This document shows positions 1 to 64,000 of a stretch of 64,000 bases of DNA, one piece after another. The stretch comes from Streptosporangium sp. NBC_01755 (GTDB lineage: Bacteria > Actinomycetota > Actinomycetes > Streptosporangiales > Streptosporangiaceae): contig NZ_CP109131.1 in the NCBI RefSeq assembly GCF_035917995.1, positions 4,898,001 to 4,962,000 on the forward strand, written 5' to 3'. Position 1 is the first letter of the stretch. Every line of letters starts with the position of its first letter. Made by a program: the position numbers and the translations under genes. Below the pieces are notes generated by a model. The model searched no databases. It saw only the letters and a list, made by a program, of their open reading frames with translations, and was not told where the DNA came from.

Positions 1-282
1 CCGGCCATCCTGGTCGCGGCGGGCGAGGGGCCGACCTTGGCCGGCACCGTGGCGCTCGCCGAGCGGGTGACCGGCGCGGGCGCCTCGGCCTACACGGTCG
101 GCGGCGGTACCGCGCTCTCCTCGGTCTCCACCGCCGCGCTGAACGGCCCCGACCTCCCCGAATGGGTCGCGCCGCTGGGCCTGATCGTCCCCGGTCAGCT
201 GCTCACCGAGGCGCTCGCGCGCAGGCTGGGGATCGACCCGGACGCCCCTCGCGGTCTCAACAAGGTGACTCAGACCGACTGA
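1..282 (+). CDS. SIS-domain sugar-phosphate isomerase/aminotransferase-like protein, C-terminal part
   Basis: The reading frame is open from the first base, so this is the last 93 residues of a gene that begins outside the window. The visible part resembles the end of a SIS (sugar isomerase) domain: a PAILVAAGEG strand, a Gly/Ser-rich loop, an amphipathic helix with VPGQLLTEALARR, and the closing GLNKVTQTD that is typical of actinobacterial SIS proteins encoded beside GlcNAc PTS genes. It probably binds an amino-sugar phosphate and deaminates or isomerises it in the cytoplasm. It is followed after 64 bases by PTS EIIB and EIIA, which supports an amino-sugar role. Substrate cannot be decided from this fragment. 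Confidence 0.7.
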   Translation, partial: PAILVAAGEGPTLAGTVALAERVTGAGASAYTVGGGTALSSVSTAALNGPDLPEWVAPLGLIVPGQLLTEALARRLGIDPDAPRGLNKVTQTD

Positions 283-346
283 TCGCGGTACCTCCCCTAG
301 CCTGCCCATAGCCCTGGGGACAGGGTGATCACAACTGGAGGGCGAC

Positions 347-583
347 ATGGCGGCCGACGCCGACGCGATCATCGCTGGACTCGGTGGTGTGGACAACATC
401 ATCGAGATCGAACCGTGCATCACCCGGCTCCGCACCGAGGTGCGTGACGCCTCCAAGGTCGACCAGGCGGCCCTGCGGGCGGCCGGCGCGCACGGCGTGA
501 TGGTGGCGGGCTGCGTCGTGCAGGTGGTGGTGGGTCCCGAGGCCGACATGATCGCCGGCGACATCGAGGACATCATCGGCTGA
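347..583 (+). CDS. PTS glucose/N-acetylglucosamine-family EIIB component
   Basis: A 78-residue stand-alone EIIB domain. Cys24, in the motif IEPCITRLR, is the phospho-acceptor expected of the glucose-family IIB fold; the protein takes phosphate from EIIA and passes it to sugar crossing the EIIC permease. An ATG preceded by GGAGGG at 6 bases sets the start. EIIA follows 42 bases downstream and HPr lies 0.7 kb on, so three of the cytoplasmic PTS parts are encoded together. No EIIC permease is present in this window; it probably lies upstream or elsewhere. GlcNAc is the likeliest substrate, inferred from the SIS protein, the hexosaminidase and the DasR-type site nearby. Confidence 0.88.
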   Translation: MAADADAIIAGLGGVDNIIEIEPCITRLRTEVRDASKVDQAALRAAGAHGVMVAGCVVQVVVGPEADMIAGDIEDIIG

Positions 584-625
584 GGGAGGTGTTCTCGCGG
601 ACGGAGGCATGCCGAGGGGAGTGCG

Positions 626-1081
626 GTGACCACGGTTCTGGCGCCGGTCACGGGGGTGGCCGTGAGACTCGACTCGGTACCCGACCCGGTCTTCTCCGAG
701 GGCCTGGTCGGGCCCGGCATGGCGATCGAGCCGGACAGGGCGCCCGGCCGGGTGTTCTCTCCCATCGCGGGCACCATCGTCAAGCTGCACCCGCACGCGT
801 TCGTGGTCGTCGGCGACGACGACAGGGGAGTCCTCGTCCACCTGGGCATCGACACGGTCCAGCTCAGGGGCGAGGGTTTCGAACCGCTGGTCGCGGAGGG
901 CGACCGGGTGAGCGCCGGGCAGCCGGTGGTGGCGTGGGATCCGGCCGGGATCGAAGCGGGTGGGCGCCGCCCGATCTGCCCGGTCGTGGCGCTGGACGCC
1001 GTCGCGAGCGCCGTCACCGGCCTCGCCGAGGGGGTCGTGGACGCCGGTGACCGGCTCTTCGAGTGGGGCGATCCGGCCTGA
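626..1081 (+). CDS. PTS EIIA component, glucose family (Crr-like)
   Basis: 151 residues with the full EIIA-Glc fold: an N-terminal APVTG turn, the strand SPIAGTIVKLHPHAF, and the active-site segment GVLVHLGIDTV in which His72 is the expected phosphoryl carrier between HPr and EIIB. The start is a GTG; GAGGGGA lies about 9 bases upstream. In actinobacteria a free-standing EIIA of this kind often serves several glucose-family permeases. The gene is separate from EIIB, not fused, with 42 bases between them, and probably belongs to the same transcript. Confidence 0.9.
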   Translation: MTTVLAPVTGVAVRLDSVPDPVFSEGLVGPGMAIEPDRAPGRVFSPIAGTIVKLHPHAFVVVGDDDRGVLVHLGIDTVQLRGEGFEPLVAEGDRVSAGQPVVAWDPAGIEAGGRRPICPVVALDAVASAVTGLAEGVVDAGDRLFEWGDPA

Positions 1082-1119
1082 CGGTCCGCGGAACCGGAAA
1101 ATGGCGAAGAATGTGAAAT

Positions 1120-1212
1120 GTTGTTGAGGTCATCAGAGGGCATAGGGGAAGTTGTTGAGGTCATCAGATGGCACTGGGGAAGTCGTTGAGGTCATCAGAT
1201 GGCACAGTGGAA
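1120..1212 (+). repeat. three tandem 31-bp direct repeats upstream of ptsH
   Basis: Three head-to-tail copies at 1120-1150, 1151-1181 and 1182-1212, each beginning GTTGTTGAGGTCATCAGA (third copy GTCGTTG...). Copies two and three differ from each other by only a few bases. There are no spacers, so this is not a CRISPR array. The block sits between the EIIA stop and the DasR-type palindrome. An ATG inside the third copy (1199) is in frame with HPr but would put the palindrome inside the coding region. Confidence 0.9.
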
Positions 1213-1222
1213 GAAAAATACG

Positions 1223-1244
1223 CCGTGCGGTCTAGACCGCACGG
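1223..1244. promoter_or_regulatory. DasR-type operator (dre-like palindrome) upstream of HPr
   Basis: A perfect 22-base palindrome centred on GGTCTAGACC, 20 bases before the ptsH start. The dre consensus known from Streptomyces DasR (GntR family) is close to AGTGGTCTAGACCACT, so the core matches while the outer positions are G/C here. DasR represses GlcNAc uptake genes until glucosamine-6-phosphate releases it, which agrees with the PTS genes on both sides. Binding is inferred, not shown. Confidence 0.75.
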
Positions 1245-1264
1245 TCGACTCTGAGGAGGAACAC

Positions 1265-1522
1265 GTGGCCGAGCGCCATGTCACCGTCATGTCGAAGGTC
1301 GGCCTGCACGCCCGGCCCGCCGCGACGTTCGTGCAGACGGCGACTAAGGCGTCCCTGGACGTCACCATCGCCAAGGGGGCCGGCCTGCCGGTGAACGCCA
1401 AGAGCATCCTGTCGGTCCTCGCACTCGATGTCAGGAGGGGGGAGGTGGTGGTGATCAGGGCAGAGGGTGAGGGCGCCGAGGAGCTTCTCGACCGGTTGGC
1501 GGACATCGCGTCGGCGCCGTGA
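1265..1522 (+). CDS. ptsH: HPr phosphocarrier protein
   Basis: 85 residues with the HPr signature SKVGLHARPAATFVQ: His15 is the histidine phosphorylated by enzyme I and Arg17 is the conserved partner; NAKSILSVLAL contains the usual regulatory-serine-region motif (Ser47). Length matches the family (85-90). The GTG start at 1265 is chosen over the in-frame ATG at 1199 because GAGGAGG lies just upstream and because the earlier start would add a non-homologous tail. The DasR-type palindrome sits directly before the ribosome site, suggesting regulation by amino sugars. The stop overlaps an in-frame GTG of the next gene, but the lipoprotein start is placed further in. Confidence 0.95.
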   Translation: MAERHVTVMSKVGLHARPAATFVQTATKASLDVTIAKGAGLPVNAKSILSVLALDVRRGEVVVIRAEGEGAEELLDRLADIASAP

Positions 1523-1596
1523 GCGGAGGTGCCCCGGGGGCGCCGGACGGTTTGCTGCGCGGGCACCGGGGCGTTCGCCCGGATAGCGTAAGAGGC

Positions 1597-2973
1597 ATGG
1601 TTCGGTGGATGCGTGTGACGGGGATCGCAGTGATCGCGACGATGGCGGCCGGGTGTGCCGACACCGGAAGGACCGCTTCACAGGCGTCCGGTGCGGCCCG
1701 GGGCGGTGAGGCGTCCGCGAACGCGGCCCCGGCGGAGCCCACGAACTCGGCGGCCGAGCCTTCCGGGACGGCGAAGCCCGGGACGGCAGAGCCCGGGGCG
1801 GCAGAGCCCGGGGCGGCAGAGCAGACCGGCGTGGAGACCGTCCTCGCCTCGATGAGCCTGGAGGAGAAGGTCGGCCAGCTCTTCATGCCGGTGTTGTACG
1901 GCGAGGCGGCCGACACGGTGTCGGGGGAGAACCAGGCGCGGTTCGGCGTGGACACCCCGGCGAAGATGGTCGCCCGCTACCGTCCCGGCGGGGTGATCCT
2001 GTTCCCCTGGGCGGGCAACGTCAAGAACGTCAGGCAGGTCGTGGCGCTGACCAACGGGCTGCAGGAGGCGTCGCCGGAGATCCCGCTGCTGATCGGCGCG
2101 GACCAGGAGAACGGCAGGGTCTCCCGGCTCGCCCCGCTGGTCACCGACCTTCCAGGAGCCTCCGTCGTCGGCTCGACCGGCGACCCCTCGCTGGCCCGCC
2201 GGGCCGCGGAGGTGACGGGCACCGAGCTGCGCGCCCTGGGCATCAACCTCGACTTCGCCCCCGTCGCCGACGTCAACATCAACCCGCGCAACCCGGTGAT
2301 CGGCCCGCGCGCGTACGGCTCGGACCCGAAGAAGGTCGTGCCGATGGTCGCCGCCGCGGTCCAGGGCTTCCACGACGCGGGGATCGCGGCCACTGCCAAG
2401 CACTTCCCCGGCCACGGCGACACCAACGTCGACAGCCACACCGGTCTACCGGTGATCAGGCACTCACTGTCCCAGTGGAAAAGGCTGGACGCCCCGCCTT
2501 TCGCAGCCGCCATCGGCAAGGACGTCGACGCGATCATGAGTGCGCACGTCGTCATGCCGAAGCTCGACCCCTCAGGTGATCCCGCCACCCTCTCCAGGCC
2601 GATCCTGACCGGGCTGCTTCGGGAGAAGCTCGGCTTCGACGGGGTCGTCTCGACAGACGCGCTGGACATGGCGGGGGTACGCAAGAGGTACGGCGACGGG
2701 GAGGTGGCGGTGCGTGCGATCCAGGCCGGGGTCGACCTGCTGCTCATGCCGCCGGACTACCGCGAGGCCCATCGGGCGCTGCTGGCCGCCGTGAAGTCCG
2801 GGAAGATCTCGGAGGCGCGGCTCGACCAGTCCGTCCGGCGCCTGCTGAAGCTGAAGGCCGCCCACGGCCTGCTGGAGAGGGCACCGGTCGCCGAGGTGGC
2901 CAGGGCCGAGCGGGTACTGCGCTCGGCCGGGCATCTCAAGGTCGCCCGGCTCATCAACGCGCGGGCCCGCTGA
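1597..2973 (+). CDS. beta-N-acetylhexosaminidase, glycoside hydrolase family 3 lipoprotein (NagZ-like)
   Basis: 458 residues. The N-terminus has a short charged stretch, a hydrophobic segment and the lipobox MAAGC, so the enzyme is probably tethered outside the membrane. A Pro/Ala/Glu linker with repeated GTAEPGAAEPG units follows. The catalytic domain shows the NagZ-type loop KHFPGHGDTNVDSH (around residue 268), where a His/Asp dyad replaces the acid/base carboxylate, and STDALDM with the likely nucleophile Asp354. It would release GlcNAc from muropeptides or chitin fragments, which the adjacent PTS can import. The ATG at 1597 gives a proper signal peptide; a GTG at 1519 overlapping the ptsH stop would bury it. 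Confidence 0.88.
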   Translation: MVRWMRVTGIAVIATMAAGCADTGRTASQASGAARGGEASANAAPAEPTNSAAEPSGTAKPGTAEPGAAEPGAAEQTGVETVLASMSLEEKVGQLFMPVLYGEAADTVSGENQARFGVDTPAKMVARYRPGGVILFPWAGNVKNVRQVVALTNGLQEASPEIPLLIGADQENGRVSRLAPLVTDLPGASVVGSTGDPSLARRAAEVTGTELRALGINLDFAPVADVNINPRNPVIGPRAYGSDPKKVVPMVAAAVQGFHDAGIAATAKHFPGHGDTNVDSHTGLPVIRHSLSQWKRLDAPPFAAAIGKDVDAIMSAHVVMPKLDPSGDPATLSRPILTGLLREKLGFDGVVSTDALDMAGVRKRYGDGEVAVRAIQAGVDLLLMPPDYREAHRALLAAVKSGKISEARLDQSVRRLLKLKAAHGLLERAPVAEVARAERVLRSAGHLKVARLINARAR

Positions 2974-3016
2974 GCGAGCTTCCGGTCGCGACCGCGGCAT
3001 GGGCCCCGGTCGCCGT

Positions 3017-3088
3017 GGTCACGGTCGTGCTTCCGGTCACGGTCGTGCTTCCGGTCACGGTCGTGTTCCCGGTCACGGTCTCCTTGTG
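3017..3088. repeat. 18-bp tandem repeats downstream of the hexosaminidase
   Basis: The unit ggtcacggtcgtgcttcc occurs perfectly at 3017-3034 and 3035-3052, with variants at 3053-3070 and 3071-3088. The block lies between the ends of two convergent genes. It is not a clear hairpin and its function is unknown; a slippage-generated minisatellite is the simplest view. Confidence 0.8.
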
Positions 3089-3119
3089 GTCACGGCCGGG
3101 TCCGTGCCGCGAGACCGGG

Positions 3120-3245
3120 TCAGGCGGCCTGGAGCCTGCCGGTCCTGGCCAGCGAGATGACGAGCGACTGGATGACGCGCATGAGAAGGGCTTCGATCAG
3201 CATGACCGCCGTCTTGGCGAGCACCGTGGAGAGGAATCCGGACAT
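3120..3245 (-). CDS. 41-residue hydrophobic microprotein downstream of the P-type ATPase
   Basis: ATG at 3245 with GAGG six bases upstream opens a 41-codon frame ending at a TGA. The product begins MSGFLSTVLAKTAVMLIEAL and continues with a second hydrophobic/amphipathic stretch (RVIQSLVISLAR), so it looks like a membrane-associated helix with an Arg/Gln-containing tail. It starts 54 bases after the stop of the giant P-type ATPase, on the same strand, with no evident terminator between. Small single-helix proteins that bind P-type ATPases are known (KdpF, sarcolipin), so an accessory role is an attractive guess. I do not recognise a named family. Confidence 0.6.
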   Translation of the reverse strand: MSGFLSTVLAKTAVMLIEALLMRVIQSLVISLARTGRLQAA

Positions 3246-3299
3246 AACAACCTCACAGGGAGAAGGATCGCTTAATGCGATAATCCACGCCAAACATGA

Positions 3300-6200
3300 C
3301 TAAGTCACCGGCTGGCAGATTACCGTTTGGTGAACGTTCGGTGACATCCTGCGGTTGGATGCCTGGAAGGCGACCCCGGCGGCCGTGGTGGCGGCGGCAC
3401 TGCCCAGCGCGATGATCCACCCCACGGGCCCGAGGGGGCGGCAGTCGAAGAACCGGCAGAGCCCGGGAACCGAGACGGTCATGCCCAGAACGCCGAGGGA
3501 CAGGAGCGAGGCCAGCACCACGGTGCGGTCCCGGCTGCCCAGGGCCAGGGTCTGCAGCAGCTGCGTCGACACCAGCGCGACCAGTCCGATCGTGTCCGCC
3601 CGCCTGCGCGTGCCGGTCATCCGGCCGATCGCCCAGGCCGCGCCCGCCGCGCTCGCCGTGGTGGCGGCCCGCAGGTAGATGTCACGGGTCAGGGAGGCTC
3701 CCAGCGAGGCCTCCGGACCCTCCTCCAGCAGCTTCTCCGGACTGGTCGCGGTCGGCGGCCTGGCGGCCACCGCCATCGCGGGCAGCATGTCGGTGAGCAG
3801 GTTGACCAGCAGCAACTGCCGGGCGTTCAGCACGTTCCGGCCGCTGAGCAGGCTGGATCCGACCGTGAAGACGATCTCGCCGATGTTGCCGCCCAGCAGG
3901 ATGCTCAGGGCGTCGCGGACCGACCCCCACATGGCCCTGCCCTCGATGATCGCATCGACGATCGTCTCGATGCGGTCGTCGGTCACCACGATGTCGGCCG
4001 CGGCCCTGGCCGCCGGGGTCGCGCGGGAGCCGAGGGCGATCCCCACGTCCGCGAGCCGGATCGCGGGGGCGTCGTTGGCGCCGTCTCCGGTGACCGCCAC
4101 GACCTTGCCGGCCCGGCGTAGGCAGCCGACGATCCTGGCCTTGTGGGCCGGGGTGGTCCTGGCGAAGACCGTCACATCCGGCAGAGCCTCCAGCAGGATG
4201 TCGTCGTCCATCTCGTCCAGTTCGGGCCCCGTCATGATCTGCCCGCCGTTCAGCACGTTCAACTCGGCGCCGATCGCCTCCGCCGTGCTCGGATGGTCAC
4301 CCGTGATCATGACGATGCGTACGCCCGCCCGCGTCAGCCGGTCGACGCTTTCGGCCGCCGTGGGCCTTACCGGGTCGGCCAGGCCGAGGAAGCCCAGAAA
4401 GCACAGGCCCTGGATGCGGGACTCGTCGAGATCGCGACGGTCGGAGGCGGGGCGCTCCGCGACCGCGAGCACCCGGTAGCCCTGCCGGGCGAGCTGGTCG
4501 AGCTCCTTCTCCAGCTCCGCCTCAAGGGAATCCGTGAGGGAGACCACCAGGCCGTCGCGGAGTACGGACGTGCAGCGGGTGACCACGACCTCCGGAGCGC
4601 CCTTGACGCTCAGCAGCGGCCCCGAGCCGCTCGTGCCGAGTACGGCGTGATAACCGCGTCCCGGCTCGAAGGGAAGCTCGTCGACCCTTTCCCAGCCTCC
4701 CTCTCCCTCCTCGGGTACCACGCCCACCCGCTCGGCCCCGTTCACCACGGCCCGGTCGGTGGGGTGCGGAATGGGGCGTCCCCCGTCGTGCCGCGGGCTC
4801 GCGCGCAGCCCCGCGGCCACGATGCGCCTCAACTCGGGTGTCAACGCCTCAACGAGACGTTCGTCCTGCCCGTCCGAGACGCACCGCAGGCTGATGCGTC
4901 CCTCGGTGAGCGTCCCCGTCTTGTCGAAGCAGAGCACGTCCACCCGGCCGAGGGCCTCGATCGTGGAGGGGTTGGGCACCAGGGTGTTGCGGGTCGACAG
5001 CCGCCGGGCGGCGGCGAGTTCCGCGACCGAGGCGACGAACGGCAGCCCCTCGGGCACGGCGGCGACGGCGAGGCTCACCGCGGGCGCGAGCGCCTCGACC
5101 ACCGACCTGCCGCGCAACAGGTCGGTGACCAGCAGGACGACGCCGGAGCCGAGCGCGACTGGAAGGACCCGGCGGCTCAGCTCCCGCAGTCGCAACTGCA
5201 CGCCCGAGGCCGGAGGTCCCTCCTTGGCGAGCCTGGCGGTCCTGGCCGCCTCGGTCGCCTCGCCCGCCGCGACCACCACGGCCAGCCCGCTGCCGGCCGC
5301 GACGGTCGTACCCTCGTAGACCATCGAGCTCCGGTCGGCGACGGCGGGCGCGTTGACGGGTGTGGGTGACTTGGCGACGAGCTGGGACTCGCCGGTCAGC
5401 GCGGCCTCGTCGATCTCCAGGCCCGACGCTCTGAGCACCCGGCAGTCGGCCGGCACGGTGTCGCCCGCGCGTAGTTCGAGCACATCGCCCGGTACGAGGT
5501 CCTCGACCGTCACGCTCATGCCCTCGTTGGGGCGGCGCAGCCGCACGCGGATCGCGACCTCCTCGGTCAGGCGGTGCAGCGCCCGATCGGCGGTGAACCG
5601 TTGGCCCCCTCCGATGAGCGCGTTGGCGAGCACCACCGTGGCTATCATCACCGAGTCGGAGATCGAGCCGACCAGGGCCGACAGACCCGCCCCGGCAGCC
5701 AGGACCGGGGTCAGCGGGTTGGCCAGCTCCTCGGCGGACACGCGGAGCAGCGAGGCGGGACCCTCAGGTCCCGTGGATCCCGCCGAGGTCCTGCGCCGGG
5801 TGGCCTCGGCCTCGGTGATCCCACTGGGCGAGGAGCCCAGCAGGGCCAGGACGTCCTTGGTCGACATGGCGTGCCAGGGGGTCCGGTCCACCCGGACCGG
5901 CGCTGTCTCCCGCCCGGCGTGCCAGCCCGCCCACACGCCCGTGACGATGGCGGCCATCGCCGTGCAGTCACTGGAGAGCTGCGCCCTGCCCAGTGACCGC
6001 GACGGCGGCCCCAGGGCGGTCAGCGCGCCTCCGGTGGTCGCTCCCGCGGCGTCCAGCCACGCGCATCGCTCGCTCGTCTTCCTCGCCGGTGCCAGGCAGC
6101 TCAGCAGCAGGTGGATCTCCTCGAGTTCGCCGATCACGTCCGCGTCCCAGGGCACCCGGCCCGAGCGGGACAGCACGCCGACACCCAGGTCGGCGTGGGC

Positions 6201-7760
6201 CAGCGCGGTCATGCGGCGTCCCGACACCACGGCGACGCCGTGGCCGTCCGCCTGGAGCGCGCGGACCGACCGGGTCAGATGGGAGTCGCCCAGTACGAAC
6301 TCGTCGACGCCGAGCCGCAGACCGAGCCCCGGATCGCCTCCCGCCAGCATCACGGTGCCCGTGCCCTTGGCCGCGGCGACGATCGCGTCGGCCAGCGGGT
6401 CGACCTGTGGCGCCATACCGACCAGGGCGACGGGAACGTCCTGCCTCGTCACGCGGACGGCCCGGAGCCCCCGAGCCTCCCACTCCTCGGCTTCCGCCGC
6501 GATGAGCCCGGCCGGGCCCGCCACCGGCTCGGCCTTCCAGCCGTCGCGTTCCCGCCGCGTGCCGGGGTCGGTGAGGTCGAGCAGGGCGTAGAGCCGCGCG
6601 TGCAGCCCGTCGGAGTCGTCACCGCCGAGGGGTACGACGCGGTCGATCTCCCAGGCACCCGTGTCGATCACGTCGGCGTCGATGATGACCGTGTCGATGC
6701 CGTCCATGTGGCGCAGGGCGCGGCTGTTGAGAACGACAGCCCCGCGCCTTGCCAGGGCACGCCCGATCGCGGAGGAGAAGGATTCGCGGCCCAGCTTCGC
6801 GGCGTTGGGGGTCGCCGCGGTGAGCATGGCGATGGCCCGTTCCCGGTTGTTGCCGAGGAGGTACGTCAGCCCGGTGGCGCCCACCGCCACCTGGCTCGCG
6901 ACGTGCTCGAACCTTCGCACGGGGCTGCTGGTCATGGGGGTCGGGCGTGGTTTCCTGACCGCGCGGATGTGGTGGTAGGAGCCCTCCCGTGAACCCAGCT
7001 CGTGCTCGTGCCTCTCCCAGGCCCGTCGCGTGTCGCGTGCCTCAAGGTAGCGGCCGACGGCGGTGGCCGACTGGACGAGCATTCCCAGCGGCCGCAGCGC
7101 CAGCGTGTAGGTGACGATGTCCGCCGTCTCGAGCAGGGAGGTGGTGGCCGGAACGCCGAGGCGGCGGTCCAGCTCGGTGCGGACCTTCGGGGTGGACTCG
7201 GCCAGGCTCAGCAGGGCGGGAATGATCGGAGGGAGCGGCAGCGCGTGCGTCACCCGCCCGGCGAGCGCCATACCCGTCCCGACCAGGCTCGCGCCGAGCC
7301 GGATGCCCATGCGCGTGTGGCTCCTGGCGGGGTTGGCGATGCGGTGCTCCGCGTATTCGGAAACGAGGAACGCCGGGCCCGGCAGCGAGTCGTCATCAAA
7401 CTCCTCGTCCTCGTCCTCGCCCGGCTCGCCGTCGTTGCTGTTGCTGTCGCCGTCGTCGAACGACTCGACGACCGCCACCAGCTTCTCCAGGTCGACCGAG
7501 CCGGGGTCGCACCCCACGAACACGGTCCCGAGGGCACCGTTGACCTCCGCCCGCTCGACTCCTTCCACCTTCAGCAGCGCGTTCTCCAGCCGTCGCACCG
7601 TGCGCCCGCTGCCGGGACCGCCGATCACGTACAGGTCGATACGGAGCCCACCGGGACAGATCTGCCTCCCCCGGGACTGCTGCAGGGCGTTGCGGATCAC
7701 GTCGGGCATGGCGCCCCAGAGAGTTTCCGCGGGAAGCGAGAGCAGACGGGGCACGAACAT
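3300..7760 (-). CDS. giant cation-translocating P-type ATPase, CtpI-like
   Basis: 1486 residues, far longer than a standard P-type ATPase (700-950). The C-terminal half has the whole catalytic set: TGES around residue 790 (actuator), DKTGTLTEG with the phosphorylated Asp near 946, TGDHPSTAEAIG, and GDGANDAPAIRLADVGIAL near 1222, followed by membrane helices. The first 100 residues resemble a heavy-metal-associated fold but lack a CxxC pair; an Asp/Glu-rich run follows. Residues about 350-550 look like a second, degenerate catalytic domain (IDADVIDTG in place of DKTGT; SGRRMTALAHADLGVGVL in place of GDGxNDA). This architecture recalls mycobacterial CtpI. The ion is unknown. The start ATG has GGAG upstream. 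Confidence 0.85.
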   Translation of the reverse strand: MFVPRLLSLPAETLWGAMPDVIRNALQQSRGRQICPGGLRIDLYVIGGPGSGRTVRRLENALLKVEGVERAEVNGALGTVFVGCDPGSVDLEKLVAVVESFDDGDSNSNDGEPGEDEDEEFDDDSLPGPAFLVSEYAEHRIANPARSHTRMGIRLGASLVGTGMALAGRVTHALPLPPIIPALLSLAESTPKVRTELDRRLGVPATTSLLETADIVTYTLALRPLGMLVQSATAVGRYLEARDTRRAWERHEHELGSREGSYHHIRAVRKPRPTPMTSSPVRRFEHVASQVAVGATGLTYLLGNNRERAIAMLTAATPNAAKLGRESFSSAIGRALARRGAVVLNSRALRHMDGIDTVIIDADVIDTGAWEIDRVVPLGGDDSDGLHARLYALLDLTDPGTRRERDGWKAEPVAGPAGLIAAEAEEWEARGLRAVRVTRQDVPVALVGMAPQVDPLADAIVAAAKGTGTVMLAGGDPGLGLRLGVDEFVLGDSHLTRSVRALQADGHGVAVVSGRRMTALAHADLGVGVLSRSGRVPWDADVIGELEEIHLLLSCLAPARKTSERCAWLDAAGATTGGALTALGPPSRSLGRAQLSSDCTAMAAIVTGVWAGWHAGRETAPVRVDRTPWHAMSTKDVLALLGSSPSGITEAEATRRRTSAGSTGPEGPASLLRVSAEELANPLTPVLAAGAGLSALVGSISDSVMIATVVLANALIGGGQRFTADRALHRLTEEVAIRVRLRRPNEGMSVTVEDLVPGDVLELRAGDTVPADCRVLRASGLEIDEAALTGESQLVAKSPTPVNAPAVADRSSMVYEGTTVAAGSGLAVVVAAGEATEAARTARLAKEGPPASGVQLRLRELSRRVLPVALGSGVVLLVTDLLRGRSVVEALAPAVSLAVAAVPEGLPFVASVAELAAARRLSTRNTLVPNPSTIEALGRVDVLCFDKTGTLTEGRISLRCVSDGQDERLVEALTPELRRIVAAGLRASPRHDGGRPIPHPTDRAVVNGAERVGVVPEEGEGGWERVDELPFEPGRGYHAVLGTSGSGPLLSVKGAPEVVVTRCTSVLRDGLVVSLTDSLEAELEKELDQLARQGYRVLAVAERPASDRRDLDESRIQGLCFLGFLGLADPVRPTAAESVDRLTRAGVRIVMITGDHPSTAEAIGAELNVLNGGQIMTGPELDEMDDDILLEALPDVTVFARTTPAHKARIVGCLRRAGKVVAVTGDGANDAPAIRLADVGIALGSRATPAARAAADIVVTDDRIETIVDAIIEGRAMWGSVRDALSILLGGNIGEIVFTVGSSLLSGRNVLNARQLLLVNLLTDMLPAMAVAARPPTATSPEKLLEEGPEASLGASLTRDIYLRAATTASAAGAAWAIGRMTGTRRRADTIGLVALVSTQLLQTLALGSRDRTVVLASLLSLGVLGMTVSVPGLCRFFDCRPLGPVGWIIALGSAAATTAAGVAFQASNRRMSPNVHQTVICQPVT

Positions 7761-7838
7761 TCCGGATCTCCAGCAGACGAGATGACGAGGCCGATCAGGC
7801 CGTGGTTACACGTGGCCCGATCGGCCCCATCACTGTGA

Positions 7839-8936
7839 TCATTTGGAGACGCTCCTGCGAGTCGAGGTCTTCGGGCGGGCGGCGGACCTGGTGGCCCTGG
7901 AGGCGGAGTTCGCGGTACGAGAGGCGGACGCCGAGGTTCGCGATGTGGGTCTGGTGGCCCGTGTTGCGGGTTTGGTGGTTCGTGCGGTGGTGCCTGTGGC
8001 CCGGGACTTGGGTTTGGTGGCCCTGGAGGCGGGTTTCGTGGTCCGGGATCCGGTTGCTGTCCGGGATCTGGTTGTGGTCCGTGAGGCGGACGCCGAGGTT
8101 CGCGATGTGGGTCTGGTGGCCCGTGTTGCGGGTTTGGTGGTTCGTGCGGTGGTGCCTGTGGCCCGGGACTTGGGTTTGGTGGCCCTGGAGGCGGGTTTCG
8201 CGGTTCGTGCGGTGGTGCCTGTGGCCCGTGTGGTGGGTTTGGCTGTCCGCGCGGTGGCTGTGGCCCGGGATGCGGGTCTGGTGGCTCGTGTTGCGGGTTT
8301 GGTGGTTCGTGCGGTGGTGCCTGTGGCCCGTGTTGCGGGTTTCGCGGTTCGTGCGGTGGTGCTTGCGGTCCGTGTTGCGGGTTTCGCGGCCCGTGTGGTG
8401 GTGCTTGCGGCTCGCGTTGCGGGTTTGGCGGCCGGTGTGGTGGTGCCTGTGGCCCGTGTTGCGGGTTTGGTGGTTCGTGCGGTGGTGCTTGCGGGCCGGG
8501 TGGTGGTTCTTGCGGCTCGCGCTGCGGGTTTCGCGGCCTGGGCGGTGGGTGCCGGAGTCCGGGGTACGGAGATTGGGGAACGGCCCTTCCCTCGGGCACG
8601 CTGAGCGATCATCGTCCCGACCCCGATGGCGGCCGCCACCGGCCACTCGATCAACCCCACCACAGCCAGGGCGCCGAGCCCTCCGTAGTAGGCGATGCGC
8701 TCAGGCGGTGGAAGGAAGGATCTGGCGGTGTCGATGGCTTGGCCCGCCTCCTGCCGGCTGACGTGAGGCATGTGAACATGCGGCGGCCGAAACTGCACGG
8801 TCATCATCGGAAGGTCCAGCTTCAACGAATGGCCGGTCTGCTTCCGGACTGACGGTGCGTGCGCGGTGGACGCGGCGGGTGTGGTCGGCTTCCGCGCCGT
8901 ACGGGCGCGTGACCGGCTCGCCTGAGCTACTGCCAT
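7839..8936 (-). CDS. membrane-anchored protein with long basic Ala/Thr/Lys/Arg repeat tail
   Basis: 365 residues. A basic N-terminus is followed by a conserved-looking stretch (LDLPMMTVQFRPPHVH, then a helix with SRQEAGQAIDTARSFLPPPERIAYYGG) and one or two membrane segments (GGLGALAVVGLIEWPVAAAIGVG). The remaining about 240 residues are repeats on the theme AKPATRATGTT/ARTTKPATRA, strongly cationic and without Asp or Glu, like histone-H1-type tails. ATG with GAGGAGGG upstream fixes the start. It precedes the P-type ATPase by 78 bases on the same strand, so the two are probably co-transcribed. The tail could bind DNA, RNA or acidic polymers; the ATPase's Asp/Glu-rich run is a possible partner (speculative). 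Confidence 0.75.
   Translation of the reverse strand: MAVAQASRSRARTARKPTTPAASTAHAPSVRKQTGHSLKLDLPMMTVQFRPPHVHMPHVSRQEAGQAIDTARSFLPPPERIAYYGGLGALAVVGLIEWPVAAAIGVGTMIAQRARGKGRSPISVPRTPAPTAQAAKPAARAARTTTRPASTTARTTKPATRATGTTTPAAKPATRAASTTTRAAKPATRTASTTARTAKPATRATGTTARTTKPATRATRPASRATATARTAKPTTRATGTTARTAKPASRATKPKSRATGTTARTTKPATRATRPTSRTSASASRTTTRSRTATGSRTTKPASRATKPKSRATGTTARTTKPATRATRPTSRTSASASRTANSASRATRSAARPKTSTRRSVSK
7921..8200. repeat. 118-bp perfect direct duplication inside the basic repeat gene
   Basis: Bases 7921-8038 are repeated without any mismatch at 8083-8200, an offset of 162 bases (54 codons), so the reading frame is kept. Around it the coding sequence is a looser array of 33-36-base modules extending to about 8550. 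Perfect identity in such a low-complexity setting points to recent duplication or gene conversion. Confidence 0.9.
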
Positions 8937-9143
8937 GATCCCTCCTCATGGGAACCGAGGGAAGGTGCAAATGGAGCCCGCAGGAGGCCGATCACGCCTT
9001 CTACGTGCGTTTATATGGCCTGAGTGCCATGCTCGTAATCTTCCTCGAATTAGAGACGTGAAACTTGTACTGGCCAGTGAATCGGATATTGAGGGAGGAA
9101 TCTCCGCTCCATCGGGCCGTATGCCCCCTCGTTCCGGAACGTT

Positions 9144-10346
9144 CTAGGAGAGGTACGGCTTGAGCTCGCGGCGGGCCACGGTGCGAATGTGAACCTCGTC
9201 CGGGCCGTCGAATATGCGCATCGCGCGAGCCTGGGCGTACATCGAGGCGAGCGGGACGTCGTCGGCGAGCCCCATGCCACCGTGGACCTGGATGGCGCGG
9301 TCGATGACATCACACGCCATTCTCGGAGCGACGACCTTGATCGCGGAGATCTCCGAGGCGGCCGCCTTCACGCCGACCGTGTCGATCATCCATGCGGCCT
9401 TCAGGGTGAGCAGTCTGGCCTGCTCGATGGCCAGCCGTGATTCGGCGATCTGCTGCTGCACCACGCCCTGCTGGGCCAGCGTCTGGCCGAAGGCCACCCG
9501 GTTGGCGGCACGGGTGCACATCAGCTCCAGGGCACGCTCGGCCATGCCGATGGCGCGCATGCAGTGGTGGATGCGGCCGGGGCCGAGACGGGCCTGGGCG
9601 ATGCGGAAGCCGTCCCCCTCCTCCGCGATCAGGTTCGAGGCGGGCACCCGGACGTCCGTGAAGACGATCTCGGAGTGGCCGTGCTGCTCCTGGTAGCCGA
9701 AGAGCGGTAGGTGGCGGACGACCTCCACGCCCGGCGTGTCCATCGGGACCAGGATCATCGACTGCTGGCGGTGCGGGGGGCCGTCCGGATCGGTCTTGCC
9801 CATCACGATCAGGATCTCGCAGCGCGGGTCGGCGACTCCGGTGATGAACCACTTGCGACCGTTGATCACGTACTCGGAGCCGTCGAGCCGGATGGAGGTG
9901 GCGATGTTGGTCGCGTCACTTGAGGCCACGGCGGGCTCGGTCATCGCGAATGCCGAGCGGATCTCGCCGGAGAGCAGGGGCTTGAGCCACCGGTTCCGCT
10001 GCTCGGGCGAGCCGAACATGTGCAGGACCTCCATGTTCCCGGTGTCGGGGGCCGCGCAGTTCAGTGCCTCGGGCGCGAGGTCGATGGAGCGGCCGGTGAC
10101 CTCGGCCAGGCTGGCGTAGTCGAGCACCGACATGTTCGACTCGTCGGGCAAGAACAGGTTCCAGAGACCGCGTGCGCGCGCCTCGGACTTGAGCTCCTCC
10201 ACTACCGGTGGTAATTCGTGGTTGTCGTAGCCCCTGGCCTGGCGCCATGCACGGTAGACCGGCTCCGCCGGGTATATGTGAGTTGCCATGAAATCGGTCA
10301 GATTGGCGAGGTATTTCTGAGCCTTGTCGCTGAGCGCGAAGTCCAT
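9144..10346 (-). CDS. acyl-CoA dehydrogenase
   Basis: 400 residues, typical size. The start [20 protein letters not shown] fits the long-chain-type branch with an HIYPAEPVY helix; [16 protein letters not shown] is the flavin-binding motif, [12 protein letters not shown] follows, and the C-terminal domain has the dimer/flavin motif [15 protein letters not shown] and ends in a [17 protein letters not shown] tail. It would oxidise an acyl-CoA to the 2-enoyl-CoA and pass electrons to ETF. The ATG at 10346 is preferred over an upstream ATG because it matches the family start. Upstream lies a 14-base TetR/KstR-type palindrome (10401-10414), consistent with control by an acyl-CoA-responsive repressor. 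Confidence 0.9.
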
Positions 10347-10400
10347 GGCGGCAAGTTTGGCACCACCCCTCCTCCGGTTGCTCACCGGCCACACTTAGCC

Positions 10401-10414
10401 TGGAACCCGTTCCA
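10401..10414. promoter_or_regulatory. KstR/FadR-type TetR operator between acyl-CoA dehydrogenase and HAD gene
   Basis: TGGAACCCGTTCCA is a perfect inverted repeat with a 2-base centre and fits the TnnAACnnGTTnnA motif known for mycobacterial KstR and related TetR repressors of acyl-CoA genes. It lies 55 bases upstream of the minus-strand acyl-CoA dehydrogenase and 14 bases before the plus-strand HAD gene, so it could control both divergent promoters. A related motif is at 60269-60282. Confidence 0.6.
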
Positions 10415-10427
10415 CTAAGGAGGACAG

Positions 10428-11072
10428 ATGTTCAAGGGCGTGCTGATCGACTGGGGTGGCGTGCTCACCGTCGGTCTTTCCGAGGCGGTCGCGGAGTGGA
10501 TCGTCGACGAGAGGCTCGACGCGGCCCACTACCGGCAGGTGATGCGCGAGCTTGTCATCCACGCGTACGAGGGCTCGGAGAACGGCGAGAACGTGATCCA
10601 CGCTCTGGAGCGAGGGGAGATCTCCGGGCTGGACTTCGAACGCGACCTGGCCGCCCGGCTGATCACGACGGACGGCGTGCCGCCGGCCGCCGAGGGGCTG
10701 CTGGACAGGATGTTCTCCCGCTTCCACCGGGTCGAGCCGATGTACGAGATGCTCCGCGTGGCCCGCGCCGCCGGGCTGCGCACCTGCCTGCTCTCCAACT
10801 CCTGGGCGAACGAGTATCCCCGCGAGGGCTGGGACGACGTCTTCGACGAGGTCGTCATCTCGGGAGAGATCGGTATGCGCAAACCCGAGCAGAGGATCTT
10901 CGAGCACGCGCTCGGCAGGATCGGCCTGACCGGTGAGGAGTGCGTGTTCGTCGATGACATCGAGGCCAACATCGAGGCCGCCCGGCAGTTCAGCATCGTC
11001 GGCGTGCACCACCGCGACCCCGAGGTGACCATCGCCGAGTTGGAGATCCTGTTGCGGGTCCCGTTGCGCTGA
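10428..11072 (+). CDS. HAD-superfamily hydrolase (subfamily IA)
   Basis: 214 residues. Motif I is LIDWGGVLT (nucleophile Asp in DWGG), motif II is CLLSNSWANEY, the conserved Lys lies in MRKPEQRIFEHAL and motif IV is CVFVDDIEANIEAAR. The helical cap is inserted between motifs I and II, as in class IA phosphatases. The start has AAGGAGGA at 6 bases. Members of this branch include small-molecule phosphatases and epoxide-hydrolase N-domains; the substrate is not evident. It is divergent from the acyl-CoA dehydrogenase and shares its operator-bearing upstream region. Confidence 0.85.
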   Translation: MFKGVLIDWGGVLTVGLSEAVAEWIVDERLDAAHYRQVMRELVIHAYEGSENGENVIHALERGEISGLDFERDLAARLITTDGVPPAAEGLLDRMFSRFHRVEPMYEMLRVARAAGLRTCLLSNSWANEYPREGWDDVFDEVVISGEIGMRKPEQRIFEHALGRIGLTGEECVFVDDIEANIEAARQFSIVGVHHRDPEVTIAELEILLRVPLR

Positions 11073-11209
11073 CGCCCGCTCGCCCGGCCGGGAACGGATC
11101 GTGTCACTTCGCGCCGGCAGTGCCACCGCGGGTCGCCGGTACTGGCACACTCGATGCGTGAATCGGCGCCGAACCGGAGCCGATGTCGGAGAGATAGATC
11201 GAGGCATGG

Positions 11210-11716
11210 ATGCGCGTCTACCTGCCGTGTACGCTCCCGGCGCTGGCCCGCGTGGCCACCGTCGGAGAGCTCGGCCCGGCCCCGCTGACCGGCTACGCGG
11301 TGACACCCGCGTTGATCGAGTGGTACGTCTCGGGTGACACCGAGGAACTGGAGTACGTCGCACTGACCGAGGCGGCCAGGGATTCCCTGCGGATGCTGGC
11401 CGCCGACCGTGCCGACGGGGTGGAGGTCGTCGCGCGGCGGGTGGTCGTCGCCGTCGACGTACCGGAGGGCGACGTGAGCGCGAGCGCCGACCTGGAGGAG
11501 CGCGCCCGGGTACGGCTTGCCGCGGCGGTCCCGCTGGCGCGGATCGCCGCCGTTCACGTGGACGACCTGTCGGCGGTGAAGGACGTCGAGGCCGCCGTCG
11601 CGGCGCTGCCCGCGGCCGACCGGGGCGACGACGACGCCCGGTTCACCGTGGACGGCGCCGAGGCCAACGAGCTTCTCTGGTACGCCACCCAGGAGATCCC
11701 CGACCTGGTCGGCTGA
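11210..11716 (+). CDS. uncharacterised actinobacterial protein (DUF6912-like)
   Basis: 168 residues, soluble, Ala/Val/Asp/Glu-rich. It begins MRVYLPCTLPALARVATVGE and contains a central VVARRVVVAVDVPEGD strand pair and a C-terminal NELLWYATQEIPDLVG. I believe it belongs to a widespread actinobacterial family (probably DUF6912) with no known function; that family name is from memory and uncertain. No catalytic motif or membrane segment is visible. GAGG five bases before the ATG supports the start. It stands between HAD genes on the same strand. Confidence 0.6.
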   Translation: MRVYLPCTLPALARVATVGELGPAPLTGYAVTPALIEWYVSGDTEELEYVALTEAARDSLRMLAADRADGVEVVARRVVVAVDVPEGDVSASADLEERARVRLAAAVPLARIAAVHVDDLSAVKDVEAAVAALPAADRGDDDARFTVDGAEANELLWYATQEIPDLVG

Positions 11717-11722
11717 CCTTCA

Positions 11723-11786
11723 CCCCGCCTCCCGGTCACCGCCGGCCGTCCCTTTCCCCTGTTCGGGGTCCGGGGGAGAGGCGGGG
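11723..11786 (+). terminator. long GC hairpin after the DUF6912-like gene
   Basis: CCCCGCCTC at 11723-11731 pairs with GAGGCGGGG at 11778-11786, with an inner C-run/G-run hairpin. There is no U tail, as usual in actinobacteria. It lies 7 bases after the stop codon. Confidence 0.5.
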
Positions 11787-11875
11787 GGCTTCGTGTCGTG
11801 AGCGTCCGGTGAGCGGGCCGACTACCTTGTCGCTACGCCGCTCCAGCGGGGGGTTTCGCTATCCTGGAAGGCGAT

Positions 11876-12508
11876 ATGAGACACATTGTTTGGGATTGGA
11901 ACGGCACCCTGTTCCACGACATCGACGCCGTCGTCGGTGCGACGAACGCGGTGTTCGAGCCGTACGGTCTGGGCTCCTACGACGTCAACCGTTTCCGTGC
12001 CGTCTACACGCGCCCGATCTGGGCCGCCTACGAGCGCATGCTCGGCCGCGCCCTCCACGAGGGCGAGTGGGAGATGCTCGACCTGGGCTTCCACGACAAC
12101 TACCACCGGCTGATGCTGGAGTGCGGGCTGGCCGACGACGCGCTCCTCGCTCTGGAAAGCTGGGGGAACGCGGGAGGCAGGCAGTCGCTGCTGTCCATGT
12201 GGGCGCATGACCGGCTGCTTCCCAAGATCGCGGAGTTCGGCATCGACCACCACTTCGCCCGGATCGACGGTCTGCGCAGTGCGTCCGGCGGGCACAAGGC
12301 CGAGTCGATGGTGGCACACCTGGCCGCGCTCGGCATCGACCCGGCCGACGTTCTCGTGATCGGCGACAGCCTGGACGACGCGCATGCCGCCCAGCACGTC
12401 GGCGCGCACGCGGTCCTCTACACCGGCGGCATGACCAGCCGATCCGACCTGATGGCCTGCGGCGTCCCGGTCGTCGACACCCTCGCGAACGCCCTCGACC
12501 ACGCCTAG
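11876..12508 (+). CDS. HAD-superfamily hydrolase (phosphoglycolate-phosphatase-like)
   Basis: 210 residues. Motif I is IVWDWNGTLFHD (Asp nucleophile and the +2 acid position taken by Asn, an unusual choice since most members have Asp), motif II is LLSMWAHDRL, the Lys is in SGGHKAESMV, and motif IV is VLVIGDSLDDAHAA. The DWNGT form of motif I is common in an actinobacterial subgroup of Gph-like proteins. GGAAGGCG lies before the ATG. It is the second of three HAD genes within 3 kb; they share little sequence and look like separate acquisitions rather than a recent duplication. Confidence 0.8.
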   Translation: MRHIVWDWNGTLFHDIDAVVGATNAVFEPYGLGSYDVNRFRAVYTRPIWAAYERMLGRALHEGEWEMLDLGFHDNYHRLMLECGLADDALLALESWGNAGGRQSLLSMWAHDRLLPKIAEFGIDHHFARIDGLRSASGGHKAESMVAHLAALGIDPADVLVIGDSLDDAHAAQHVGAHAVLYTGGMTSRSDLMACGVPVVDTLANALDHA

Positions 12509-12685
12509 ACCCTGTCCCTTGGATCTGGATAGGTCACCGTATCCGAAAAATAGCTACAAGTCGGGTATATGAACGACGGGGAATTGGGGTGGAGTTTCGT
12601 TGATTGGGATGTTCACTGCAAATGGGGCACCAGTGCAGGGCAACCCCACCCAAAACTAATGTTTTCGGCATTGGAGGCGGTCGTT

Positions 12686-13471
12686 GTGCGCCTCGGGCCG
12701 TACCCTGGGCATCCGCACCCATTCCGGGAGGCTCCGATCAACCGCCTCGTTCTCTGGAACATCGACCTCACCCTGGTCGACGTGTCCATCGTCACCCGCG
12801 AGGCATACGCCGAGGCCTTCCTCGCTGTCACCGGCAGGCCCCTGGTCAAGCTGACCCAGCCCAACGGGCGCCCGGACTCTGAGATCGTCTTCGAGATGCT
12901 CGCCATCAACGGGATCGTCGCCGAGGACGACCACCTCCCCAGATTCCTCGACACGCTGGCCACCTCCTTCGGAGCCCGGCGCAGGCGCCTGGCCAAGGAC
13001 GGCCGGATGATGCCCGGGGCCCGCGACGCGCTGAAGGCCGTGGCGAGGCTCGACGGCGTGGTCCAGTCGGTGCTCACCGGCACGATCAAGAGCAACGCCG
13101 GGCACAAGCTGACCGCGTTCGGCCTTGAGCGGTACGTCGACTTCGAGATCGGCGGTTACGGCGAGGAGGTCTATCCCAAGGCCACCCTCCTGCAGGTCGC
13201 GCAGGGCCGGGCCAAGCAGAAGTACGGGGCGACCTTCGACGGGAGCAACACGGTGCTGATCGGCGACTCGGCCAGGGACGTCCAGGCCGCCAGGATCGCC
13301 GGGGCCGCGATGATCGGCGTCGCCTCCGGGCGCTCCCTGGCGGCCGAACTGCACGAGGCCGGGGCGGACCTGGTGCTGCCCGACCTCTCCAACCCCTCCG
13401 AGGTGGTGGCCGCCGTGGCCGGCCTCACCTCCCCGGCCCGCCGCGCCGGTCACTTCCCCGCCGGCCGCTGA
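12686..13471 (+). CDS. HAD-superfamily hydrolase
   Basis: 261 residues from a GTG with GGAGG eight bases upstream; an ATG at 12659 or 12569 would lengthen it but lacks a ribosome site and lies in an unusually AT-rich stretch (about 12520-12680) with poor codon bias. Motif I is LWNIDLTLVDV (Asp in IDLT), motif II is SVLTGTIKSNAGHK, the Lys is in EEVYPKATLL and motif IV is VLIGDSARDVQAAR. It is a phosphatase-type HAD of unknown substrate, third of the local HAD series. Confidence 0.8.
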   Translation: MRLGPYPGHPHPFREAPINRLVLWNIDLTLVDVSIVTREAYAEAFLAVTGRPLVKLTQPNGRPDSEIVFEMLAINGIVAEDDHLPRFLDTLATSFGARRRRLAKDGRMMPGARDALKAVARLDGVVQSVLTGTIKSNAGHKLTAFGLERYVDFEIGGYGEEVYPKATLLQVAQGRAKQKYGATFDGSNTVLIGDSARDVQAARIAGAAMIGVASGRSLAAELHEAGADLVLPDLSNPSEVVAAVAGLTSPARRAGHFPAGR

Positions 13472-13630
13472 CTCCTGTCCGCATCGATGGCCGGATGGAT
13501 ATCGATGCTGGTGGTGACGTACTTTCTGGGTGCGGCGGCAAGGACGTATATGACTGATCCACATGGATTGCCGGGGCGATGTGTGAACCCGGGGGATGAC
13601 ATTCGGTTGGGGCGCCGAGAGGATGGGGCC

Positions 13631-15613
13631 ATGGTTGAGGAAGGTGCGCTGCTCTGGGAGCCCTCCCCGGAGGTTGTGAGGAACGCGAAGGTCACCCGCT
13701 ATGCGGAGCGGCTGGGCCGGGCCGGTGACTACGAGTCCCTGTGGCAGTGGTCGGTTGACGCCCCCGCCGAGTTCTGGACGTCGATCTGGGACTACTTCGG
13801 GGTCGTGGGGGAGCGTGGTGACGGGCCCGTCATGTCGGGGGAGATGCCCGGCACCGAGTGGTTCGCCGGGTCGACGGTGAACTATGCGGCCAACGCGCTG
13901 CGCGGGGCCGCGTCCGACCCCGGGCGGCTCGCGGTGGTCGCCCGCGACGAGGCGGGTGGGCGGCGGACGTTCACCCGGGGCGAGCTGGCCGAGGAGGTGG
14001 CGCGGGTCCGTGCGGGCCTGGCCGCGCTGGGCGTCGGGCGGGGCGACCGGGTCGCGGCCTACGTGTCGAACGTCCCCGAGGCGCTGATCGCCTTCCTGGC
14101 GACGGCCTCCCTGGGAGCCATCTGGTCCTCCTGCTCGCCCGACTTCGGGGCCTCCAGTGTGATCGACCGTTTCACCCAGATCGAGCCGAAGGTGCTCGTC
14201 GCGGTCGACGGCTACGACTACAACGGCAGGAGCTTCGACCGCGCCGCGGTGGTCCAGGACATCGCCGCCAAGTTGCCGACCCTGGTGGCGCGGGTGCAGA
14301 TCTCGGCTCAGGATCAGCAGGACGCGCAGGACGCGCAGGACGCGTCCGAGAACGCTCCGGCGCCGGAATCAGCGGTTCGTACGGTGAGCTGGGCAAAGCT
14401 GCGCTCCGTAGCGGGGCCGCTCGACTTCGAGCCGGTGCCGTTCGGGCACCCGCTCTGGATCGTCTACTCCTCGGGCACCACCGGGCTGCCCAAGCCGATC
14501 GTGCACGGCCACGGCGGTGTGGTGCTCGAACACCTCAAGGCGATCTCCTTCCACCAGGACCTGGGCGAGGACGACGTCTTCTTCTGGTACACCACCACCG
14601 GCTGGATGATGTGGAACTACCTCATCGGCGGCCTGCTGGTCGGCTCGACGGTGGTGCTCTACGACGGGGCGGCGACCTACCCGCAGACCGACGAGCTCTG
14701 GCGGCTGGCCGCCGAGGAGGGGGTCACCTACTTCGGTACGGGCGCTCCGTACGTGATCGCGTCCATGAAGGCCGGCCTCAAGCCGTCGGGTCTCGACCGG
14801 CTGCGGGGGCTCGGTTCCACCGGCTCGCCGCTGCCGCCCGAGGGGTTCGGCTGGGTGCACGACACGCTGCCGGACGTGCAGCTCGGCTCGTTCTCCGGCG
14901 GCACCGACGTGTGCACCGGCTTCGTCGGTGCCGTCCCGCTGCTCCCGGTCCGGGCGGGCGTGATCCCGTGCCGCTGCCTGGGGGCGAAGGTCGAGTCCCT
15001 CGACCCGTCGGGCGCCTCGGTGATCGGCGAGGTCGGTGAGCTGGTGGTGACCCTGCCGATGCCGTCGATGCCGGTGATGTTCTGGAACGACGCGGACGGG
15101 TCGCGCTACCGCGACAGCTACTTCTCCGAGTACCCCGGAGTCTGGCGGCACGGCGACTGGATCAAGATTCTTCCCGACGGTGGCTCCGTGATCTACGGCC
15201 GCTCCGACTCGACACTGAACCGGGGCGGGGTGCGGATGGGCACCAGCGAGTTCTACCGTGTGGTGGAACGTTTCGAGGAGATCGCCGACAGCCTGGTGAT
15301 CGACACCGGTCAGCTCGGGCAGGAGGGCCGCCTGCTGCTGTACGTCACCATGGCCCCGGGGGTGCCCCTGGACGACGACCTGGTGATGCGCCTGCGCCGG
15401 GAGCTCAGGGAGATGCTCTCCCCGCGCCATGTGCCGAACGAGATCATCGAGGTCCCCGGCATCCCCCGTACCCTCAGCGGCAAGAAGCTTGAGGTTCCCA
15501 TCCGCAAGATCCTCCTCGGCGTCCCCCCGGAGAAGGCCGCCAACCTCGACGCCATGGCCAACCCCGAGGTCCTCTCCCACTTCGTCCCGGAGGCCGACAC
15601 CGCGCGACGCTGA
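13631..15613 (+). CDS. acetoacetyl-CoA synthetase (acetoacetate-CoA ligase)
   Basis: 660 residues, the family's normal length. An ANL-superfamily enzyme: the P-loop YSSGTTGLPKPIVHGHGG, the segment GTDVCTGFVG, YGRSDSTLNRGGVRMG, and the adenylation-domain Lys in RTLSGKKLEVPIRKIL. The N-terminal LWEPSPEVVRNAKVTRYAERL and FWTSIWDYFGV are characteristic of AACS rather than acetyl-CoA synthetase. It activates acetoacetate with ATP and CoA, linking ketone bodies or leucine/PHB breakdown to acetyl-CoA. The ATG at 13631 has a GAGAGGA site; an upstream in-frame start at 13487 adds a non-homologous 48-residue tail. A short Gln/Asp repeat (QDAQDAQDA) sits in a surface loop. Confidence 0.92.
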   Translation: MVEEGALLWEPSPEVVRNAKVTRYAERLGRAGDYESLWQWSVDAPAEFWTSIWDYFGVVGERGDGPVMSGEMPGTEWFAGSTVNYAANALRGAASDPGRLAVVARDEAGGRRTFTRGELAEEVARVRAGLAALGVGRGDRVAAYVSNVPEALIAFLATASLGAIWSSCSPDFGASSVIDRFTQIEPKVLVAVDGYDYNGRSFDRAAVVQDIAAKLPTLVARVQISAQDQQDAQDAQDASENAPAPESAVRTVSWAKLRSVAGPLDFEPVPFGHPLWIVYSSGTTGLPKPIVHGHGGVVLEHLKAISFHQDLGEDDVFFWYTTTGWMMWNYLIGGLLVGSTVVLYDGAATYPQTDELWRLAAEEGVTYFGTGAPYVIASMKAGLKPSGLDRLRGLGSTGSPLPPEGFGWVHDTLPDVQLGSFSGGTDVCTGFVGAVPLLPVRAGVIPCRCLGAKVESLDPSGASVIGEVGELVVTLPMPSMPVMFWNDADGSRYRDSYFSEYPGVWRHGDWIKILPDGGSVIYGRSDSTLNRGGVRMGTSEFYRVVERFEEIADSLVIDTGQLGQEGRLLLYVTMAPGVPLDDDLVMRLRRELREMLSPRHVPNEIIEVPGIPRTLSGKKLEVPIRKILLGVPPEKAANLDAMANPEVLSHFVPEADTARR

Positions 15614-15662
15614 CCGTCCTGACCCGCGGGGACGACGTCTCGGGACGGAGTTCGCCGATCGG

Positions 15663-15696
15663 GAGACCCGGCGGCCCGGTAAGGACCGGGCGTCTC
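15663..15696. terminator. hairpin between convergent acetoacetyl-CoA synthetase and BBE-type oxidase genes
   Basis: CCCGGT/ACCGGG with an AAGG loop (15675-15690) inside outer GAGAC/GTCTC arms. It lies between two gene ends facing each other, so it may stop transcription from both sides. Confidence 0.45.
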
Positions 15697-15729
15697 GGAC
15701 GGCGAGGCTCCCGCCGGCGGTCCCCGAGG

Positions 15730-17268
15730 TCAGATTCCCTGGGGGACCCGGAACAGGCGGCCCGGGTCGCGAGCGGCCTTGATCTGGGCGAGCCTGGTGG
15801 CGTTCGCCCCGTAGTAGGCCGCGCGCCAGCCGCCGAGTTCGGGGTCTATGTAGTTGACGTAGGCGTGGTCGCCGAAGTGGGGTCGCATCGCCGCGTGCGC
15901 GGTCCTGGCCCAGCCGGCCGCTCCGGCACGGTGGGCGTAGTACTGCACGCTGTAGCGGGCGGCCCGGTGCGGGAAGGCCGTGGCGTCGGGGCGGACCCGG
16001 GCGACGGCGCCGCCGAGGGCGTCCAGGAGCACGGTGTGCTGCCCGGGGCGGGCGACCTGGGCGATCAGTGCCCTGGCCCCGGCCTCGGAGAGCGGGCGGT
16101 AGGCCATGTGCGACTTGGCGGTGAAGGTGTCTCTGGACAGCCGCCCGCCCCTGGTCTGCCCCGGCAGGGACCCGCCCAGGTGACACTGGGTGACCGAGAG
16201 CGAGCCGCAGCCCGCCATGGTCAGCATGGCCTGGCGGTAGGAGGTCTGTCTGACGTAACTCGACGAGGGAGACCCGGCCGCGTCGGCCAGCCGGTCGAGC
16301 AGCCGCTCGCAGCCGGCCCTGCCGCCGAGGTAGAGCCCGACGACCTGCACGTCCATCCCGCCGTCGCGGCTGAGGTGCATGCCCGACCACATGGCGTCCG
16401 GGGCCGAGGGACCCCACGCCTCCCAGGCGCGCAGCGCCCGGACCGCCTTCGACCACGGCCAGTGCAGAAAGAACACGGTGACCTCGCGGGCCGGGTGGGT
16501 CCGGAACTCGAAGGAGACCGCCACGCCGAGGTTGCCTCCGCCGCCGCCCCGCGAGGCCCAGTACAGGTCGGCGTTCTGGTTGGCGTCGCAGGTCAGCAGC
16601 TGTCCTGCGGCCGTGACGAGCTGGACGGACTCCATCACGTCGCAGGTCAGGCCGTACTTCCTGGAGACCACGCCGATCCCGCCGCCCAGGGCCAGCCCGC
16701 TCACCCCGACCGTGGCGCAGGTCCCGGCGGGGATGCTGACCCCGCTCGCGGCGAGTCTGTCGTAGACGTCGATCAGCTTGGCGCCCGCCCCGACCCTCGC
16801 CCGCCCGGCGGAGTGGCTCACCTTGCTCATCCGGGACACGTCCAGGACCAGGCCGGTCCCGGTGGACCAGCCCGCGTAGGAGTGTCCGCCGGACCGTACG
16901 GCCAGCGGCACGTTCAGCCGGCGCGCGAAGCCGACGCACTCGGCGACGTCGGAGGGGTTGGCGCAGTAGGCCACGCCCGCGGGCCGCACCGCGTCGAAGG
17001 TGGGGTTGAACAGCCGCCGGGCGCTGTCGTAGGAGGCGTCGCCGGGCCGGATGACCTTGCCGGCCAGCCCGTCGGCCAGGGCCCGCCAGTCGGCGGGCCG
17101 CGGCCCGCTCGCGGCGCCCGTGGCACTCCGGCCGGTCACGCCGGTGGCGCCCAGGGCGGGGGTGCTCTGAGCACTCAGTGCCAGGGCGGGGGGGCTCTGA
17201 GCACTCAGTGCCAGGGCGGCCAGGCCGCCGGTACGAAGAAATGCCCGCCTGTCAGGAGCGGTCCGCAT
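15730..17268 (-). CDS. secreted FAD-linked oxidoreductase, berberine-bridge-enzyme type
   Basis: 512 residues. A Tat-type signal (DRRAFLRTGG, then a hydrophobic stretch) indicates export of a folded flavoprotein. The PCMH-type FAD domain has RSGGHSYAG, whose His is the usual 8-alpha-histidyl attachment, and AGTCATVGVSGLALGGG, whose Cys fits the second, 6-S-cysteinyl bond, so bicovalent FAD is likely. The C-terminal BBE signature AYVNYIDPEL and ATRLAQIKAARDPGRLF follow. Such enzymes oxidise sugars, alkaloids or polyketides; the substrate is unknown. The signal-peptide region contains a 10-residue duplication (LALSAQSPPA/LALSAQSTPA). Start chosen to place the twin arginines near the N-terminus. 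Confidence 0.85.
   Translation of the reverse strand: MRTAPDRRAFLRTGGLAALALSAQSPPALALSAQSTPALGATGVTGRSATGAASGPRPADWRALADGLAGKVIRPGDASYDSARRLFNPTFDAVRPAGVAYCANPSDVAECVGFARRLNVPLAVRSGGHSYAGWSTGTGLVLDVSRMSKVSHSAGRARVGAGAKLIDVYDRLAASGVSIPAGTCATVGVSGLALGGGIGVVSRKYGLTCDVMESVQLVTAAGQLLTCDANQNADLYWASRGGGGGNLGVAVSFEFRTHPAREVTVFFLHWPWSKAVRALRAWEAWGPSAPDAMWSGMHLSRDGGMDVQVVGLYLGGRAGCERLLDRLADAAGSPSSSYVRQTSYRQAMLTMAGCGSLSVTQCHLGGSLPGQTRGGRLSRDTFTAKSHMAYRPLSEAGARALIAQVARPGQHTVLLDALGGAVARVRPDATAFPHRAARYSVQYYAHRAGAAGWARTAHAAMRPHFGDHAYVNYIDPELGGWRAAYYGANATRLAQIKAARDPGRLFRVPQGI
17151..17210. repeat. two tandem 30-bp repeats in the signal-peptide region of the BBE-type oxidase
   Basis: Copies at 17151-17180 and 17181-17210 differ by one base (CCAGGGCGGGGGTGC versus GGGGGGGC), with a partial third copy after them. 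Thirty bases equal ten codons, so the frame is preserved and the hydrophobic core of the signal is lengthened. Confidence 0.9.
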
Positions 17269-18104
17269 GCGTTCTCCCCGAGGTGCCGTGTCGACTACCC
17301 GGTAGGACGACCGCACCGCCCGCCTGGTTGGTCACATTTGTGTCACCGTTCGTACGACGGGTCTCGACGGCTTCAGGTCTCCTGCACCACGCGCGGTGCG
17401 AGGGCGGGACACATCTCGACGGCCCTGTGGGTCATCCGCAACCGTCCCCAGAACACCGCGAAGTCGTCGAGCAGACCTACCTACGGGACCGTACGATTAA
17501 CGAGGCGGTGGAAATCCTCCTCCATGGACGACGGTCGAGTGTCACATTGACGTTTGGTCGGTTTTCGGGTGATATCAGTAACGGTGGTGCGTCCCGGTCA
17601 ACGAGGATCGGGGCAAAGGGCCACTGGAGGTGTCGTGCCACGGGCCAAGCCCGATGGGCGGAGCGCGGGCCGGACGGCCCGGCCCGCCGGGCGAGGTGCC
17701 GGGAGCGAGCCCAGACTCGCCCGGCTGCGCCGTAGCCTCACCGAGGCGACTCTGTGGGATGATTGCCCTACCGCCATCTCCCAGGGAGAGCCCGCCGTCT
17801 CCGACCCGGAGACCTTCCGTTCCCCGCGGGCAGCGGCGAGAGATCTCGGCTCACATGATGAGCCGTGGCACCTGGCCGGAACCCACCCACCCGTGACGAG
17901 GCAACCACTGTGTGGCGGGCGTTCCACGCCCCGGGTCCCGGGTCCGGGGAAGAGGGGCGTGGCCGGGAGCGGGTGGCCCCAAGAGGGCACCGCACCCCGG
18001 AGGGCGTGCGTGGTGACATCACTTTCTCCCCGCCGGGAACCATGAGTTTTGACATGGACCCCCACCAAAATATGCAAAATCCCTCACAAAGGAGTGAGAG
18101 CGAC
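17269..18104. other. 836-base intergenic region before the glutamate dehydrogenase
   Basis: This stretch separates the divergent BBE-type oxidase and glutamate dehydrogenase genes. It must hold both promoters. A GTG at 17635 with GGAGGT three bases upstream opens a 136-codon frame to 18045 whose first half has acceptable codon bias, but the predicted product (basic, Arg/Gly/Pro-rich) has no recognisable domain and the bias fades, so I do not call it a gene. Near the right end, AAAATATGCAAAA is locally AT-rich just before the dehydrogenase ribosome site. Confidence 0.5.
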
Positions 18105-21100
18105 ATGCCGCTCGACGAGGCCAAGGACGAGTTGCTGAGGAGTGCCGCCGAGACGTGCGCGCACACACCGGGCAGCGACCACGTGAGCGTGGAGGAGGCG
18201 CTCGCCTTCCTACGGCTCTACTACCGGCATGTCGCCCCGGAAGACCTGCTGAGCCGGAACCCGGTCGACCTGTACGGCCCGGCGATCGCGCAGAGGCATC
18301 TCGCCAGGGAGCGCCCCCAGGGCCGAGCTCTGGTCCGGGCCTACACGCCGAGCCTGGAGGAGCACGGCTGGGATCCCGGGTTCTCCATCGTGGAGATCGT
18401 CACCGACGACATGCCCTTCCTCGTCGACTCGGTGACGATGGAGCTCGACCGCCATGACATCGGCACCCACCTGGTCATCCACCCGCAGATGCAGGTGCGC
18501 AGGGACATGACCGGCAAGCTGCTCGGGCACCGCCAGGAGGACGTCACCGGGCAGGCGCTCGCCGAGTCCTGGATGCACTTCGAGATCGACAGGCAGACCG
18601 ACCCCTCAGTGCTCAGGTCGATAGAGGCCGACCTGCAGCGCGTCCTGGAGGACGTGCGCGGCGCCGTCGAGGACTTCGTCAAGATGCGTGCGCTCACCCT
18701 GCGGACCGCCGAGGACATCTCGGTCAACCCGCCGCCCCTCGATCCGGCCGGGGTGGAGGACAGCCTGGAGCTGATGCGCTGGCTGGCCGACGGGCACTTC
18801 ACCTTTCTGGGCTACCGTGAGTACCGTCTGGAGGAGAGCGCGGAGGGCGACAGGCTGCACCCGATTCCGGGGACGGGGCTGGGCATCCTCCGCAACGACA
18901 GCGCCGACTCCGGCAGCTTCGCCGCGCTCCCTCCCGAGCTGCGCGCCAAGGCCCGCGAGAAGCAACAGATGCTGATCATCACCAAGGCCAACACCCGCGC
19001 CACGGTCCACCGACCCGCCTACCTCGACTACGTGGGCGTCAAGCTCTTCGACGCCTCGGGTGAGGTCATCGGTGAGCGGCGCTTCCTCGGCCTCTTCACA
19101 CACGTGGCCTACAGTGAGTCGATCTCGCGCGTCCCGGTGCTCCGGCGCAAGCTGGCCGAGGTGATCGTGCTCGCCGGCCTGACCGCCGACAGCCACGACG
19201 GCAAGGACCTCATCGAGATTTTGGAGACCTTCCCCAGGGACGAGCTCTTCCAGACCTCGGTGGAGCAGCTGCTGCCGATCGCGCTCGGTGTGCTCAGGCT
19301 CCGCGAGCGCAAGCAGGTCAAGGTCTTCCTCCGCCCTGACGACTACGGCCGCTACATCTCGTGCCTGCTCTACCTTCCGCGCGACCGCTACACCACCAAG
19401 ATCCGCCTCAAGATGCAGGACATCCTGCTCAGAGCGCTCGGCGGCACCTCCTTCGACTACAGCGCGATGGTCGGCGAGTCGGCCCTCGCCCGGTTGCACG
19501 TGGTCGTGCGCGGCGAGCGCGGCAGGCCACTGCACGCGGACGCGGTGAACGTCGAGGAGCTGGAGGCGAGGCTGGCCGCCGCCACCAGGTCCTGGGAGGA
19601 CGACCTGGTCACCGCGATCACCGAGCTGAGCCCCGAGGACGAGGCCCCCGGGCTCGTCCGCCGCTACGCCTCGGCGTTCCCCGAGGGGTACAAGGCCGAC
19701 TTCCCCGCCCGGATGGCGGTCGCCGACCTGCGCCGGCTGGAGGCGCTGGCCAACTCCTCCGACGAGATCGGGATGAACCTCTACGAGCCCTACGACGCCT
19801 CGGAGGGAGAGCGCCGCTTCAAGCTCTACCGCCTCGGCGCGCCCGTCTCCCTGTCGAGGGTGCTGCCGCTGCTCCAGCGGATGGGCGTGGAGGTGGTCGA
19901 CGAGCGGCCGTACGAGATCGACCGTGACAACGACCCGGCGACCAAGGATGCCTGGATCTACGACTTCGGCCTGCGCTACACGCCCTCGCCCGAGGTCGAC
20001 AGGGACGAGTTCAAACGGCTCTTCCAGGACGCGTTCGGCGCCCTGTGGGCCGGGCGGGTGGAGAGCGACGGGTTCAACGGGCTGGTCCTGACCGCCGGGC
20101 TGACCTGGGAGCAGGCCGAGATCCTGCGCGTCTACGCCAAGTACCTGCGCCAGGCGGGCACCACGTTCAGCCAGGAGTACATCGAGCGGGTGCTGATGGG
20201 CAACGTGCGGCTCGCGCGGTTGCTGGTGCGCCTGTTCGAGGCCAGGCTCAACCCCCGGCGCCCGGCGGAGGTCCGCTCGGACCTGGCCGACGCGCTGCAT
20301 GAGGAGATCCTCGCCGCCCTGGACGAGGTGGCCTCCCTGGACGAGGACCGGATCCTGCGGGCCTACCTGGAGATGATCGGGGCCACGCTCAGGACCAACT
20401 ACTTCCAGCGGATCGACGGCGAGCGCAAGCCGTACGTCAGCCTGAAGCTCGACTCGCCGTCGATCAGCGTGCTGCCGCTGCCCCGGCCGAAGTTCGAGGT
20501 GTTCGTCTACTCGCCCCGGGTCGAGGGTGTGCACCTGCGCTTCGGCAAGGTCGCGCGGGGTGGGCTGCGCTGGTCGGACCGGATGGAGGACTTCCGGACC
20601 GAAGTGCTCGGGCTGGTGAAGGCACAGATGGTGAAAAACACCGTCATCGTTCCCACCGGCTCCAAAGGTGGTTTTGTCGTCAAAAATCTACCGAAGTCGG
20701 GGTTGCGGGAGGACACCCTGGCCGAGGGCATCGCCTGCTACCGGATGTTCATCTCCGGCCTGCTCGACCTCACGGACAACCTCGCCGACGGCCGGGTGGT
20801 CCCGCCCGCCGACGTGGTCAGGCACGACGAGGACGACACCTACCTGGTGGTCGCAGCCGACAAGGGCACCGCGACGTTCTCCGACATCGCCAACGCCGTG
20901 TCCAAGGAGTACGGCTTCTGGCTGGGCGACGCCTTCGCCTCCGGCGGATCGATCGGCTACGACCACAAGGCCATGGGCATCACCGCCCGGGGCGCCTGGG
21001 AGTCGGTCAAGTACCACTTCCGCACGATCGGCGTCGACATCCGGAGCACCGACTTCACCGTGGCCGGAATCGGTGACATGTCCGGTGACGTGTTCGGTAA

Positions 21101-22985
21101 CGGCATGCTGCTCTCCCAGCACATCCGGCTGGTCGCGGCGTTCGACCACCGTCACGTCTTCGTCGACCCCCACCCGGACGCCGCACGAGGCCACGCCGAG
21201 CGCGCCCGGCTGTTCGCGCTGCCCCGCAGCTCGTGGGCCGACTACGACACCTCGCTCATCTCCGCCGGAGGCGGCGTCTGGCCCCGTACGGCCAAGTCGA
21301 TTCCCGTCTCCGCGCAGATGTGCGCCGTGCTCGGCATCGACGACGAGGTGACGTCGCTGGCCCCGGCCGACCTGATCAGCGCCATCCTGCGGGCCCCGGT
21401 CGACCTGCTGTGGAACGGCGGCATCGGCACCTACGTCAGGGCGTCGAGCGAGGCCAACGCCGACGTCGGCGACAAGGCCAACGACGGCCTGCGGGTCACC
21501 GCCGGCGAGCTGCGCTGCAAGGTGATCGGCGAGGGCGGCAACCTGGGCTTCACCCAGCTCGCCCGGATAGAGTTCGCGCTCAACGGCGGGCTGGTCAACA
21601 CCGACTTCATAGACAACTCCGCCGGTGTGGACACCTCCGACCACGAGGTCAACATCAAGATCCTCCTGGACAGGGCGATCCGCGACGGGGAGCTCACCGA
21701 CAAGCGGCGCAACCAGCTCTTCCTTGACATGACCGGCGAGGTGGCCCAGCTGGTCCTGCGCGACAACTACGACCAGAACGTGGTGCTGGCCGCCGCCCGC
21801 GAGCAGGCGGCCGACATGCTGCACATCCACTCGCGCCAGCTACGCAGGCTGGAACGGGCCGGACTGCTCGACCGGGAGCTGGAGTTCCTGCCGTCGGACA
21901 AGACGCTCGCCGAGCGCCGCCAGTCCGGGATCGGGCTCACCGCGCCGGAGTTCTCGGTGCTGCTGGCCTACACCAAGCTGGTGACCGATGCCGAGATCCT
22001 CGCCTCCGACCTGCCGGACGATCCCTACCTGGCGTCCTGGCTGGTGTCCTACTTCCCCTCGGCGCTGCGCGACGGGGAGGTCCGTGCCTACATGGACACC
22101 CACCCGCTACGGAGAGAGATCATCACCACCGGTGTGGTGAACGACCTGGTCAACTCCAGCGGGACCACCTTCATGTTCCGCCTCGGCGAGGAGAGCGGCG
22201 CGTCCACTCCCGACATCGCCCGCGCCTACCTGGTCACCCGCGAGGTCTTCGACCTGCCCAGCCTCTGGCGCCAGATCGAGGAACTGGACAACAAGGTCGA
22301 CACCTCCGCCCAGATCGCCATGGAGCTGGAGGCGCGCAAGCTCGTCGAGCGAGGCACCCGGTGGCTGCTGGGCAACCGGCGTCCGCCGCTGGACCTGGCC
22401 TCCACCGTCGACTTCTTCGCCAAGAGCATGAACGGCCTGCTGCCACACCTGCCCAAGCTGCTGACCGGGGCGGACCTGGTCGCGTTCGAGGAGCGGCGCG
22501 ACGGCTTCGTCTCCTGGGGCGTCCCCGCCGAACTGGCCGAGCGGGTCGCCGCGATGGTGCCCGCCTACTCCACGTTCGACCTGGTCGAGGTGGCCGTACG
22601 CAGCGACAGGCCGGTGCACGACGTCGCCGAGGTCTACTTCGACCTCGCCGACCGGCTCCAGCTCTCCAGGCTACGCGAGCGCGTCATCGCGCTGCCCAGG
22701 GACAGTCGCTGGAACTCCATGGCGCGGGCCGCGCTCCGCGACGACCTCTACGCCGCGCACGCGACGCTCACCCACAACGTCCTGGTGCACAGCGCGCCGG
22801 GACTGTCGCCCGAGGAGCGTCTGGCGCGCTGGGCCGAGGCCAACTCGGCCGCGGTCTCGCGGGCGAAACAGACCCTGTCGGAGATCTGGGAGAGCGACAA
22901 CTTCGACCTCGCGACCCTGTCGGTGGCGCTACGCGCGGTCCGCACGCTGGCGGCCACCGTCAACCTCCCGCACGCCGAGGCGTGA
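18105..22985 (+). CDS. gdh: large NAD-dependent glutamate dehydrogenase (GDH180 class)
   Basis: 1626 residues, matching the 1600-1650-residue class found in actinobacteria. The long N-terminal half carries ACT-like regulatory segments (VEIVTDDMPFLVDSVTMELD). The catalytic core includes GGLRWSDRMEDFRTEVLGL, the substrate-binding Lys region VKNTVIVPTGSKGGFV and the Rossmann-associated IGEGGNLGFTQLARIEF. It oxidises glutamate to 2-oxoglutarate and ammonia with NAD and feeds carbon into the TCA cycle. In mycobacteria this enzyme is controlled by GarA binding, so regulation by protein contact is plausible. AAAGGAGTGAG before the ATG at 18105 decides the start; upstream in-frame starts lack a ribosome site. 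Confidence 0.95.
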   Translation: MPLDEAKDELLRSAAETCAHTPGSDHVSVEEALAFLRLYYRHVAPEDLLSRNPVDLYGPAIAQRHLARERPQGRALVRAYTPSLEEHGWDPGFSIVEIVTDDMPFLVDSVTMELDRHDIGTHLVIHPQMQVRRDMTGKLLGHRQEDVTGQALAESWMHFEIDRQTDPSVLRSIEADLQRVLEDVRGAVEDFVKMRALTLRTAEDISVNPPPLDPAGVEDSLELMRWLADGHFTFLGYREYRLEESAEGDRLHPIPGTGLGILRNDSADSGSFAALPPELRAKAREKQQMLIITKANTRATVHRPAYLDYVGVKLFDASGEVIGERRFLGLFTHVAYSESISRVPVLRRKLAEVIVLAGLTADSHDGKDLIEILETFPRDELFQTSVEQLLPIALGVLRLRERKQVKVFLRPDDYGRYISCLLYLPRDRYTTKIRLKMQDILLRALGGTSFDYSAMVGESALARLHVVVRGERGRPLHADAVNVEELEARLAAATRSWEDDLVTAITELSPEDEAPGLVRRYASAFPEGYKADFPARMAVADLRRLEALANSSDEIGMNLYEPYDASEGERRFKLYRLGAPVSLSRVLPLLQRMGVEVVDERPYEIDRDNDPATKDAWIYDFGLRYTPSPEVDRDEFKRLFQDAFGALWAGRVESDGFNGLVLTAGLTWEQAEILRVYAKYLRQAGTTFSQEYIERVLMGNVRLARLLVRLFEARLNPRRPAEVRSDLADALHEEILAALDEVASLDEDRILRAYLEMIGATLRTNYFQRIDGERKPYVSLKLDSPSISVLPLPRPKFEVFVYSPRVEGVHLRFGKVARGGLRWSDRMEDFRTEVLGLVKAQMVKNTVIVPTGSKGGFVVKNLPKSGLREDTLAEGIACYRMFISGLLDLTDNLADGRVVPPADVVRHDEDDTYLVVAADKGTATFSDIANAVSKEYGFWLGDAFASGGSIGYDHKAMGITARGAWESVKYHFRTIGVDIRSTDFTVAGIGDMSGDVFGNGMLLSQHIRLVAAFDHRHVFVDPHPDAARGHAERARLFALPRSSWADYDTSLISAGGGVWPRTAKSIPVSAQMCAVLGIDDEVTSLAPADLISAILRAPVDLLWNGGIGTYVRASSEANADVGDKANDGLRVTAGELRCKVIGEGGNLGFTQLARIEFALNGGLVNTDFIDNSAGVDTSDHEVNIKILLDRAIRDGELTDKRRNQLFLDMTGEVAQLVLRDNYDQNVVLAAAREQAADMLHIHSRQLRRLERAGLLDRELEFLPSDKTLAERRQSGIGLTAPEFSVLLAYTKLVTDAEILASDLPDDPYLASWLVSYFPSALRDGEVRAYMDTHPLRREIITTGVVNDLVNSSGTTFMFRLGEESGASTPDIARAYLVTREVFDLPSLWRQIEELDNKVDTSAQIAMELEARKLVERGTRWLLGNRRPPLDLASTVDFFAKSMNGLLPHLPKLLTGADLVAFEERRDGFVSWGVPAELAERVAAMVPAYSTFDLVEVAVRSDRPVHDVAEVYFDLADRLQLSRLRERVIALPRDSRWNSMARAALRDDLYAAHATLTHNVLVHSAPGLSPEERLARWAEANSAAVSRAKQTLSEIWESDNFDLATLSVALRAVRTLAATVNLPHAEA

Positions 22986-22989
22986 GCCG

Positions 22990-23200
22990 CCCGCCCGGGT
23001 TCCTCGCGGGGACCCGGGCCTGCGGCGCGTGATCCGCACGCCCGGGCTCCTTCACGGGCCCGCCGCCACGCCACGCGCCACCCGGGCTCCTCGCGGGGTC
23101 CGGCCGCCACGCCACGCGCCACCCGGGCTCCTCGCGGGGTCCGGCCGCCACGCCACGCGCCACCCGGGCTCCTTCGCGGGGCCTGGGCGGCGCGTGGCAT
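22990..23200. terminator. tandem array of GC hairpins between convergent genes
   Basis: About five related units, each with CCCGGGCTCCT(T)CGCGGGG-type stems, fill the gap between the glutamate dehydrogenase and the minus-strand lipoprotein gene. Units at 23081-23121 and 23122-23162 are identical 41-base copies, preceded by a 40-base variant at 23041-23080 and followed by a variant at 23163. The first hairpin (about 22995-23020, CCCGGG...CCCGGG) lies 10 bases after the stop. Functionally a multi-hairpin bidirectional terminator; structurally a small tandem repeat. Confidence 0.7.
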
Positions 23201-23223
23201 GGCGGCTCCGGAGGAGGAGCGGA

Positions 23224-24300
23224 TCAGCTCACGCTGACCTTCGTGAGGCCGCCCAGGTAGCCGATGACCCTGGCGGGCCGGCCGCTCTCCTTGGCCGGGA
23301 CCGTGCTCACGTACAGCTGCGTCTCCACGGTGCGCACTTCCTCACGCATGAAGCGCTCGGTCGTCAGCTTCCTGGCGTCCGACGGGATACGGGCGTCCGA
23401 CGCGCACGGATCGATCTTGGCGCTCCTGGTCGTCGTCCTGATCAGCGCGTAGACGACCAGCGCGCCGCCGTCGGCGGTGCGCAGCGCGTGCACCGGGTAG
23501 TTGCTCGCGGCGAAGATCGAGTCATAGCCCAGGCACTTCTTCTTCCCGTCCCTGCGCCTCTTCGTGATCTCGTCGGCGAAGCCGGTCGTGTGCGGGCCCT
23601 TCTCGATCAGCCCGGCCGCGAACCCCCGCTCGCCCTCCTCGGCCGAGGTCGCGTGCAGCGGGGCCATGAGCCGCGGGCTGATCGCCACGCTCGTGTCCTC
23701 CTCGCCCAGCGCCGTCGCGTACCCGTCGGCGTCCTTGGCGATCTCAGGGGGCCGGGTGCCCTCATCGAGCAGCGAGGTCGAGCTGAGCCGCCAGTCCTCC
23801 CCATGCGGCCGCATGAGGGTCAGCACGGCGGTTCGGACCCCGCCGGAGGGCTCCCTGCGGTCCACGATCGCGGCGAACCAGAGGGGACCGTTCTGCCCGC
23901 GCGGGACCAGCAGCTCGGGGGTGCCCCACGTGTACGGGGGAAGTGCCTCGGCGGAACCGTTGAAGGCCGCCGCCGTGAGCGCCTCCTGCCCGTCGCGGGT
24001 CTGCGCCAGCATGATCCTGCGGTCGGCGTCCAGGTGCGGTGTCGCCGCTCCCAGCACCCCGTCGGCGCCCAGGATGCCCGCCAGCGCCTTCGCCGCCCCG
24101 GCGAGCGTGACCGGGGGCGGCGGGAGCGGCGACGGCGACGGCGATGTCGTGGGGCGGGCGGCCGACGTGTCACCGGCCGGAGGTCCCGGCGGGCTCGGCC
24201 GCGCGTTCCCGGAAACGGAACGGGGATCGGAACACGCCGCGGTCGCGGTGGTCAACGCCAGCGCGAGCGCGAGCACGCCCCATCGCCCGTGTCCGCGCAC
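23224..24300 (-). CDS. secreted lipoprotein of unknown function
   Basis: 358 residues from a GTG with GGGAGG five bases upstream. A short basic N-terminus, a hydrophobic run and the Cys in TATAACSDP suggest lipoprotein processing. A Pro/Ser/Thr-rich linker leads to a folded domain of about 270 residues (starting near VTLAGAAKALAGILG), with two Cys (KKCLGYDS, DPCASDAR) that could form a disulfide. I do not recognise a named domain; weak similarity to actinobacterial lipoproteins of unknown role is all I can claim. It ends in the hairpin array and its promoter region faces prfB. Confidence 0.7.
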   Translation of the reverse strand: MRGHGRWGVLALALALTTATAACSDPRSVSGNARPSPPGPPAGDTSAARPTTSPSPSPLPPPPVTLAGAAKALAGILGADGVLGAATPHLDADRRIMLAQTRDGQEALTAAAFNGSAEALPPYTWGTPELLVPRGQNGPLWFAAIVDRREPSGGVRTAVLTLMRPHGEDWRLSSTSLLDEGTRPPEIAKDADGYATALGEEDTSVAISPRLMAPLHATSAEEGERGFAAGLIEKGPHTTGFADEITKRRRDGKKKCLGYDSIFAASNYPVHALRTADGGALVVYALIRTTTRSAKIDPCASDARIPSDARKLTTERFMREEVRTVETQLYVSTVPAKESGRPARVIGYLGGLTKVSVS

Positions 24301-24384
24301 GTCCACCTCCCGATGTTCCCCGATGCGGGCCATGCTAGCCATGCTGGGGGAGAGTGCTGTACACGATCGGGTGTGAAGGTCGCG

Positions 24385-24390
24385 TACCCT
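24385..24390 (+). promoter_or_regulatory. -10 element of a probable leaderless prfB promoter
   Basis: TACCCT lies 8 bases before the GTG start of prfB, so transcription would begin at or a base or two before the start codon. There is no Shine-Dalgarno sequence there. Leaderless mRNAs are common in actinobacteria. No convincing -35 is seen at the usual spacing. Confidence 0.45.
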
Positions 24391-24398
24391 CTACAGAC

Positions 24399-25517
24399 GT
24401 GGCACTCATCGATCCGGCAGAACAGATCAACGAGCTTACCGGGACGCTGAACAGCATCCAGGACGTGCTCGACCTCGGCGCGATACGCAAGCAGATCGAG
24501 GAGCTGGAGGATCAGGCCGCCGCGCCGGACCTGTGGAACGACCAGGAACGGGCACAGAAGGTCACCAGCAGGCTCTCCTACCTTCAGGGCGAGGTCAACA
24601 GGGTCGAGTCGCTGGGGCGGCGGCTGGACGACCTCTCCGTCCTGTACGAGCTGGCCGCCTCCGAGGACGACGAGGACACCCTCGCCGAGGCCGACCGTGA
24701 GCTGGCGTCCCTGAAGAGCGACATCGGCGCGCTGGAGGTCCGCACCCTGCTGTCCGGCGAGTACGACGCCCGCGAGGCGGTCGTCACCATCCAGTCCCAG
24801 GCCGGTGGGGTGGACGCCGCAGACTGGGCCCAGATGCTTCAGCGGATGTATCTGCGGTGGGCCGAGCGCAAGGGCTACCCGACGGACATCTACGAGACCT
24901 CCTACGCGGAGGAGGCCGGGATCAAGTCGACGACCTTCACGGTCAAGGCGCCGTACGCGTACGGCACCCTCCGTGGCGAGCACGGCACACACCGCCTGGT
25001 CCGGATCAGCCCGTTCGACAACCAGGGCCGCCGCCAGACCTCCTTCGCGGGCGTCGACGTGGTGCCGGTCGTCGAGACGACGGACCACATCGACATCAAC
25101 GAGGACGACCTGCGCGTCGACGTCTACCGCTCCTCGGGGCCCGGCGGCCAGGGCGTCAACACGACCGACTCCGCGGTCCGGCTGACCCACCTGCCCACCG
25201 GCATCGTGGTCTCCTGCCAGAACGAGCGCTCGCAGCTGCAGAACAAGGCGACCGCGATGGCGGTCCTGCAGTCCAAGCTGCTGGAGCGCAAGCGGCAGGA
25301 GGAGACGGCGGCGCTGAACGAGATCCGTGGCGAGTCGACCACGTCGTGGGGCACCCAGATCCGCAACTACGTGCTGCACCCGTACCAGATCGTCAAGGAC
25401 CTGCGGACGGGCGCCGAGGCGGGCAACCCGAGCGCGGTGCTCGACGGTGACCTGGACGGCTTCATCGAGGCCGAGATCCGCTGGACCCGCCGCCAGGAGG
25501 CGGGTGTCGAGGGCTGA
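24399..25517 (+). CDS. prfB: peptide chain release factor 2
   Basis: 372 residues. The GGQ motif is in [17 protein letters not shown] (peptidyl-tRNA hydrolysis) and the stop-codon-reading tripeptide is SPF in RISPFDNQ, which marks RF2 (UGA/UAA) rather than RF1. The frame is continuous: there is no internal UGA and no programmed frameshift site, as is usual in actinobacteria. The GTG at 24399 gives the expected N-terminus; an in-frame start 45 bases upstream would lie before the probable -10. It stands alone before the ftsEX-smpB-ssrA block, a conserved actinobacterial order. Confidence 0.96.
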
Positions 25518-25592
25518 AGCCCGCGCCCTCGCCTCATGGGCACAGCTCACGGACGCCCGGCGTCCGTGAGGCGTGTCCCCGGGGGGCGCCGC

Positions 25593-25781
25593 TCAGGCCC
25601 CGCTGAGATGTCTCAGGGCCAGGGTGAGGAAGAAGAGCGCTATCAGCACCAGCGCGACGAACGCGGGGGTCATGCCGCCGAGGCCGTGGTGGTGCTGAGC
25701 GCGGTACGCGCGGCAGCGAGGGCAGCGGCCCTCGGCCACGGGGTGAGCACACCCCGCGCAGACCAGGTCTTCACAGCTCAT
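25593..25781 (-). CDS. small zinc-ribbon membrane protein
   Basis: 62 residues. Two CxxC knuckles (CAGC and CPRC) make a short zinc ribbon at the N-terminus, followed by a His-rich hinge (AQHHHGLGG) and one membrane helix ([19 protein letters not shown]). GGGAGGA four bases before the ATG at 25781 fixes the start. Function unknown; the layout (cytoplasmic ribbon, single helix) suggests a small membrane adaptor. It is convergent with prfB and divergent from ftsE. Confidence 0.7.
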
Positions 25782-25876
25782 GCCGTCCTCCCTCTTCGAG
25801 GTCAGAACCACTTTATCCGCTCGTTACCGGGCGCCGAATCGTTTTGTTTCCGTTATGGACGTTCCATGCCGGTCTT

Positions 25877-26000
25877 CCCCCTAGACTGGGCACCGGCCAA
25901 CCGGAACGTCGATCAAGCGTAAATGACCGGCGCCCCCCGATCGGCGAGAGGTGGAAGTGGTCCTCTGCCACTCCTGCGACCGTCCTACCCCCTAGACTGG
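25877..26000 (+). promoter_or_regulatory. two copies of a -10-containing 13-mer upstream of ftsE
   Basis: CCCCCTAGACTGG occurs exactly at 25877-25889 and 25988-26000, each holding TAGACT, a plausible actinobacterial -10 hexamer. The second copy lies 17 bases before the ftsE start codon, the first about 128. They may be tandem promoters; -35 elements are not obvious. Confidence 0.45.
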
Positions 26001-26017
26001 CATGCCGTGATGCGCCC

Positions 26018-26707
26018 GTGATCCATTTTGATAATGTCACCAAGGTCTACGCGAACCAGAACCGGCCCGCGCTGGACCACGTCAGCGTCGATGTCGACAA
26101 GGGCGAGTTCGTATTCCTCGTTGGCCCCTCGGGGTCCGGGAAGTCGACCTTTCTCCGCCTGGTCCTGAAGGAGGAGCGCCCCAACTCGGGCGCGATCCAC
26201 GTGGCCGGCAAGGACCTCGCCCGACTGTCCAACTTCAAGGTCCCGCACCTGCGCCGCCGGATCGGCTGTGTCTTCCAGGACTTCCGGCTGCTCCCGAACA
26301 AGAACGTGTATGAGAATGTCGCGTTCGCTCTGGAGGTCATCGGTAAACCCCGGCGTTTCATCCGTAAGGTGGTCCCCGAGGTCGTCGAGCTCGTCGGCCT
26401 TGAGGGCAAGGCACACCGGATGCCCGACGAGTTGTCCGGTGGCGAGCAGCAGCGGGTCGCGATGGCCCGGGCGTTCGTCAACCGGCCGATGATCCTGCTG
26501 GCCGACGAGCCGACCGGAAACATCGACCCCGCGACGAGTATCGGCATCATGAAGGTGCTCGACCGGATCAACCGGACCGGCACCACTGTCGTCATGGCCA
26601 CGCACGACGCGGCCATCGTCGACTCCATGCGCAAGCGGGTGGTGGAACTGGAGGACGGCAAGATCGTCCGTGACCAGTCGCGGGGCGTGTACGGCCAGGC
26701 GTACTGA
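26018..26707 (+). CDS. ftsE: cell-division ABC transporter ATP-binding protein FtsE
   Basis: 229 residues. Walker [10 protein letters not shown], signature [14 protein letters not shown] and Walker [14 protein letters not shown] are intact. FtsE hydrolyses ATP in complex with FtsX and, in mycobacteria, gates the peptidoglycan hydrolase RipC. The GTG start gives the family N-terminus (M)[18 protein letters not shown] and lies just after a TAGACT element, with no clear ribosome site, so the message may have a very short leader. ftsX follows at 31 bases. Confidence 0.95.
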
Positions 26708-26738
26708 CACCAGGACCGGAAAGAGCGACAGGAAGAGC

Positions 26739-27647
26739 ATGCGGGCAAACTTCATCTTCTCCGAGGTCTGGATCGGCCTCCGCCGCAACCTCACGATGAC
26801 CATCGCGGTCATCGTGACCGTGGCGATCGGCATGGCGTTGCTGGGCGTCGGTCTGATGATCAACTCCCAGATCTCCAGCATGAAGGACTTCTGGGCGGAC
26901 AAGGTCGAGGTCTCGGTCTTCCTGTGCAAGAAGAACGACCCCTTCCCGCAGTGCAAGGGCAGCGGCGGAGTCAACGCTCAGGAGCAGGCCGAGCTGAAGG
27001 CGACAGTCGAGGCCATGCCCCAGGTCCAGCAGGTCACCGTGGAGAACGCAGCCGAGGCCTACAAGAACTTCCGGGACCAGAACGCCAACAACACGGTGCT
27101 GCTCTCCGCCATCCAGGTCGAGGACATGCCCGAGTCGCTGCGGGTCAAGCTCAAGGACCCGGAGGCCTACGGGCCGGTGATCGAGGCGCTCAAGGGCGCG
27201 CCTGGGGTCTCCAACGTGGTCAACCAGAAGGAGCTCCTGGAGAAGTTCTTCGGGCTGCTGGAGAAGCTCCGCTGGGCGGCCCTGGTGGTGGCGATCATCC
27301 TGGTCTTCGCGGCCACGCTCCTGATCGGCAACACCGTCAGGCTCTCGGCGTACAACCGCAGGCGCGAGACCGGCATCATGCGCCTGGTGGGCGCCTCCAA
27401 CCTCTACATCCAGCTCCCGTTCGTGATGGAGGGCGTCATCGCCGGCCTGATCGGCGGTGTGCTGGCCGCGATGCTGCTGATCGTCAGCAAGGTCTTCCTC
27501 TTCGACGGGGTGCAGCTCTACCTCTCTCCCAACAGTCAGCTCTCCTGGGAGACGGTCGCCTCGGTGATCAGCGTCACCATGGTCTTCGGCGTGCTCATCT
27601 GTGTGCTGGCCTCCTTCGTCACGCTCCGCCGCTACCTGCGTGTGTGA
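26739..27647 (+). CDS. ftsX: cell-division ABC transporter permease FtsX
   Basis: 302 residues with four predicted membrane helices: one after NLTMTIAVIVTVAIGMALLG, then an extracellular domain of about 120 residues with two Cys (LCKKNDPFPQCKG) likely forming a disulfide, then three helices at the C-terminus. That topology is FtsX. The extracellular domain is the part that contacts murein hydrolases. AGGAAGAGC precedes the ATG. It follows ftsE closely and ends before a strong terminator. Confidence 0.95.
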   Translation: MRANFIFSEVWIGLRRNLTMTIAVIVTVAIGMALLGVGLMINSQISSMKDFWADKVEVSVFLCKKNDPFPQCKGSGGVNAQEQAELKATVEAMPQVQQVTVENAAEAYKNFRDQNANNTVLLSAIQVEDMPESLRVKLKDPEAYGPVIEALKGAPGVSNVVNQKELLEKFFGLLEKLRWAALVVAIILVFAATLLIGNTVRLSAYNRRRETGIMRLVGASNLYIQLPFVMEGVIAGLIGGVLAAMLLIVSKVFLFDGVQLYLSPNSQLSWETVASVISVTMVFGVLICVLASFVTLRRYLRV

Positions 27648-27670
27648 CGCCCCCGCTCCTCCGTGACCGT

Positions 27671-27709
27671 CGCGCGGTGCGCGGGCGCCCGGCGCCCGCG
27701 CACCGCGCG
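27671..27709 (+). terminator. 19-bp perfect inverted repeat after ftsX
   Basis: Arms 27671-27689 and 27691-27709 pair without a mismatch around a single central base (GCGCGGTGCGCGGGC... mirrored). The actual loop would be a few bases. It separates ftsX from smpB and is the strongest hairpin in the window. Confidence 0.85.
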
Positions 27710-27768
27710 CGGCCGAGGCCGCGCTCTCGGGCGCGGTTCGCGGCCCCGGTGACCGGTAGGCTCAACAC

Positions 27769-28236
27769 ATGCCACGTGAGACCGGGCGGAAGGTAATAGC
27801 CCAGAACAAGCGTGCCTGGCACGACTACCACATCGAGGACACCTACGAGGCTGGTCTTGTGCTCCAGGGCACGGAGGTCAAGTCGCTGCGGCTCGGCCGT
27901 GCCTCCCTCCTCGACGGGTACGCCGTCATCAAGGACGGCGAGGCATGGCTGATCAACGTCCACATCCCCGAATACACCATGGGCACCTGGACCAACCACG
28001 CCGCGCGCCGTACCCGCAAGCTCCTGCTGCACCGCAAGGAGATCGACAAGCTGGTCGCCAAGACCAAGGAGGGCGGCCTGACCCTGGTGCCGCTCGCCAT
28101 CTACTTCAAGGACGGCAGGGCCAAGATCGAGATCGGCCTCGCCAAGGGAAAGAAGGACTGGGACAAGCGGCAGACGCTGGCCGAGAACCAGGCCAAGCGG
28201 GAGATGGCACGCGCGCTCAGGCACAGGAACAGATGA
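27769..28236 (+). CDS. smpB: SsrA-binding protein SmpB
   Basis: 155 residues, full length. Typical motifs: [32 protein letters not shown] and the basic C-terminal tail [20 protein letters not shown] that occupies the decoding centre in place of a codon. SmpB delivers tmRNA to stalled ribosomes. It sits between ftsEX and ssrA, with ssrA 2.4 kb downstream, so both partners of trans-translation are in one block. Its stop overlaps the ATG of the next gene (ATGA), implying translational coupling. Confidence 0.97.
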
Positions 28237-30122
28237 CCACGAGAGGGAAGGCCGGGCGTGCCGTCTCCGCGGCGCTCGCGCTGGCGGTGACGGCTCCCAT
28301 GCTGTCCGCCTGCTTCGAGGAGCCCTCGGCCCACGAGGCGGTGCGCGACTTCCTGATCGGCTGGCAGACGGGCGACTACGCCGCGGCGGCCAGGCGGACG
28401 GACGGCGACGAGAAGGTGGTCAGCCGGGCACTCCAAGACGCCAAACTCCAGCTCGACGCGGCCTCGTTCCGCTTCAACGTCAAGAGCATGCGGCGCGCCG
28501 CGGACGAGGTCGAGGCCGACTTCGACGCCGAGGTCGACCTGGGGGAGAACAACCCCCTGTGGGAGTACGAGGGCAAGCTCCCGCTCCACCTGGTCGACGG
28601 CCACTGGAAGGTGCGCTGGTCGCCCAGCGTTCTCCACCCCCAGTTGCGCGAAGGTCAGCGGTTCGCGGTGAAGGTCACCCCCGAGGGGCGCCAGCCGATC
28701 CTCGACCGCAACCGCGACCCGCTGCAGGAGAAGGCCGTCCTGCACGTGGCGAGCGTGATTCCGGCCAATCTGAAGAACGACGAGGCGGACAGGCTCTGCC
28801 AGCGGCTCTCCAAGATCACCGGCTTTCCGCATGACCGCCTGCTGAGCCGGATCCGTTCCGCCCAGCCCAACCTCCAGGTACCGCTGGTCACCTTCGGCCG
28901 TGCGAAGTTCGGGCAGCTCCGCGCCCAGCTGGAGGCGATCCCCGGCATCATCCTCACCGAGCAGGAGCAGGCGGTCGCCCCCGCCTCGCCCACCCAGATC
29001 GTCGGCACCGTCACCGCCGTCACCCCCGAGACCGAGCAGCAGCTCGGCGGCCCGCAGCGGGCCGGGGACACGGTCGGCAGGGCCGGTCTGCAGAAGGCGT
29101 ACCAGGAGCACCTGACCGGCTCGACCGACACCCGCGTGATCACTGTCGATCTCAAGACGCTCAAGGTGACCGAGCTCAAGAAGTGGCGGCCCGACCGTGC
29201 CACCTCGCCGGTCCAGACCACGCTCGACCGCGCCCACCAGAAGGCCGCCGACAGCGCTCTGCTGGGCGGGTCCGGCATGCTGGTCGCGGTTCAGGCCTCG
29301 ACCGGCGACATCCTGGCGGTGTCCAGCACCAACGAGTACAACCAGGAGAAGCACGCCCTCGCCGGGAGGTTCCCCGCGGGGACCGCGTTCTCCATCATGT
29401 CCGTCGAGGGCATGCTCAAGGCGCGGATCAGCCCCAGGCAGAAGCTGGCCTGCCCGGCGGACAGGACCGTCGGCGGTGCCGAGTTCCACCAGGAGGGCGC
29501 GCCCATCGGGGGGACGCCGACCCTCCAGGCCAACTTCGCCACCGGCTGTGTGACCGCGCTCGCCGCACTGGCCCGCAGGATCGACGGCTCCGAACTGGCG
29601 GCCGCCGCCGCGAAGTTCGGCATCGGGTCCCCCTGGGCCCTGCCGCTGAAGGGGTTCAGCGGTTCCATGAGGCCGCTCAAGAACGACGCGGCCACGGCGA
29701 AGGCACTCGCCGGGCAGAACGTGCTGGTCAGCCCGCTCTCCATGGCACTGGTCGCCGGGGCCGCCGCCTCGGGCACCTGGCGCCCGCCGGTCCTGGTCAC
29801 CGACCCCCGGACCGCCGACGCCACGACGGAGACCGAGCCCTACAAAGCGCCCGACCCGATCAAGCTGGACGACAAGACCGTCGGCACCCTCCGCGCCTTC
29901 ATGCGCAGTGGCGTGACCGCGGGCTCGGCACGCGCAGCCACGGCCCCCGGCGATCCCGTCCACGGCATCACGGCCGCCGCCTCGCAGAACCGCAAGCCGC
30001 TCGCCTGGTTCGTCGGGTGGCAGGGGGACGTGGCCGTCGCCGTGCTGATGCAGAGCCCCGACCCCACAGCGGGGGCGGCCGCCGCGGGACGGTTCTTCCA
30101 GGGGCTCCACGCCGGTCTGTGA
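28233..30122 (+). CDS. penicillin-binding-protein-like lipoprotein with degenerate transpeptidase motifs
   Basis: 629 residues, overlapping smpB by four bases. A lipobox (MLSACFEE) leads into an NTF2/MecA-N-like domain ([22 protein letters not shown]), a PBP dimerisation-like part, and a transpeptidase fold ([36 protein letters not shown]). All three active-site motifs are changed: SxxK reads TAFS near residue 384, SxN reads GCV near 437, and KTG reads ITA near 577. By family knowledge it should not acylate with penicillin or cross-link peptidoglycan. It may be a structural partner in wall synthesis. The fold is intact and the frame clean, so it is not a decaying pseudogene. Confidence 0.85.
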
Positions 30123-30346
30123 CCTCCCGGAATATTCTTTTCACCCTGAGCAACCATGGGGTGCCTCGTTTGCGTCCTTCTAAGTGACCGAGCACTGCTT
30201 GGGGGGTTGCAGGCTCGGTCGCTGTGATGAGATCAGGGCCTCATCTCGGGGGAGGCCCTGCCGTCAGGACCGGCTCGACCCTGCCGGTCGACCCCGGGGG
30301 CGCTCGCGATTCGCGGACGTCCCCGGGGTTTCGGCGTTCCCAGGCC

Positions 30347-30458
30347 GTTGAGCCCACACCTCGTTGAGCCCACACCTCGTTGAGCCTGCGCCCCGCTGGG
30401 CCTGCGCCCCGCTGGGCCCGCGCCCTGTCGAGTCCCCACCCCGTTGAGCCCGCACCGC
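30347..30458. repeat. seven tandem 16-bp repeats upstream of ssrA
   Basis: Seven head-to-tail units of exactly 16 bases; the first two are gttgagcccacacctc and the later ones drift (gctgggcctgcgcccc and so on). The block lies in the 468-base gap between the PBP-like gene and ssrA. The rest of the gap holds a GC-rich stretch at 30230-30340 and an AT-richer promoter zone at about 30510-30590 (TTGTAACGGGTATCTTC, then TTGAAAATTCAA). No coding sequence is evident. Confidence 0.85.
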
Positions 30459-30590
30459 CTCGTACGGTGCCTTCGCCACCTCGCCCGGCGCGTCGGGCGG
30501 GAATTCGATTGGCGTTACCTCTGTTGTAACGGGTATCTTCGGATAGCTCGCCCCCTTGGGGACGGGTTGAAAATTCAACAGGGGGTGACT

Positions 30591-30962
30591 GGTTTCGACT
30601 TTGGCTTTGCAAGCCAGGTGAAGCGGGTCGAGGACTGCGGACATAACCTCGTTAACACTGTGACCGCGACCAACAAGTGCCAATAAGACGCACTCCGAAG
30701 TCAGCCAGGGCAACCTGGCACTCGCCGCCTAAGCAGCGAGTGACTTCTGCCGGCCCGGGAGCGCCTCCGGCCCGGATCCGGCATCGCTAGGAGGCTCAAC
30801 CGATCGACCCGGCCACGGGGAAGATCGGGAAATCTTACAGTGGCTGAGCCCGTCGGCGACTTGCCTGCGTGATTGCCGGGGCTGAGAAAAGCACAGCAGG
30901 CTCCACCCGGAGAAGCCCTGTCTTGAAGTTGAAGGACGCGGGTTCGATTCCCGCCACCTCCA
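30591..30962 (+). ncRNA. ssrA: tmRNA (transfer-messenger RNA)
   Basis: The 5' end GGGGGTGACTGGTTTCGACT and 3' end GACGCGGGTTCGATTCCCGC plus CACCTCC form the tRNA-like acceptor (7 pairs with one G-U) and T arm. The discriminator is A at 30962; the next bases are CCC, so the CCA end is not fully encoded. The resume codon is GCC at 30679 and the tag reads ANKTHSEVSQGNLALAA, ending at TAA 30730-30732; the LAA-type ending is the protease signal. The pseudoknot region follows (GGCCCGGGAGCGCCTCCGGCCC). Together with SmpB it rescues stalled ribosomes. Confidence 0.96.
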
Positions 30963-30967
30963 CCCCC

Positions 30968-31045
30968 GTCCCGCACGCCTGGCGTGCGGGACAGATCGCC
31001 GAAGGGCGGTCAGGTCGGCTCCACCGCCGTCCTGACCGCCCTTCG
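30968..31045 (+). terminator. double hairpin terminator after tmRNA
   Basis: Hairpin one: GTCCCGCACGC (30968-30978) with GCGTGCGGGAC (30982-30992), 3-base loop. Hairpin two: CGAAGGGCGGTCAGG (31000-31014) with its perfect 15-base complement at 31031-31045, 16-base loop, followed by TTCG. Both are free of mismatches. Confidence 0.85.
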
Positions 31046-31171
31046 TTCGTGTGCGTGGATCCCCGGTGTGTCGTGCGGGTCATCCGCTGCCGCGGCCGGT
31101 CGCAGGAGGCTCGCCGGACCTCTCCGCCCGGAGCGGCCGCCCTTCGGCGTGTGGCCGCGCTCCTCGTACAC

Positions 31172-31537
31172 CTAGATGGTGAGCGAGCTTTCGATGCGCC
31201 GGAGGTGGTGCCTGGCCAGGGCCAGATTGGCACGGTCCCGGTCGAGCACCAGGTAGAGGAAGGTGTGGCCGCCGCTGTCGGCCAGGAGCCTGATGATGTG
31301 ATACTGCCTGGCCAGCGTTATGAGGATGTCCTCCACCGAGTCGTTGACGTTCAGCGCAGCCATGGTCCGGACCTTGGCGCGGACGACCTCGGTGTTGCCC
31401 GCCGCCGCCACCTCCAGGTCCAGGTCGCGACTTCCTCCGATCGTGCCGAGGCACATGCCGCTTTCGTAGTCGACCAGTGCCGCACCGACCGAACCGTCGA
31501 TCGTCATGGCTTCCTTGAGGGCGGTTTCGATGTTCAT
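31172..31537 (-). CDS. roadblock/LC7-like protein
   Basis: 121 residues, MNIETALKEAMTIDGSVGAALVDYESGMCLG: a helix, a strand and the GAALVDYESG turn that resemble the roadblock/LC7 (MglB-type) fold, followed by a long helix (EVVRAKVRTMAALN) and a final hairpin (GHTFLYLVLDRDRANLALARHHLR). Such proteins act as dimeric platforms or GTPase-activating partners of Ras-like GTPases. No GTPase gene is nearby. A second roadblock gene and a DUF4388 gene lie on the opposite strand 0.5-1.9 kb away, suggesting one functional set. Confidence 0.7.
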   Translation of the reverse strand: MNIETALKEAMTIDGSVGAALVDYESGMCLGTIGGSRDLDLEVAAAGNTEVVRAKVRTMAALNVNDSVEDILITLARQYHIIRLLADSGGHTFLYLVLDRDRANLALARHHLRRIESSLTI

Positions 31538-32016
31538 GAGCTTCTTTCCCCCCGGGGGACCGGTACGGGCCTTGACGCCTCGTAGTACGGAGGTATCGCA
31601 TATACAGGCGAGGTCATTTGTGACTGTAGATACGTAAAGTACACTTACCTACTACTGTTAGTGAAATGCAGTAGGGTGTAGTGCCGGATGCCCGGTTCAT
31701 TCGGGGAGATACCTGGAGCTCCATCCCACGGCCGAGGGCATGACCTGTCCCGTCCGCGGAGTGGGAGGTCCGCCGTGCCCGGACGCCTCCCGGCTCGCCA
31801 GGGGCGTGTGCGGCGGCATCTTTTCCCGGCTGGGCGCGCCCGCCAGGGGTAGATGGAGGAAACACAGTGGTGAAGGCCGACCCGCATTCCGTACGTGAAC
31901 GGCTCGGCCGCCGCGAGCGGAACCAGAGGTGACTTCGTGCCGTCATCGGCCGTGACTCAGCCGAATCCGCCCCGCGGGGCGGTGGACCGTTCCCTGCCAC
32001 GGCGCGGGATGGCGGC
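31538..32016. other. 479-base divergent regulatory region between roadblock and DUF4388 genes
   Basis: An AT-rich segment at about 31600-31690 (GTAGATACGTAAAGTACAC and TACTACTG...CAGTAGGG, an imperfect inverted repeat) contrasts with the surrounding GC-rich DNA and probably holds the divergent promoters. To its right are two very short, translationally coupled frames with ribosome-site-like leaders (about 31870-31932 after GGAGGAAACACA, and 31937-32020 after GAGGTGACTTC); the second ends inside the DUF4388 start (GTGA). They may be leader peptides but could be chance. Confidence 0.4.
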
Positions 32017-32931
32017 GTGACCACCGGGGAGCCGGAGGTCCTGGGGGAGATCGGGACGTTTCTGCTCCGGTTCTCCCGGGAGGAATTCTCCGGCGTGCTC
32101 CGCGTTGAGGGCGGCCCCGGAGGGACCCTGTGGATCAGGAACGGCCTGGTGGTGGCCGCCGCGACACCGGCCGCACCCGGCCCGGAGTCGCTGCTGCTGA
32201 GGTCGGGCCGGGTGTCGGAGAAGGAGTGGACCGACGCGTACGCGGCCGGTGCCCCCTCCGACCGGCTGGCCGCGGAACTCGCCGGGCGCGGCGTCGTCGG
32301 CGAGGCGGGCCTGGAGGCGGTGTGCATGGCCGCGCTCTTCGACGCGGTGTTCGCGATGACCCTCTACGGCGTCGAGTCGTGCGTCGCCGAACCGGCCGGG
32401 CCCGGCGGCCCCCTGCCGCTGCTGCCCGTCCTGCCGGGCGTCGGGCCCGAGCGGCTCGCGCGGGAGACAGCCCGCCGGATGGAGCACGTGGCGGCCTGGC
32501 GCCGGCTCGACCTGTCCATGCGGGTCAGGCCCGTGCCCCCGGCCGTCCCCGTTCCCACGATGCTCGGTTCCGACCGCACCCGCCGTGCCGTCCTGGAACG
32601 GGCGAACGGCCGCAGGACACCGCGCGACATCGCCTTCGTGCTGGGCAAGGGCCTGTTCGCGGTGATGAGCGAGATCGCCAGGATGGTCGAGGAAGGAGCG
32701 CTCGACCTCGACGGCTCCGGGGCCGCGCCGAGCGGAGCCGCGCTCGTCCCCGAGCCCGGCGGAAAGGACGAGGACCCGGCTGCCCGGCTGCCCCGCCGCC
32801 GCCCGGGTACCAGCAGGATCAACGAAGTGCTGGCCCCCGTAGGGGGAGGCCCGGCCCCGCCCCGGCCTCTTCTCGCCCTCAGGTCCCTGCCCCCGCAGGA
32901 GACGGGCGACCCCGGCCCCGAGGGGGGATGA
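32017..32931 (+). CDS. DUF4388-domain protein
   Basis: 304 residues. The N-terminal 100 residues have the DUF4388 pattern: LGEIGTFLLRFSREEFSGVLRVEGGPGGTLW, then a strand (IRNGLVVAAATP) and helices. A middle region has a DNA-binding-like helical bundle (RTRRAVLERANGRRTPRDIAF), and the last 70 residues are Pro/Gly-rich and probably disordered. DUF4388 proteins are found with response regulators and roadblock proteins in signalling sets. A GTG start overlaps a short upstream frame. A roadblock gene follows at 153 bases. Confidence 0.65.
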   Translation: MTTGEPEVLGEIGTFLLRFSREEFSGVLRVEGGPGGTLWIRNGLVVAAATPAAPGPESLLLRSGRVSEKEWTDAYAAGAPSDRLAAELAGRGVVGEAGLEAVCMAALFDAVFAMTLYGVESCVAEPAGPGGPLPLLPVLPGVGPERLARETARRMEHVAAWRRLDLSMRVRPVPPAVPVPTMLGSDRTRRAVLERANGRRTPRDIAFVLGKGLFAVMSEIARMVEEGALDLDGSGAAPSGAALVPEPGGKDEDPAARLPRRRPGTSRINEVLAPVGGGPAPPRPLLALRSLPPQETGDPGPEGG

Positions 32932-33084
32932 GATCATGGACCCGCTCGGCGGCAGGGTGGCGGCAGGCCGTGAACGGCCGCCGCACAGGCTGCGCCTGCT
33001 CAGATTTCCGAGAACATCGAGTGGCACCGCGCCGCTTTCGCACCCCATGGCTGAGTCCCGGGGTTTTCACGCTGGAGGTATTTG

Positions 33085-33453
33085 ATGAGCAAGCAGGCGG
33101 TGCTCGCCGAGCTGAAGATCCTGCGTGAGCAGGTGACCGGCGTGCTGGAGACGGCCGTCGCGTCGGTGGACGGACTGCTCGTCGCGGCCGACAGCGAGGG
33201 CTCGCGGCCCGAGGTGCTGGCCGCACTGGCCGCCGCCACGCTGGGGCTGGGTAAACGCACGGGCTACGAGGTGGGCATGGGGGAGCTTCGTGAGGTGGTG
33301 ACCCGCTGCCGCGGCGGATACATCGTCGTCTACGCCGTCCGCCAGGAGGCGCTGCTCGTCGTGCTCGCCGACGAGGGGCTGGACGTCTCCCGGTTGCACG
33401 TGGAGTCCCGGCCCACGGTGGAGCGGCTGGGCAAGCTGCTCACCGGAGCCTGA
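33085..33453 (+). CDS. roadblock/LC7-domain protein
   Basis: 122 residues. LKILREQVTGVLETAVASVDGLLVAADSEG is the typical actinobacterial roadblock start, followed by the ALAAATLGLGKRTGYEVGMGELREV helix and the hairpin GGYIVVYAVRQEALLVVLADEGLDVSRLH. GGAGG seven bases before the ATG at 33085 sets the start (a TTG one codon earlier is less likely). It is more canonical than the roadblock protein on the minus strand. In conservons, roadblock proteins pair with a Ras-like GTPase and DUF742; neither is in this window, so this is a GTPase-free variant. Confidence 0.8.
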   Translation: MSKQAVLAELKILREQVTGVLETAVASVDGLLVAADSEGSRPEVLAALAAATLGLGKRTGYEVGMGELREVVTRCRGGYIVVYAVRQEALLVVLADEGLDVSRLHVESRPTVERLGKLLTGA

Positions 33454-33604
33454 CCGGGGGCCGGCGGGTTACCGGTGTTCGAGGGACCACCGGTCAGGGG
33501 CGGTGTGCGGCGCGGGGTGGGCGAAACAGGGGGAGACAGGGGGAGACAGGGCGGGCCCCGGCCGTCGGCGCGAGGCGGGTTCGCCGGTGGTGATCCGGCT
33601 GCGT

Positions 33605-35122
33605 TCAGGACACGTCGACCCAGTTGAGGGTGCGTTCGACCGCTTTCTTCCAGCCGGCGTAGCCGGCGGCCCGCTGTTCCTCGGACCACTGCGGCTCCCA
33701 GCGGCGGCCCTCCTGCCAGTTCTGTTTGAGCTCGTCCTTCGACTTCCAGAAGCCGACGGCCAGCCCCGCCGCGTAGGCGGCCCCCAGCGCGGTCGTCTCG
33801 GCCACCACGGGTCTGGAGACGGGTACGCCGAGCAGGTCGGCCTGGATCTGCATGCACAGGTTGTTGGCGGTGACGCCGCCGTCGACCCGCAGGACGTCGA
33901 GGGTGACGCCGGAGTCCTGCCGCATCGCCTCGACCACGTCGCGGCTCTGGTAGCAGATCGCCTCCAGGGTGGCCCGCGCGAGGTGGGCGTTGTTGTTGAA
34001 GCGCGACAGGCCGACGATGGCGCCCCGGGCGTCCGACCGCCAGTACGGCGCGAAGAGGCCGGAGAAGGCGGGCACGAAGTAGACGCCGCCGTTGTCCTCG
34101 ACCTGCCGGGCGAGTGACTCGCTCTGCGCCGCCCCCGAGATGATGCCGAGCTGGTCGCGGAGCCACTGCACGGCGGAACCGGTCACGGCTATGGAACCCT
34201 CCAGCGCGTACACCGGCGGCTCCTCGCCGAAGCGGTAGCAGACGGTGGTGAGCAGGCCGTGCTTGGAGCGGACCAACTCGGTGCCGGTGTTGAGCAGCAG
34301 GAAGTTGCCGGTGCCGTAGGTGTTCTTGGCCTCGCCCACCTCGAAGCAGACCTGTCCGACTGTGGCGGCCTGCTGGTCGCCGAGGTCACCGGAGAGCGGG
34401 ACCTCGCCACGTAGCGGGCCGCCTCTCCTGGTGGTGCCGTAGAGGCCGGGATGGGAGGAGGGGGCGATGGCAGGCAGCATTCGGCGGGGGATACCGAAGA
34501 ACGACAGCAGTTCGTCGTCCCAGTCGAGGGTCTCCAGGTTCATCAGCATCGTGCGGCTGGCGTTGGTGGGGTCGGTGACGTGCACGCCGCCGTCGGTACC
34601 GCCGGTGAGATTCCACAGCAGCCAGGTGTCGGTGTTGCCGAAGATCGCCTCTCCGGCCTCGGCCGCCTCGCGTACCCCGTCGACGTTCTCCAGGATCCAC
34701 TGGATCTTGCCGCCGGAGAAGTACGTCGCCGGGGGGAGGCCCGCCCGGTGGCGGATGACGTCGCCCCTGCCGTCGCGGTCCAGGGCCGAGGCGATCCGGT
34801 CGGTGCGGGTGTCCTGCCAGACGATCGCGTTGTGGTACGGGCGTCCGGTGGTCCGGTTCCAGACCACCGTGGTCTCGCGCTGGTTGGTGATGCCGAGCGC
34901 GGCGAGGTCGGCGGCGACCAGGCCCGCCCTGTTCAGCGCCGTCTCGATCACCGCCCTGGTGCGCTCCCAGATCTCCGTGGGATTGTGCTCGACCCACCCC
35001 GCCCGCGGCAGGATCTGCTCGTGTTCGAGCTGGTGCCGGGCTATCTCGTTGCCGCCGTGATCGAAGATCATGAAACGGGTGCTCGTCGTGCCCTGGTCGA
35101 CCGCTCCGACGAAGTCAGGCAT
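33605..35122 (-). CDS. glpK: glycerol kinase
   Basis: 505 residues. The FGGY-family signature is complete: [16 protein letters not shown] at the N-terminus (ATP phosphate loop), [24 protein letters not shown] and the C-terminal [21 protein letters not shown] and [10 protein letters not shown]. It phosphorylates glycerol to sn-glycerol-3-phosphate. It has no HPr-phosphorylation-site feature that I could place with confidence. GGAGG eight bases upstream of the ATG. It follows glpF by 72 bases on the same strand, so the pair is an uptake-and-trapping operon. Confidence 0.96.
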
Positions 35123-35194
35123 TGCGTGGTGCCTCCTTGGTGAGACTCTCCGGGGATCTGCTGCTGTTCTTACCCGCGGTTGTCGCGCGTCCGT

Positions 35195-36022
35195 TCAGGG
35201 GTGGCGCGGGTCTTCGGGCGTTACCCGCCCCACCTCGGGGCCGGTCTCCTCGGAAGGAAGGAATCCGGCCACCAGGATCTCGTAGAGGAACGCCCCGATC
35301 AGCCCCCCGATGAGGGGCGCCACGATCGGCACCCAGAAGTAGAGCTGCCCGTACTGGTCCTGCCAGGCCGTCTCGTACCCGGTCAGGAACGAGGCGAGCC
35401 GCGGCCCGAAGTCGCGGGCGGGGTTGATGGCGTAGCCCGCGTTGCTACCCCAGGCCATGCCGATGGCCACGACCAGCAGGCCGATCATGAAGGGGGCGAG
35501 GTTGGCCATGGGCGCCGTGTTGCGCGCGTCGGAGAGGGCGAGGATGAGCAGGAGCAGGATGGCGGTGCCGATCACCTGGTCGCGGAAGGCGCCCCAGGTG
35601 CCGACGGGCAGTGACCCGTTGCCCGGCAGGGTCGAGAAGACGCTCTGGGTCTTGATCGTGAGCCCGGGGTCGGCCTTCTCCAGCACCTCGCCGTAGTTGA
35701 AGCGGACGATGAGCGCCGCCACAAACGCGCCTGCGGTCTGTGCCAGGCAGTACGGCAGGACCTTGCGCCAGGAGAAGCCCTTGAAGGCGGCCAGCGCGAC
35801 GGTGACGGCGGGGTTGAGGTGGGCACCACTGGTGCGCGCCGCGACATAGACGCCCAGCATCACCCCGAGCCCCCACGCCCAGGCGATGCTGTCGTGGTCG
35901 CCGATCCCGGCCGCCACGACCTGGGCCACCACCGCCACCCCGAACAGGATCAAAATCATGGTGCCGGTGAACTCGGCCGCCATCTCCCCGAGAAGCCCAC
36001 GGCTTTTCAGGCGCTCCGCCAT
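35195..36022 (-). CDS. glpF: glycerol facilitator / aquaglyceroporin
   Basis: 275 residues with six membrane helices and both pore half-helix boxes: SGAHLNPAVTVALA and YAINPARDFGPR. The Asp after the second NPAR and the Gly-rich TGTMILILFG first helix favour a glyceroporin over a water-specific channel. GAGGAGGAGAG lies before the ATG. It is first in a glpF-glpK operon; a palindrome about 90 bases upstream is a candidate GylR/GlpR-type operator. glpD is absent from this window. Confidence 0.93.
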   Translation of the reverse strand: MAERLKSRGLLGEMAAEFTGTMILILFGVAVVAQVVAAGIGDHDSIAWAWGLGVMLGVYVAARTSGAHLNPAVTVALAAFKGFSWRKVLPYCLAQTAGAFVAALIVRFNYGEVLEKADPGLTIKTQSVFSTLPGNGSLPVGTWGAFRDQVIGTAILLLLILALSDARNTAPMANLAPFMIGLLVVAIGMAWGSNAGYAINPARDFGPRLASFLTGYETAWQDQYGQLYFWVPIVAPLIGGLIGAFLYEILVAGFLPSEETGPEVGRVTPEDPRHP

Positions 36023-36111
36023 CTCTCCTCCTCACGATGCCGTTCTGAGCCGCTCGGATGCCCGGACGGTAGGCGCGGAATGGAGGGGGGGTCAACGGTA
36101 ACATGACTGAA

Positions 36112-36132
36112 TTGTTGAATAATGGTCAACAA
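36112..36132. promoter_or_regulatory. inverted repeat upstream of glpF
   Basis: TTGTTGA-N7-TCAACAA is perfect. GGTCAAC occurs inside it and again at 36090-36096. Read on the minus strand the right arm contains TTGACC, a good -35, with CATGTT about 18 bases further, so the palindrome overlaps the probable glpF promoter. The glycerol operon of Streptomyces is controlled by the IclR-family GylR; an equivalent regulator is a reasonable guess. The remaining sequence to 36390 shows no coding potential before the deacetylase ribosome site. Confidence 0.55.
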
Positions 36133-36390
36133 AATAAGTCATCGGTAAGGCCATCAAAGTACGAGATGACGCCTGGCGTCCGCGATATCTCCGCCGGGGG
36201 AGAATCCCGCTCCAGGCCGGGTTTCACGCGGGAGACGCCCTCCTGGGCGGAGCCGGTGCGACGCGGAGAGGGCAGGGTCCGCGCGACGTCGCCGAGAGTG
36301 GCTCCGGCGGGAACCTTTGCCAGTGACGGAGGTCAACCCGCAGGTCAGAGGGGGATGAGAAGCGTATCGTCAGCGCGCTTGGAGGATTCG

Positions 36391-37461
36391 ATGGGCCGTC
36401 TCAGAATAGGCAGGGCCGGTGTGGTGGTCGTCGCGGCAGGAGTCGTGCTGGCCGGGTGCGGATCGGGACAGGACGGGGCCGACGAGCAGAAGGCGAAGCT
36501 GGCCGCCGCGGCCAAGGCGTCGGCCGCCGCGGCGGCCTCGCAGGCCAACCTCCTCAAGACCAGGGCGGCGGCTGCCGCCAAGGTCAAGGCCAACGAGCTC
36601 GGGCAGATCCCCGTTCTCATGTACCACCGGGTGGTCGACAAGCCCACGACCCAGGACGACCGCACTCCCAAACAGTTCCGCACCGAGCTGGAGCGGCTGG
36701 CCAGGGAGAACTACGTGCCCGTCACCGCGGCCGAGTTCGTCACCGGGCGCATCGACATCCCGGCGGGAAAGCACCCCGTCGTCCTCACCTTCGACGACTC
36801 CTCACCCTCACAGTTCGAGCTGGACGGGACGGGCCTCCCCCGGCCGAACACCGCGGTCGCGATCCTGCAGAGCGTCGCCAAGGCCCACCCCGGCTTCCGC
36901 CCGGTCGGCACGTTCTATGTCACGCGCGACATGTTCGGCAAGGAGACGCCCGAGGAGGGGGCACAGATGCTCCTCTGGCTCACCGACAAGGGCTTCGACA
37001 TCGGCAACCACACCCGCGACCACCTCAACCTGCGCGGTAAGGAGAAGAAGGCGGTGAACGAGGAGGTGGCGGCGGGCCACCGGCTCATCACCGGGCTGAT
37101 CAAGACGCCCCCGGTCACGCTGGCGCTGCCGTACGGCAACCAGCCCGACACCAAGGAGTGGGGTCTCAAGGGCTCCTCGGGTGACGTCTCCTACAACTAC
37201 GGCGGCGTGTTCCTCGCCGGTTACACCCCCGCGCTGTCGCCGTTCAACAAGAAGTTCGACCCGCTCGGCATCCCGCGCATCCGCTCGATGGACAAGACGG
37301 GCGACTGCGCCAAGTTCTGCTCCGTGGCCTGGCTCGACTGGTTGAAGGCGAACGCCGACGAGCGCTACACCTCTGACGGCGACGCGAAGACGATCGCCTT
37401 CCCCAAGTTCAAGGCGCCCTTCGTGGCCAAGTCCTTCAGCGATCGCGTTCTGCCCTACTGA
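36391..37461 (+). CDS. polysaccharide deacetylase lipoprotein (carbohydrate esterase family 4)
   Basis: 356 residues. A lipobox (VLAGCGSG) follows a short signal, then an Ala/Lys-rich coiled region, then a NodB-type domain: PVLMYHRVVDKP, LTFDDSSPSQF (metal-binding Asp pair) and GNHTRDHLNL (the two metal-binding His). It probably deacetylates GlcNAc or MurNAc residues in the wall or a surface glycan. GGAGGA four bases before the ATG at 36391 fixes the start; a longer frame from 36103 has poor codon use and no signal. It is convergent with the HtrA-type protease. Confidence 0.9.
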   Translation: MGRLRIGRAGVVVVAAGVVLAGCGSGQDGADEQKAKLAAAAKASAAAAASQANLLKTRAAAAAKVKANELGQIPVLMYHRVVDKPTTQDDRTPKQFRTELERLARENYVPVTAAEFVTGRIDIPAGKHPVVLTFDDSSPSQFELDGTGLPRPNTAVAILQSVAKAHPGFRPVGTFYVTRDMFGKETPEEGAQMLLWLTDKGFDIGNHTRDHLNLRGKEKKAVNEEVAAGHRLITGLIKTPPVTLALPYGNQPDTKEWGLKGSSGDVSYNYGGVFLAGYTPALSPFNKKFDPLGIPRIRSMDKTGDCAKFCSVAWLDWLKANADERYTSDGDAKTIAFPKFKAPFVAKSFSDRVLPY

Positions 37462-37544
37462 CGGTGATGACGTGGGTGAGTGCCTCCCGGTGGGGTCTGA
37501 CCCGACTACCGGCTGACCTCGGGTCCTCAAATGATCTTAAATCG

Positions 37545-37574
37545 GCCGCCTGACATCCAGCCGCCTGACATCCA
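37545..37574. repeat. 15-bp tandem repeat between convergent genes
   Basis: gccgcctgacatcca is present twice without mismatch (37545-37559, 37560-37574) in the 139-base gap between the deacetylase and the HtrA-type protease. Confidence 0.85.
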
Positions 37575-37600
37575 TAGGAGCATCCTGGTCCCGCCCCGGC

Positions 37601-38728
37601 TCAGCCCCCGTGGAGCTCCTCAAGGGGAACGGAGAGGGTGGTCCTTGAGCCGTCGGGGCGTATGATCTCGACCTTCGCGTCCTCGCCGGGCTTGAGGCCC
37701 GACAGGAGCGTCGACAGGTCCTGGGTCGACGGGGTGGGCGTACCGTCGATCGAGACGATCAGGTCCCCGGCCTTGAGACCCGCTCGCTGCGCGCCGCTGT
37801 TCTTCAGCACCCGTACGACGCTGACGCCCGCCGGCTGCCCGCTCATGTCGATCACGGTTCGTACGACGACGCCGAGCGCGGCCCGGTGGGTGCTGGTGAC
37901 CTTGCCGTCCCTGATGATCTGCGTGGCGATGTCCTTGACGGTGTTGGAGGGGATCGCGAAGCCGATGCCCGCGGCCTGGGCGTTGTCGAGTTCGGGGTTG
38001 ACGGCGGTCAGGGTCGGCACGCCGATGACCTCGCCCGCGATGTCGACCAGGGCGCCGCCGCTGTTGCCCGGGTTGATCGGCGCGGAGGTCTGGATGGCCC
38101 CGCTGATCGTCGCCCCGGGCGAGTTGTCGTTCGAGGGCTCGGTGACGGTGCGGCCGAGCGCGGAGATGATCCCGTTGGTGACACTGCCGGACAGGCCCAG
38201 CGGGTTTCCCATGGCCATCACGATCTGGCCGACCCGCAGCTTGGTGGAGTCGCCGAAGACGGCGGGCTGCAGCCCGGTCGGGTCGTCCACCTTGATCACG
38301 GCCAGGTCGCCCAGCTTGAACGAGCTGATCAGTCTGGCCGTCCGGGGGGTGCCTCCCGTGGCGAGCGTGACCTCGACTCGCCTGCTGCTCCCGACCACGT
38401 GGGCGTTGGTGACGATGTGCCCGGCGGTGTCGAACACGACTCCCGAGCCGAGGCTCTCACTCGTGGTGATCTGCACGATGGACGGCAGTGCCTTGGTGAT
38501 GATCTGCTCGTAGGCGGTCTCCAGGGAACCGAGTCCGTTTCCGGGAGCGGGTGTGGTCCCGGGCGAGCCTCCCGGAGAGGCGCCGACAGAGGCACCGACG
38601 GAGGTGCTCACCGAGGCGCTGGGGGAGCCGGCCGTCCCGGGTGGTTGCAGACTCATGCCCTGGCCGCAGCCCGCGAGCGTCATGACGGCGGTCGCAAGCA
38701 GCGCGACGCCTGTCTTTGATCGTCCCAT
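37601..38728 (-). CDS. HtrA/DegP-type serine protease with PDZ domain, lipoprotein
   Basis: 375 residues. A signal with lipobox TLAGCGQG, a Ser/Gly/Pro linker (VSTSVGASVGASPGGSPG), then a trypsin-like domain with the triad His in IVTNAHVVG, Asp in KLGDLAVIKV and Ser in APINPGNSGGALV, and a C-terminal PDZ domain (SGAQRAGLKAGDLIVSIDG). It should work outside the membrane in protein quality control or processing. The ATG at 38728 places the signal correctly; a longer start at 38770 adds 14 residues and overlaps the decayed AMP-ligase end. All catalytic residues are present. Confidence 0.93.
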   Translation of the reverse strand: MGRSKTGVALLATAVMTLAGCGQGMSLQPPGTAGSPSASVSTSVGASVGASPGGSPGTTPAPGNGLGSLETAYEQIITKALPSIVQITTSESLGSGVVFDTAGHIVTNAHVVGSSRRVEVTLATGGTPRTARLISSFKLGDLAVIKVDDPTGLQPAVFGDSTKLRVGQIVMAMGNPLGLSGSVTNGIISALGRTVTEPSNDNSPGATISGAIQTSAPINPGNSGGALVDIAGEVIGVPTLTAVNPELDNAQAAGIGFAIPSNTVKDIATQIIRDGKVTSTHRAALGVVVRTVIDMSGQPAGVSVVRVLKNSGAQRAGLKAGDLIVSIDGTPTPSTQDLSTLLSGLKPGEDAKVEIIRPDGSRTTLSVPLEELHGG

Positions 38729-38747
38729 GCATGGGTATCTTCCCAGC

Positions 38748-39060
38748 TCAGGCAGGAAGATACGTCTCACGAAGGTCGCCGCGGCCGAGCTTGCCCGTGG
38801 GGGTGCGCGGCAGCCGGTCGTGATATTCGATCACTCGGGGGTGCTTGAGACGTGCCGGCCGGGTCGCGCAGTGGGCCAGTGGTTCGCCGGTGAGGTCCGC
38901 GCCGGGCACGGCCTCTCCGCCGAGGGCCGGATCAGTGCACGGCTTCTCCGCCGAGGGCCGGATCAGTGCACGGCTTCTCCGCCGAGGGCCGGATCAGTGC
39001 GACGATGCGCCGGCCCCACTTGGGGTCGGTCGTCGCGATCTCGTAGAAGCCCCTCATGAG
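38748..39060 (-). pseudogene. remnant of an AMP-dependent acyl-CoA synthetase, C-terminal end only
   Basis: Read on the minus strand, the stop at 38748 closes a frame with ADLTGEPLAHC, LKHPRVIEYHDRLPRTPTG and KLGRGDLRE, the unmistakable end of an ANL ligase including the adenylation Lys (TGK). Further right, in a different frame, DPKWGRRIVALIRP matches the segment that normally precedes it. The two pieces are separated by three 31-base tandem repeats; deleting exactly one unit joins them in frame. The N-terminal 80-90 percent of the enzyme is missing. The right-hand boundary is approximate. Confidence 0.75.
38906..38998. repeat. three tandem 31-bp repeats inside the AMP-ligase remnant
   Basis: Units at 38906-38936, 38937-38967 and 38968-38998, starting gcacggc(c/t)tctccgccg and ending ggccggatcagt; only one base differs among the copies. 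Thirty-one is not a multiple of three, so each copy shifts the frame; the leftmost copy introduces the TGA that ends the upstream half. Confidence 0.95.
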
Positions 39061-39192
39061 CGCGGCCATACAGAACCACATTTTGTTCGTGGCAGGGGAA
39101 ACACTGTTACCTGGGCTGATGTACATCCCGTGGCCGAAGCGTAATAAACGACGATGCGTCGAATCTTTTCCAGGTGACATACCCTGACGCGT

Positions 39193-40488
39193 ATGGCGGA
39201 CGTCGGCGGTAACTCCTCCGGGCGCTCTAACGAGAGATACATCCCCTCATATGACGCGCCCACGGCTCCCATCCCCGCCATCCCCGCTGAAGACGGTTCG
39301 GTCATCAGCCCTCGGGTGCCCAGAAGATTCCCCATCGGTGACGGTGAGGAGACCGCTTTGGTCTCCAGACCAAAGCGGCCTGGATCGTTCCCCCACTCGC
39401 CGCCGCCCGATCCCGGCCGTTCCGGGCAGAGTTCCGGCGGCCGGGCGGACGAGCCGGAGGCGGACGCCGACCAGGTGCGCGAGTCTGGTGGGCTCGGGAC
39501 GATCCCGGTCAGGCGGATAGGCGGCTCCGCCGGCCCCTGGCGTCCCGACAGGCCCGGTGCGCCTGGTCAGACGGATGCGTCCGGTCGGATGGGTGCGCCC
39601 GGTCGGACGGATGCGGGGGGCAGGGCGGACGGGGGCGTCGCGACGGGGTGGCCCGGCGCGTCGCAGCGGCCCGGCGTGTTCGGCGAGCCGGGCACGCAGA
39701 GTCAATCAGGTGTGCGGGCCCGGCCCGGTGTGCCGAGCGGAGCGGGACGGAAGTCCGGTGGCCTGCTGATGCGGATCGGCGACATCCCGATCCGGGTCGC
39801 CTACAGCCTGGGCGCCGCCGTCGTCACCGGCGTCATCGTGGTCCTGATCTTCATACTCTTCTCCGGCGACGAGCCCTCGGACCCGGCGGGGGGCGGTCGG
39901 AGCGTGGCGCCCACGGCGCAGCCCTCGCCGACCGTGTCTCCGATCACGCTGCCCGCACTGCCGGGCGCGACGGCGCTGAAGGCGCTGCCGGGCACACCGA
40001 GCGTGGTGCTGGGCGCGGTGACCGATGCCAAATCCGCGGTGACCTATGCCAGCCTGGGCAAGCCGTGGGCGGCCAAGGCCGTGCCGTCGTTCTCCGTCGG
40101 CCAGCAGGTCGGCTCGGCCGGGCTGCCGCGCACGGTCATCGCCTCGGGGCCGCTGCCCGGTGCCCCCCCGGCCAAGCCGCTCAAGAGCGACGCCGACTAC
40201 CGCAAGGCGGCGTTGAGCGCGGTGAAGTGGACGATCCGCAACCACCACCCCGAGGGGGGAAGGGTCACCTGGACCGCCTCGCAGCGCCTGGCCACCGGCA
40301 AGGGGTGGGTGCTGGCCTACCGGGTGAACTACCAGGTCAAGGGTAAGGAGCGTTCCTCCCGGGCGGCGCTCGCGGTGATCGACATCGGCCGACGCAAGCC
40401 CTCGGTGCTCTTCGTGACCGTGCCCGACACGCGCAAGCGGCTCTGGGCCGACATCGCACCCCTGATGGCGAGCGTCCGAGCTCTCTGA
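39193..40488 (+). CDS. single-pass membrane protein with disordered cytoplasmic half
   Basis: 431 residues. The first about 195 are Pro/Gly/Arg/Asp-rich low-complexity sequence with degenerate repeats (GAPGQTDASGRMGAPGRTDAG). One membrane helix follows (VAYSLGAAVVTGVIVVLIFILF). The rest, about 200 residues outside the membrane, forms a globular domain beginning after a Pro/Ser/Thr linker (YRKAALSAVKWTIRNHHPEGG, LATGKGWVLAYRVNYQVKGKERSSR). I do not recognise it. It is divergent from the AMP-ligase remnant. A 26-base near-perfect inverted repeat lies within the coding region at 39353-39378. Confidence 0.7.
   Translation: MADVGGNSSGRSNERYIPSYDAPTAPIPAIPAEDGSVISPRVPRRFPIGDGEETALVSRPKRPGSFPHSPPPDPGRSGQSSGGRADEPEADADQVRESGGLGTIPVRRIGGSAGPWRPDRPGAPGQTDASGRMGAPGRTDAGGRADGGVATGWPGASQRPGVFGEPGTQSQSGVRARPGVPSGAGRKSGGLLMRIGDIPIRVAYSLGAAVVTGVIVVLIFILFSGDEPSDPAGGGRSVAPTAQPSPTVSPITLPALPGATALKALPGTPSVVLGAVTDAKSAVTYASLGKPWAAKAVPSFSVGQQVGSAGLPRTVIASGPLPGAPPAKPLKSDADYRKAALSAVKWTIRNHHPEGGRVTWTASQRLATGKGWVLAYRVNYQVKGKERSSRAALAVIDIGRRKPSVLFVTVPDTRKRLWADIAPLMASVRAL
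39353..39378. promoter_or_regulatory. strong inverted repeat inside the membrane-protein gene
   Basis: CCGCTTTGGTCT at 39353-39364 and AGACCAAAGCGG at 39367-39378 are perfect complements around CC. The TGGTCT/AGACCA arms are the DasR half-sites but spaced two bases further apart than in a normal dre element, so binding by DasR itself is doubtful. It may be an operator for another GntR-family protein or an mRNA hairpin. Confidence 0.5.
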
Positions 40489-40706
40489 CGCGCCGCCCTT
40501 CTTCAAAGGACCGATGGGGGACCGCCGATCCCCGGCCGGAGACCGGTGGCGTGCGGCCATCCCGTTCCGTGGGAGCCGGGCCCTCCGTGGTCGCCGGTGG
40601 GCCGCGACGGCAGGGGGCGGCGTACCCGGTGGTAAGGGTTCACGCGTTGTGATGGAAGCACCTTCTAGAATATGGTTCTGGCATTGAATCGCGTCTGGAG
40701 GCTGTA

Positions 40707-42920
40707 ATGGCGATCGGATTGAGCGAGGAGCACGAGGCGCTCCGGGAATCGGTGACCGGGTGGGCGGAGCGCAACATCCCGTCCGAGGTCGTGCGCGCCA
40801 TCATCGCGGCAGAGGGCGAGGAGCGCCCCGGCTTCTGGTCGGGACTGGCCGACCAGGGCCTGCTCGGCCTGCACATTCCCGAGGAGCACGGCGGCAGCGG
40901 CTACGGCCTGCTGGAGACCGCCGTCGCCGTCGAGGCCCTCGGCGAGCGCGTCGCCCCGGGTCCCTACGTTCCCACGGTGCTCGCCAGTGCCGCGATCCTC
41001 GCCTCCGACGGCAAGGCCCACGCCGAGCTCCTGCCCGGCCTCGCCGACGGCACGCTGACCGGCGCGGTCGCGCTGACCGCCTCGATCACCGGCACCCACG
41101 GCGAGGACGGCGCCCTGACGATCGGCGGCGCCGCCGATCTGGTGCTGGGCGGCGCACTGGCCGACGTCCTGGTGCTCCCGGTGAGCACGGACCGCGGCGA
41201 GGAGTGGGTCGCGGTGGACGCCTCCGCGGCGACCGTGACGCCGGTCGGCTCGCTCGACATCACCCGGGGCGTGGCCAAGGTCGAGCTGGACGCGGTCACC
41301 GTACCGGCCGGGCGGGTCCTCGACGGGCTGCAGGGCCCCGAGGTGCTCAACCTGGCCGCGATCCTGCTCGGGGCCGAGGCCGCGGGCGTCGCGTCGTGGT
41401 GCGTGACCGCCGCCGCGGAGTACGCCAAGGTCCGCGTGCAGTTCGGCCGCCCGATCGGGCAGTTCCAGGGTGTCAAGCACAAGGCCGCCCGGATGCTCGT
41501 CGCCTTGGAGCAGGCCCGCGCGACGGTGTGGGATGCCGCCCGCGCCGCGGACGGCGGCGTCTCGGCGGACGAACCGGCCTACGCCACCGCGATCGCGGGC
41601 GTGATGGCCCCCGACGCGGCGGTGCTCTGCGCCAAGGACGCCGTGCAGATCTTCGGCGGCATCGGCTACACCTACGAGCACGACGCCCACCTGTACTACC
41701 GCCGCGCGCTGACCCTGCGCGCCCTGCTCGGCCCCTCCAGCGAGTGGGCCGAGTCGGTCGCCGAGCTGGCGCTGAACGGTGTGAGCAGGGAGCTGGAGAT
41801 CGAGCTGCCGGAGGAGGCCGCCGAGCTGCGCGAGAGCATCCGGGCCGAGGTCGCCGCCTTCGCCGCGCTGGAGGGCGAGGAGCAGAAGCGGGCGCTGGCC
41901 AAGGCCGGCTACGTCATGCCGCACCTGGCCAGGCCGTGGGGCCGCGACGCCAAGCCGCTGGAGCAGGTTCTCATCTTCCAGGAGCTCAAGGCCGCCGGGG
42001 TCAAGCTACCCCAGATGATCATCGGTGCCTGGGTGGTGCCGTCGATCGTCGCGTACGGCACCCCCGAGCAGCAGGAGAGCTTCCTGCTCCCCACGCTGAG
42101 CGGCGAGATGATCTGGTGCCAGCTCTTCTCCGAGCCCGGCGCCGGCTCCGACCTCGCGTCCCTGCAGATGAAGGCCGAGAAGGTCGAGGGCGGCTGGCGG
42201 CTCAACGGCCAGAAGATCTGGACCTCCGTGGCGCACGTCGCCGAGTGGGGCATCTGCATCGCCCGCAACTCCTCGGCGGGTTCCAAGCACGAGGGCATCA
42301 CCTACTTCATCGTCGACATGAAGGCCGCCGGCGTCACGGTCAGGCCGCTCACCGAGATGACCGGTGAGAACCTGTTCAACGAGGTCTTCCTCGACGACGT
42401 GTTCGTTCCGGACGAGATGGTCGTCGGCGAGGTGGGCCAGGGCTGGAAGGTGGCGAGGAACACCCTGTCCAACGAGCGGGTCTCGCTCTCGGGTGGCTCG
42501 GGCGGCACCGGCGCGTCCGTTCCCGACCTGCTCGGCCTGGTCGGACGTCTCGGCCGGGAACTGACCGCCGCCGAGCGACAGGAGCTGGCGCGGGTCGTCT
42601 GCGAGGGGCACTCGATCGCCGCCCTCGGCCTGCGGGTGACCCTGAAGCAGCTGACCGGCGCCGAGCCCGGCGCCGACGCCTCGGTCCGCAAGCTGCTGTC
42701 CACCTCGCACGCCCAGCACGTCTCGGAGTGCGCGGTCTCGCTGCTCGGCTCCTCGGCCGTCGTCGCCGCGGACATGAAGCTCGGCGACGCCGGTTACTGG
42801 AACCGCGCCGTGCTCGCCACCCGCGCCATGACGATCTACGGCGGTACCACGGAGGTGCAGCTCAACATCATCGGTGAGCGCATGCTCGGCCTGCCCCGCG
42901 ATCCGGAACCGGGCAAGTAG
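40707..42920 (+). CDS. fused double acyl-CoA dehydrogenase (FadE34-like)
   Basis: 737 residues, about twice a normal acyl-CoA dehydrogenase. The N-terminal unit begins MAIGLSEEHEALRESVTGWA and ends near RRALTLRALLGPSSEWAE; the second unit has the flavin motif WCQLFSEPGAGSDLASL, IWTSVAHVAEWGIC and the C-terminal AMTIYGGTTEVQLNIIGERMLGLPRD. Mycobacterial FadE34 is such a fusion and oxidises a sterol side-chain CoA ester, so a role in steroid or branched-acyl catabolism is likely though the substrate is inferred. GGAGG lies before the ATG. Upstream, TAGAATATGGTTCT resembles a TetR-type site. The last 67 bases are duplicated downstream. Confidence 0.88.
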   Translation: MAIGLSEEHEALRESVTGWAERNIPSEVVRAIIAAEGEERPGFWSGLADQGLLGLHIPEEHGGSGYGLLETAVAVEALGERVAPGPYVPTVLASAAILASDGKAHAELLPGLADGTLTGAVALTASITGTHGEDGALTIGGAADLVLGGALADVLVLPVSTDRGEEWVAVDASAATVTPVGSLDITRGVAKVELDAVTVPAGRVLDGLQGPEVLNLAAILLGAEAAGVASWCVTAAAEYAKVRVQFGRPIGQFQGVKHKAARMLVALEQARATVWDAARAADGGVSADEPAYATAIAGVMAPDAAVLCAKDAVQIFGGIGYTYEHDAHLYYRRALTLRALLGPSSEWAESVAELALNGVSRELEIELPEEAAELRESIRAEVAAFAALEGEEQKRALAKAGYVMPHLARPWGRDAKPLEQVLIFQELKAAGVKLPQMIIGAWVVPSIVAYGTPEQQESFLLPTLSGEMIWCQLFSEPGAGSDLASLQMKAEKVEGGWRLNGQKIWTSVAHVAEWGICIARNSSAGSKHEGITYFIVDMKAAGVTVRPLTEMTGENLFNEVFLDDVFVPDEMVVGEVGQGWKVARNTLSNERVSLSGGSGGTGASVPDLLGLVGRLGRELTAAERQELARVVCEGHSIAALGLRVTLKQLTGAEPGADASVRKLLSTSHAQHVSECAVSLLGSSAVVAADMKLGDAGYWNRAVLATRAMTIYGGTTEVQLNIIGERMLGLPRDPEPGK

Positions 42921-42990
42921 TCCGCGGCTCAACATCATCGGTGAGTGCATGCTCGGCTGCCCGGCGATCCGGAACCGGGCAAGTAGTCCG
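42860..42990 (+). repeat. 67-bp tandem duplication of the 3' end of the FadE34-like gene
   Basis: The final codons and stop (from GCTCAACATCATCGGTGAG to GGGCAAGTAGTCCG) at 42860-42926 recur at 42927-42990 with a few substitutions and a one-base loss. The second copy lies after the stop and so leaves the enzyme intact. It has begun to diverge, so it is older than the 31-base repeats. Confidence 0.9.
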
Positions 42991-43043
42991 TGACTCCGGA
43001 TATATGCATGTATATCCGGAGCAAGCACATAAAGTCGGTCAGC

Positions 43044-44717
43044 ATGGGCGGCGACTGGGGCGAGACAGCGAAGCGGTTCGCGCCCGCCCTGCTCGGGCTG
43101 CTGTTCGGGCTGCTCGCTCTCGGTCCCGCGCTGGGGCCGGGATTCGTGCTCAGGTACGACATGGTGTTCGTGCCCGATCCGCCGCCGGTCCTTCCCGGGG
43201 AGGGGTTTCCCCGGGCGGTGCCCAGTGACCTGGTGGTCGCGTTCCTTTCCTGGATCGTCCCCGAGCAGGTGGTCCAGAAGGTCGTCCTGCTGGGAATCTT
43301 CGTGCTGGCCGCGTCCGGCGCGGCCACGCTGGTGCCCTCGGGGAAGCTGGGGCCCCGCCTGGCGGCGGCGGCCTTCTACACCTGGAACGCCTACCTCGCC
43401 CAGCGGCTCCTGCTCGGCCAGTGGGCACTGTTGCTGGGGGTCGCGGGGCTGCCCTGGGCGGTGCGCGCGGTGGCGCTCGGCGGGCGGTCGCGGCTGGTCG
43501 CCGCGCTGCTCCCGGCGGCGGTGGGCGGGTTCCAGGCGATGTTGGTCGCCGCGCCCGCCCTGCTCGCGACGGCGGCGACCGCGCCGGGGGCGACCGCGTC
43601 GGTGGCGGCCGGGGGAACGCCCGCGTCGGTGGTGACCGGGGGAACGCCCGCGCCGGGGGCCGGCGCGACCTCCGCCAGGAGGGTGCGGGTCCGGCGGGTG
43701 GTGGAGGTCGCGCTGGTCATGGCGGTGCTGAGCCTGCCGTGGCTGGTGCCCGCGCTGAGTAGCCGGGCCGTGACCGATCCGGCTGGGGCCTGGGCGTTCG
43801 CGGCCCGGGCCGACGGTCCACTGGGTACGGTCGGCAGCCTGCTCTCGCTCGGCGGGATCTGGAACGCCCACGCCGTCCTGCCGGGCCAGGAGACCTGGTG
43901 GTCGGCGATCGTACGACTGGTGCTCGCCGCGGTCGCCGTCTGGGGGTTCTTTCGCCTCTCCGGCTCGCCGGCGCCCCACGGTGCCGGGGCGGCGAAGTCG
44001 TACCGGGCGGGGCTGGCGGTGGCGGCGGTGGCCGGGTTGGCGGTGGCGCTGGCGGGAGCCTTCGCGCCCGGCGCGCTGGGCGGCCTGATCGGCTGGTGGC
44101 CCGGGTTCGGGCCGCTCCGCGACGGGCAGCTGTACCTTGCCCCGTTCGTCCTGCTGCAGGCGGTGGGCCTGGCCGCGGTCGTCGCGCGCTGGAACTCGCG
44201 CGCCGTCGCAGCCGTCGCGGTGGCCGTCCCGATCCTGGTCCTGCCCACCTTCGCCCTCGGCGTGTTCGGCAGGCTGTCGGCGGTGGACTACCCGGACGAG
44301 TGGCGGGAGGTCCAGGCGATCGTGAACGCCGACCCCGCGCCGGGGGCGCTGCTGTCGCTGCCGTGGGGGGCGCACCGGGCGTTCGGCTGGAACGGCCATC
44401 GGGTGATCCTCGATCCCGCGACCAAGATGTTCCGGCGCCGGGTGCTCTGGAACGACGCGCTGCTGGTGGGGCTGCCCGGAGGTGGCAGGCTGCGGGTCGG
44501 GGCGGAGAGTCCGGCGTCCGCCGCGGTGGAGGCGGCGCTGGGCGCCGAGCCGGGTGGGCGAATGGTGGCGCTAGCAGGGTTAAATATCCGTTATGTTCTT
44601 ATTTATGGGGGTGGCAACTCATTTCACATCCCAGGGGGCGGTGACCCGTTCCACGGTTCGACGACTGTCTTCCAGGGGCACGAACTCCGACTCCTGCGCC
44701 TCGAAGCACCCGCCTGA
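43044..44717 (+). CDS. polytopic membrane protein, GT-C-like
   Basis: 557 residues from the ATG at 43044 (longer starts overlap a duplicated tail). About eleven hydrophobic segments alternate with short loops; after the first helix an extracellular Asp-containing loop (VLRYDMVFVPDPPPVLPGE) recalls the catalytic loop of GT-C glycosyltransferases that use polyprenyl-phosphate sugars. WNAYLAQRLLLGQWALLLG is a further conserved-looking part, and a soluble C-terminal domain follows (ADPAPGALLSLPWGAHRAFGWN). It stands just upstream of the DUF2613, GT4 and AftD-like genes. Whether it is an active transferase or a flippase-like protein is undecided. Confidence 0.7.
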   Translation: MGGDWGETAKRFAPALLGLLFGLLALGPALGPGFVLRYDMVFVPDPPPVLPGEGFPRAVPSDLVVAFLSWIVPEQVVQKVVLLGIFVLAASGAATLVPSGKLGPRLAAAAFYTWNAYLAQRLLLGQWALLLGVAGLPWAVRAVALGGRSRLVAALLPAAVGGFQAMLVAAPALLATAATAPGATASVAAGGTPASVVTGGTPAPGAGATSARRVRVRRVVEVALVMAVLSLPWLVPALSSRAVTDPAGAWAFAARADGPLGTVGSLLSLGGIWNAHAVLPGQETWWSAIVRLVLAAVAVWGFFRLSGSPAPHGAGAAKSYRAGLAVAAVAGLAVALAGAFAPGALGGLIGWWPGFGPLRDGQLYLAPFVLLQAVGLAAVVARWNSRAVAAVAVAVPILVLPTFALGVFGRLSAVDYPDEWREVQAIVNADPAPGALLSLPWGAHRAFGWNGHRVILDPATKMFRRRVLWNDALLVGLPGGGRLRVGAESPASAAVEAALGAEPGGRMVALAGLNIRYVLIYGGGNSFHIPGGGDPFHGSTTVFQGHELRLLRLEAPA

Positions 44718-44850
44718 GCTGGGCATACCCTCAACTCTTCGCGCTACCCGGCGGTAACCTTATCCGTCACATTTTTCCCAAAACTATGGATTATGAGGTG
44801 AATCGCGTCCTACTCTCGGCACACTGTCCGAATTCTGGAGGGAGAGCTCA

Positions 44851-44982
44851 GTGTTACGAGTGATCGCAGCCCTGGCCGTTGGTGCGGTGCTTGCGGTAGG
44901 TGCCTCCGTGGCAATGGTGAACGTGGCCGCGCCCACGCCGGAGCCGCCCAACAGGCCTCTGTACAACTACGGCGACAGGTGA
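44851..44982 (+). CDS. DUF2613-like secreted microprotein
   Basis: 43 residues from a GTG with GGAGGGA eight bases upstream. An N-terminal membrane/signal helix (VIAALAVGAVLAVGASVAMV) is followed by a short Pro-rich tail ending LYNYGDR. In mycobacteria a DUF2613 microprotein (Rv0236A) lies beside aftD and has the same design, including a terminal Tyr-Gly-Asp-Arg. Here too it sits in front of the GT4 and AftD-like genes, which strongly suggests homology. Its function is unknown; a helper of AftD folding or localisation is plausible. Confidence 0.7.
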   Translation: MLRVIAALAVGAVLAVGASVAMVNVAAPTPEPPNRPLYNYGDR

Positions 44983-45120
44983 TCCGGGGGGCCGGGTAAG
45001 GGCCCCTCGGACACGGTTTTTCCCAGCCACTCAGGCTGAACGTCATTGGGAGACAAGGGGGTGTGGCTCTGCCATGCCCCGAGTCGGGCGCGTGCCGCCG
45101 CAGAGGACCGAGGAGACAAT

Positions 45121-46440
45121 GTGGCCGACACCGTGGCCTTTTCCGGCGGGGACGTGAACGCCGGATCCCGTCTGTTCGACCCGTCGTGGCCCAACCTGAG
45201 CGTGGAGGTCATCGAGACCCCCGAGGCGTCCCTGCGCGGAGTCCGGGTGGCGGTGCTGAACTTTCGCGAGCCACAGCAGTCGGCGGCCGGCGGTGCCGAG
45301 GAATACGCCTGGCAGGTCAGCCGCCACCTGATCGCGCAGGGGGCCTCGGTCCACTTCGTGACCGGCCGCGAGCCCGGCCAGGCCGGAGCCGAGCGGCGCA
45401 ACGGTGTCGAGCTGCGCAGGATGGGCAACCGCTACCTCGTCTACCTGCTCGTACCGCTCTGGCTGCTGCTGCACCGCCGCCGCTTCGACGTGGTCATCGA
45501 CTCGATGAACGGCATCCCGTTCTTCTCCCCCCTCGTGGTGCGGCGCCGTACCACGGTGCTCTGCCTGGTGCACCACGTGCACGACCGGCAGTTCCACGCC
45601 TTCCTGCCCTCCTGGCTGGCCAGGATCGGCTGCTTCATCGAGGGGCCCGTGGCCCGGCTGCTCTACCGCCGCCGCACCACGATCACGGTTTCCGAGTCGT
45701 CCAGGACGGACCTCCGTACCAGGCTGCGCTGGCTGGCCCCGATCCAGGTCGTCCCCAACGGCAGCTCGGTGGCCCGCTCGGCCGCGCGGCACACCCTGCC
45801 CGGCGACCCCGCCTTGGTCTACCTGGGCCGGTTGGTCGGCCACAAACGGGTCGACCGCGTCGTCGGCCTGGCGGCCGAGCTGGCCGAGAGCCGTCCGGAC
45901 CTGCGCGTACACGTGGTGGGCCGCGGGCCGGAGACCGACGCCCTGCTGGCGACGGCGGCCGAGCTGGGCGTCGCCGACCGCGTGCATCTGCACGGATTCC
46001 TCAGCGAATCGGGCAAGAACGCCGTGCTCGGCTCAGCCCTGCTGAACGTGACCGCCTCGGAGTTCGAGGGCTGGGGTCTCACCGTGATCGAGGCGGCCGC
46101 CTTCGGCGTGCCCACGGTCGCCTACGACGTCGCCGGGCTACGTGACTCGATCAAGGACGGCGTGACCGGCTGGCTGGTCCGTGACGGTGAGACGCTCGCG
46201 GACGCGGTGGACCGGGCGATCGAGGAGCTGGCCGACCCCGTGCGGCGCACGGCGATCCAGCAGGCCTGCCGGACCTGGGCAGGTGAGTTCACCTGGGGAA
46301 GAACTGGCGCTACTATGACCAGACTTATCGCCACAGAGCTCCCCGCAGCAGTCCGTCGACAGCAGCCTGTGAGCGCCGTGAGCTCGCCGGTCCGGACCTC
46401 CGACCTCCATCTCGCCATGGGTGAGACCGACCCCATTTGA
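45121..46440 (+). CDS. family 4 glycosyltransferase (Rv0225-like)
   Basis: 439 residues, soluble GT-B fold. N-terminal Rossmann domain: VAVLNFREPQQSAAGGAEEY (loop that holds the acceptor/donor). C-terminal donor domain: LVYLGRLVGHKRVDRVVGLA, VHVVGRGPETDAL and the E-x7-E motif EFEGWGLTVIEAAAFGVPTVA. It should transfer a sugar from a nucleotide donor on the cytoplasmic face. GAGGAG seven bases before the GTG at 45121 supports that start. Its last bases overlap the next gene (TTGA), implying coupling to the AftD-like enzyme. Mycobacterial Rv0225 is the probable counterpart. Confidence 0.85.
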   Translation: MADTVAFSGGDVNAGSRLFDPSWPNLSVEVIETPEASLRGVRVAVLNFREPQQSAAGGAEEYAWQVSRHLIAQGASVHFVTGREPGQAGAERRNGVELRRMGNRYLVYLLVPLWLLLHRRRFDVVIDSMNGIPFFSPLVVRRRTTVLCLVHHVHDRQFHAFLPSWLARIGCFIEGPVARLLYRRRTTITVSESSRTDLRTRLRWLAPIQVVPNGSSVARSAARHTLPGDPALVYLGRLVGHKRVDRVVGLAAELAESRPDLRVHVVGRGPETDALLATAAELGVADRVHLHGFLSESGKNAVLGSALLNVTASEFEGWGLTVIEAAAFGVPTVAYDVAGLRDSIKDGVTGWLVRDGETLADAVDRAIEELADPVRRTAIQQACRTWAGEFTWGRTGATMTRLIATELPAAVRRQQPVSAVSSPVRTSDLHLAMGETDPI

Positions 46441-49400
46441 GCACCGCATTGACCCCTGACAGCACGGAAGGCGGGCCCGCCCGGCTACGGCACCGGCTGC
46501 ATCTGCTGGCCGGCTGCCTCCTGCTCGGGGCAATCGCGTTCAACACCTCGCCCGGCCAGGTCATCTCCGAGACCAAGCTCGACATGGCGCTCAACCCCCT
46601 CGGCTTCCTCGCCCGGGCGATGCACCTGTGGGACGGCGCGTTCTTCGGCCACCTGCAGAATCAGGCGTACGGCTACCTGTTCCCGATGGGCCCGTTCTAC
46701 GCGCTCTTCGAGGCGCTGGACATGCCCCCCTGGAACATCCAGCGACTGTGGATGACCCTGGTGCTGTGCGCCGCGTTCGTCGGCGTCGAGCGGGTGGCCC
46801 GCGCGATGGACATCGGCACCCCCGCCACCCGCGTCCTGGCCGGGCTCGCCTACGCCCTGGCACCGCACGCCGTCGCGCTGATCGGGATCAACTCCTCGGA
46901 GTTCCAGCCGAGCGCGGTGCTGCCCTGGATCCTGCTGCCGCTCGTGCACGGCGCCAGGCAGCGGGCGAGCCCGCGCAGGGCGGCGGCCCTGTCGGCGCTG
47001 GCCCTCCTGTTCGCCGGCGGGATCAACGCCGTGGCCGTGCTCGCCGTGCTCGTCGTGCCGCTGCTGTACCTGCTGACCCGGAAGCGCGGACCCCGCATGA
47101 GGCACCTGCTGCTGTGGTGGCTGGGCTGCGTGGGCGCGGTGTCGATGTGGTGGCTGCTGCCCCTGCTGGTGATGGGCCGCTACATCTTCTCCTTCCTGCC
47201 CTTCATCGAGACCGCCTCCGCCACCACGTACGTCACCTCGCTGATCAATGTCCTGCGCGGCACCTCGGGCTGGCTCTCGTTCCTGCCCGTCGACGGGGAG
47301 GCGTTCCTGCCCGCGGCGTTCGAGCAGGCGACATCTCCCGCGCTGATCGCGCTGACCGCGCTGGTCGCCGGGCTCGGCCTCGCCGGGATCGCCGCCCGCG
47401 CCACCCCGGAGCGGGCGTTCCTCACGATCAGCCTGCTGGCCGGGGTCGTGATCGTCTCCGCCGGGCACACCGACGTGCTCGCCCACCCGTGGACCGAGCA
47501 GGTGAGGGCGCTGTTCGACGGTCCCCTCGCGGCCTTCCGCAACCTGCACAAATTCGACGCGCTGCTGCGGCTACCGCTCGCCCTCGGCCTGGCCGCCCTG
47601 CCACTGGCCGCTCCCGTGCGGCTGCGCAGACCCGTCCTCGCGGCGTCCGCGGTCCTCGTCGCGCTCAGCGCGCTGCCCGTCGCCACCGCGGGAACGACCC
47701 CCGCCGGCGCTTTCGACGAGGTGCCCTCCTACTGGCGGGACGCCGCGACCTGGCTGAACCGGAACACCGGGGACGGCATGGTGCTGGCCGCGCCCGGATC
47801 GCGCCGGGGCGAATACCTGTGGGGCCGCCCGATGGACGAGCCCATGCAGTCGCTGCTGACCGTGCGCTGGGCCACCCACACCAACGTGCCCTGGGGGTCG
47901 CCGGGGCTGGCCCGCCTGATCCAGGCGGTGGACGAGCGCTTCGCCACCGGCCGGGGCTCGCCGGGTCTCACCTCGGCGCTGCGCCGGATCGGGGTCACCT
48001 ACCTGCTCGTCCGCAACGACCTGGCGAGGGAGAGCCTGGGCACGGCCTGGCCGGCGCGGGTCCACGAGACCATCGCCGAGTCCACCGGCCTGGAACGGGT
48101 CGCCGCCTTCGGCCCGGAGATCGGGACCAGGGCCAGCACGACGGCCGCCGGCTGGTTCGAGCAGCCCTACCAGGCTCTGGAGGTCTACGCGGTCCCCGAC
48201 CCCGCGCCGCTCGTCGCCACGGTGCCCCGCGAGGGGGTCCTCCGGGTGACCGGGGCACCGGAGGCGGCGCTGGCCCTCGCGGAGGAGGGCCTGCTCGACG
48301 ACGACCGGCCGATGGTGGTCGGCGACGAGTCCGGAGCGGGCGCGACGTCTCCGGAGAACACCGTGGTGACCGACACGCTGCGCCGCCGCGAGATCGTCTT
48401 CGGCGACCTGCGCCGCATCGGCACCGCCACGCTCACCGAGGAGCAGTCGCCGGAACGCGACGGGGAGAGCGACCTCACCGACCCCGCCTGGACCGCCGCC
48501 ACCGCGACCGCCCGCTACTCCGGCATCCTTGACGTGCGGGCCTCCTCCGCCGAGTCACAGATCGGGGCCGGTGACCGGCGCGACCCGGGACGGCAGCCGT
48601 ACGCGGCGCTGGACGCCGACCCGCGCACCGGATGGCGCTCCGACGGCTGGAACGGAGCCGTCGGGGAGTGGCTGGAGGTGCGCCTCGCCGAGCCCGTCGA
48701 CATGCCGAAGATCACTGTCGCGTTCGAGCAGGGGACGCTCGGGCCCGCCGTGGCGGAGGTCGCCCTGGAGACCGACGCGGGAACGCGGCTGGTACCGGTC
48801 GCGGACTCGGCGGAACCGCAGCTGCTGAACCCGCCGGCCGGCAAGACCTCCCGGCTGCGGATCCGGGTCACCAAGCTGGTCTCAGAGCCCGCGTCGCGGG
48901 TCGGCACCCGGGTCGGCATCACCGAGGTCGCGATTCCCGGTGTGCGGGCGACACGCAGCATCGTCGTTCCCGCCGACGGTGAGCGGGATCCCGACACGGT
49001 GCTGCTGACCCGCCAGGGGACCGCGTCGCCGTGCATGCACGGCTCGGCGACCTGGACCTGCTCGCCGTCCCTGGAGATCACCGGCGAGGACGGCTCCGGC
49101 TTCGACCGCATCTTCACGGTCCAGAGCGCGGGGGAACGCGTCGTCACCGGCAGGACCGTGCTCACCGACCCCGCCTCCGCCCAGCTGCTCACCACCATCC
49201 CGGGCGCCTACCCCCAGGTGAGCGCCTCCTCCACGCTGGTCGACCATCCGGCCGTGCTCGGCCGCGCGGCCATGGACGGCGATCTGGACACGGCCTGGTA
49301 CGCCCAGACCTTCGACCGCCACCCGACGCTGACCGTCAAGCTCGGCAAGAAGACCACGATCTCGCAGATCATGGTCCTCTTTCCCGACTCCTTCGTGGGG

Positions 49401-50633
49401 CAGCCGCCGATCAAGGTGAGCGTGCGTGGCGGCGGCCGTACCGCGCAGGGCTGGGTAGGCGCCAACGGGCGCGTCTCCTTCGCGCCGATCCGCACGGACC
49501 GCCTGGAGATCGGCTTCACCGCCCCGGCGTCCCGGCCGATCGAGGTCTCGGAGATCACCATCCCGAGAGTGAAACCGTTCGGCTCGCTGAGGCCGTTCCC
49601 GCTGAGGCTGCCCTGCGGCTACGGTCCCACGCTCACCGTGAACGGCAACCCGGTGGCCACCCAGATCGTCAGCGGCACGCTGGACGACGTGGTCAACGGC
49701 CGCCCGCTCGGCTACCGGGCCTGCGAGCCGGTCGAGCCGGGCGCAGGGGAGGTGCGGATCAGCGCGTCCCCCGGCGACGCCTTCAGGATCGAGTCGATGG
49801 TCGTGCGGACGTCCGCAGCCGATGCCCGGCGCGCGATCACGGCCACGCCCGCCACCGCGCAGGTATGGGGGCAGGAGGAGCGCCGGGTGCGGGTCTCCAC
49901 CACGGGCCCCTCCTACCTGGTGGTCAACGAGAACCACAACGTCGGCTGGCAGGCCTCCCTCGGCGGCAGGCGGCTGACACCGGTCAGGCTGGACGGCTGG
50001 CGGCAGGCGTGGGAACTTCCTGCCGGCCAGGGCGTCGTGACCATGCGCTACGAGCCCGACTCCGCCTACCGTATGGCGCTGGTCGGCGGCTGGACGCTGG
50101 TGCTGCCGGTGGCGGCGTTGGCGCTCATCCGTTCCGCCTGGCCGGCCAAGTCGCGGGGGGCGAGGCCCGCCGTGATCCGGGCGGCCTGGGTCTGGCCGCT
50201 CGTCCCGCTCCTCGGCCTGTGGACCGGAGGCTTCGCGGGGATGGCGATCATCACCGGGGCGACGGCCCTGTTCGCCTGGCTGGAGGCGGTGGCCCAGGCC
50301 AGGCACGCCCGTCTCGGCGTGCTCCCCGGGCTGGCGGGCGCGGCGGCCACCCCCTGGGCGCTCGTCGTGCCGATCGGCCTGGCAGGTCTCGCGCTCGCCG
50401 CCGGCACCCGGTACGGCGGCCTCGACGCGACCGAGGTGTTCACCGGGCCGCTGACCGGTGTCGTGCCGCAGGTGCTCTGCCTGCTGGTGCTCGCCTGGCT
50501 GGCGGCCGCGCTTCCCGGTCGCGCTCCGGCCGAGGTGGCCGGTCGCGCTCCGGCCGAGGCGCCCGCGCCGCCGCGCCGCGCGTCGGCCCGGCGGCCGGCA
50601 CCCGAGTCCGAATCGACGGTGGTGGGCCGGTGA
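46437..50633 (+). CDS. AftD-like arabinofuranosyltransferase
   Basis: 1398 residues, almost the length of mycobacterial AftD (1400). The start contains the AftD-type loop ETKLDMALNPLGFLARAMHL and NQAYGYLFPMGPFYALFE with about eleven membrane helices in the first 420 residues (GT-C fold). The large extracytoplasmic part holds carbohydrate-binding-like beta modules (ALDADPRTGWRSDGWNGAVG and AAMDGDLDTAWYAQTFD look like two F5/8-type domains) and VNENHNVGWQASLGG, then a few helices at the end. AftD adds alpha-1,3-arabinofuranose from decaprenyl-phosphoryl-arabinose. DPA-making genes lie 7 kb downstream. The TTG start overlaps GT4; the C-terminal tail has a 24-base repeat. Confidence 0.88.
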   Translation: MSTALTPDSTEGGPARLRHRLHLLAGCLLLGAIAFNTSPGQVISETKLDMALNPLGFLARAMHLWDGAFFGHLQNQAYGYLFPMGPFYALFEALDMPPWNIQRLWMTLVLCAAFVGVERVARAMDIGTPATRVLAGLAYALAPHAVALIGINSSEFQPSAVLPWILLPLVHGARQRASPRRAAALSALALLFAGGINAVAVLAVLVVPLLYLLTRKRGPRMRHLLLWWLGCVGAVSMWWLLPLLVMGRYIFSFLPFIETASATTYVTSLINVLRGTSGWLSFLPVDGEAFLPAAFEQATSPALIALTALVAGLGLAGIAARATPERAFLTISLLAGVVIVSAGHTDVLAHPWTEQVRALFDGPLAAFRNLHKFDALLRLPLALGLAALPLAAPVRLRRPVLAASAVLVALSALPVATAGTTPAGAFDEVPSYWRDAATWLNRNTGDGMVLAAPGSRRGEYLWGRPMDEPMQSLLTVRWATHTNVPWGSPGLARLIQAVDERFATGRGSPGLTSALRRIGVTYLLVRNDLARESLGTAWPARVHETIAESTGLERVAAFGPEIGTRASTTAAGWFEQPYQALEVYAVPDPAPLVATVPREGVLRVTGAPEAALALAEEGLLDDDRPMVVGDESGAGATSPENTVVTDTLRRREIVFGDLRRIGTATLTEEQSPERDGESDLTDPAWTAATATARYSGILDVRASSAESQIGAGDRRDPGRQPYAALDADPRTGWRSDGWNGAVGEWLEVRLAEPVDMPKITVAFEQGTLGPAVAEVALETDAGTRLVPVADSAEPQLLNPPAGKTSRLRIRVTKLVSEPASRVGTRVGITEVAIPGVRATRSIVVPADGERDPDTVLLTRQGTASPCMHGSATWTCSPSLEITGEDGSGFDRIFTVQSAGERVVTGRTVLTDPASAQLLTTIPGAYPQVSASSTLVDHPAVLGRAAMDGDLDTAWYAQTFDRHPTLTVKLGKKTTISQIMVLFPDSFVGQPPIKVSVRGGGRTAQGWVGANGRVSFAPIRTDRLEIGFTAPASRPIEVSEITIPRVKPFGSLRPFPLRLPCGYGPTLTVNGNPVATQIVSGTLDDVVNGRPLGYRACEPVEPGAGEVRISASPGDAFRIESMVVRTSAADARRAITATPATAQVWGQEERRVRVSTTGPSYLVVNENHNVGWQASLGGRRLTPVRLDGWRQAWELPAGQGVVTMRYEPDSAYRMALVGGWTLVLPVAALALIRSAWPAKSRGARPAVIRAAWVWPLVPLLGLWTGGFAGMAIITGATALFAWLEAVAQARHARLGVLPGLAGAAATPWALVVPIGLAGLALAAGTRYGGLDATEVFTGPLTGVVPQVLCLLVLAWLAAALPGRAPAEVAGRAPAEAPAPPRRASARRPAPESESTVVGR

Positions 50634-51592
50634 CCCGGGCCAGGATCCCCCGGGCGGTGTTCACGGGCGCGGGCGCCTTCCTTCTCACGCTCGCCGCGCT
50701 GCTCCGCTTCTACGTCTACGAGAGCGTGCTGGTCCTGCCACTGGAGCAGGGCAGGACCTACCGGATGGTCGCGCTGGACGCCGACTACTTCGACATGGGC
50801 ACGCTGACCTCGCACACGGGTGTCCCGCTGGTGTCCACCACGACGTTGAGCGGGGACGCCGGAGCCGGGACCGCGGACACGGCGGTGTGGGTGGAGTTCA
50901 CCTCATTAACGACCTCCGCCGGGGACAGGATCGACTATCACGAGCGTCGGACCGCCTTCGACCGCCGTACCGGGATGGTCGTCGACTGCTGCGAGACCTA
51001 CGTCGACGAGGACCCCGACGCCCGGCAGTCGGGCCTGGCCTTCCGCCTGCCGTTCCGCGCCGAGCCGCGCTCGTACCCGATGTACGACACGACGCTCCGG
51101 CTGGCCGTCCCGCTCCGCTACGAGCGCCAGGAGCAGATCAACGGTCTGCGGACCTACCGCTACACCTACACGGCCGGCCCAGTGAAGATCGAGGACTTCC
51201 CCGAGCAGTTCCCCGGCAAGGTGCTGGGCCTGCCCGGCTGGCGGGCCATCGGCGTCTCCCGCTACGCCCAGGTGACCCGCACGCTCTGGGTCGAGCCGGA
51301 GAGCGGCCTGACCGTGAAGGTGAGGGAACGGCACCGCCAGGGCCTGCGCACCCCCGACGGCATCGAGCGCAAGAAGAGCCTCAGGGCCGACCTGGTGATG
51401 TCCGATGAGGACGTCGCCGCCCGGGTCTCCGACGTCCGTGCCTTCACCCGCTGGGTCCTCGTCGTCCGCGATCTGCTGCCCGGGGTCTTCCTCGCCGCCG
51501 GTCTGGCGCTGGTCTTCTGGGGCCTGCGTCCTCGAAGACCTCCCCGGGCTCCGGAGCCCGTCGGTGCCGCTCCGGAGCGTGAGCACGGATGA
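50630..51592 (+). CDS. DUF3068 membrane-anchored protein (first copy)
   Basis: 320 residues. An N-terminal helix (FTGAGAFLLTLAALLRFYV), a large extracellular domain and a C-terminal helix (RDLLPGVFLAAGLALVFWGL) are the DUF3068 layout. LVLPLEQGRTYRMVALDADYF, DYHERRTAFDRRTGMVVDCC and NGLRTYRYTYT match family patterns; paired Cys (CC) may form a disulfide. The family is found beside arabinan genes in mycobacteria (Rv0227c). No enzymatic role is known. The GTG overlaps the AftD-like stop (GTGA). A second DUF3068 copy lies at 56118. Confidence 0.85.
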   Translation: MTRARIPRAVFTGAGAFLLTLAALLRFYVYESVLVLPLEQGRTYRMVALDADYFDMGTLTSHTGVPLVSTTTLSGDAGAGTADTAVWVEFTSLTTSAGDRIDYHERRTAFDRRTGMVVDCCETYVDEDPDARQSGLAFRLPFRAEPRSYPMYDTTLRLAVPLRYERQEQINGLRTYRYTYTAGPVKIEDFPEQFPGKVLGLPGWRAIGVSRYAQVTRTLWVEPESGLTVKVRERHRQGLRTPDGIERKKSLRADLVMSDEDVAARVSDVRAFTRWVLVVRDLLPGVFLAAGLALVFWGLRPRRPPRAPEPVGAAPEREHG

Positions 51593-51912
51593 GCGGCGCC
51601 CAGGTGGCGGCCTGGGACGGCGGCTGCCTCCCGCTGAGCGACCGCACCGCCGTCGCCGACCTGCCCGCCGGGTACGAGGGGAACATCTTCCACATCGACT
51701 ACCGGGTGCCGAGGGACACGCGCGCGACGGTGCTCGGGGACGGGCGGCGGGCCGAGGTCCCGCTCAGGGCCGGCCGGGACCGGGTCTACCTGCCGGCCGC
51801 GGCGGCATCGGGGCCAGGGCGGATCTCGGTCCAGGACGACGGGGTCTGCCTGCGCGCGGTGGTGCTCGGCATGGCGGTACCGGAGGAGGCGGTCAGTGGC
51901 GGCGCAGGATGA
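51589..51912 (+). CDS. small hypothetical protein coupled to DUF3068
   Basis: 107 residues, no membrane segment, mostly beta-type sequence (DLPAGYEGNIFHIDYRVP, VLGDGRRAEVPLRAGRDRVYL) with two Cys. It overlaps the DUF3068 stop (ATGA) and its own end overlaps the convergent methyltransferase end by 20 bases. The pattern recalls a small carbohydrate-binding beta sandwich, but I cannot assign it. Codon bias is good, so it is probably real. Confidence 0.6.
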   Translation: MSGAQVAAWDGGCLPLSDRTAVADLPAGYEGNIFHIDYRVPRDTRATVLGDGRRAEVPLRAGRDRVYLPAAAASGPGRISVQDDGVCLRAVVLGMAVPEEAVSGGAG

Positions 51913-52681
51913 GCAGCAGGTTCCAGCTCACGATCTCGCGCAGCCCGGGAACGTGGATCACCGGGGTCGCCCAGCGCGGGTGGTAGCGGGGCAGGGCGTC
52001 CAGGACCGTGGCGTCCGGCTGCCGCCTGGCCCAGCGCAGCGCCGCGCCGACCGAGACGGGATAGAGGCCGGCGCCGTAGACGTTCTTGGGCGGTCTGCCG
52101 TACCTGCGGGTGTAGCGTTCGGCGGCGCGGTGGCCGCCGAGGTAGTGCCAGGGCGAGGTCTCGTGGCCGCCCCAGGGCGAGAGCCAGTTGGTGAAGGACA
52201 GGTAGATCACACCGCCGGGGCGGGTCACCCGGACCATCTCGTCGGCCATCCGCCACGGTTCCGGCACGTGCTCCAGCACGTTGGAGGAGAAGCAGACATC
52301 CACCGAGCCGGTCGCCAGCGGCAGGTCGAGCGCGCTGCCCAGCACCGCGCCCTCCGGAGCGGCGCCCTGGCGGGCCGTCATCTCGCCCGCGTCGCAGTCC
52401 ACGCAGACCGGCCGGGCGCCCACGGACCGCAGCACGTCCGTGAAGTAGCCGGGGCCGCCACCGACGTCGGCGACGAGCGCGCCGTCCAGTTCGGTGTAGG
52501 AGGCGAGCTGGGCCACCGTGTCCCGGGCCAGCATGCCGTAGAAGAAGTCCGGATCGCTCTGCTCCTTGCGGAAGCCGCCGAGCAGGGCGATGGACCGGCC
52601 CAGGGTAGCACGGAACGGTGCCCGGGAGGTCTCCAATGCTGCTCCTCCACGGAGTAGAACGAACCAGGTGGAGCGGAGCAT
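51893..52681 (-). CDS. SAM-dependent methyltransferase (Rv0224c-like)
   Basis: 262 residues, class I fold. Motif I is ALVADVGGGPGYFTDVL, the acidic residue binding ribose is in VCVDCDAGEM, and CFSSNVLEHVPEPWRMADEM plus VTRPGGVIYLSFTNW are the typical UbiE/type-11 motifs. A long C-terminal region (HETSPWHYLGGHRAAERYTRR) distinguishes the glycan-linked branch to which mycobacterial Rv0224c belongs. It is inside the arabinan locus on the opposite strand, so it probably methylates a sugar of the glycan. The TTG or ATG at 52681 is close to the start of the next plus-strand gene; the true start could be a little later. Confidence 0.8.
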   Translation of the reverse strand: MLRSTWFVLLRGGAALETSRAPFRATLGRSIALLGGFRKEQSDPDFFYGMLARDTVAQLASYTELDGALVADVGGGPGYFTDVLRSVGARPVCVDCDAGEMTARQGAAPEGAVLGSALDLPLATGSVDVCFSSNVLEHVPEPWRMADEMVRVTRPGGVIYLSFTNWLSPWGGHETSPWHYLGGHRAAERYTRRYGRPPKNVYGAGLYPVSVGAALRWARRQPDATVLDALPRYHPRWATPVIHVPGLREIVSWNLLLILRRH

Positions 52682-52759
52682 AACACCGCGTTGCCAGCGA
52701 ACTTTTCACACTCGTAGGCTGTTTTGCCGGAACACGGGGAGCTAGAAGGGGGAGGGCCG

Positions 52760-54643
52760 GTGGAGGCCGCGGAGACGGAACGCCCGGAGCGGCCGGAGCC
52801 GTCGGCGCTGCGGATCGTGCTGCCCGGCTGGCCGGCGGCCCTCCGCAGCCCGGTGCTGCTCGGCGCCGCCCTGCTCATCGTGGTGTCGCTCGTGCTGCGG
52901 GTGCTGATCCTGCGCGACTCCTACTTCGTCGAGGACGACCTGCTCTTCGTCGGCGACGCCTACCAGAGCGACCTCACCCTCGACTTCGTGACCCGGGTGC
53001 ACAAGGGGCACTTCATGCCCGGCGCCCTCGCGCTGACCTGGGTGCTCTCGCGCATCGCGCCCTACGACTGGCTGCTGGTGGCCGGTGTCACGTTCGTCGC
53101 GCAGGCGCTGCTCAGCGTGCTGGCGCTCAGGCTGCTGCGGATCCTGTTCGGCACCCGGCCGGCGATCCTGCCGCTGCTGGCCCTGTTCCTGTTCTCCCCG
53201 CTGACGATCCCGGCCTTTGGCTGGTGGGCGGCCGCCATCAACGCGGTGCCGCTCCAGCTCGCCCTGGTACTCGCGCTGACCGGCCAGGTCCGTTTCGCTC
53301 ACGGCGAGGGCGCCCGGTACGGCCGGCACGCGCTGGCGTGGTGCGTGGTCGGCATGGCCTTCAGCACCAAGGGGGTCTTCGTCACCTTCCTGCTCTTCGC
53401 CCTGACCACCGCCTTCCTGCGGGAGAGGGAGACGGGCTGGATCTCCTCGATGCTCGGCGAGGTACGGCGGCACTGGCGGCTCTGGTCGGTGCACGTGATG
53501 GCGCTCGCCACCTACACGATCGTCTATCTCGCCAGGATGGGAACGGCGCCGGGGGAGGGCGCCTCGGTGCCCGATCCCGGCGTGGCCGCCGACCTGTTCT
53601 CGCTCCTGCTGGGCCGGACGTTCCCCAGCGGGGCGATCGGCGGTCCTGTCGACTGGGCGCCGACCCCGACCGGCGGCCTGACCGCCCCCTCCGACGTCCT
53701 CGTCGCCGTCTCCTGGGCGGTCCTGGCGGTCCTGCTGGTGATCACCGTCCTCTACCGGCGCCGCGCGCTGCGGGCGTGGCTCGTCCTGGGCGGCTACCTG
53801 CTGCTCGCCGACGCGATCCCCACGGTGATCGCCCGGGGCAACTACACGTCGCTGGTGGGCCTGGAGAGCCGTTACGTCGCGGACGCGGTGGTCGTCCTGA
53901 TGATCTGCCTGGGGCTCGCCCTGCTGCCGGTCAGGGGGGAGAGCGGCGCCTACCGCCACGCGCTGCCCGCGCCGTCCGCGCTCGTCCTAGCCGCGGGGCT
54001 GACCTCGAGTGCCTACCTCATGCTGTCGACGATCTCGATCGGCGCCTATCGGGACACCCTCACCGGCGACCGCGTCCGCTCCTACCTCGACACGGCCGCC
54101 GCTCAGCTCGCCGCGGCGCCGGACAACGTGGTGATCTATCCGACCACACTCCCCGACGACATCGTGCTCCCGGTCAACGGTGAACGGCGGCTCAGCAGCC
54201 ACCTGCTCGCCCCGCTGGCCCGCCCGACCGTACGGGTCAGGATGGCGCACCCGGAACCCTCGGAGGACGCCAAGGTCTTCAACCGGGAAGGCAGGCTGGT
54301 GCGGATGAGCATCTTCGGCTTCCTGGCCACCAGGGGCGAGGGCGAGCGGTGCATGCGGACCCTGGACGGCACCGCGTTCTTCCCCGACGCGGTCTCCTTC
54401 GGCGGGAAGGCCACGGCGGGCGCGCTGGCCTACGTCTCCGACCGGCCGGTCTCGGTGACCGTGCAGGTCGGTGAGGAACGGATCGTGCTCAGCCTGAAGA
54501 AGACCTCAGACGGCCTCGTCCACTTCCCGGTGACGGGGGTGGGCAAGGGGATGAACATCGTGATGGACGACCCGACGGCCCCGCTCTGCCTGACCGGCGT
54601 CGCACTCGGGGCGCCGGTCGCCGAGGGCGAGCAGCCCTTCTAG
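52760..54643 (+). CDS. polytopic membrane glycosyltransferase-like protein (Rv0226c-like position)
   Basis: 627 residues from a GTG with GGGGGAGG upstream. About twelve helices; after the first, an acidic loop DSYFVEDDLLFVGDAYQSD resembles the GT-C catalytic loop, and HKGHFMPGALALTWVLSRIAPYDW is a further conserved part. The soluble C-terminus (about 200 residues, FGGKATAGALAYVSDRPVSVTVQ) looks like a beta-rich carbohydrate-binding module. Its position beside the methyltransferase matches Rv0226c in mycobacteria. It probably transfers a sugar or moves glycan across the membrane; the donor is unknown. Confidence 0.7.
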   Translation: MEAAETERPERPEPSALRIVLPGWPAALRSPVLLGAALLIVVSLVLRVLILRDSYFVEDDLLFVGDAYQSDLTLDFVTRVHKGHFMPGALALTWVLSRIAPYDWLLVAGVTFVAQALLSVLALRLLRILFGTRPAILPLLALFLFSPLTIPAFGWWAAAINAVPLQLALVLALTGQVRFAHGEGARYGRHALAWCVVGMAFSTKGVFVTFLLFALTTAFLRERETGWISSMLGEVRRHWRLWSVHVMALATYTIVYLARMGTAPGEGASVPDPGVAADLFSLLLGRTFPSGAIGGPVDWAPTPTGGLTAPSDVLVAVSWAVLAVLLVITVLYRRRALRAWLVLGGYLLLADAIPTVIARGNYTSLVGLESRYVADAVVVLMICLGLALLPVRGESGAYRHALPAPSALVLAAGLTSSAYLMLSTISIGAYRDTLTGDRVRSYLDTAAAQLAAAPDNVVIYPTTLPDDIVLPVNGERRLSSHLLAPLARPTVRVRMAHPEPSEDAKVFNREGRLVRMSIFGFLATRGEGERCMRTLDGTAFFPDAVSFGGKATAGALAYVSDRPVSVTVQVGEERIVLSLKKTSDGLVHFPVTGVGKGMNIVMDDPTAPLCLTGVALGAPVAEGEQPF

Positions 54644-54764
54644 CCTCTTGGAGGTCTCTCGGGTCCGGCCACCGTACCGGGTCGGGTCGTACATGTGAGC
54701 AGCCCTCCTAGCCCTTGGAGGTCTCCGGGGTCCGCCGTACGGGTTGCAGGTCCGATCCCTCCGC
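54629..54764. repeat. 68-bp diverged tandem duplication between convergent gene ends
   Basis: GAGCAGCCCT(T/C)CTAGCC starts at 54629 and again at 54697; the following TTGGAGGTCTC and GGGTCCG segments match with small gaps. The copies carry the stop of the plus-strand membrane gene (first) and of the minus-strand acyltransferase (second), so the two genes share duplicated ends. Confidence 0.75.
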
Positions 54765-56009
54765 GGGCTCCGGGCGCAGGGGCGGGCGCACGAGGCGGTT
54801 GAGACGCTGGGCGGGCTGTTCCACGAACAGGTAGGTCAGGGTGGCCATCACGAGCGTGATGACGGTGATGGGGACCAGGTTGGCCAGGAAGTCGCCGGAG
54901 AACTGCTGCTGCTCGGTGAAGCCGTACCACAGGTAGATGGCCGCGAACTGCCAGAGGAAGACGCCGTAGGAGATGCGGCCGAGGAAGCCCATCACCGGGT
55001 TGGCGAGCAGGGCCTTCACCGGTGAGTCGCCCGGCGGTGGCAGCGTGGCCGGGACGAGCAGGCACAGGGCCACGATCGCGTAGAGGGCCAGCTCGAACAG
55101 GCCCGACCAGACGCCGTCGATGCCGAGGAAGCGGGTTCCGGTCACGGGGGAGGCGGCGACGGCGTACGCCAGGGCGGCGACCAGCCACCACGAGCCGGGG
55201 GAGGCCCACACCGCCCGTTCGAAACGCCGGGCGGGGGAGTCGGTGTCCGGGGTGGCGCGGATCCAGGCCAGCACCACGGCCAGCGCCATCCCCACGGCGA
55301 AGAAGATCATCGACCGGGGCGGCCAGCTGTTCAGGAAGGGCCGGTACTCCGGATAGTAGGTCAGCAGCGTCCAGGCGAAGGAGAGTGCGATCAGCACGCC
55401 CAGGCCCATCAGCAGCCGCCGGGCCCGCCGGTGCACGTCCGCCCCGCCGCGCCGGGCGAAGGCGGCCAGGCCCGCCGCGAGCAGCGGGAGCAGAAGGTAG
55501 AAGGCCATCTCGACCGAGAGGCTCCACATCTGGGCCAGGCCCTTGGGCCCCAGGCCGAACCACCAGGGCTCGGTGACGTAGTTCTGGTTGAGGGTCAGGA
55601 GCGTCAGCCAGCTCCAGGCGTCGGAGACGTGGTCGCGCGACCAGATGAACATGGTCACCACGACCACCAGCCAGTAGGCGGGCAGGATGCGCACCGCCCG
55701 CTTCCACAGGTAGGAACGGGTGTGGACGTCGGGGGTCCCGCACAGTAGCGCGGCCGCGTAGGGGCGGTAGAGCAGCAGCCCGGAGAGCGCGAAGAAGATC
55801 GGCACCGCCACGTCGCCGCGGGAGAGCAACGCGCCGCCGAAGCCGTCGCGCAGCGCGGCACCGGACTCGCTCGCGACATGGAAGACGAGCACCGCGAACG
55901 AGGCGATGGCCCGCACACCGTCAAGAGTGGCCAGATGTCCGGATATTTTAGGGGGAGGCTGCGGAGAAAGCCGTTCCGATCTAGAACTTGTTTCGGTCAC
56001 TTTCCGCAT
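54708..56009 (-). CDS. acyltransferase family 3 membrane protein
   Basis: 433 residues with about ten helices. The family signature is present: LDGVRAIASFAVLVFHVASE (catalytic His), FFALSGLLLYRPYAAA and LWKRAVRILPAYWLVVV, and MWSLSVEMAFYLLLP. Acyltransferase-3 proteins O-acylate sugars at the outer face; Rv0228 is the mycobacterial neighbour of the same genes. The ATG at 56009 with GAGGG upstream is preferred to a TTG at 56066, which overlaps a perfect TTGACA (-35, 56061-56066). It is divergent from the second DUF3068 gene. Confidence 0.85.
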   Translation of the reverse strand: MRKVTETSSRSERLSPQPPPKISGHLATLDGVRAIASFAVLVFHVASESGAALRDGFGGALLSRGDVAVPIFFALSGLLLYRPYAAALLCGTPDVHTRSYLWKRAVRILPAYWLVVVVTMFIWSRDHVSDAWSWLTLLTLNQNYVTEPWWFGLGPKGLAQMWSLSVEMAFYLLLPLLAAGLAAFARRGGADVHRRARRLLMGLGVLIALSFAWTLLTYYPEYRPFLNSWPPRSMIFFAVGMALAVVLAWIRATPDTDSPARRFERAVWASPGSWWLVAALAYAVAASPVTGTRFLGIDGVWSGLFELALYAIVALCLLVPATLPPPGDSPVKALLANPVMGFLGRISYGVFLWQFAAIYLWYGFTEQQQFSGDFLANLVPITVITLVMATLTYLFVEQPAQRLNRLVRPPLRPEPAEGSDLQPVRRTPETSKG

Positions 56010-56117
56010 CCCTCGGTGGCGTCGATCAGTCGCTGCACTTAACATACTGGTCAGTAGTCTTGTCAATCCACTTATTTCCCCCTAAACCCCCCATGCTGTA
56101 ATCCCCCAGGAGGGTAG

Positions 56118-57050
56118 ATGCGTCGGGTCGTCGGAGTGACCCTGTTAGCCGTCGGGGCGTTCCTCGTTGTGCTCGCGCCGCTGGTGCGGTTCCAGATCGG
56201 CGGCAACCTGATCGCGGCTCCGGCCGCCCAATACGGGATCAGCAAGCTGGAGGCCACCGGGGCGCAGTACTTCAGCGCCAAGGAGCTCAAGGTGATGACC
56301 GGCGACCTGACCATCACCGTCACCACCCGCGGGGACGTGTCCCAGTTCCAGGGCGACCGGGTCGTCTGGGACGAGTTCACCGTGGTCAACGACCCGACGA
56401 ACGATAACCCGAGCTTCTCGTTCGGCCAGCGGCGCAGTGCTTTCAACAAGTACACCGGCGAGGGCATCAACTGCTGCGCGGTGAACATCGACAAGAAGCC
56501 CAGCAAGCTTGAGGGACAGATCTACAAGTTCCCCTTCGACGTCGAGAAGAAGACCTACAAGGTCTTCAACTCCGTCGCGGGCGTGGCCTTCGACGCCACC
56601 TTCGTCGGCGAGGAGGACGTCAACGGCCTGCCGGCGTACAAGTTCGAGCAGGTGGCCCCGGAGACGAAGACCGAGACCCATGGCATCCCCGCTTCGATCA
56701 TGGGCGTGAAGGACGCGAAGGGCAAGGACGTGAAGGGCGACGTCCAGGTGGACCGGTTCTACGAGGGCAAGAACACCTACTGGATCGAGCCGGTGACCGG
56801 CTCACCGGTCAAGCAGGAGCAGCAGCGCAACGACGTCCTGAGGACCCAGGACGGCGCCCACAGCATCGTCGCCTTCGCGGCGACGGTCAAGATGACCTCC
56901 CAGACCGTCGACGAGCTGGTGCGCAACGCCACCGAGGGCAAGAACCAGATCACCCTGCTCAAGGTGACGATCCCGGCGATCCTGGTGCTGCTGGGGCTCG
57001 CCCTGCTGGTCACCGGATTCCTCCTGGTCCGCCGGACCGGCCGGGGCTGA
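56118..57050 (+). CDS. DUF3068 membrane-anchored protein (second copy)
   Basis: 310 residues. N-terminal helix (VVGVTLLAVGAFLVVLAPLVRF), extracellular domain and C-terminal helix (LKVTIPAILVLLGLALLVTGFLLV). QFQGDRVVWDEFTVVND, RRSAFNKYTGEGINCC and GLPAYKFEQVAPETKTE align with family patterns and with the first copy, though identity between the two is modest, so they are old paralogues. AGGAGGGTAG precedes the ATG. It leads the putative operon DUF3068-ubiA-dprE1-dprE2, with a 23-base gap to the next start. Confidence 0.87.
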   Translation: MRRVVGVTLLAVGAFLVVLAPLVRFQIGGNLIAAPAAQYGISKLEATGAQYFSAKELKVMTGDLTITVTTRGDVSQFQGDRVVWDEFTVVNDPTNDNPSFSFGQRRSAFNKYTGEGINCCAVNIDKKPSKLEGQIYKFPFDVEKKTYKVFNSVAGVAFDATFVGEEDVNGLPAYKFEQVAPETKTETHGIPASIMGVKDAKGKDVKGDVQVDRFYEGKNTYWIEPVTGSPVKQEQQRNDVLRTQDGAHSIVAFAATVKMTSQTVDELVRNATEGKNQITLLKVTIPAILVLLGLALLVTGFLLVRRTGRG

Positions 57051-57073
57051 CGATCGGAATGCGGTGAGCTCCG

Positions 57074-58003
57074 GTGAACGAGAAAGCGGTGGCCGGGCAC
57101 ACCTCCCCTGACGCTCCGGAACCCACCCTCTCAGGCGCCCGGAGGTTCTCGCCCGTCGCCCTTGCCCGGGCCTGCCGCCCGCGCCAGTGGCTGAAGAACG
57201 CCCTGGTGTTCGCGGCCCCGGCGGCGGCCGGCGTACTGGGAACCGCCCAGGGCCTGCTGGGCGCGCTGATCGCCTTCGTGGCGTTCTGCCTGGCCGCCGG
57301 CGGCACCTACCTGCTCAACGACGCCGCCGACGTCGAGGCCGACCGCCGCCACCCGCGCAAGCGCCACCGCCCCGTCGCGGCGGGCCTGGTCTCGGTACGG
57401 CTCGCGTGGACCGTCGGAGTCCTGCTCATCGTGCTCGCCCCGGCGTTCGCCGCGCTGTCGGGTGACTGGCGGCTGCCGGCCGTCGTCGTCGGATACCTGG
57501 CGCTGACCTTCGCCTACACCTACTGGCTCAAGCACGAGGTGGTGGTGGACCTGGTCGCGGTCGCGGGCTGCCACGTGATCCGCGCCTTCGGCGGGGCGGT
57601 CGCCGTGGATGTGCCGGTGACGAGCTGGTTCCTTGTGGTGATCTCGCTCGGCTCGCTCCAGCTCGTGGCGGGCAAACGGGAGGCCGAGCTGCGCGCCTCC
57701 GCCGGCGGCAACTCCACCCGCGCCATCCTGGCCGCCTACACCCCCGGCTACCTGGCCGGTGTCCGGATGATGTCGTCCGGCGCCATGATCGTGACCTACT
57801 GCCTGTGGGCGCTCAACGACCACCCGGGACCGTTCTACGGGATCAGCATCGTGCCCTTCCTGCTCATCGTGCTGCGGCACAATCTGCTGGTGGACCGGGG
57901 AGTGGGGGAGGAGCCGGAGGAGCTCGCCCTGCGCGACCGGCCCACCCAGGTGTTCGTCGCGCTCCTGCTCGTCTCGCTCGCCCTCGGGATCTACCCGCCT
58001 TGA
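57074..58003 (+). CDS. decaprenyl-phosphate phosphoribosyltransferase (UbiA family)
   Basis: 309 residues, eight to nine helices. CRPRQWLKNALVFAAP is the family start, LLNDAADVEADRRHPRKRHRPVAAG holds the first Asp-rich Mg/diphosphate motif (NDxxDxxxD), and GYLALTFAYTYWLKH with the second motif follows (VVVDLVAVAGCHVIRAFGG). It matches mycobacterial Rv3806c (DppR), which transfers 5-phosphoribose from PRPP to decaprenyl phosphate, the first step to decaprenyl-phosphoryl-arabinose. DprE1 follows after 49 bases. The 5'-phosphatase that must act next is not in this window. Confidence 0.9.
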   Translation: MNEKAVAGHTSPDAPEPTLSGARRFSPVALARACRPRQWLKNALVFAAPAAAGVLGTAQGLLGALIAFVAFCLAAGGTYLLNDAADVEADRRHPRKRHRPVAAGLVSVRLAWTVGVLLIVLAPAFAALSGDWRLPAVVVGYLALTFAYTYWLKHEVVVDLVAVAGCHVIRAFGGAVAVDVPVTSWFLVVISLGSLQLVAGKREAELRASAGGNSTRAILAAYTPGYLAGVRMMSSGAMIVTYCLWALNDHPGPFYGISIVPFLLIVLRHNLLVDRGVGEEPEELALRDRPTQVFVALLLVSLALGIYPP

Positions 58004-58052
58004 CCCCCTCTCCAGCGCCGAAGCCCGAGGTCTCCATGCCCAAGGAGATTCG

Positions 58053-59378
58053 ATGACCTTCCTGACCGGCTGGGGCCGTACCGCGCCGACCCCCGCGCGC
58101 CTGGCCAGGCCCCGCTCCGCCGAGGAGGTCGCCGAGCTGGTGCGGCGGGCGCCGGGCCGGGGCGTCGCGGTCCGGGGACTCGGCCGCTCCTACGGCGACG
58201 CCGCGCAGAACTCCGGCGGTCTGGTCCTCGACTGCACCGCGCTGACCTCGTGGTCCCTGGACGAGACAACCGGCCTGGTCGTCGCCGCCGCCGGGCTGAG
58301 CCTGCACGACCTGATGGGCGCCCTGGTGCCCCTGGGCTGGTTCGTCCCGGTCACCCCGGGCACCAGGCACGTGACGGTCGGCGGGGCCGTGGCGGCGGAC
58401 GTGCACGGCAAGAACCACCACGCCGACTCCTCCTTCGGCGCCCACCTGCGCTCCCTGACCCTCGTCACGGCCGACGGCGCCGGCCGTACGCTGACCCCGG
58501 GCGACGACCTGTTCTGGGCCACGGTCGGCGGGATGGGGCTCACCGGTGTGATCACCGAGGCGGTGTTCCAGTGCCTGCCGATCGAGACCTCCCGGGTGCG
58601 GGTGGACGTCGAGCGCACCCGGGACCTGGACCACACGCTGGAGACGATGGCGGCCACCGATCACCGCTACCGCTACACGGTCGCCTGGATCGACCTGCTC
58701 GCCTCCGGCGGCCGGATGGGCCGCAGCGTGCTCACCAGGGGAGACCACGCGACCCGCGACGAGCTGCCGCGCGGTGCCGACCCGCTGGCGTTCGCTCCCG
58801 GTTTCGCGGTGAAGGCCCCCGGCTGGGCGCCGAACGGCCTGCTCAACCAGGTGACCGTACGGGCCTTCAACGAGGCCTGGTACCGGAGGTCGCGCCCCGG
58901 CACCGGTCTCATCCAGGGGCTCGCGCCCTTCTTCCACCCGCTGGACTCGGTGAACGGCTGGAACCGGGTCTACGGCTCGCGCGGTTTCGTCCAGTACCAG
59001 TTCCTGGTGCCCTTCGGCGAGGAGGCGACGCTGCGCCGGATCGTCTCGCGGCTGTCGGCCGACGGGGTGGTCTCCTTTCTCACCGTGCTCAAGCGGTTCG
59101 GTCCGGGCACGCCGGGGATGCTGTCCTTCCCGGTCCCCGGCTGGACGCTCGCCCTGGACATCCCCGCCGGCCGGCGGGGGCTGGCCGGGCTGCTGCGCGA
59201 GTTCGACGGCTGGGTGGCCGGGGCGGGCGGGCGGATCTACCTGGCCAAGGACTCGCGGATGTCGGCCGAGACGATGGCCGCGATGTATCCCCGGCTGGCA
59301 GAGTGGCGGGAGGTCCGCGACGAGGTGGATCCGGCCGGGGTGTTCTGCTCGGACCTGGCCAGGAGACTCTCCCTTTGA
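58053..59378 (+). CDS. dprE1: decaprenylphosphoryl-beta-D-ribose oxidase DprE1
   Basis: 441 residues. LTGWGRTAPTPA, GLGRSYGDAAQNSGG (Tyr60-equivalent), VTPGTRHVTVGGAVAADVHGKNHH (His132-equivalent) and AKDSRMSAET (Lys399, the mycobacterial Lys418) identify DprE1. It oxidises decaprenylphosphoryl-ribose to the 2-keto form with FAD. The residue that benzothiazinones modify, Cys387 in M. tuberculosis (WNICVDF), is Ala367 here (WTLALDI), so intrinsic resistance to covalent inhibition is predicted. AAGGAG before the ATG sets the start. It lies between the UbiA-type enzyme and dprE2. Confidence 0.95.
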   Translation: MTFLTGWGRTAPTPARLARPRSAEEVAELVRRAPGRGVAVRGLGRSYGDAAQNSGGLVLDCTALTSWSLDETTGLVVAAAGLSLHDLMGALVPLGWFVPVTPGTRHVTVGGAVAADVHGKNHHADSSFGAHLRSLTLVTADGAGRTLTPGDDLFWATVGGMGLTGVITEAVFQCLPIETSRVRVDVERTRDLDHTLETMAATDHRYRYTVAWIDLLASGGRMGRSVLTRGDHATRDELPRGADPLAFAPGFAVKAPGWAPNGLLNQVTVRAFNEAWYRRSRPGTGLIQGLAPFFHPLDSVNGWNRVYGSRGFVQYQFLVPFGEEATLRRIVSRLSADGVVSFLTVLKRFGPGTPGMLSFPVPGWTLALDIPAGRRGLAGLLREFDGWVAGAGGRIYLAKDSRMSAETMAAMYPRLAEWREVRDEVDPAGVFCSDLARRLSL

Positions 59379-59471
59379 GCCGCGTTCGTGTGACGTGCCG
59401 TGCGACTCGGCCCCCGTGGTGGGCGAGCGGACACGTTCCGGTTCCGGGACGCCGATGAGGAGGTCGGTTCG

Positions 59472-60218
59472 ATGAAGAACGCGCTGGGCGCGGTGGACAC
59501 CGTGCTGCTGCTGGGCGGGCGCAGCGAGATCGGGCTGGCGATCGTCGAGCGGCTGGTCCGTGACGGTGCCCGCCGGGTCGTGCTCGCCGCCCGTGCCGCC
59601 ACCGCCGGGCCGCCCCCGGTGATCGGGGCCGCCGAGGTGCACCTGCTGGACTTCGACGCCTCCCGCCCCGAGACGCACGGTGAGGTGATCGAGGCCGCCG
59701 CGAAGCTGGTCGGCGACCTGGACGTGGTCATCCCCGCCTTCGGCGTGCTGGGCCGCCAGGACGTCTATGACGCCGACCCGGTGGCCGCCGCCGAGGCGGT
59801 CGCGGTCAACTACGGCGGGCACGTGTCCGCCGGGCTCTTCGCCGCGCGGCGGCTGCGCGAGCAGGGCCACGGCACGCTGGTGGTGCTCTCCTCGGTGGCC
59901 GGGGTGCGGGTGCGCCGGGCCAACTTCGTGTACGGCTCGGCCAAGGCGGGCCTGGACGGGTTCGCGCAGGGGCTGGGTGACGCCCTGCACGGATCGGGTG
60001 CCCGGGTGATGGTGGTCCGGCCTGGTTTCGTGATCGGCAGGATGACCGAGGGCATGTCTCCCGCACCGATGTCGTCCACTCCGGGCCGGGTCGCCGACGC
60101 GGTGATCGCCGGGTTGCGCGTCGACGCCGAGGTCGTCTGGGTCCCCGGCAGGCTGCGGGTGTTCTTCGCGGTGATGCGCGTGCTGCCGCGCGCGATCTGG
60201 CGCCGGATGCCTCGGTGA
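59472..60218 (+). CDS. dprE2: decaprenylphosphoryl-2-keto-ribose reductase DprE2
   Basis: 248 residues, short-chain dehydrogenase fold. TVLLLGGRSEIGLAI is the nucleotide-binding motif, VVIPAFGVLG follows, the catalytic Ser lies in VVLSSVAGVRVRR and the Tyr/Lys in ANFVYGSAKAGLDGF. The strings RRANFVYGS and KAGLDGF are also in mycobacterial DprE2. With NADH it reduces the keto intermediate to decaprenylphosphoryl-arabinose, completing the epimerisation begun by DprE1. GAGGAGG before the ATG at 59472 decides the start; 93 bases separate it from dprE1. It is the last gene of the arabinan locus. Confidence 0.93.
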   Translation: MKNALGAVDTVLLLGGRSEIGLAIVERLVRDGARRVVLAARAATAGPPPVIGAAEVHLLDFDASRPETHGEVIEAAAKLVGDLDVVIPAFGVLGRQDVYDADPVAAAEAVAVNYGGHVSAGLFAARRLREQGHGTLVVLSSVAGVRVRRANFVYGSAKAGLDGFAQGLGDALHGSGARVMVVRPGFVIGRMTEGMSPAPMSSTPGRVADAVIAGLRVDAEVVWVPGRLRVFFAVMRVLPRAIWRRMPR

Positions 60219-60268
60219 AACAGGTTCTTGTTGTAGTTGCTCGACAATACCAACTAAATGTTCTGTAC

Positions 60269-60282
60269 TAGAACGCGTTGCA
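60269..60282. promoter_or_regulatory. KstR/TetR-type operator before the nitronate monooxygenase remnant
   Basis: TAGAACGCGTTGCA fits TnnAACnnGTTnnA. Overlapping it, GTTCT-N5-AGAAC at 60260-60274 is a second inverted repeat. The site lies 32 bases before the remnant's ATG. It matches the motif before the acyl-CoA dehydrogenase gene at 10401, so both genes may have belonged to one regulon; here the gene it served is broken. Confidence 0.5.
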
Positions 60283-60313
60283 ATTTGCCGGGAGCGGGTC
60301 GTACCGTGGGCGC

Positions 60314-60501
60314 ATGCGGACACGTGTCACGGACATGCTCGGGATCGAACTCCCGATATTCGCTTTCAGCCACCGCCGGGACTCAGCCACTGCCGGGACA
60401 TCGTCGTCGCGCAGGGCACCGAGGCGGGCGGGCACACCGGGGAGATCTCCACGATGGTGCTCATCCCACCTGATCTCCGACGCGCTCCGCCGGATCGGTA
60501 G
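60314..60501 (+). pseudogene. nitronate monooxygenase remnant with large internal deletion
   Basis: The first codons give MRTRVTDMLGIELPIFAFSH, the start of a nitronate monooxygenase-type TIM-barrel enzyme, but the next recognisable part, IVVAQGTEAGGHTGEIST (the FMN-phosphate loop normally about 150 residues later), follows almost at once and in another frame, ending at a TAG at 60499. Between them a 17-base tandem duplication (60366-60399) shifts the frame; removing one copy rejoins the parts. So both a deletion and a duplication have hit the gene. The C-terminal third is also missing. Confidence 0.8.
60366..60399. repeat. 17-bp tandem duplication breaking the nitronate monooxygenase remnant
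   Basis: TCAGCCACCGCCGGGAC (60366-60382) and TCAGCCACTGCCGGGAC (60383-60399) differ at one base. Seventeen is not a multiple of three; removing one copy restores the frame from the start codon to the TAG at 60499. Confidence 0.9.
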
Positions 60502-60519
60502 AGGTCGGTGCTCCCCGCG

Positions 60520-60906
60520 TCATCCGCCGCTGCCGTAGGGGCGGGTGATGATCTCCAGGTTGTGGTGGTTCGGGTCCTCGAAGTAGAGGCCGCGGCCGCC
60601 GTCGTGGTGGTTGATCTGCCCGACCTGCCGGTGGAAGGGGTCGGCGTAGTAGGTGATGCCGGCCTGCTGGATCCGTCCGAAGATGACGTCGAACTCCTTC
60701 TCGGAGACCAGGAAGGCGTAGTGCTGGGTGGCGATCCGGTCCTCGTGGCTGTCGGCGAAGTCCAGGGTGACGCCGTTGCCGGTCGCCACCGGGATGAAGG
60801 GGCCGTAGGGGGCCCCGACCTCAAGGCCCAGGACGCCTGCCAGGAACTCGGCGGACGCCTTCTTGTCGCGGGCCGCCACGATGGTGTGGTTCAACTCAAC
60901 TGACAT
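60520..60906 (-). CDS. VOC-family (glyoxalase/dioxygenase fold) protein
   Basis: 128 residues. LNHTIVAARDKKASAEFLAG and YFEDPNHHNLEIITRP are the two beta-alpha-beta-beta-beta halves of the vicinal-oxygen-chelate fold; His in LNHTIV, His in TQHYAFLV and Glu in NLEI fit a three-residue metal site. Family members include glyoxalases, dioxygenases and antibiotic-binding proteins; no substrate can be read here. GAAGGATTCC before the ATG. It is convergent with the nitronate monooxygenase remnant. Confidence 0.85.
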   Translation of the reverse strand: MSVELNHTIVAARDKKASAEFLAGVLGLEVGAPYGPFIPVATGNGVTLDFADSHEDRIATQHYAFLVSEKEFDVIFGRIQQAGITYYADPFHRQVGQINHHDGGRGLYFEDPNHHNLEIITRPYGSGG

Positions 60907-61034
60907 GCTGGAATCCTTCCCCGAAGCGGACGAGACGGTCGGCCTCTGAGGCTCCTACCCGGCAGCTGGCGTGGCGAGTCGCGTCCATGGCTCGTCCCTC
61001 ACTGCCGGGCCGAACCTTCCTGCGGCTTGGGGGC

Positions 61035-61301
61035 GTGATCGGGGCATCAGAGGACCTCTCCGGCGTCACCTGGCGTAAGAGCAGCCGTACCGGCAACGGC
61101 GGCGCCGACTGCGTGGAAGTGGCGATCGTTCCGGCTGATGTAGCGCTGGCCCCGCACAAGACCGATGCCGACGAGTTATATCTGGTGCGCGACTCCAAGA
61201 ACCCGGACGGCCCGAAGCCGGCCTTCAACGAGCGTGAGTGGCCGGCCTTCATCGGCGGGGTGAAGGACGGTGAGTTCGATCCCACCGTGCTGCGCGACTG
61301 A
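61035..61301 (+). CDS. DUF397 protein without its usual regulator partner
   Basis: 88 residues from a GTG at 61035 (an ATG at 60987 is possible). SGVTWRKSSRTGNGGADCVEVA and VRDSKNPDGPKPAFNEREWPAF plus GVKDGEFD are the DUF397 signature. Such proteins are normally encoded next to an XRE-family DNA-binding protein (as in the BldB/WhiJ-type pairs of Streptomyces) and modulate it. No XRE gene is within reach here, so this is an orphan. The long N-terminal extension is unusual: the domain starts some 10 residues in. Confidence 0.85.
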   Translation: MIGASEDLSGVTWRKSSRTGNGGADCVEVAIVPADVALAPHKTDADELYLVRDSKNPDGPKPAFNEREWPAFIGGVKDGEFDPTVLRD

Positions 61302-61452
61302 CCGGGATTCGGCTGTGGCGGACCGGCTCCACCATCCCGGCTGAGCGGTCGAATTGGCGAAATACCAGCAGATCAGTCTTGGGTTTCGTATCTTCGCGAA
61401 TTGCGGCTGAGGACCGACCGTCGGTGATCGGGGCGGGCTTCACGCGGCGGGG

Positions 61453-62661
61453 CTAGGCTCGCCGGGTCAGCTCGTGGACGCCCTTCAGTAGCCGGTCCAC
61501 GTCGGACTCGTTGGTGTAGGGCGCGATTCCGGCGCGGAGCGCGCCGGTGTCGCCGAGGCCCAGGCGGCGGGAGCACTCCAGCGCGTAGAAGTGGCCGGCG
61601 GGCGCGTTGACGCCGCGTTCGGCCAGGGACAGGTAGGCGTCGGCGGGTCTGACGCGGCCGATGGAGAACAGTGTCGTGGGGGTCCGCCTGCGTGAGGCCG
61701 CGCCGTACGAGGTCACTCCGCCGATCTCGGCCAGACCCGCGTCGAGCCGCCCGAGCATGGCCTCCTCGTGCCGTTCCAGCGCGGCCATCGAGCGGGTCAG
61801 GCGTTCGCGCCGGGTGCCTTCGCCCGGTACGAGACCGGCGAGGAAGTCGACCGTCGCCGTCGTACCGGCGAGCAGCTCGTAGGGGAGGGTGCCCAGCTCG
61901 AAGCGTTCCGGTACCGCGTCGCTGGAGGGGAGCAGCTTGTCCGGGCGGAGGGTCTCCAGCAGCGCGGGGTCGGCGGCGAGCACGCCCAGGTGCGGGCCGA
62001 GGAACTTGTACGGTGAGCAGGCGTAGAAGTCGGCGCCGAGCCCTCCGAGGTCGACCGGGCCATGCGGGGTCAGGTGCACGCCGTCGACGTAGAGCAGCGC
62101 TCCGGCCGCGTGCGTCCGCTCGGCGATCGCCGGGATGTCCGGGCGGGTGCCCAGCAGGTTCGACGCGGCGGTGACGGCCACCAGCCGGGTGCGCTCGGTG
62201 AGCAGGCCGGCGATCGTGGTGACGTCCAGCTCACCGCGCTCCGGATCGAAGTCGGCCCAGCGGACGGTGACCCCGTGTGCCTCGGCGGTCTGCACCCAGG
62301 GCCGGATGTTCGCGTCATGGTCCAGTCTGGTGACCACGACCTCGTCACCGGGACGCCACCCCTTGGCGAGCGTGCGGGCCATGTCGTAGGTGAGCTGCGT
62401 CATGCTCCGGCCGAACACGATGCCGGTCGGCGTGCCGCCGAGCAGGTCGGCCATCGCCCGGCGTGCCTCGACCACGATGCGGTCGGCCCGGCGCTCGGCG
62501 ACGGTTCCGGCACCGCGGTTGGCGACGGCGGCCCGCAGGGTGCCGGCCACGGCGTCCGCCACCTGCTCGGGAACCTGTGAGCCACCCGGCCCGTCGAAGT
62601 GCGCCGCGCCCTCGTCGAGGGCGGGGAAACGCGCCCGTACGGCTGCCACGTCGTATGCCAT
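61453..62661 (-). CDS. cysteine desulfurase-like class V aminotransferase
   Basis: 402 residues. VFGRSMTQLTYDMARTLAKG, LDHDANIRPWVQ, AASNLLGTRPDI, LLYVDGVHLTPHGPVDLG (PLP-binding Asp/His) and YACSPYKFLGPHLGVL, where the Lys forms the Schiff base, are present. The order and motifs fit the cysteine-desulfurase-like branch found in actinobacteria, not the SufS branch: no catalytic-Cys loop is evident near the C-terminus, although NAPAGHFYALECSRR holds a Cys. It may act on another amino acid. GGGAGGTCTG precedes the ATG at 62661. The 213 bases to the next remnant show no gene. Confidence 0.85.
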   Translation of the reverse strand: MAYDVAAVRARFPALDEGAAHFDGPGGSQVPEQVADAVAGTLRAAVANRGAGTVAERRADRIVVEARRAMADLLGGTPTGIVFGRSMTQLTYDMARTLAKGWRPGDEVVVTRLDHDANIRPWVQTAEAHGVTVRWADFDPERGELDVTTIAGLLTERTRLVAVTAASNLLGTRPDIPAIAERTHAAGALLYVDGVHLTPHGPVDLGGLGADFYACSPYKFLGPHLGVLAADPALLETLRPDKLLPSSDAVPERFELGTLPYELLAGTTATVDFLAGLVPGEGTRRERLTRSMAALERHEEAMLGRLDAGLAEIGGVTSYGAASRRRTPTTLFSIGRVRPADAYLSLAERGVNAPAGHFYALECSRRLGLGDTGALRAGIAPYTNESDVDRLLKGVHELTRRA

Positions 62662-62874
62662 CAGACCTCCCTGATCGCTGTCGACCACCGGCGCTCTGTC
62701 CGGCGGCCCGACAGAAAACGGCCCGGTCGTGCGGTCGTAGCCTATCCAGGCTGGTGTTCCGCGGGTTTCCTGGGTAACCCATGTGGGATCTACGGGCGAG
62801 GTCCGTCCTTCCCTTGCGCCGTTCTCGCGCACCGGCGGCTTCACCTGACCGACGCCGCGAGCTGAATCGCTGTC

Positions 62875-63168
62875 GTGCGGCGGGAGCGCTACAGCGACCA
62901 CCCCGTACGCTTCGAGTGCCACCTCACGCCCGCGGGCGTCGAACTGTGCGACGTCCTGATCACGCTCATGAGGTGGGGCGACCGCCACCTGCATCCCGAC
63001 GACCCTCCGGTCCGCTGGCAGCACTCCTGCGGCGAGACCCTCGACGCGATGGTCATCTGCCGCCACTGCGGCGGCGAGGCCCGCGTCGGCGCCCACTCGC
63101 CGACCGGGCGCGGCGTGAGAGCCGGGAACACCCCGCGCACCCAGACCCCTGACCGCGCTGGGCTGTAG
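62875..63168 (+). pseudogene. C-terminal fragment of an HxlR-family regulator
   Basis: The frame gives RRERYSDHPVRFECHLTPAG, then VLITLMRWGDRHLHPDDPPV and CGETLDAMVICRHCGG: the wing, dimerisation helix and C-terminal zinc-like cysteines of an HxlR winged-helix regulator. The N-terminal half with the recognition helix is missing, and an in-frame TGA precedes the fragment. It could be expressed from the GTG at 62875, but without the DNA-binding helices it cannot work as a repressor; decay is more likely. Confidence 0.65.
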
Positions 63169-63196
63169 CCGCTACTTCCGGTGACATGCTTCCTTC

Positions 63197-64000
63197 TTGG
63201 ACCCCAATTTCAGTACCCACCACCTCGAGCTCGGCGACGAGGTCGTGATCAAGCGGTACGCATCGTGGGACCGAGGAGAGCCGCACCGGGAGTGGACCGC
63301 GCTGACGCTCCTGGCCGAATACGCACCTGGTCTCGCGCCCGCACCTATCGAAGCCGCGCTCGACGCCGATCCGCCTGTGATCACGATGAGCAGACTGCCC
63401 GGCCGAGTTCTGCGCGGCACGCTCGCCACCGGCGAGCAGCTCGCCGCGCTCGCCACCGCCCTGAACCTGTTGCACCAGATCCCGGCCCAGGTAGTGGAAG
63501 CCGTCGAGCCTGCTCCCTGGGGACCTGTCGTAGCCGTGGACAAGGTCCGCACCTTGGCAGACAAACAACCCGATCTCGGCGAAGATCTCCTCGTACGGCG
63601 GGCATTCCAAGCGGGCGCCGCCTGGCTGGCCTCCGCCACCCCTGACAAGCTCACCACGAACCCTCTGCCGCCCGTTCTCGGGTTGGCGGACGGGAATCAC
63701 GCGAACGTCCTGTGGGATGATCACGAGCGTCGCGTGTGGCTTATCGACTGGGAAGACTCCGGCCGCAGTGATCGCGCCTTCGAACTTGGCGAGGTAACCG
63801 AGCACATCTCGCGCGTCGACGGCACCCTGAACGCCGAGCGGTTGCTGGCCCACATCGACCTGGCGCCGGGAGAAGCCGAGCGTGTACGGGACTTTCGCCT
63901 CCTGATCGCGCTGGGTTGGTTCCTCCAGCTCGGCCCCGATGGCCCGGCGACACCTCACAACCCCGTCGGCACCTTGGAGCGCCAAGCCGAGAGGGTTCTG
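63197..64000 (+). CDS. APH/choline-kinase-family phosphotransferase, cut by the window end
   Basis: The frame runs open to the last base: 268 codons seen, C-terminus missing. DEVVIKRYASWDRGEPHREW holds the ATP-binding Lys, LADGNHANVLWDDHERRVW has the catalytic Asp and Asn (D-x4-N; the His before Asp is Ala), and LIDWEDSGRSDRAFELGEV has the metal-binding Asp. An in-frame TGA at 63182 and the absence of an ATG leave the TTG at 63197 as start, with no clear ribosome site, so the N-terminus may be eroded. The substrate (aminoglycoside, sugar or amino alcohol) is unknown. Confidence 0.75.
   Translation, partial: MDPNFSTHHLELGDEVVIKRYASWDRGEPHREWTALTLLAEYAPGLAPAPIEAALDADPPVITMSRLPGRVLRGTLATGEQLAALATALNLLHQIPAQVVEAVEPAPWGPVVAVDKVRTLADKQPDLGEDLLVRRAFQAGAAWLASATPDKLTTNPLPPVLGLADGNHANVLWDDHERRVWLIDWEDSGRSDRAFELGEVTEHISRVDGTLNAERLLAHIDLAPGEAERVRDFRLLIALGWFLQLGPDGPATPHNPVGTLERQAERVL

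Follow-up and report, generated by a model that had tools for sequence, protein, structure and literature searches.

In the Corynebacterineae, the tmaT-aftD locus (cg3161-cg3168; Rv0224c-Rv0228 with Rv0236c) brings together AftD, an acyltransferase (TmaT), a DUF3068 protein (PgfA/LmcA), MmpA, a glycosyltransferase (GT) and a methyltransferase (MtrP); Rv0224c and Rv0225 presumably hold the places assigned to them within the M. tuberculosis locus. The genes for the arabinose donor DPA sit elsewhere in the M. tuberculosis chromosome, apart from the AftD-side locus. The order of the cg genes has been described (PMC7775120), and those members of the locus that have been studied take part either in acetylating and transporting trehalose mycolates or in the maturation of LM/LAM (PMC8698533, PMC9678360). 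C. glutamicum mutants in mmpA, tmaT and mtrP share one trehalose-corynomycolate defect, and MmpA is said in the same source to be without homologue outside corynebacteria and mycobacteria, save for a partial likeness to AftD (PMC8698533). AftD, TmaT and Rv0227c have been reported as partners of MmpL3, with Rv0227c pairing with both TmaT and AftD in two-hybrid assays (PMC6656915), and mycobacterial AftD acts in AG/LAM (PMC12041299).

Pentofuranose transfer is also served by a widespread set of three-component systems (PMC11127046; GT136), in which a polyprenyl phosphoribosyltransferase and optional DprE1/DprE2 accompany a GT-C transferase with a CBM. Our literature search found no paper on the evolution of arabinogalactan or on DprE1 with arabinofuranose in Streptomyces, and for lipoglycans only a lipoteichoic acid paper mentioning Thermobifida fusca turned up.

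Gene content of the Streptosporangium locus

The locus is a 17-kb block in the soil actinomycete Streptosporangium, lying in a window (the whole stretch of DNA analysed) of 64,000 nucleotides, in which relatives of mycobacterial genes for envelope-lipid movement stand together with AftD and arabinose-donor genes. All the genes named in the first-pass annotation proved to be open reading frames where it had put them, and all but the microprotein have profile matches above cut-offs; the identity of the first gene as MmpA, the PgfA match of both DUF3068 genes and the GT-C gene at 52724 had been overlooked there and are new here. The features are as follows.

43044-44717, + strand: MmpA homologue, 557 aa, predicted GT-C-type membrane fold (NF053599, 338 bits, cut-off 210; ORF opens at 42990)
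44851-44982, + strand: conserved 43-aa microprotein with a PLYNYGxR tail, DUF2613-like in place, between MmpA and GT4
45121-46440, + strand: GT4 glycosyltransferase in the Rv0225/cg3166 position (PF00534, 107.9 bits, cut-off 26.4; ORF from 45046)
46437-50633, + strand: AftD, 1398 aa (PF11847, 754 bits, cut-off 26; PDB 6w98, E=3.8e-151)
50630-51592, + strand: DUF3068/PorA protein 1, AftD-adjacent paralogue (PF11271, 239.6 bits, cut-off 29.5; NF053601, 234.6 bits, cut-off 160)
51589-51912, + strand: 107-aa C-terminal remnant of a GT-C gene (89.7% identical, across 97 aa, to the C-terminal end of a 615-aa S. amethystogenes ORF)
51893-52681, - strand: methyltransferase, MtrP-like by place (PF08241, 67.3 bits)
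52724-54643, + strand: 639-aa GT-C transferase with a C-terminal CBM-like domain, candidate DPA-dependent arabinosyltransferase (AF2 pLDDT 87.1; Foldseek)
54708-56066, - strand: acyltransferase 3, TmaT-like by place (PF01757, 112.6 bits, cut-off 31)
56118-57050, + strand: PgfA-type DUF3068 protein, DPA/acyltransferase-adjacent paralogue (PF11271, 246.9 bits, cut-off 29.5; NF053601, 270.3 bits, cut-off 160)
57074-58003, + strand: decaprenyl-phosphate phosphoribosyltransferase (DPPR synthase, UbiA family; NF008978, 381 bits, cut-off 207)
58053-59378, + strand: DprE1 oxidase (NF053785, 601.5 bits, cut-off 500)
59400-60218, + strand: DprE2 reductase, start probably 59472 (NF053786, 290.5 bits, cut-off 250)

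The block shares with the tmaT-aftD locus the set of AftD, DUF3068 protein, MmpA, GT, acyltransferase and methyltransferase, the last two by family and neighbourhood. It differs in gene order and strands, in having a second DUF3068 paralogue, one more GT-C gene and the DPA genes inside it, and in a host for which no mycolates are expected, the Streptosporangiaceae being described, as the first-pass annotation had supposed, as free of mycolic acids (PMC6113628). By its sequence, the AftD of the window, 90% identical to the S. amethystogenes protein, is a true member of the AftD family: it carries CBM_AftD (PF24607, 55.9 bits, cut-off 27) and aligns with PDB 6w98 over residues 28-1307. Profile and aligned residues thus identify it as AftD, and nothing in these comparisons places it outside the arabinosyltransferases, the outcome that the first-pass annotation had named as a refutation. 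Its TTG start overlaps the GT4 stop, and DUF3068 protein 1 overlaps AftD in turn by GTGA. A sigma-70 scan found no promoter.

The set of donor genes beside AftD likewise stands as first annotated (NF008978, NF053785, NF053786 and PF11847 are all above cut-off). DPPR synthase matches PDB 8j8j (E=2.8e-61) with its NDxxDxxxD stretch aligned, DprE1 matches a PDB entry at E=1.7e-125, and the DprE2 profile match begins at residue 25, which places the true start of that gene probably near 59472. The three proteins thus resemble the mycobacterial DPA pathway (Rv3806c, Rv3807c, DprE1, DprE2), from which the locus differs in that no 5-phosphatase for the phosphoribosyl lipid was found among the 13 locus genes and 10 flanking window genes scanned, and in that Emb (PF04602) is over cut-off in none of 150 genomes of the order (one match, 20.6 bits, below cut-off), with no match in the Streptosporangium genome itself.

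The MmpA model (AF2, pLDDT 78) gave Foldseek matches to OST, DPY19 and AftA, with TM-scores (query-normalised) that are low, 0.27-0.43, for this model and that of the 52724 protein; Asp39 of MmpA is conserved in 6/6 mycobacterial-family rows and, among the 67 rows that do not belong to the class-level set, in 94%. Both DUF3068 genes lie above the PgfA cut-off of NF053601, and in a tree of 123 rows (42 with neighbour not assigned, one row dropped for gaps) the 56118 paralogue falls on the side holding the mycobacterial-family copies, with support 93, not starred. Both the position and the sequence of the microprotein are conserved (54 ORFs among the 111 loci examined). Its outright identification as DUF2613 does not stand: PF11021 has no match in the window copy, and among seven relatives it is below cut-off in five and without match in two.

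The acyltransferase, the DUF3068 protein, MmpA, GT4 and the methyltransferase all lie beside AftD in 4/8 mycobacterial-family loci and in 4/7 loci from the other families in the class, whereas neither MmpA nor PgfA is beside AftD in the five loci from other classes. In locus L086, tblastn with composition adjustment gave no AftD match. The gene maps of L086 and of the 20 class- and phylum-level loci, redone without adjustment, left the three counts unchanged; the remaining loci were mapped with adjustment only, and matches may be missed there. In the mycobacterial-family loci the methyltransferase scores 192-243 bits in 6/8, 51 in one and has no match in one, and the acyltransferase scores 120-149 bits in 6/8. 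In the control stretches (257 kb) there was no match for the methyltransferase, and the acyltransferase had two weak ones of 45-46 bits (59-61 unadjusted). Orthology of the acyltransferase, the methyltransferase and GT4, all from large families, is judged from neighbourhood, and no curated model for TmaT or MtrP gave a match.

AftD, MmpA and PgfA across the order

Occurrence was counted in 150 genomes of the Streptosporangiales, with cut-offs of at least 335 bits for 52724 orthologues, 395 for DprE1 and 200 for DPPR synthase, which were set after the lists were seen (three split matches were summed). AftD is present in 126 of these genomes and MmpA and PgfA in 125 each, MmpA being over its curated cut-off in 123. 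The three occur together in 125 genomes and the same 24 lack all three, the single mismatch being a fragmented assembly. This all-or-none pattern points to a glycan partner.

The occurrence of AftD does not follow that of the DPA genes. In 44 of the 126 genomes with AftD, both DprE1 and DPPR synthase are absent, which is indirect evidence against a strict need of AftD for DPA, and DPA is gained or lost eight times along an AftD tree built from 61 chosen rows; AftD and the presence of both DPA genes are associated across the order at p=0.0006, before any kinship correction. A UbiA-type match of 141-164 bits, short of the DPPR-synthase cut-off, is present in six of these 44 genomes, where a different donor route may exist; no other donor-making gene was found among 10 genes of the DPA-minus loci scanned. 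Three Actinomadura loci with AftD (L143, L146 and L155) have no DPA genes within the 24 kb covered. All 17 of the DprE1-minus rows studied (one of which, L098, retains DPPR synthase) preserve K47, D49, E258, R368, N369, K372 and D467 of AftD. Other residues kept in DPA-plus and mycobacterial-family rows are less constant in DPA-minus rows (T299 41%, H371 65%, E468 47%, T647 18%, Y1211 41%), and AftD may therefore work differently where DPA is missing.

Where both are present, DprE1 lies within 30 kb of AftD in at least 44 of 80 genomes, a lower bound because assemblies are broken, and in L122, from another class, an AftD homologue is near DprE1, DprE2 and UbiA. That parts of the locus come and go is supported. 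All seven split loci (L156-L162) keep the methyltransferase, the 52724 gene, the acyltransferase and PgfA with the DPA genes. Ten genomes have DprE1 and no AftD; in two of these loci, L166 and L169, a fused acyl-CoA dehydrogenase directly adjoins UbiA (that of L166 is 79% identical to the window's 40707 gene), which indicates that the intervening block is missing while DPA stays, and in L163 DprE1/DprE2 adjoin a GT2 and a CDP-glycerol glycerophosphotransferase. In raw counts, with no kinship correction, at least two PgfA-type genes are found in 78/79 genomes with PgfA and DprE1 and in 20/46 with PgfA and no DprE1.

A GT-C gene near the DPA genes

By its predicted model, the 52724 protein has a GT-C fold with an acidic residue after helix 1 and is Emb-like in fold. 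Foldseek returned eight matches (E 4e-5 to 9e-4; Emb, ArnT and one oligosaccharyltransferase), led by EmbC (4e-5), EmbB (2.8e-4) and ArnT (3.8e-4), and weak CBM6 matches for the C-terminus (E about 0.05). E70-D71-D72 is invariant in 20 rows of relatives. Predicted fold, acidic motif and CBM-like C-terminus are thus shared with EmbA/B/C and ArnT, from which the protein differs in being shorter and without a PF04602 match; Pfam gave no match for it and no family common to the 20 members of its group, and a sequence search of PDB chains gave none either. In gene composition, a polyprenyl phosphoribosyltransferase with DprE1/DprE2 and a CBM-bearing GT-C transferase also recalls the three-component systems, which differ in that O antigens are their target and in their use of a HAD phosphatase and of a MATE flippase, the locus having the AftD-MmpA-PgfA core instead (PMC11127046).

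Orthologues occur in 74/80 genomes with AftD and DprE1, in 2/46 with AftD and no DprE1 (G421 and G472, the latter fragmented and retaining DPPR synthase) and in 0/10 with DprE1 and no AftD; genomes 420, 436, 445, 458, 485 and 504 have DprE1 and no 52724 gene at 335 bits or more. Fisher's test gives p 7.5e-25 for this co-occurrence. Taken plainly that claim was rejected, since the pattern is structured by clade: in seven tree-independent pairs on the AftD tree, 2-3 change together, none oppositely and 4-5 show no difference (p 0.25-0.5). With so few independent events, the association with the DPA genes is suggestive only. The gene is the clearest candidate for a DPA-linked transferase at the locus.

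The 107-aa ORF at 51589 was considered as a new small protein and rejected: what is left there is the C-terminal end of a GT-C paralogue, which is longer in close relatives, about 1.6 kb present in S. amethystogenes being absent here.

A proposed two-part envelope locus and its alternatives

We favour, at somewhat better than even odds (about 0.55), a two-part envelope locus, in which the core would produce and transport a glycan or glycolipid of the envelope and a DPA arm may arabinosylate that product. The core (MmpA, GT4, AftD, DUF3068/PgfA, methyltransferase and acyltransferase) would be a version of the Corynebacterineae tmaT-aftD locus without mycolates. For every catalytic step, acceptor and transport role, and for the donor of each GT-C enzyme, we infer the following course. 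In the cytoplasm, GT4 probably initiates or elongates a lipid-linked glycan or glycolipid, which the acyl- and methyltransferase would condition for export; AftD and MmpA, both of GT-C fold, would act on the exported product outside the membrane, and PgfA-type proteins would carry the lipid onward. The DPA arm (DPPR synthase, a phosphatase presumably encoded elsewhere, DprE1 and DprE2) would make polyprenyl-phosphoryl-D-arabinofuranose, used mainly by the 52724 enzyme and possibly by AftD, so that arabinofuranose would be added to the product of the core.

The locus had first been read as a self-contained assembly line for a methylated and acylated arabinan. In such a dedicated pathway AftD would be the principal arabinosyltransferase drawing on DPA, with the methyl- and acyltransferase decorating the arabinan, as the joining of true AftD with the donor genes in one block, their proximity across the order and in L122, the association at p=0.0006 and the action of mycobacterial AftD in AG/LAM (PMC12041299) would lead one to expect. 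We nevertheless find it doubtful: the donor set does stand beside AftD, but AftD persists where DPA genes are gone, with its main conserved residues intact in the rows examined, its constant partners are MmpA and PgfA, Emb is over cut-off nowhere in the order sample and no phosphatase was found at the locus. Moreover, because the Corynebacterineae tmaT gene set is matched by MmpA and PgfA together with the methyl- and acyltransferase, a decorated arabinan is not the first explanation to reach for.

That same match, with MmpA and PgfA above curated cut-offs and the common defect of the C. glutamicum mutants (PMC8698533), could also mean that the locus exports a non-mycolate trehalose ester, acetylated and carried by the MmpA, TmaT-like, MtrP-like and PgfA-like proteins, with arabinan secondary; we judge this unlikely in a family described as mycolate-free (PMC6113628) and with AftD tied all-or-none to MmpA and PgfA. 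Least probable, in our view very much so, is a DPA arm that serves another product (a teichoic-like polymer, a secondary metabolite or a pilin), its place next to the core being due to chance or to common regulation. The ten genomes with DprE1 and no AftD, the DPA genes kept in L166 and L169 and the neighbours of DprE1/DprE2 in L163 speak for it, against which stand the second PgfA-type gene that goes with DprE1 and the split loci that keep the 52724 gene, acyltransferase and PgfA with DPA.

Beyond the two-part reading, we put forward a bolder proposal tentatively, more as a possibility than as an expectation: the 52724 gene might be the first of a family, so far undescribed, of arabinofuranosyltransferases that bear a CBM and depend on DPA, while AftD, MmpA, PgfA and the TmaT-like and MtrP-like proteins might form an envelope-glycolipid machine older than mycolic acids, not needing DPA, which mycobacteria later used for trehalose mycolates.

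MmpA, PgfA, TmaT and MtrP have so far been studied as parts of mycolate export or of LM/LAM making. That 123 of the 150 genomes have MmpA over its cut-off contrasts with the limit to corynebacteria and mycobacteria given in PMC8698533, and MmpA is kept and lost together with AftD and PgfA in an order whose type family is described as mycolate-free (PMC6113628). This suggests that the envelope machinery at the locus is older than the mycobacterial outer membrane. With 44 genomes that have AftD and lack the known DPA genes, the question of which donor AftD uses can be put directly to the test. If this joint pattern holds, the ancestral cargo of the AftD/MmpA/PgfA machine would not have been a mycolate, and harmless soil bacteria would be a simpler place in which to learn the roles of these three proteins.

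Layout of the locus and its GT-C proteins

The host genome is a single contig of 8.15 Mb, in which the block runs from the start of MmpA to the end of DprE2, with its genes in the following order:

MmpA (start 43044)
43-aa microprotein
GT4
AftD
DUF3068 protein 1
107-aa remnant (51589-51912)
methyltransferase (minus strand)
639-aa GT-C protein (52724-54643)
acyltransferase (minus strand)
PgfA-type DUF3068 protein 2
DPPR synthase
DprE1 (58053-59378)
DprE2 (end 60218)

Overlaps of a few bases link GT4, AftD (start codon TTG according to the ORF caller), DUF3068 protein 1 and the remnant, which suggests that these four share one transcript. A terminator-like hairpin at 44983-45011, directly 3' of the conserved microprotein and 5' of GT4, is possibly an attenuation element. 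Comparison with Streptosporangium amethystogenes shows that the 107-aa ORF is what is left of the C-terminal part of another GT-C gene, and about 1.6 kb of that species' locus (L125, 15131-16770) is absent from the window at this point.

DPPR synthase, DprE1, DprE2, MmpA and PgfA pass curated NCBIfam cut-offs. The window AftD matches PF11847 with 754 bits, aligns over residues 28-1307 with the solved mycobacterial enzyme, and is 90% and 82% identical to its counterparts in S. amethystogenes and S. canum, respectively, which places the host in Streptosporangium. MmpA is also predicted to adopt a GT-C fold (AlphaFold pLDDT 78.1; best structure matches oligosaccharyltransferase, DPY19, AglB and AftA), and its resemblance to the N-terminal part of AftD is already remarked in PMC8698533. 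The aspartate after its first helix is kept in 94% of 67 rows, in 6/6 rows from the mycobacterial family and in three of four from other families of the class; in a 20-row alignment, the window copy is 32-33% identical to two from the mycobacterial family. With AftD and, by their models, MmpA and the 639-aa protein, the locus holds three GT-C-type proteins, not one.

A gene set shared within the class

Searches for each gene in one common set of 150 genomes of the order found AftD in 126, PgfA in 125 and MmpA in 125 (123 of them over the cut-off). The 24 genomes without AftD also lack MmpA and PgfA (four were assigned by elimination), and the sole AftD genome without MmpA and PgfA is a fragmented assembly. 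In a sample of the phylum, 60/396 genomes have AftD homologues, 58 over the cut-off. PMC8698533 places no MmpA homologue outside corynebacteria and mycobacteria; the present data contradict this restriction. These families were not hidden from annotators beyond mycobacteria, as NCBIfam models already carry the names MmpA and PgfA for such proteins and DUF3068 is described in PMC9678360 as limited to actinobacteria. Our literature search, which covered few subscription papers, returned nothing on the gene set in mycolate-free bacteria.

The partners of AftD (acyltransferase, DUF3068, MmpA, GT4 and methyltransferase) were compared in 20 kb around it. At least one lies there in seven of eight loci from the mycobacterial family and all five in four; a check of one genome of this family showed it to be mycobacterial, with an AftD GT-C domain that scores 1059 bits against the solved enzyme. 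Other families of the class have the complete five in 4/7 loci (L111, L112, L116, L117), and the three loci of family f3 have DUF3068, GT4 and methyltransferase only. Neither MmpA nor PgfA lies beside AftD in any of five loci from other classes. The same queries were run on 257 kb of control stretches, where MmpA, PgfA, GT4 and methyltransferase had no match and the acyltransferase had two weak ones. The gene order given for C. glutamicum in PMC7775120 is cg3161 (aftD), cg3163 (tmaT), cg3164, cg3165, cg3166 (putative GT) and cg3168 (mtrP), with cg3165 named mmpA in PMC11175481. For mycobacterial proteins, PMC6656915 reports two-hybrid binding of MmpL3 by AftD, TmaT and Rv0227c, and of Rv0227c to TmaT and AftD, with AftD binding also shown by surface plasmon resonance.

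In a DUF3068 tree of 122 rows, the 47 AftD-adjacent copies split from the other 75 (support 93, below the starred level). The larger group takes in acyltransferase/DPA-adjacent copies, those of the mycobacterial family, the copies that DPA-minus genomes have singly, plus a few long branches. At least two PgfA-type genes occur in 78/79 genomes with PgfA and DprE1, versus 20/46 without DprE1. In all four DPA-minus loci in which it was scanned (L079, L091, L093, L146), the gene next after the PgfA-type one encodes a nitronate monooxygenase.

The DPA arm and its candidate transferase

DprE1 (at least 395 bits) is present in 90/150 genomes, 80 with AftD and 10 without, and DPPR synthase (at least 200 bits) in 88. 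Both are missing from 44 of the 126 AftD genomes, six of which have a sub-threshold UbiA-type match (141-164 bits). Fisher tests, uncorrected for kinship, gave p=0.07 for AftD against DprE1 alone (150 genomes) and p=0.0006 against genomes with both DPA genes. The DPA state switches eight times across a 61-row AftD tree whose rows were hand-chosen to span genera and both states. AftD residues K47, D49, E258, R368, N369, K372 and D467 are identical in all 17 DprE1-minus rows, one of which retains DPPR synthase, whereas T299, H371, E468, T647, R651 and Y1211 are steady in DPA-plus and mycobacterial-family rows, not in DprE1-minus ones; the roles of these residues are putative, judged from position. 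The data argue against a general requirement of AftD for DPA.

Of the 80 genomes that carry both DprE1 and AftD, 44 have the two within 30 kb of each other, five have them far apart on one contig and 31 on different contigs; the first count is a lower bound, since some contig separations are assembly breaks. Genus g239 has a split locus, with MmpA-microprotein-GT4-AftD-DUF3068 at one site (four loci, L072-L075) and methyltransferase-GT-C-acyltransferase-PgfA-DPPR synthase-DprE1-DprE2 at a second (7/7 loci, L156-L162). Genera g238 and g243 each hold loci with and without the DPA and GT-C genes, and within each genus these two types have AftD proteins from different clades, a pattern that points to exchange of whole loci, as happens with surface polysaccharide loci. 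In two DprE1 genomes without AftD (L166:5886-9352 and L169:10644-14212), a fused acyl-CoA dehydrogenase (in L166, 79% identical to window 40707-42920) directly adjoins UbiA, so the intervening block is missing. In L163 (4026-11402), DprE1 and DprE2 adjoin a GT2 and a CDP-glycerol glycerophosphotransferase, a teichoic-like setting, with no UbiA match within 20 kb. In L122, from another class of the phylum, an AftD homologue lies near DprE2, DprE1 and UbiA. The window DprE1 has Ala aligned to a Cys of the solved mycobacterial enzyme, presumably the Cys bound by benzothiazinones.

The 639-aa protein matched no Pfam family in a profile search and no chain in a PDB sequence search, and no Pfam family is common to more than one of 20 aligned relatives. 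Its AlphaFold model (pLDDT 87.1) has EmbC, EmbB, ArnT and oligosaccharyltransferases as nearest folds (eight matches, E below 0.001), followed by AftD (0.0019), AftA (0.0077) and AftB (0.043), with weak CBM6 matches at the C-terminus; query-normalised TM-scores are 0.27-0.38. The first helix is followed by the acidic residues E70, D71 and D72, which do not vary in any of the 20 rows. Orthologues (at least 335 bits, three split matches summed) occur in 74/80 genomes with AftD and DprE1, 2/46 with AftD only and 0/10 with DprE1 only. This association with DPA is strong at first sight but mostly shared descent, as in only two or three of seven independent pairs differing in DPA does the gene change in the same direction (opposite in none, no difference in four or five).

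A proposed core machine with an added arm

The first-pass annotation read the locus as self-contained for arabinan assembly. Against this stand the lack of EmbA/B/C over the cut-off in all 150 genomes and of any match in the host genome, the absence of a phosphatase for the phosphoribosyl lipid among the locus genes and 10 flanking genes, and the AftD genomes without DPA genes. Its chemotaxonomic premise was that arabinose would be unusual in Streptosporangiaceae-type cells. A literature search on whole-cell sugars yielded just the taxonomy paper PMC6113628, which states that mycolic acids are absent from Streptosporangiaceae. For the window strain, which has both arms, the arabinan reading may still hold.

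The most economical account of the locus is a core machine with an added DPA arm. The core would be shared by mycolate and non-mycolate actinomycetes of the class and would serve an envelope glycan or glycolipid; many Streptosporangiales would supplement this core with the DPA arm, which would bring an Emb-like transferase of its own.
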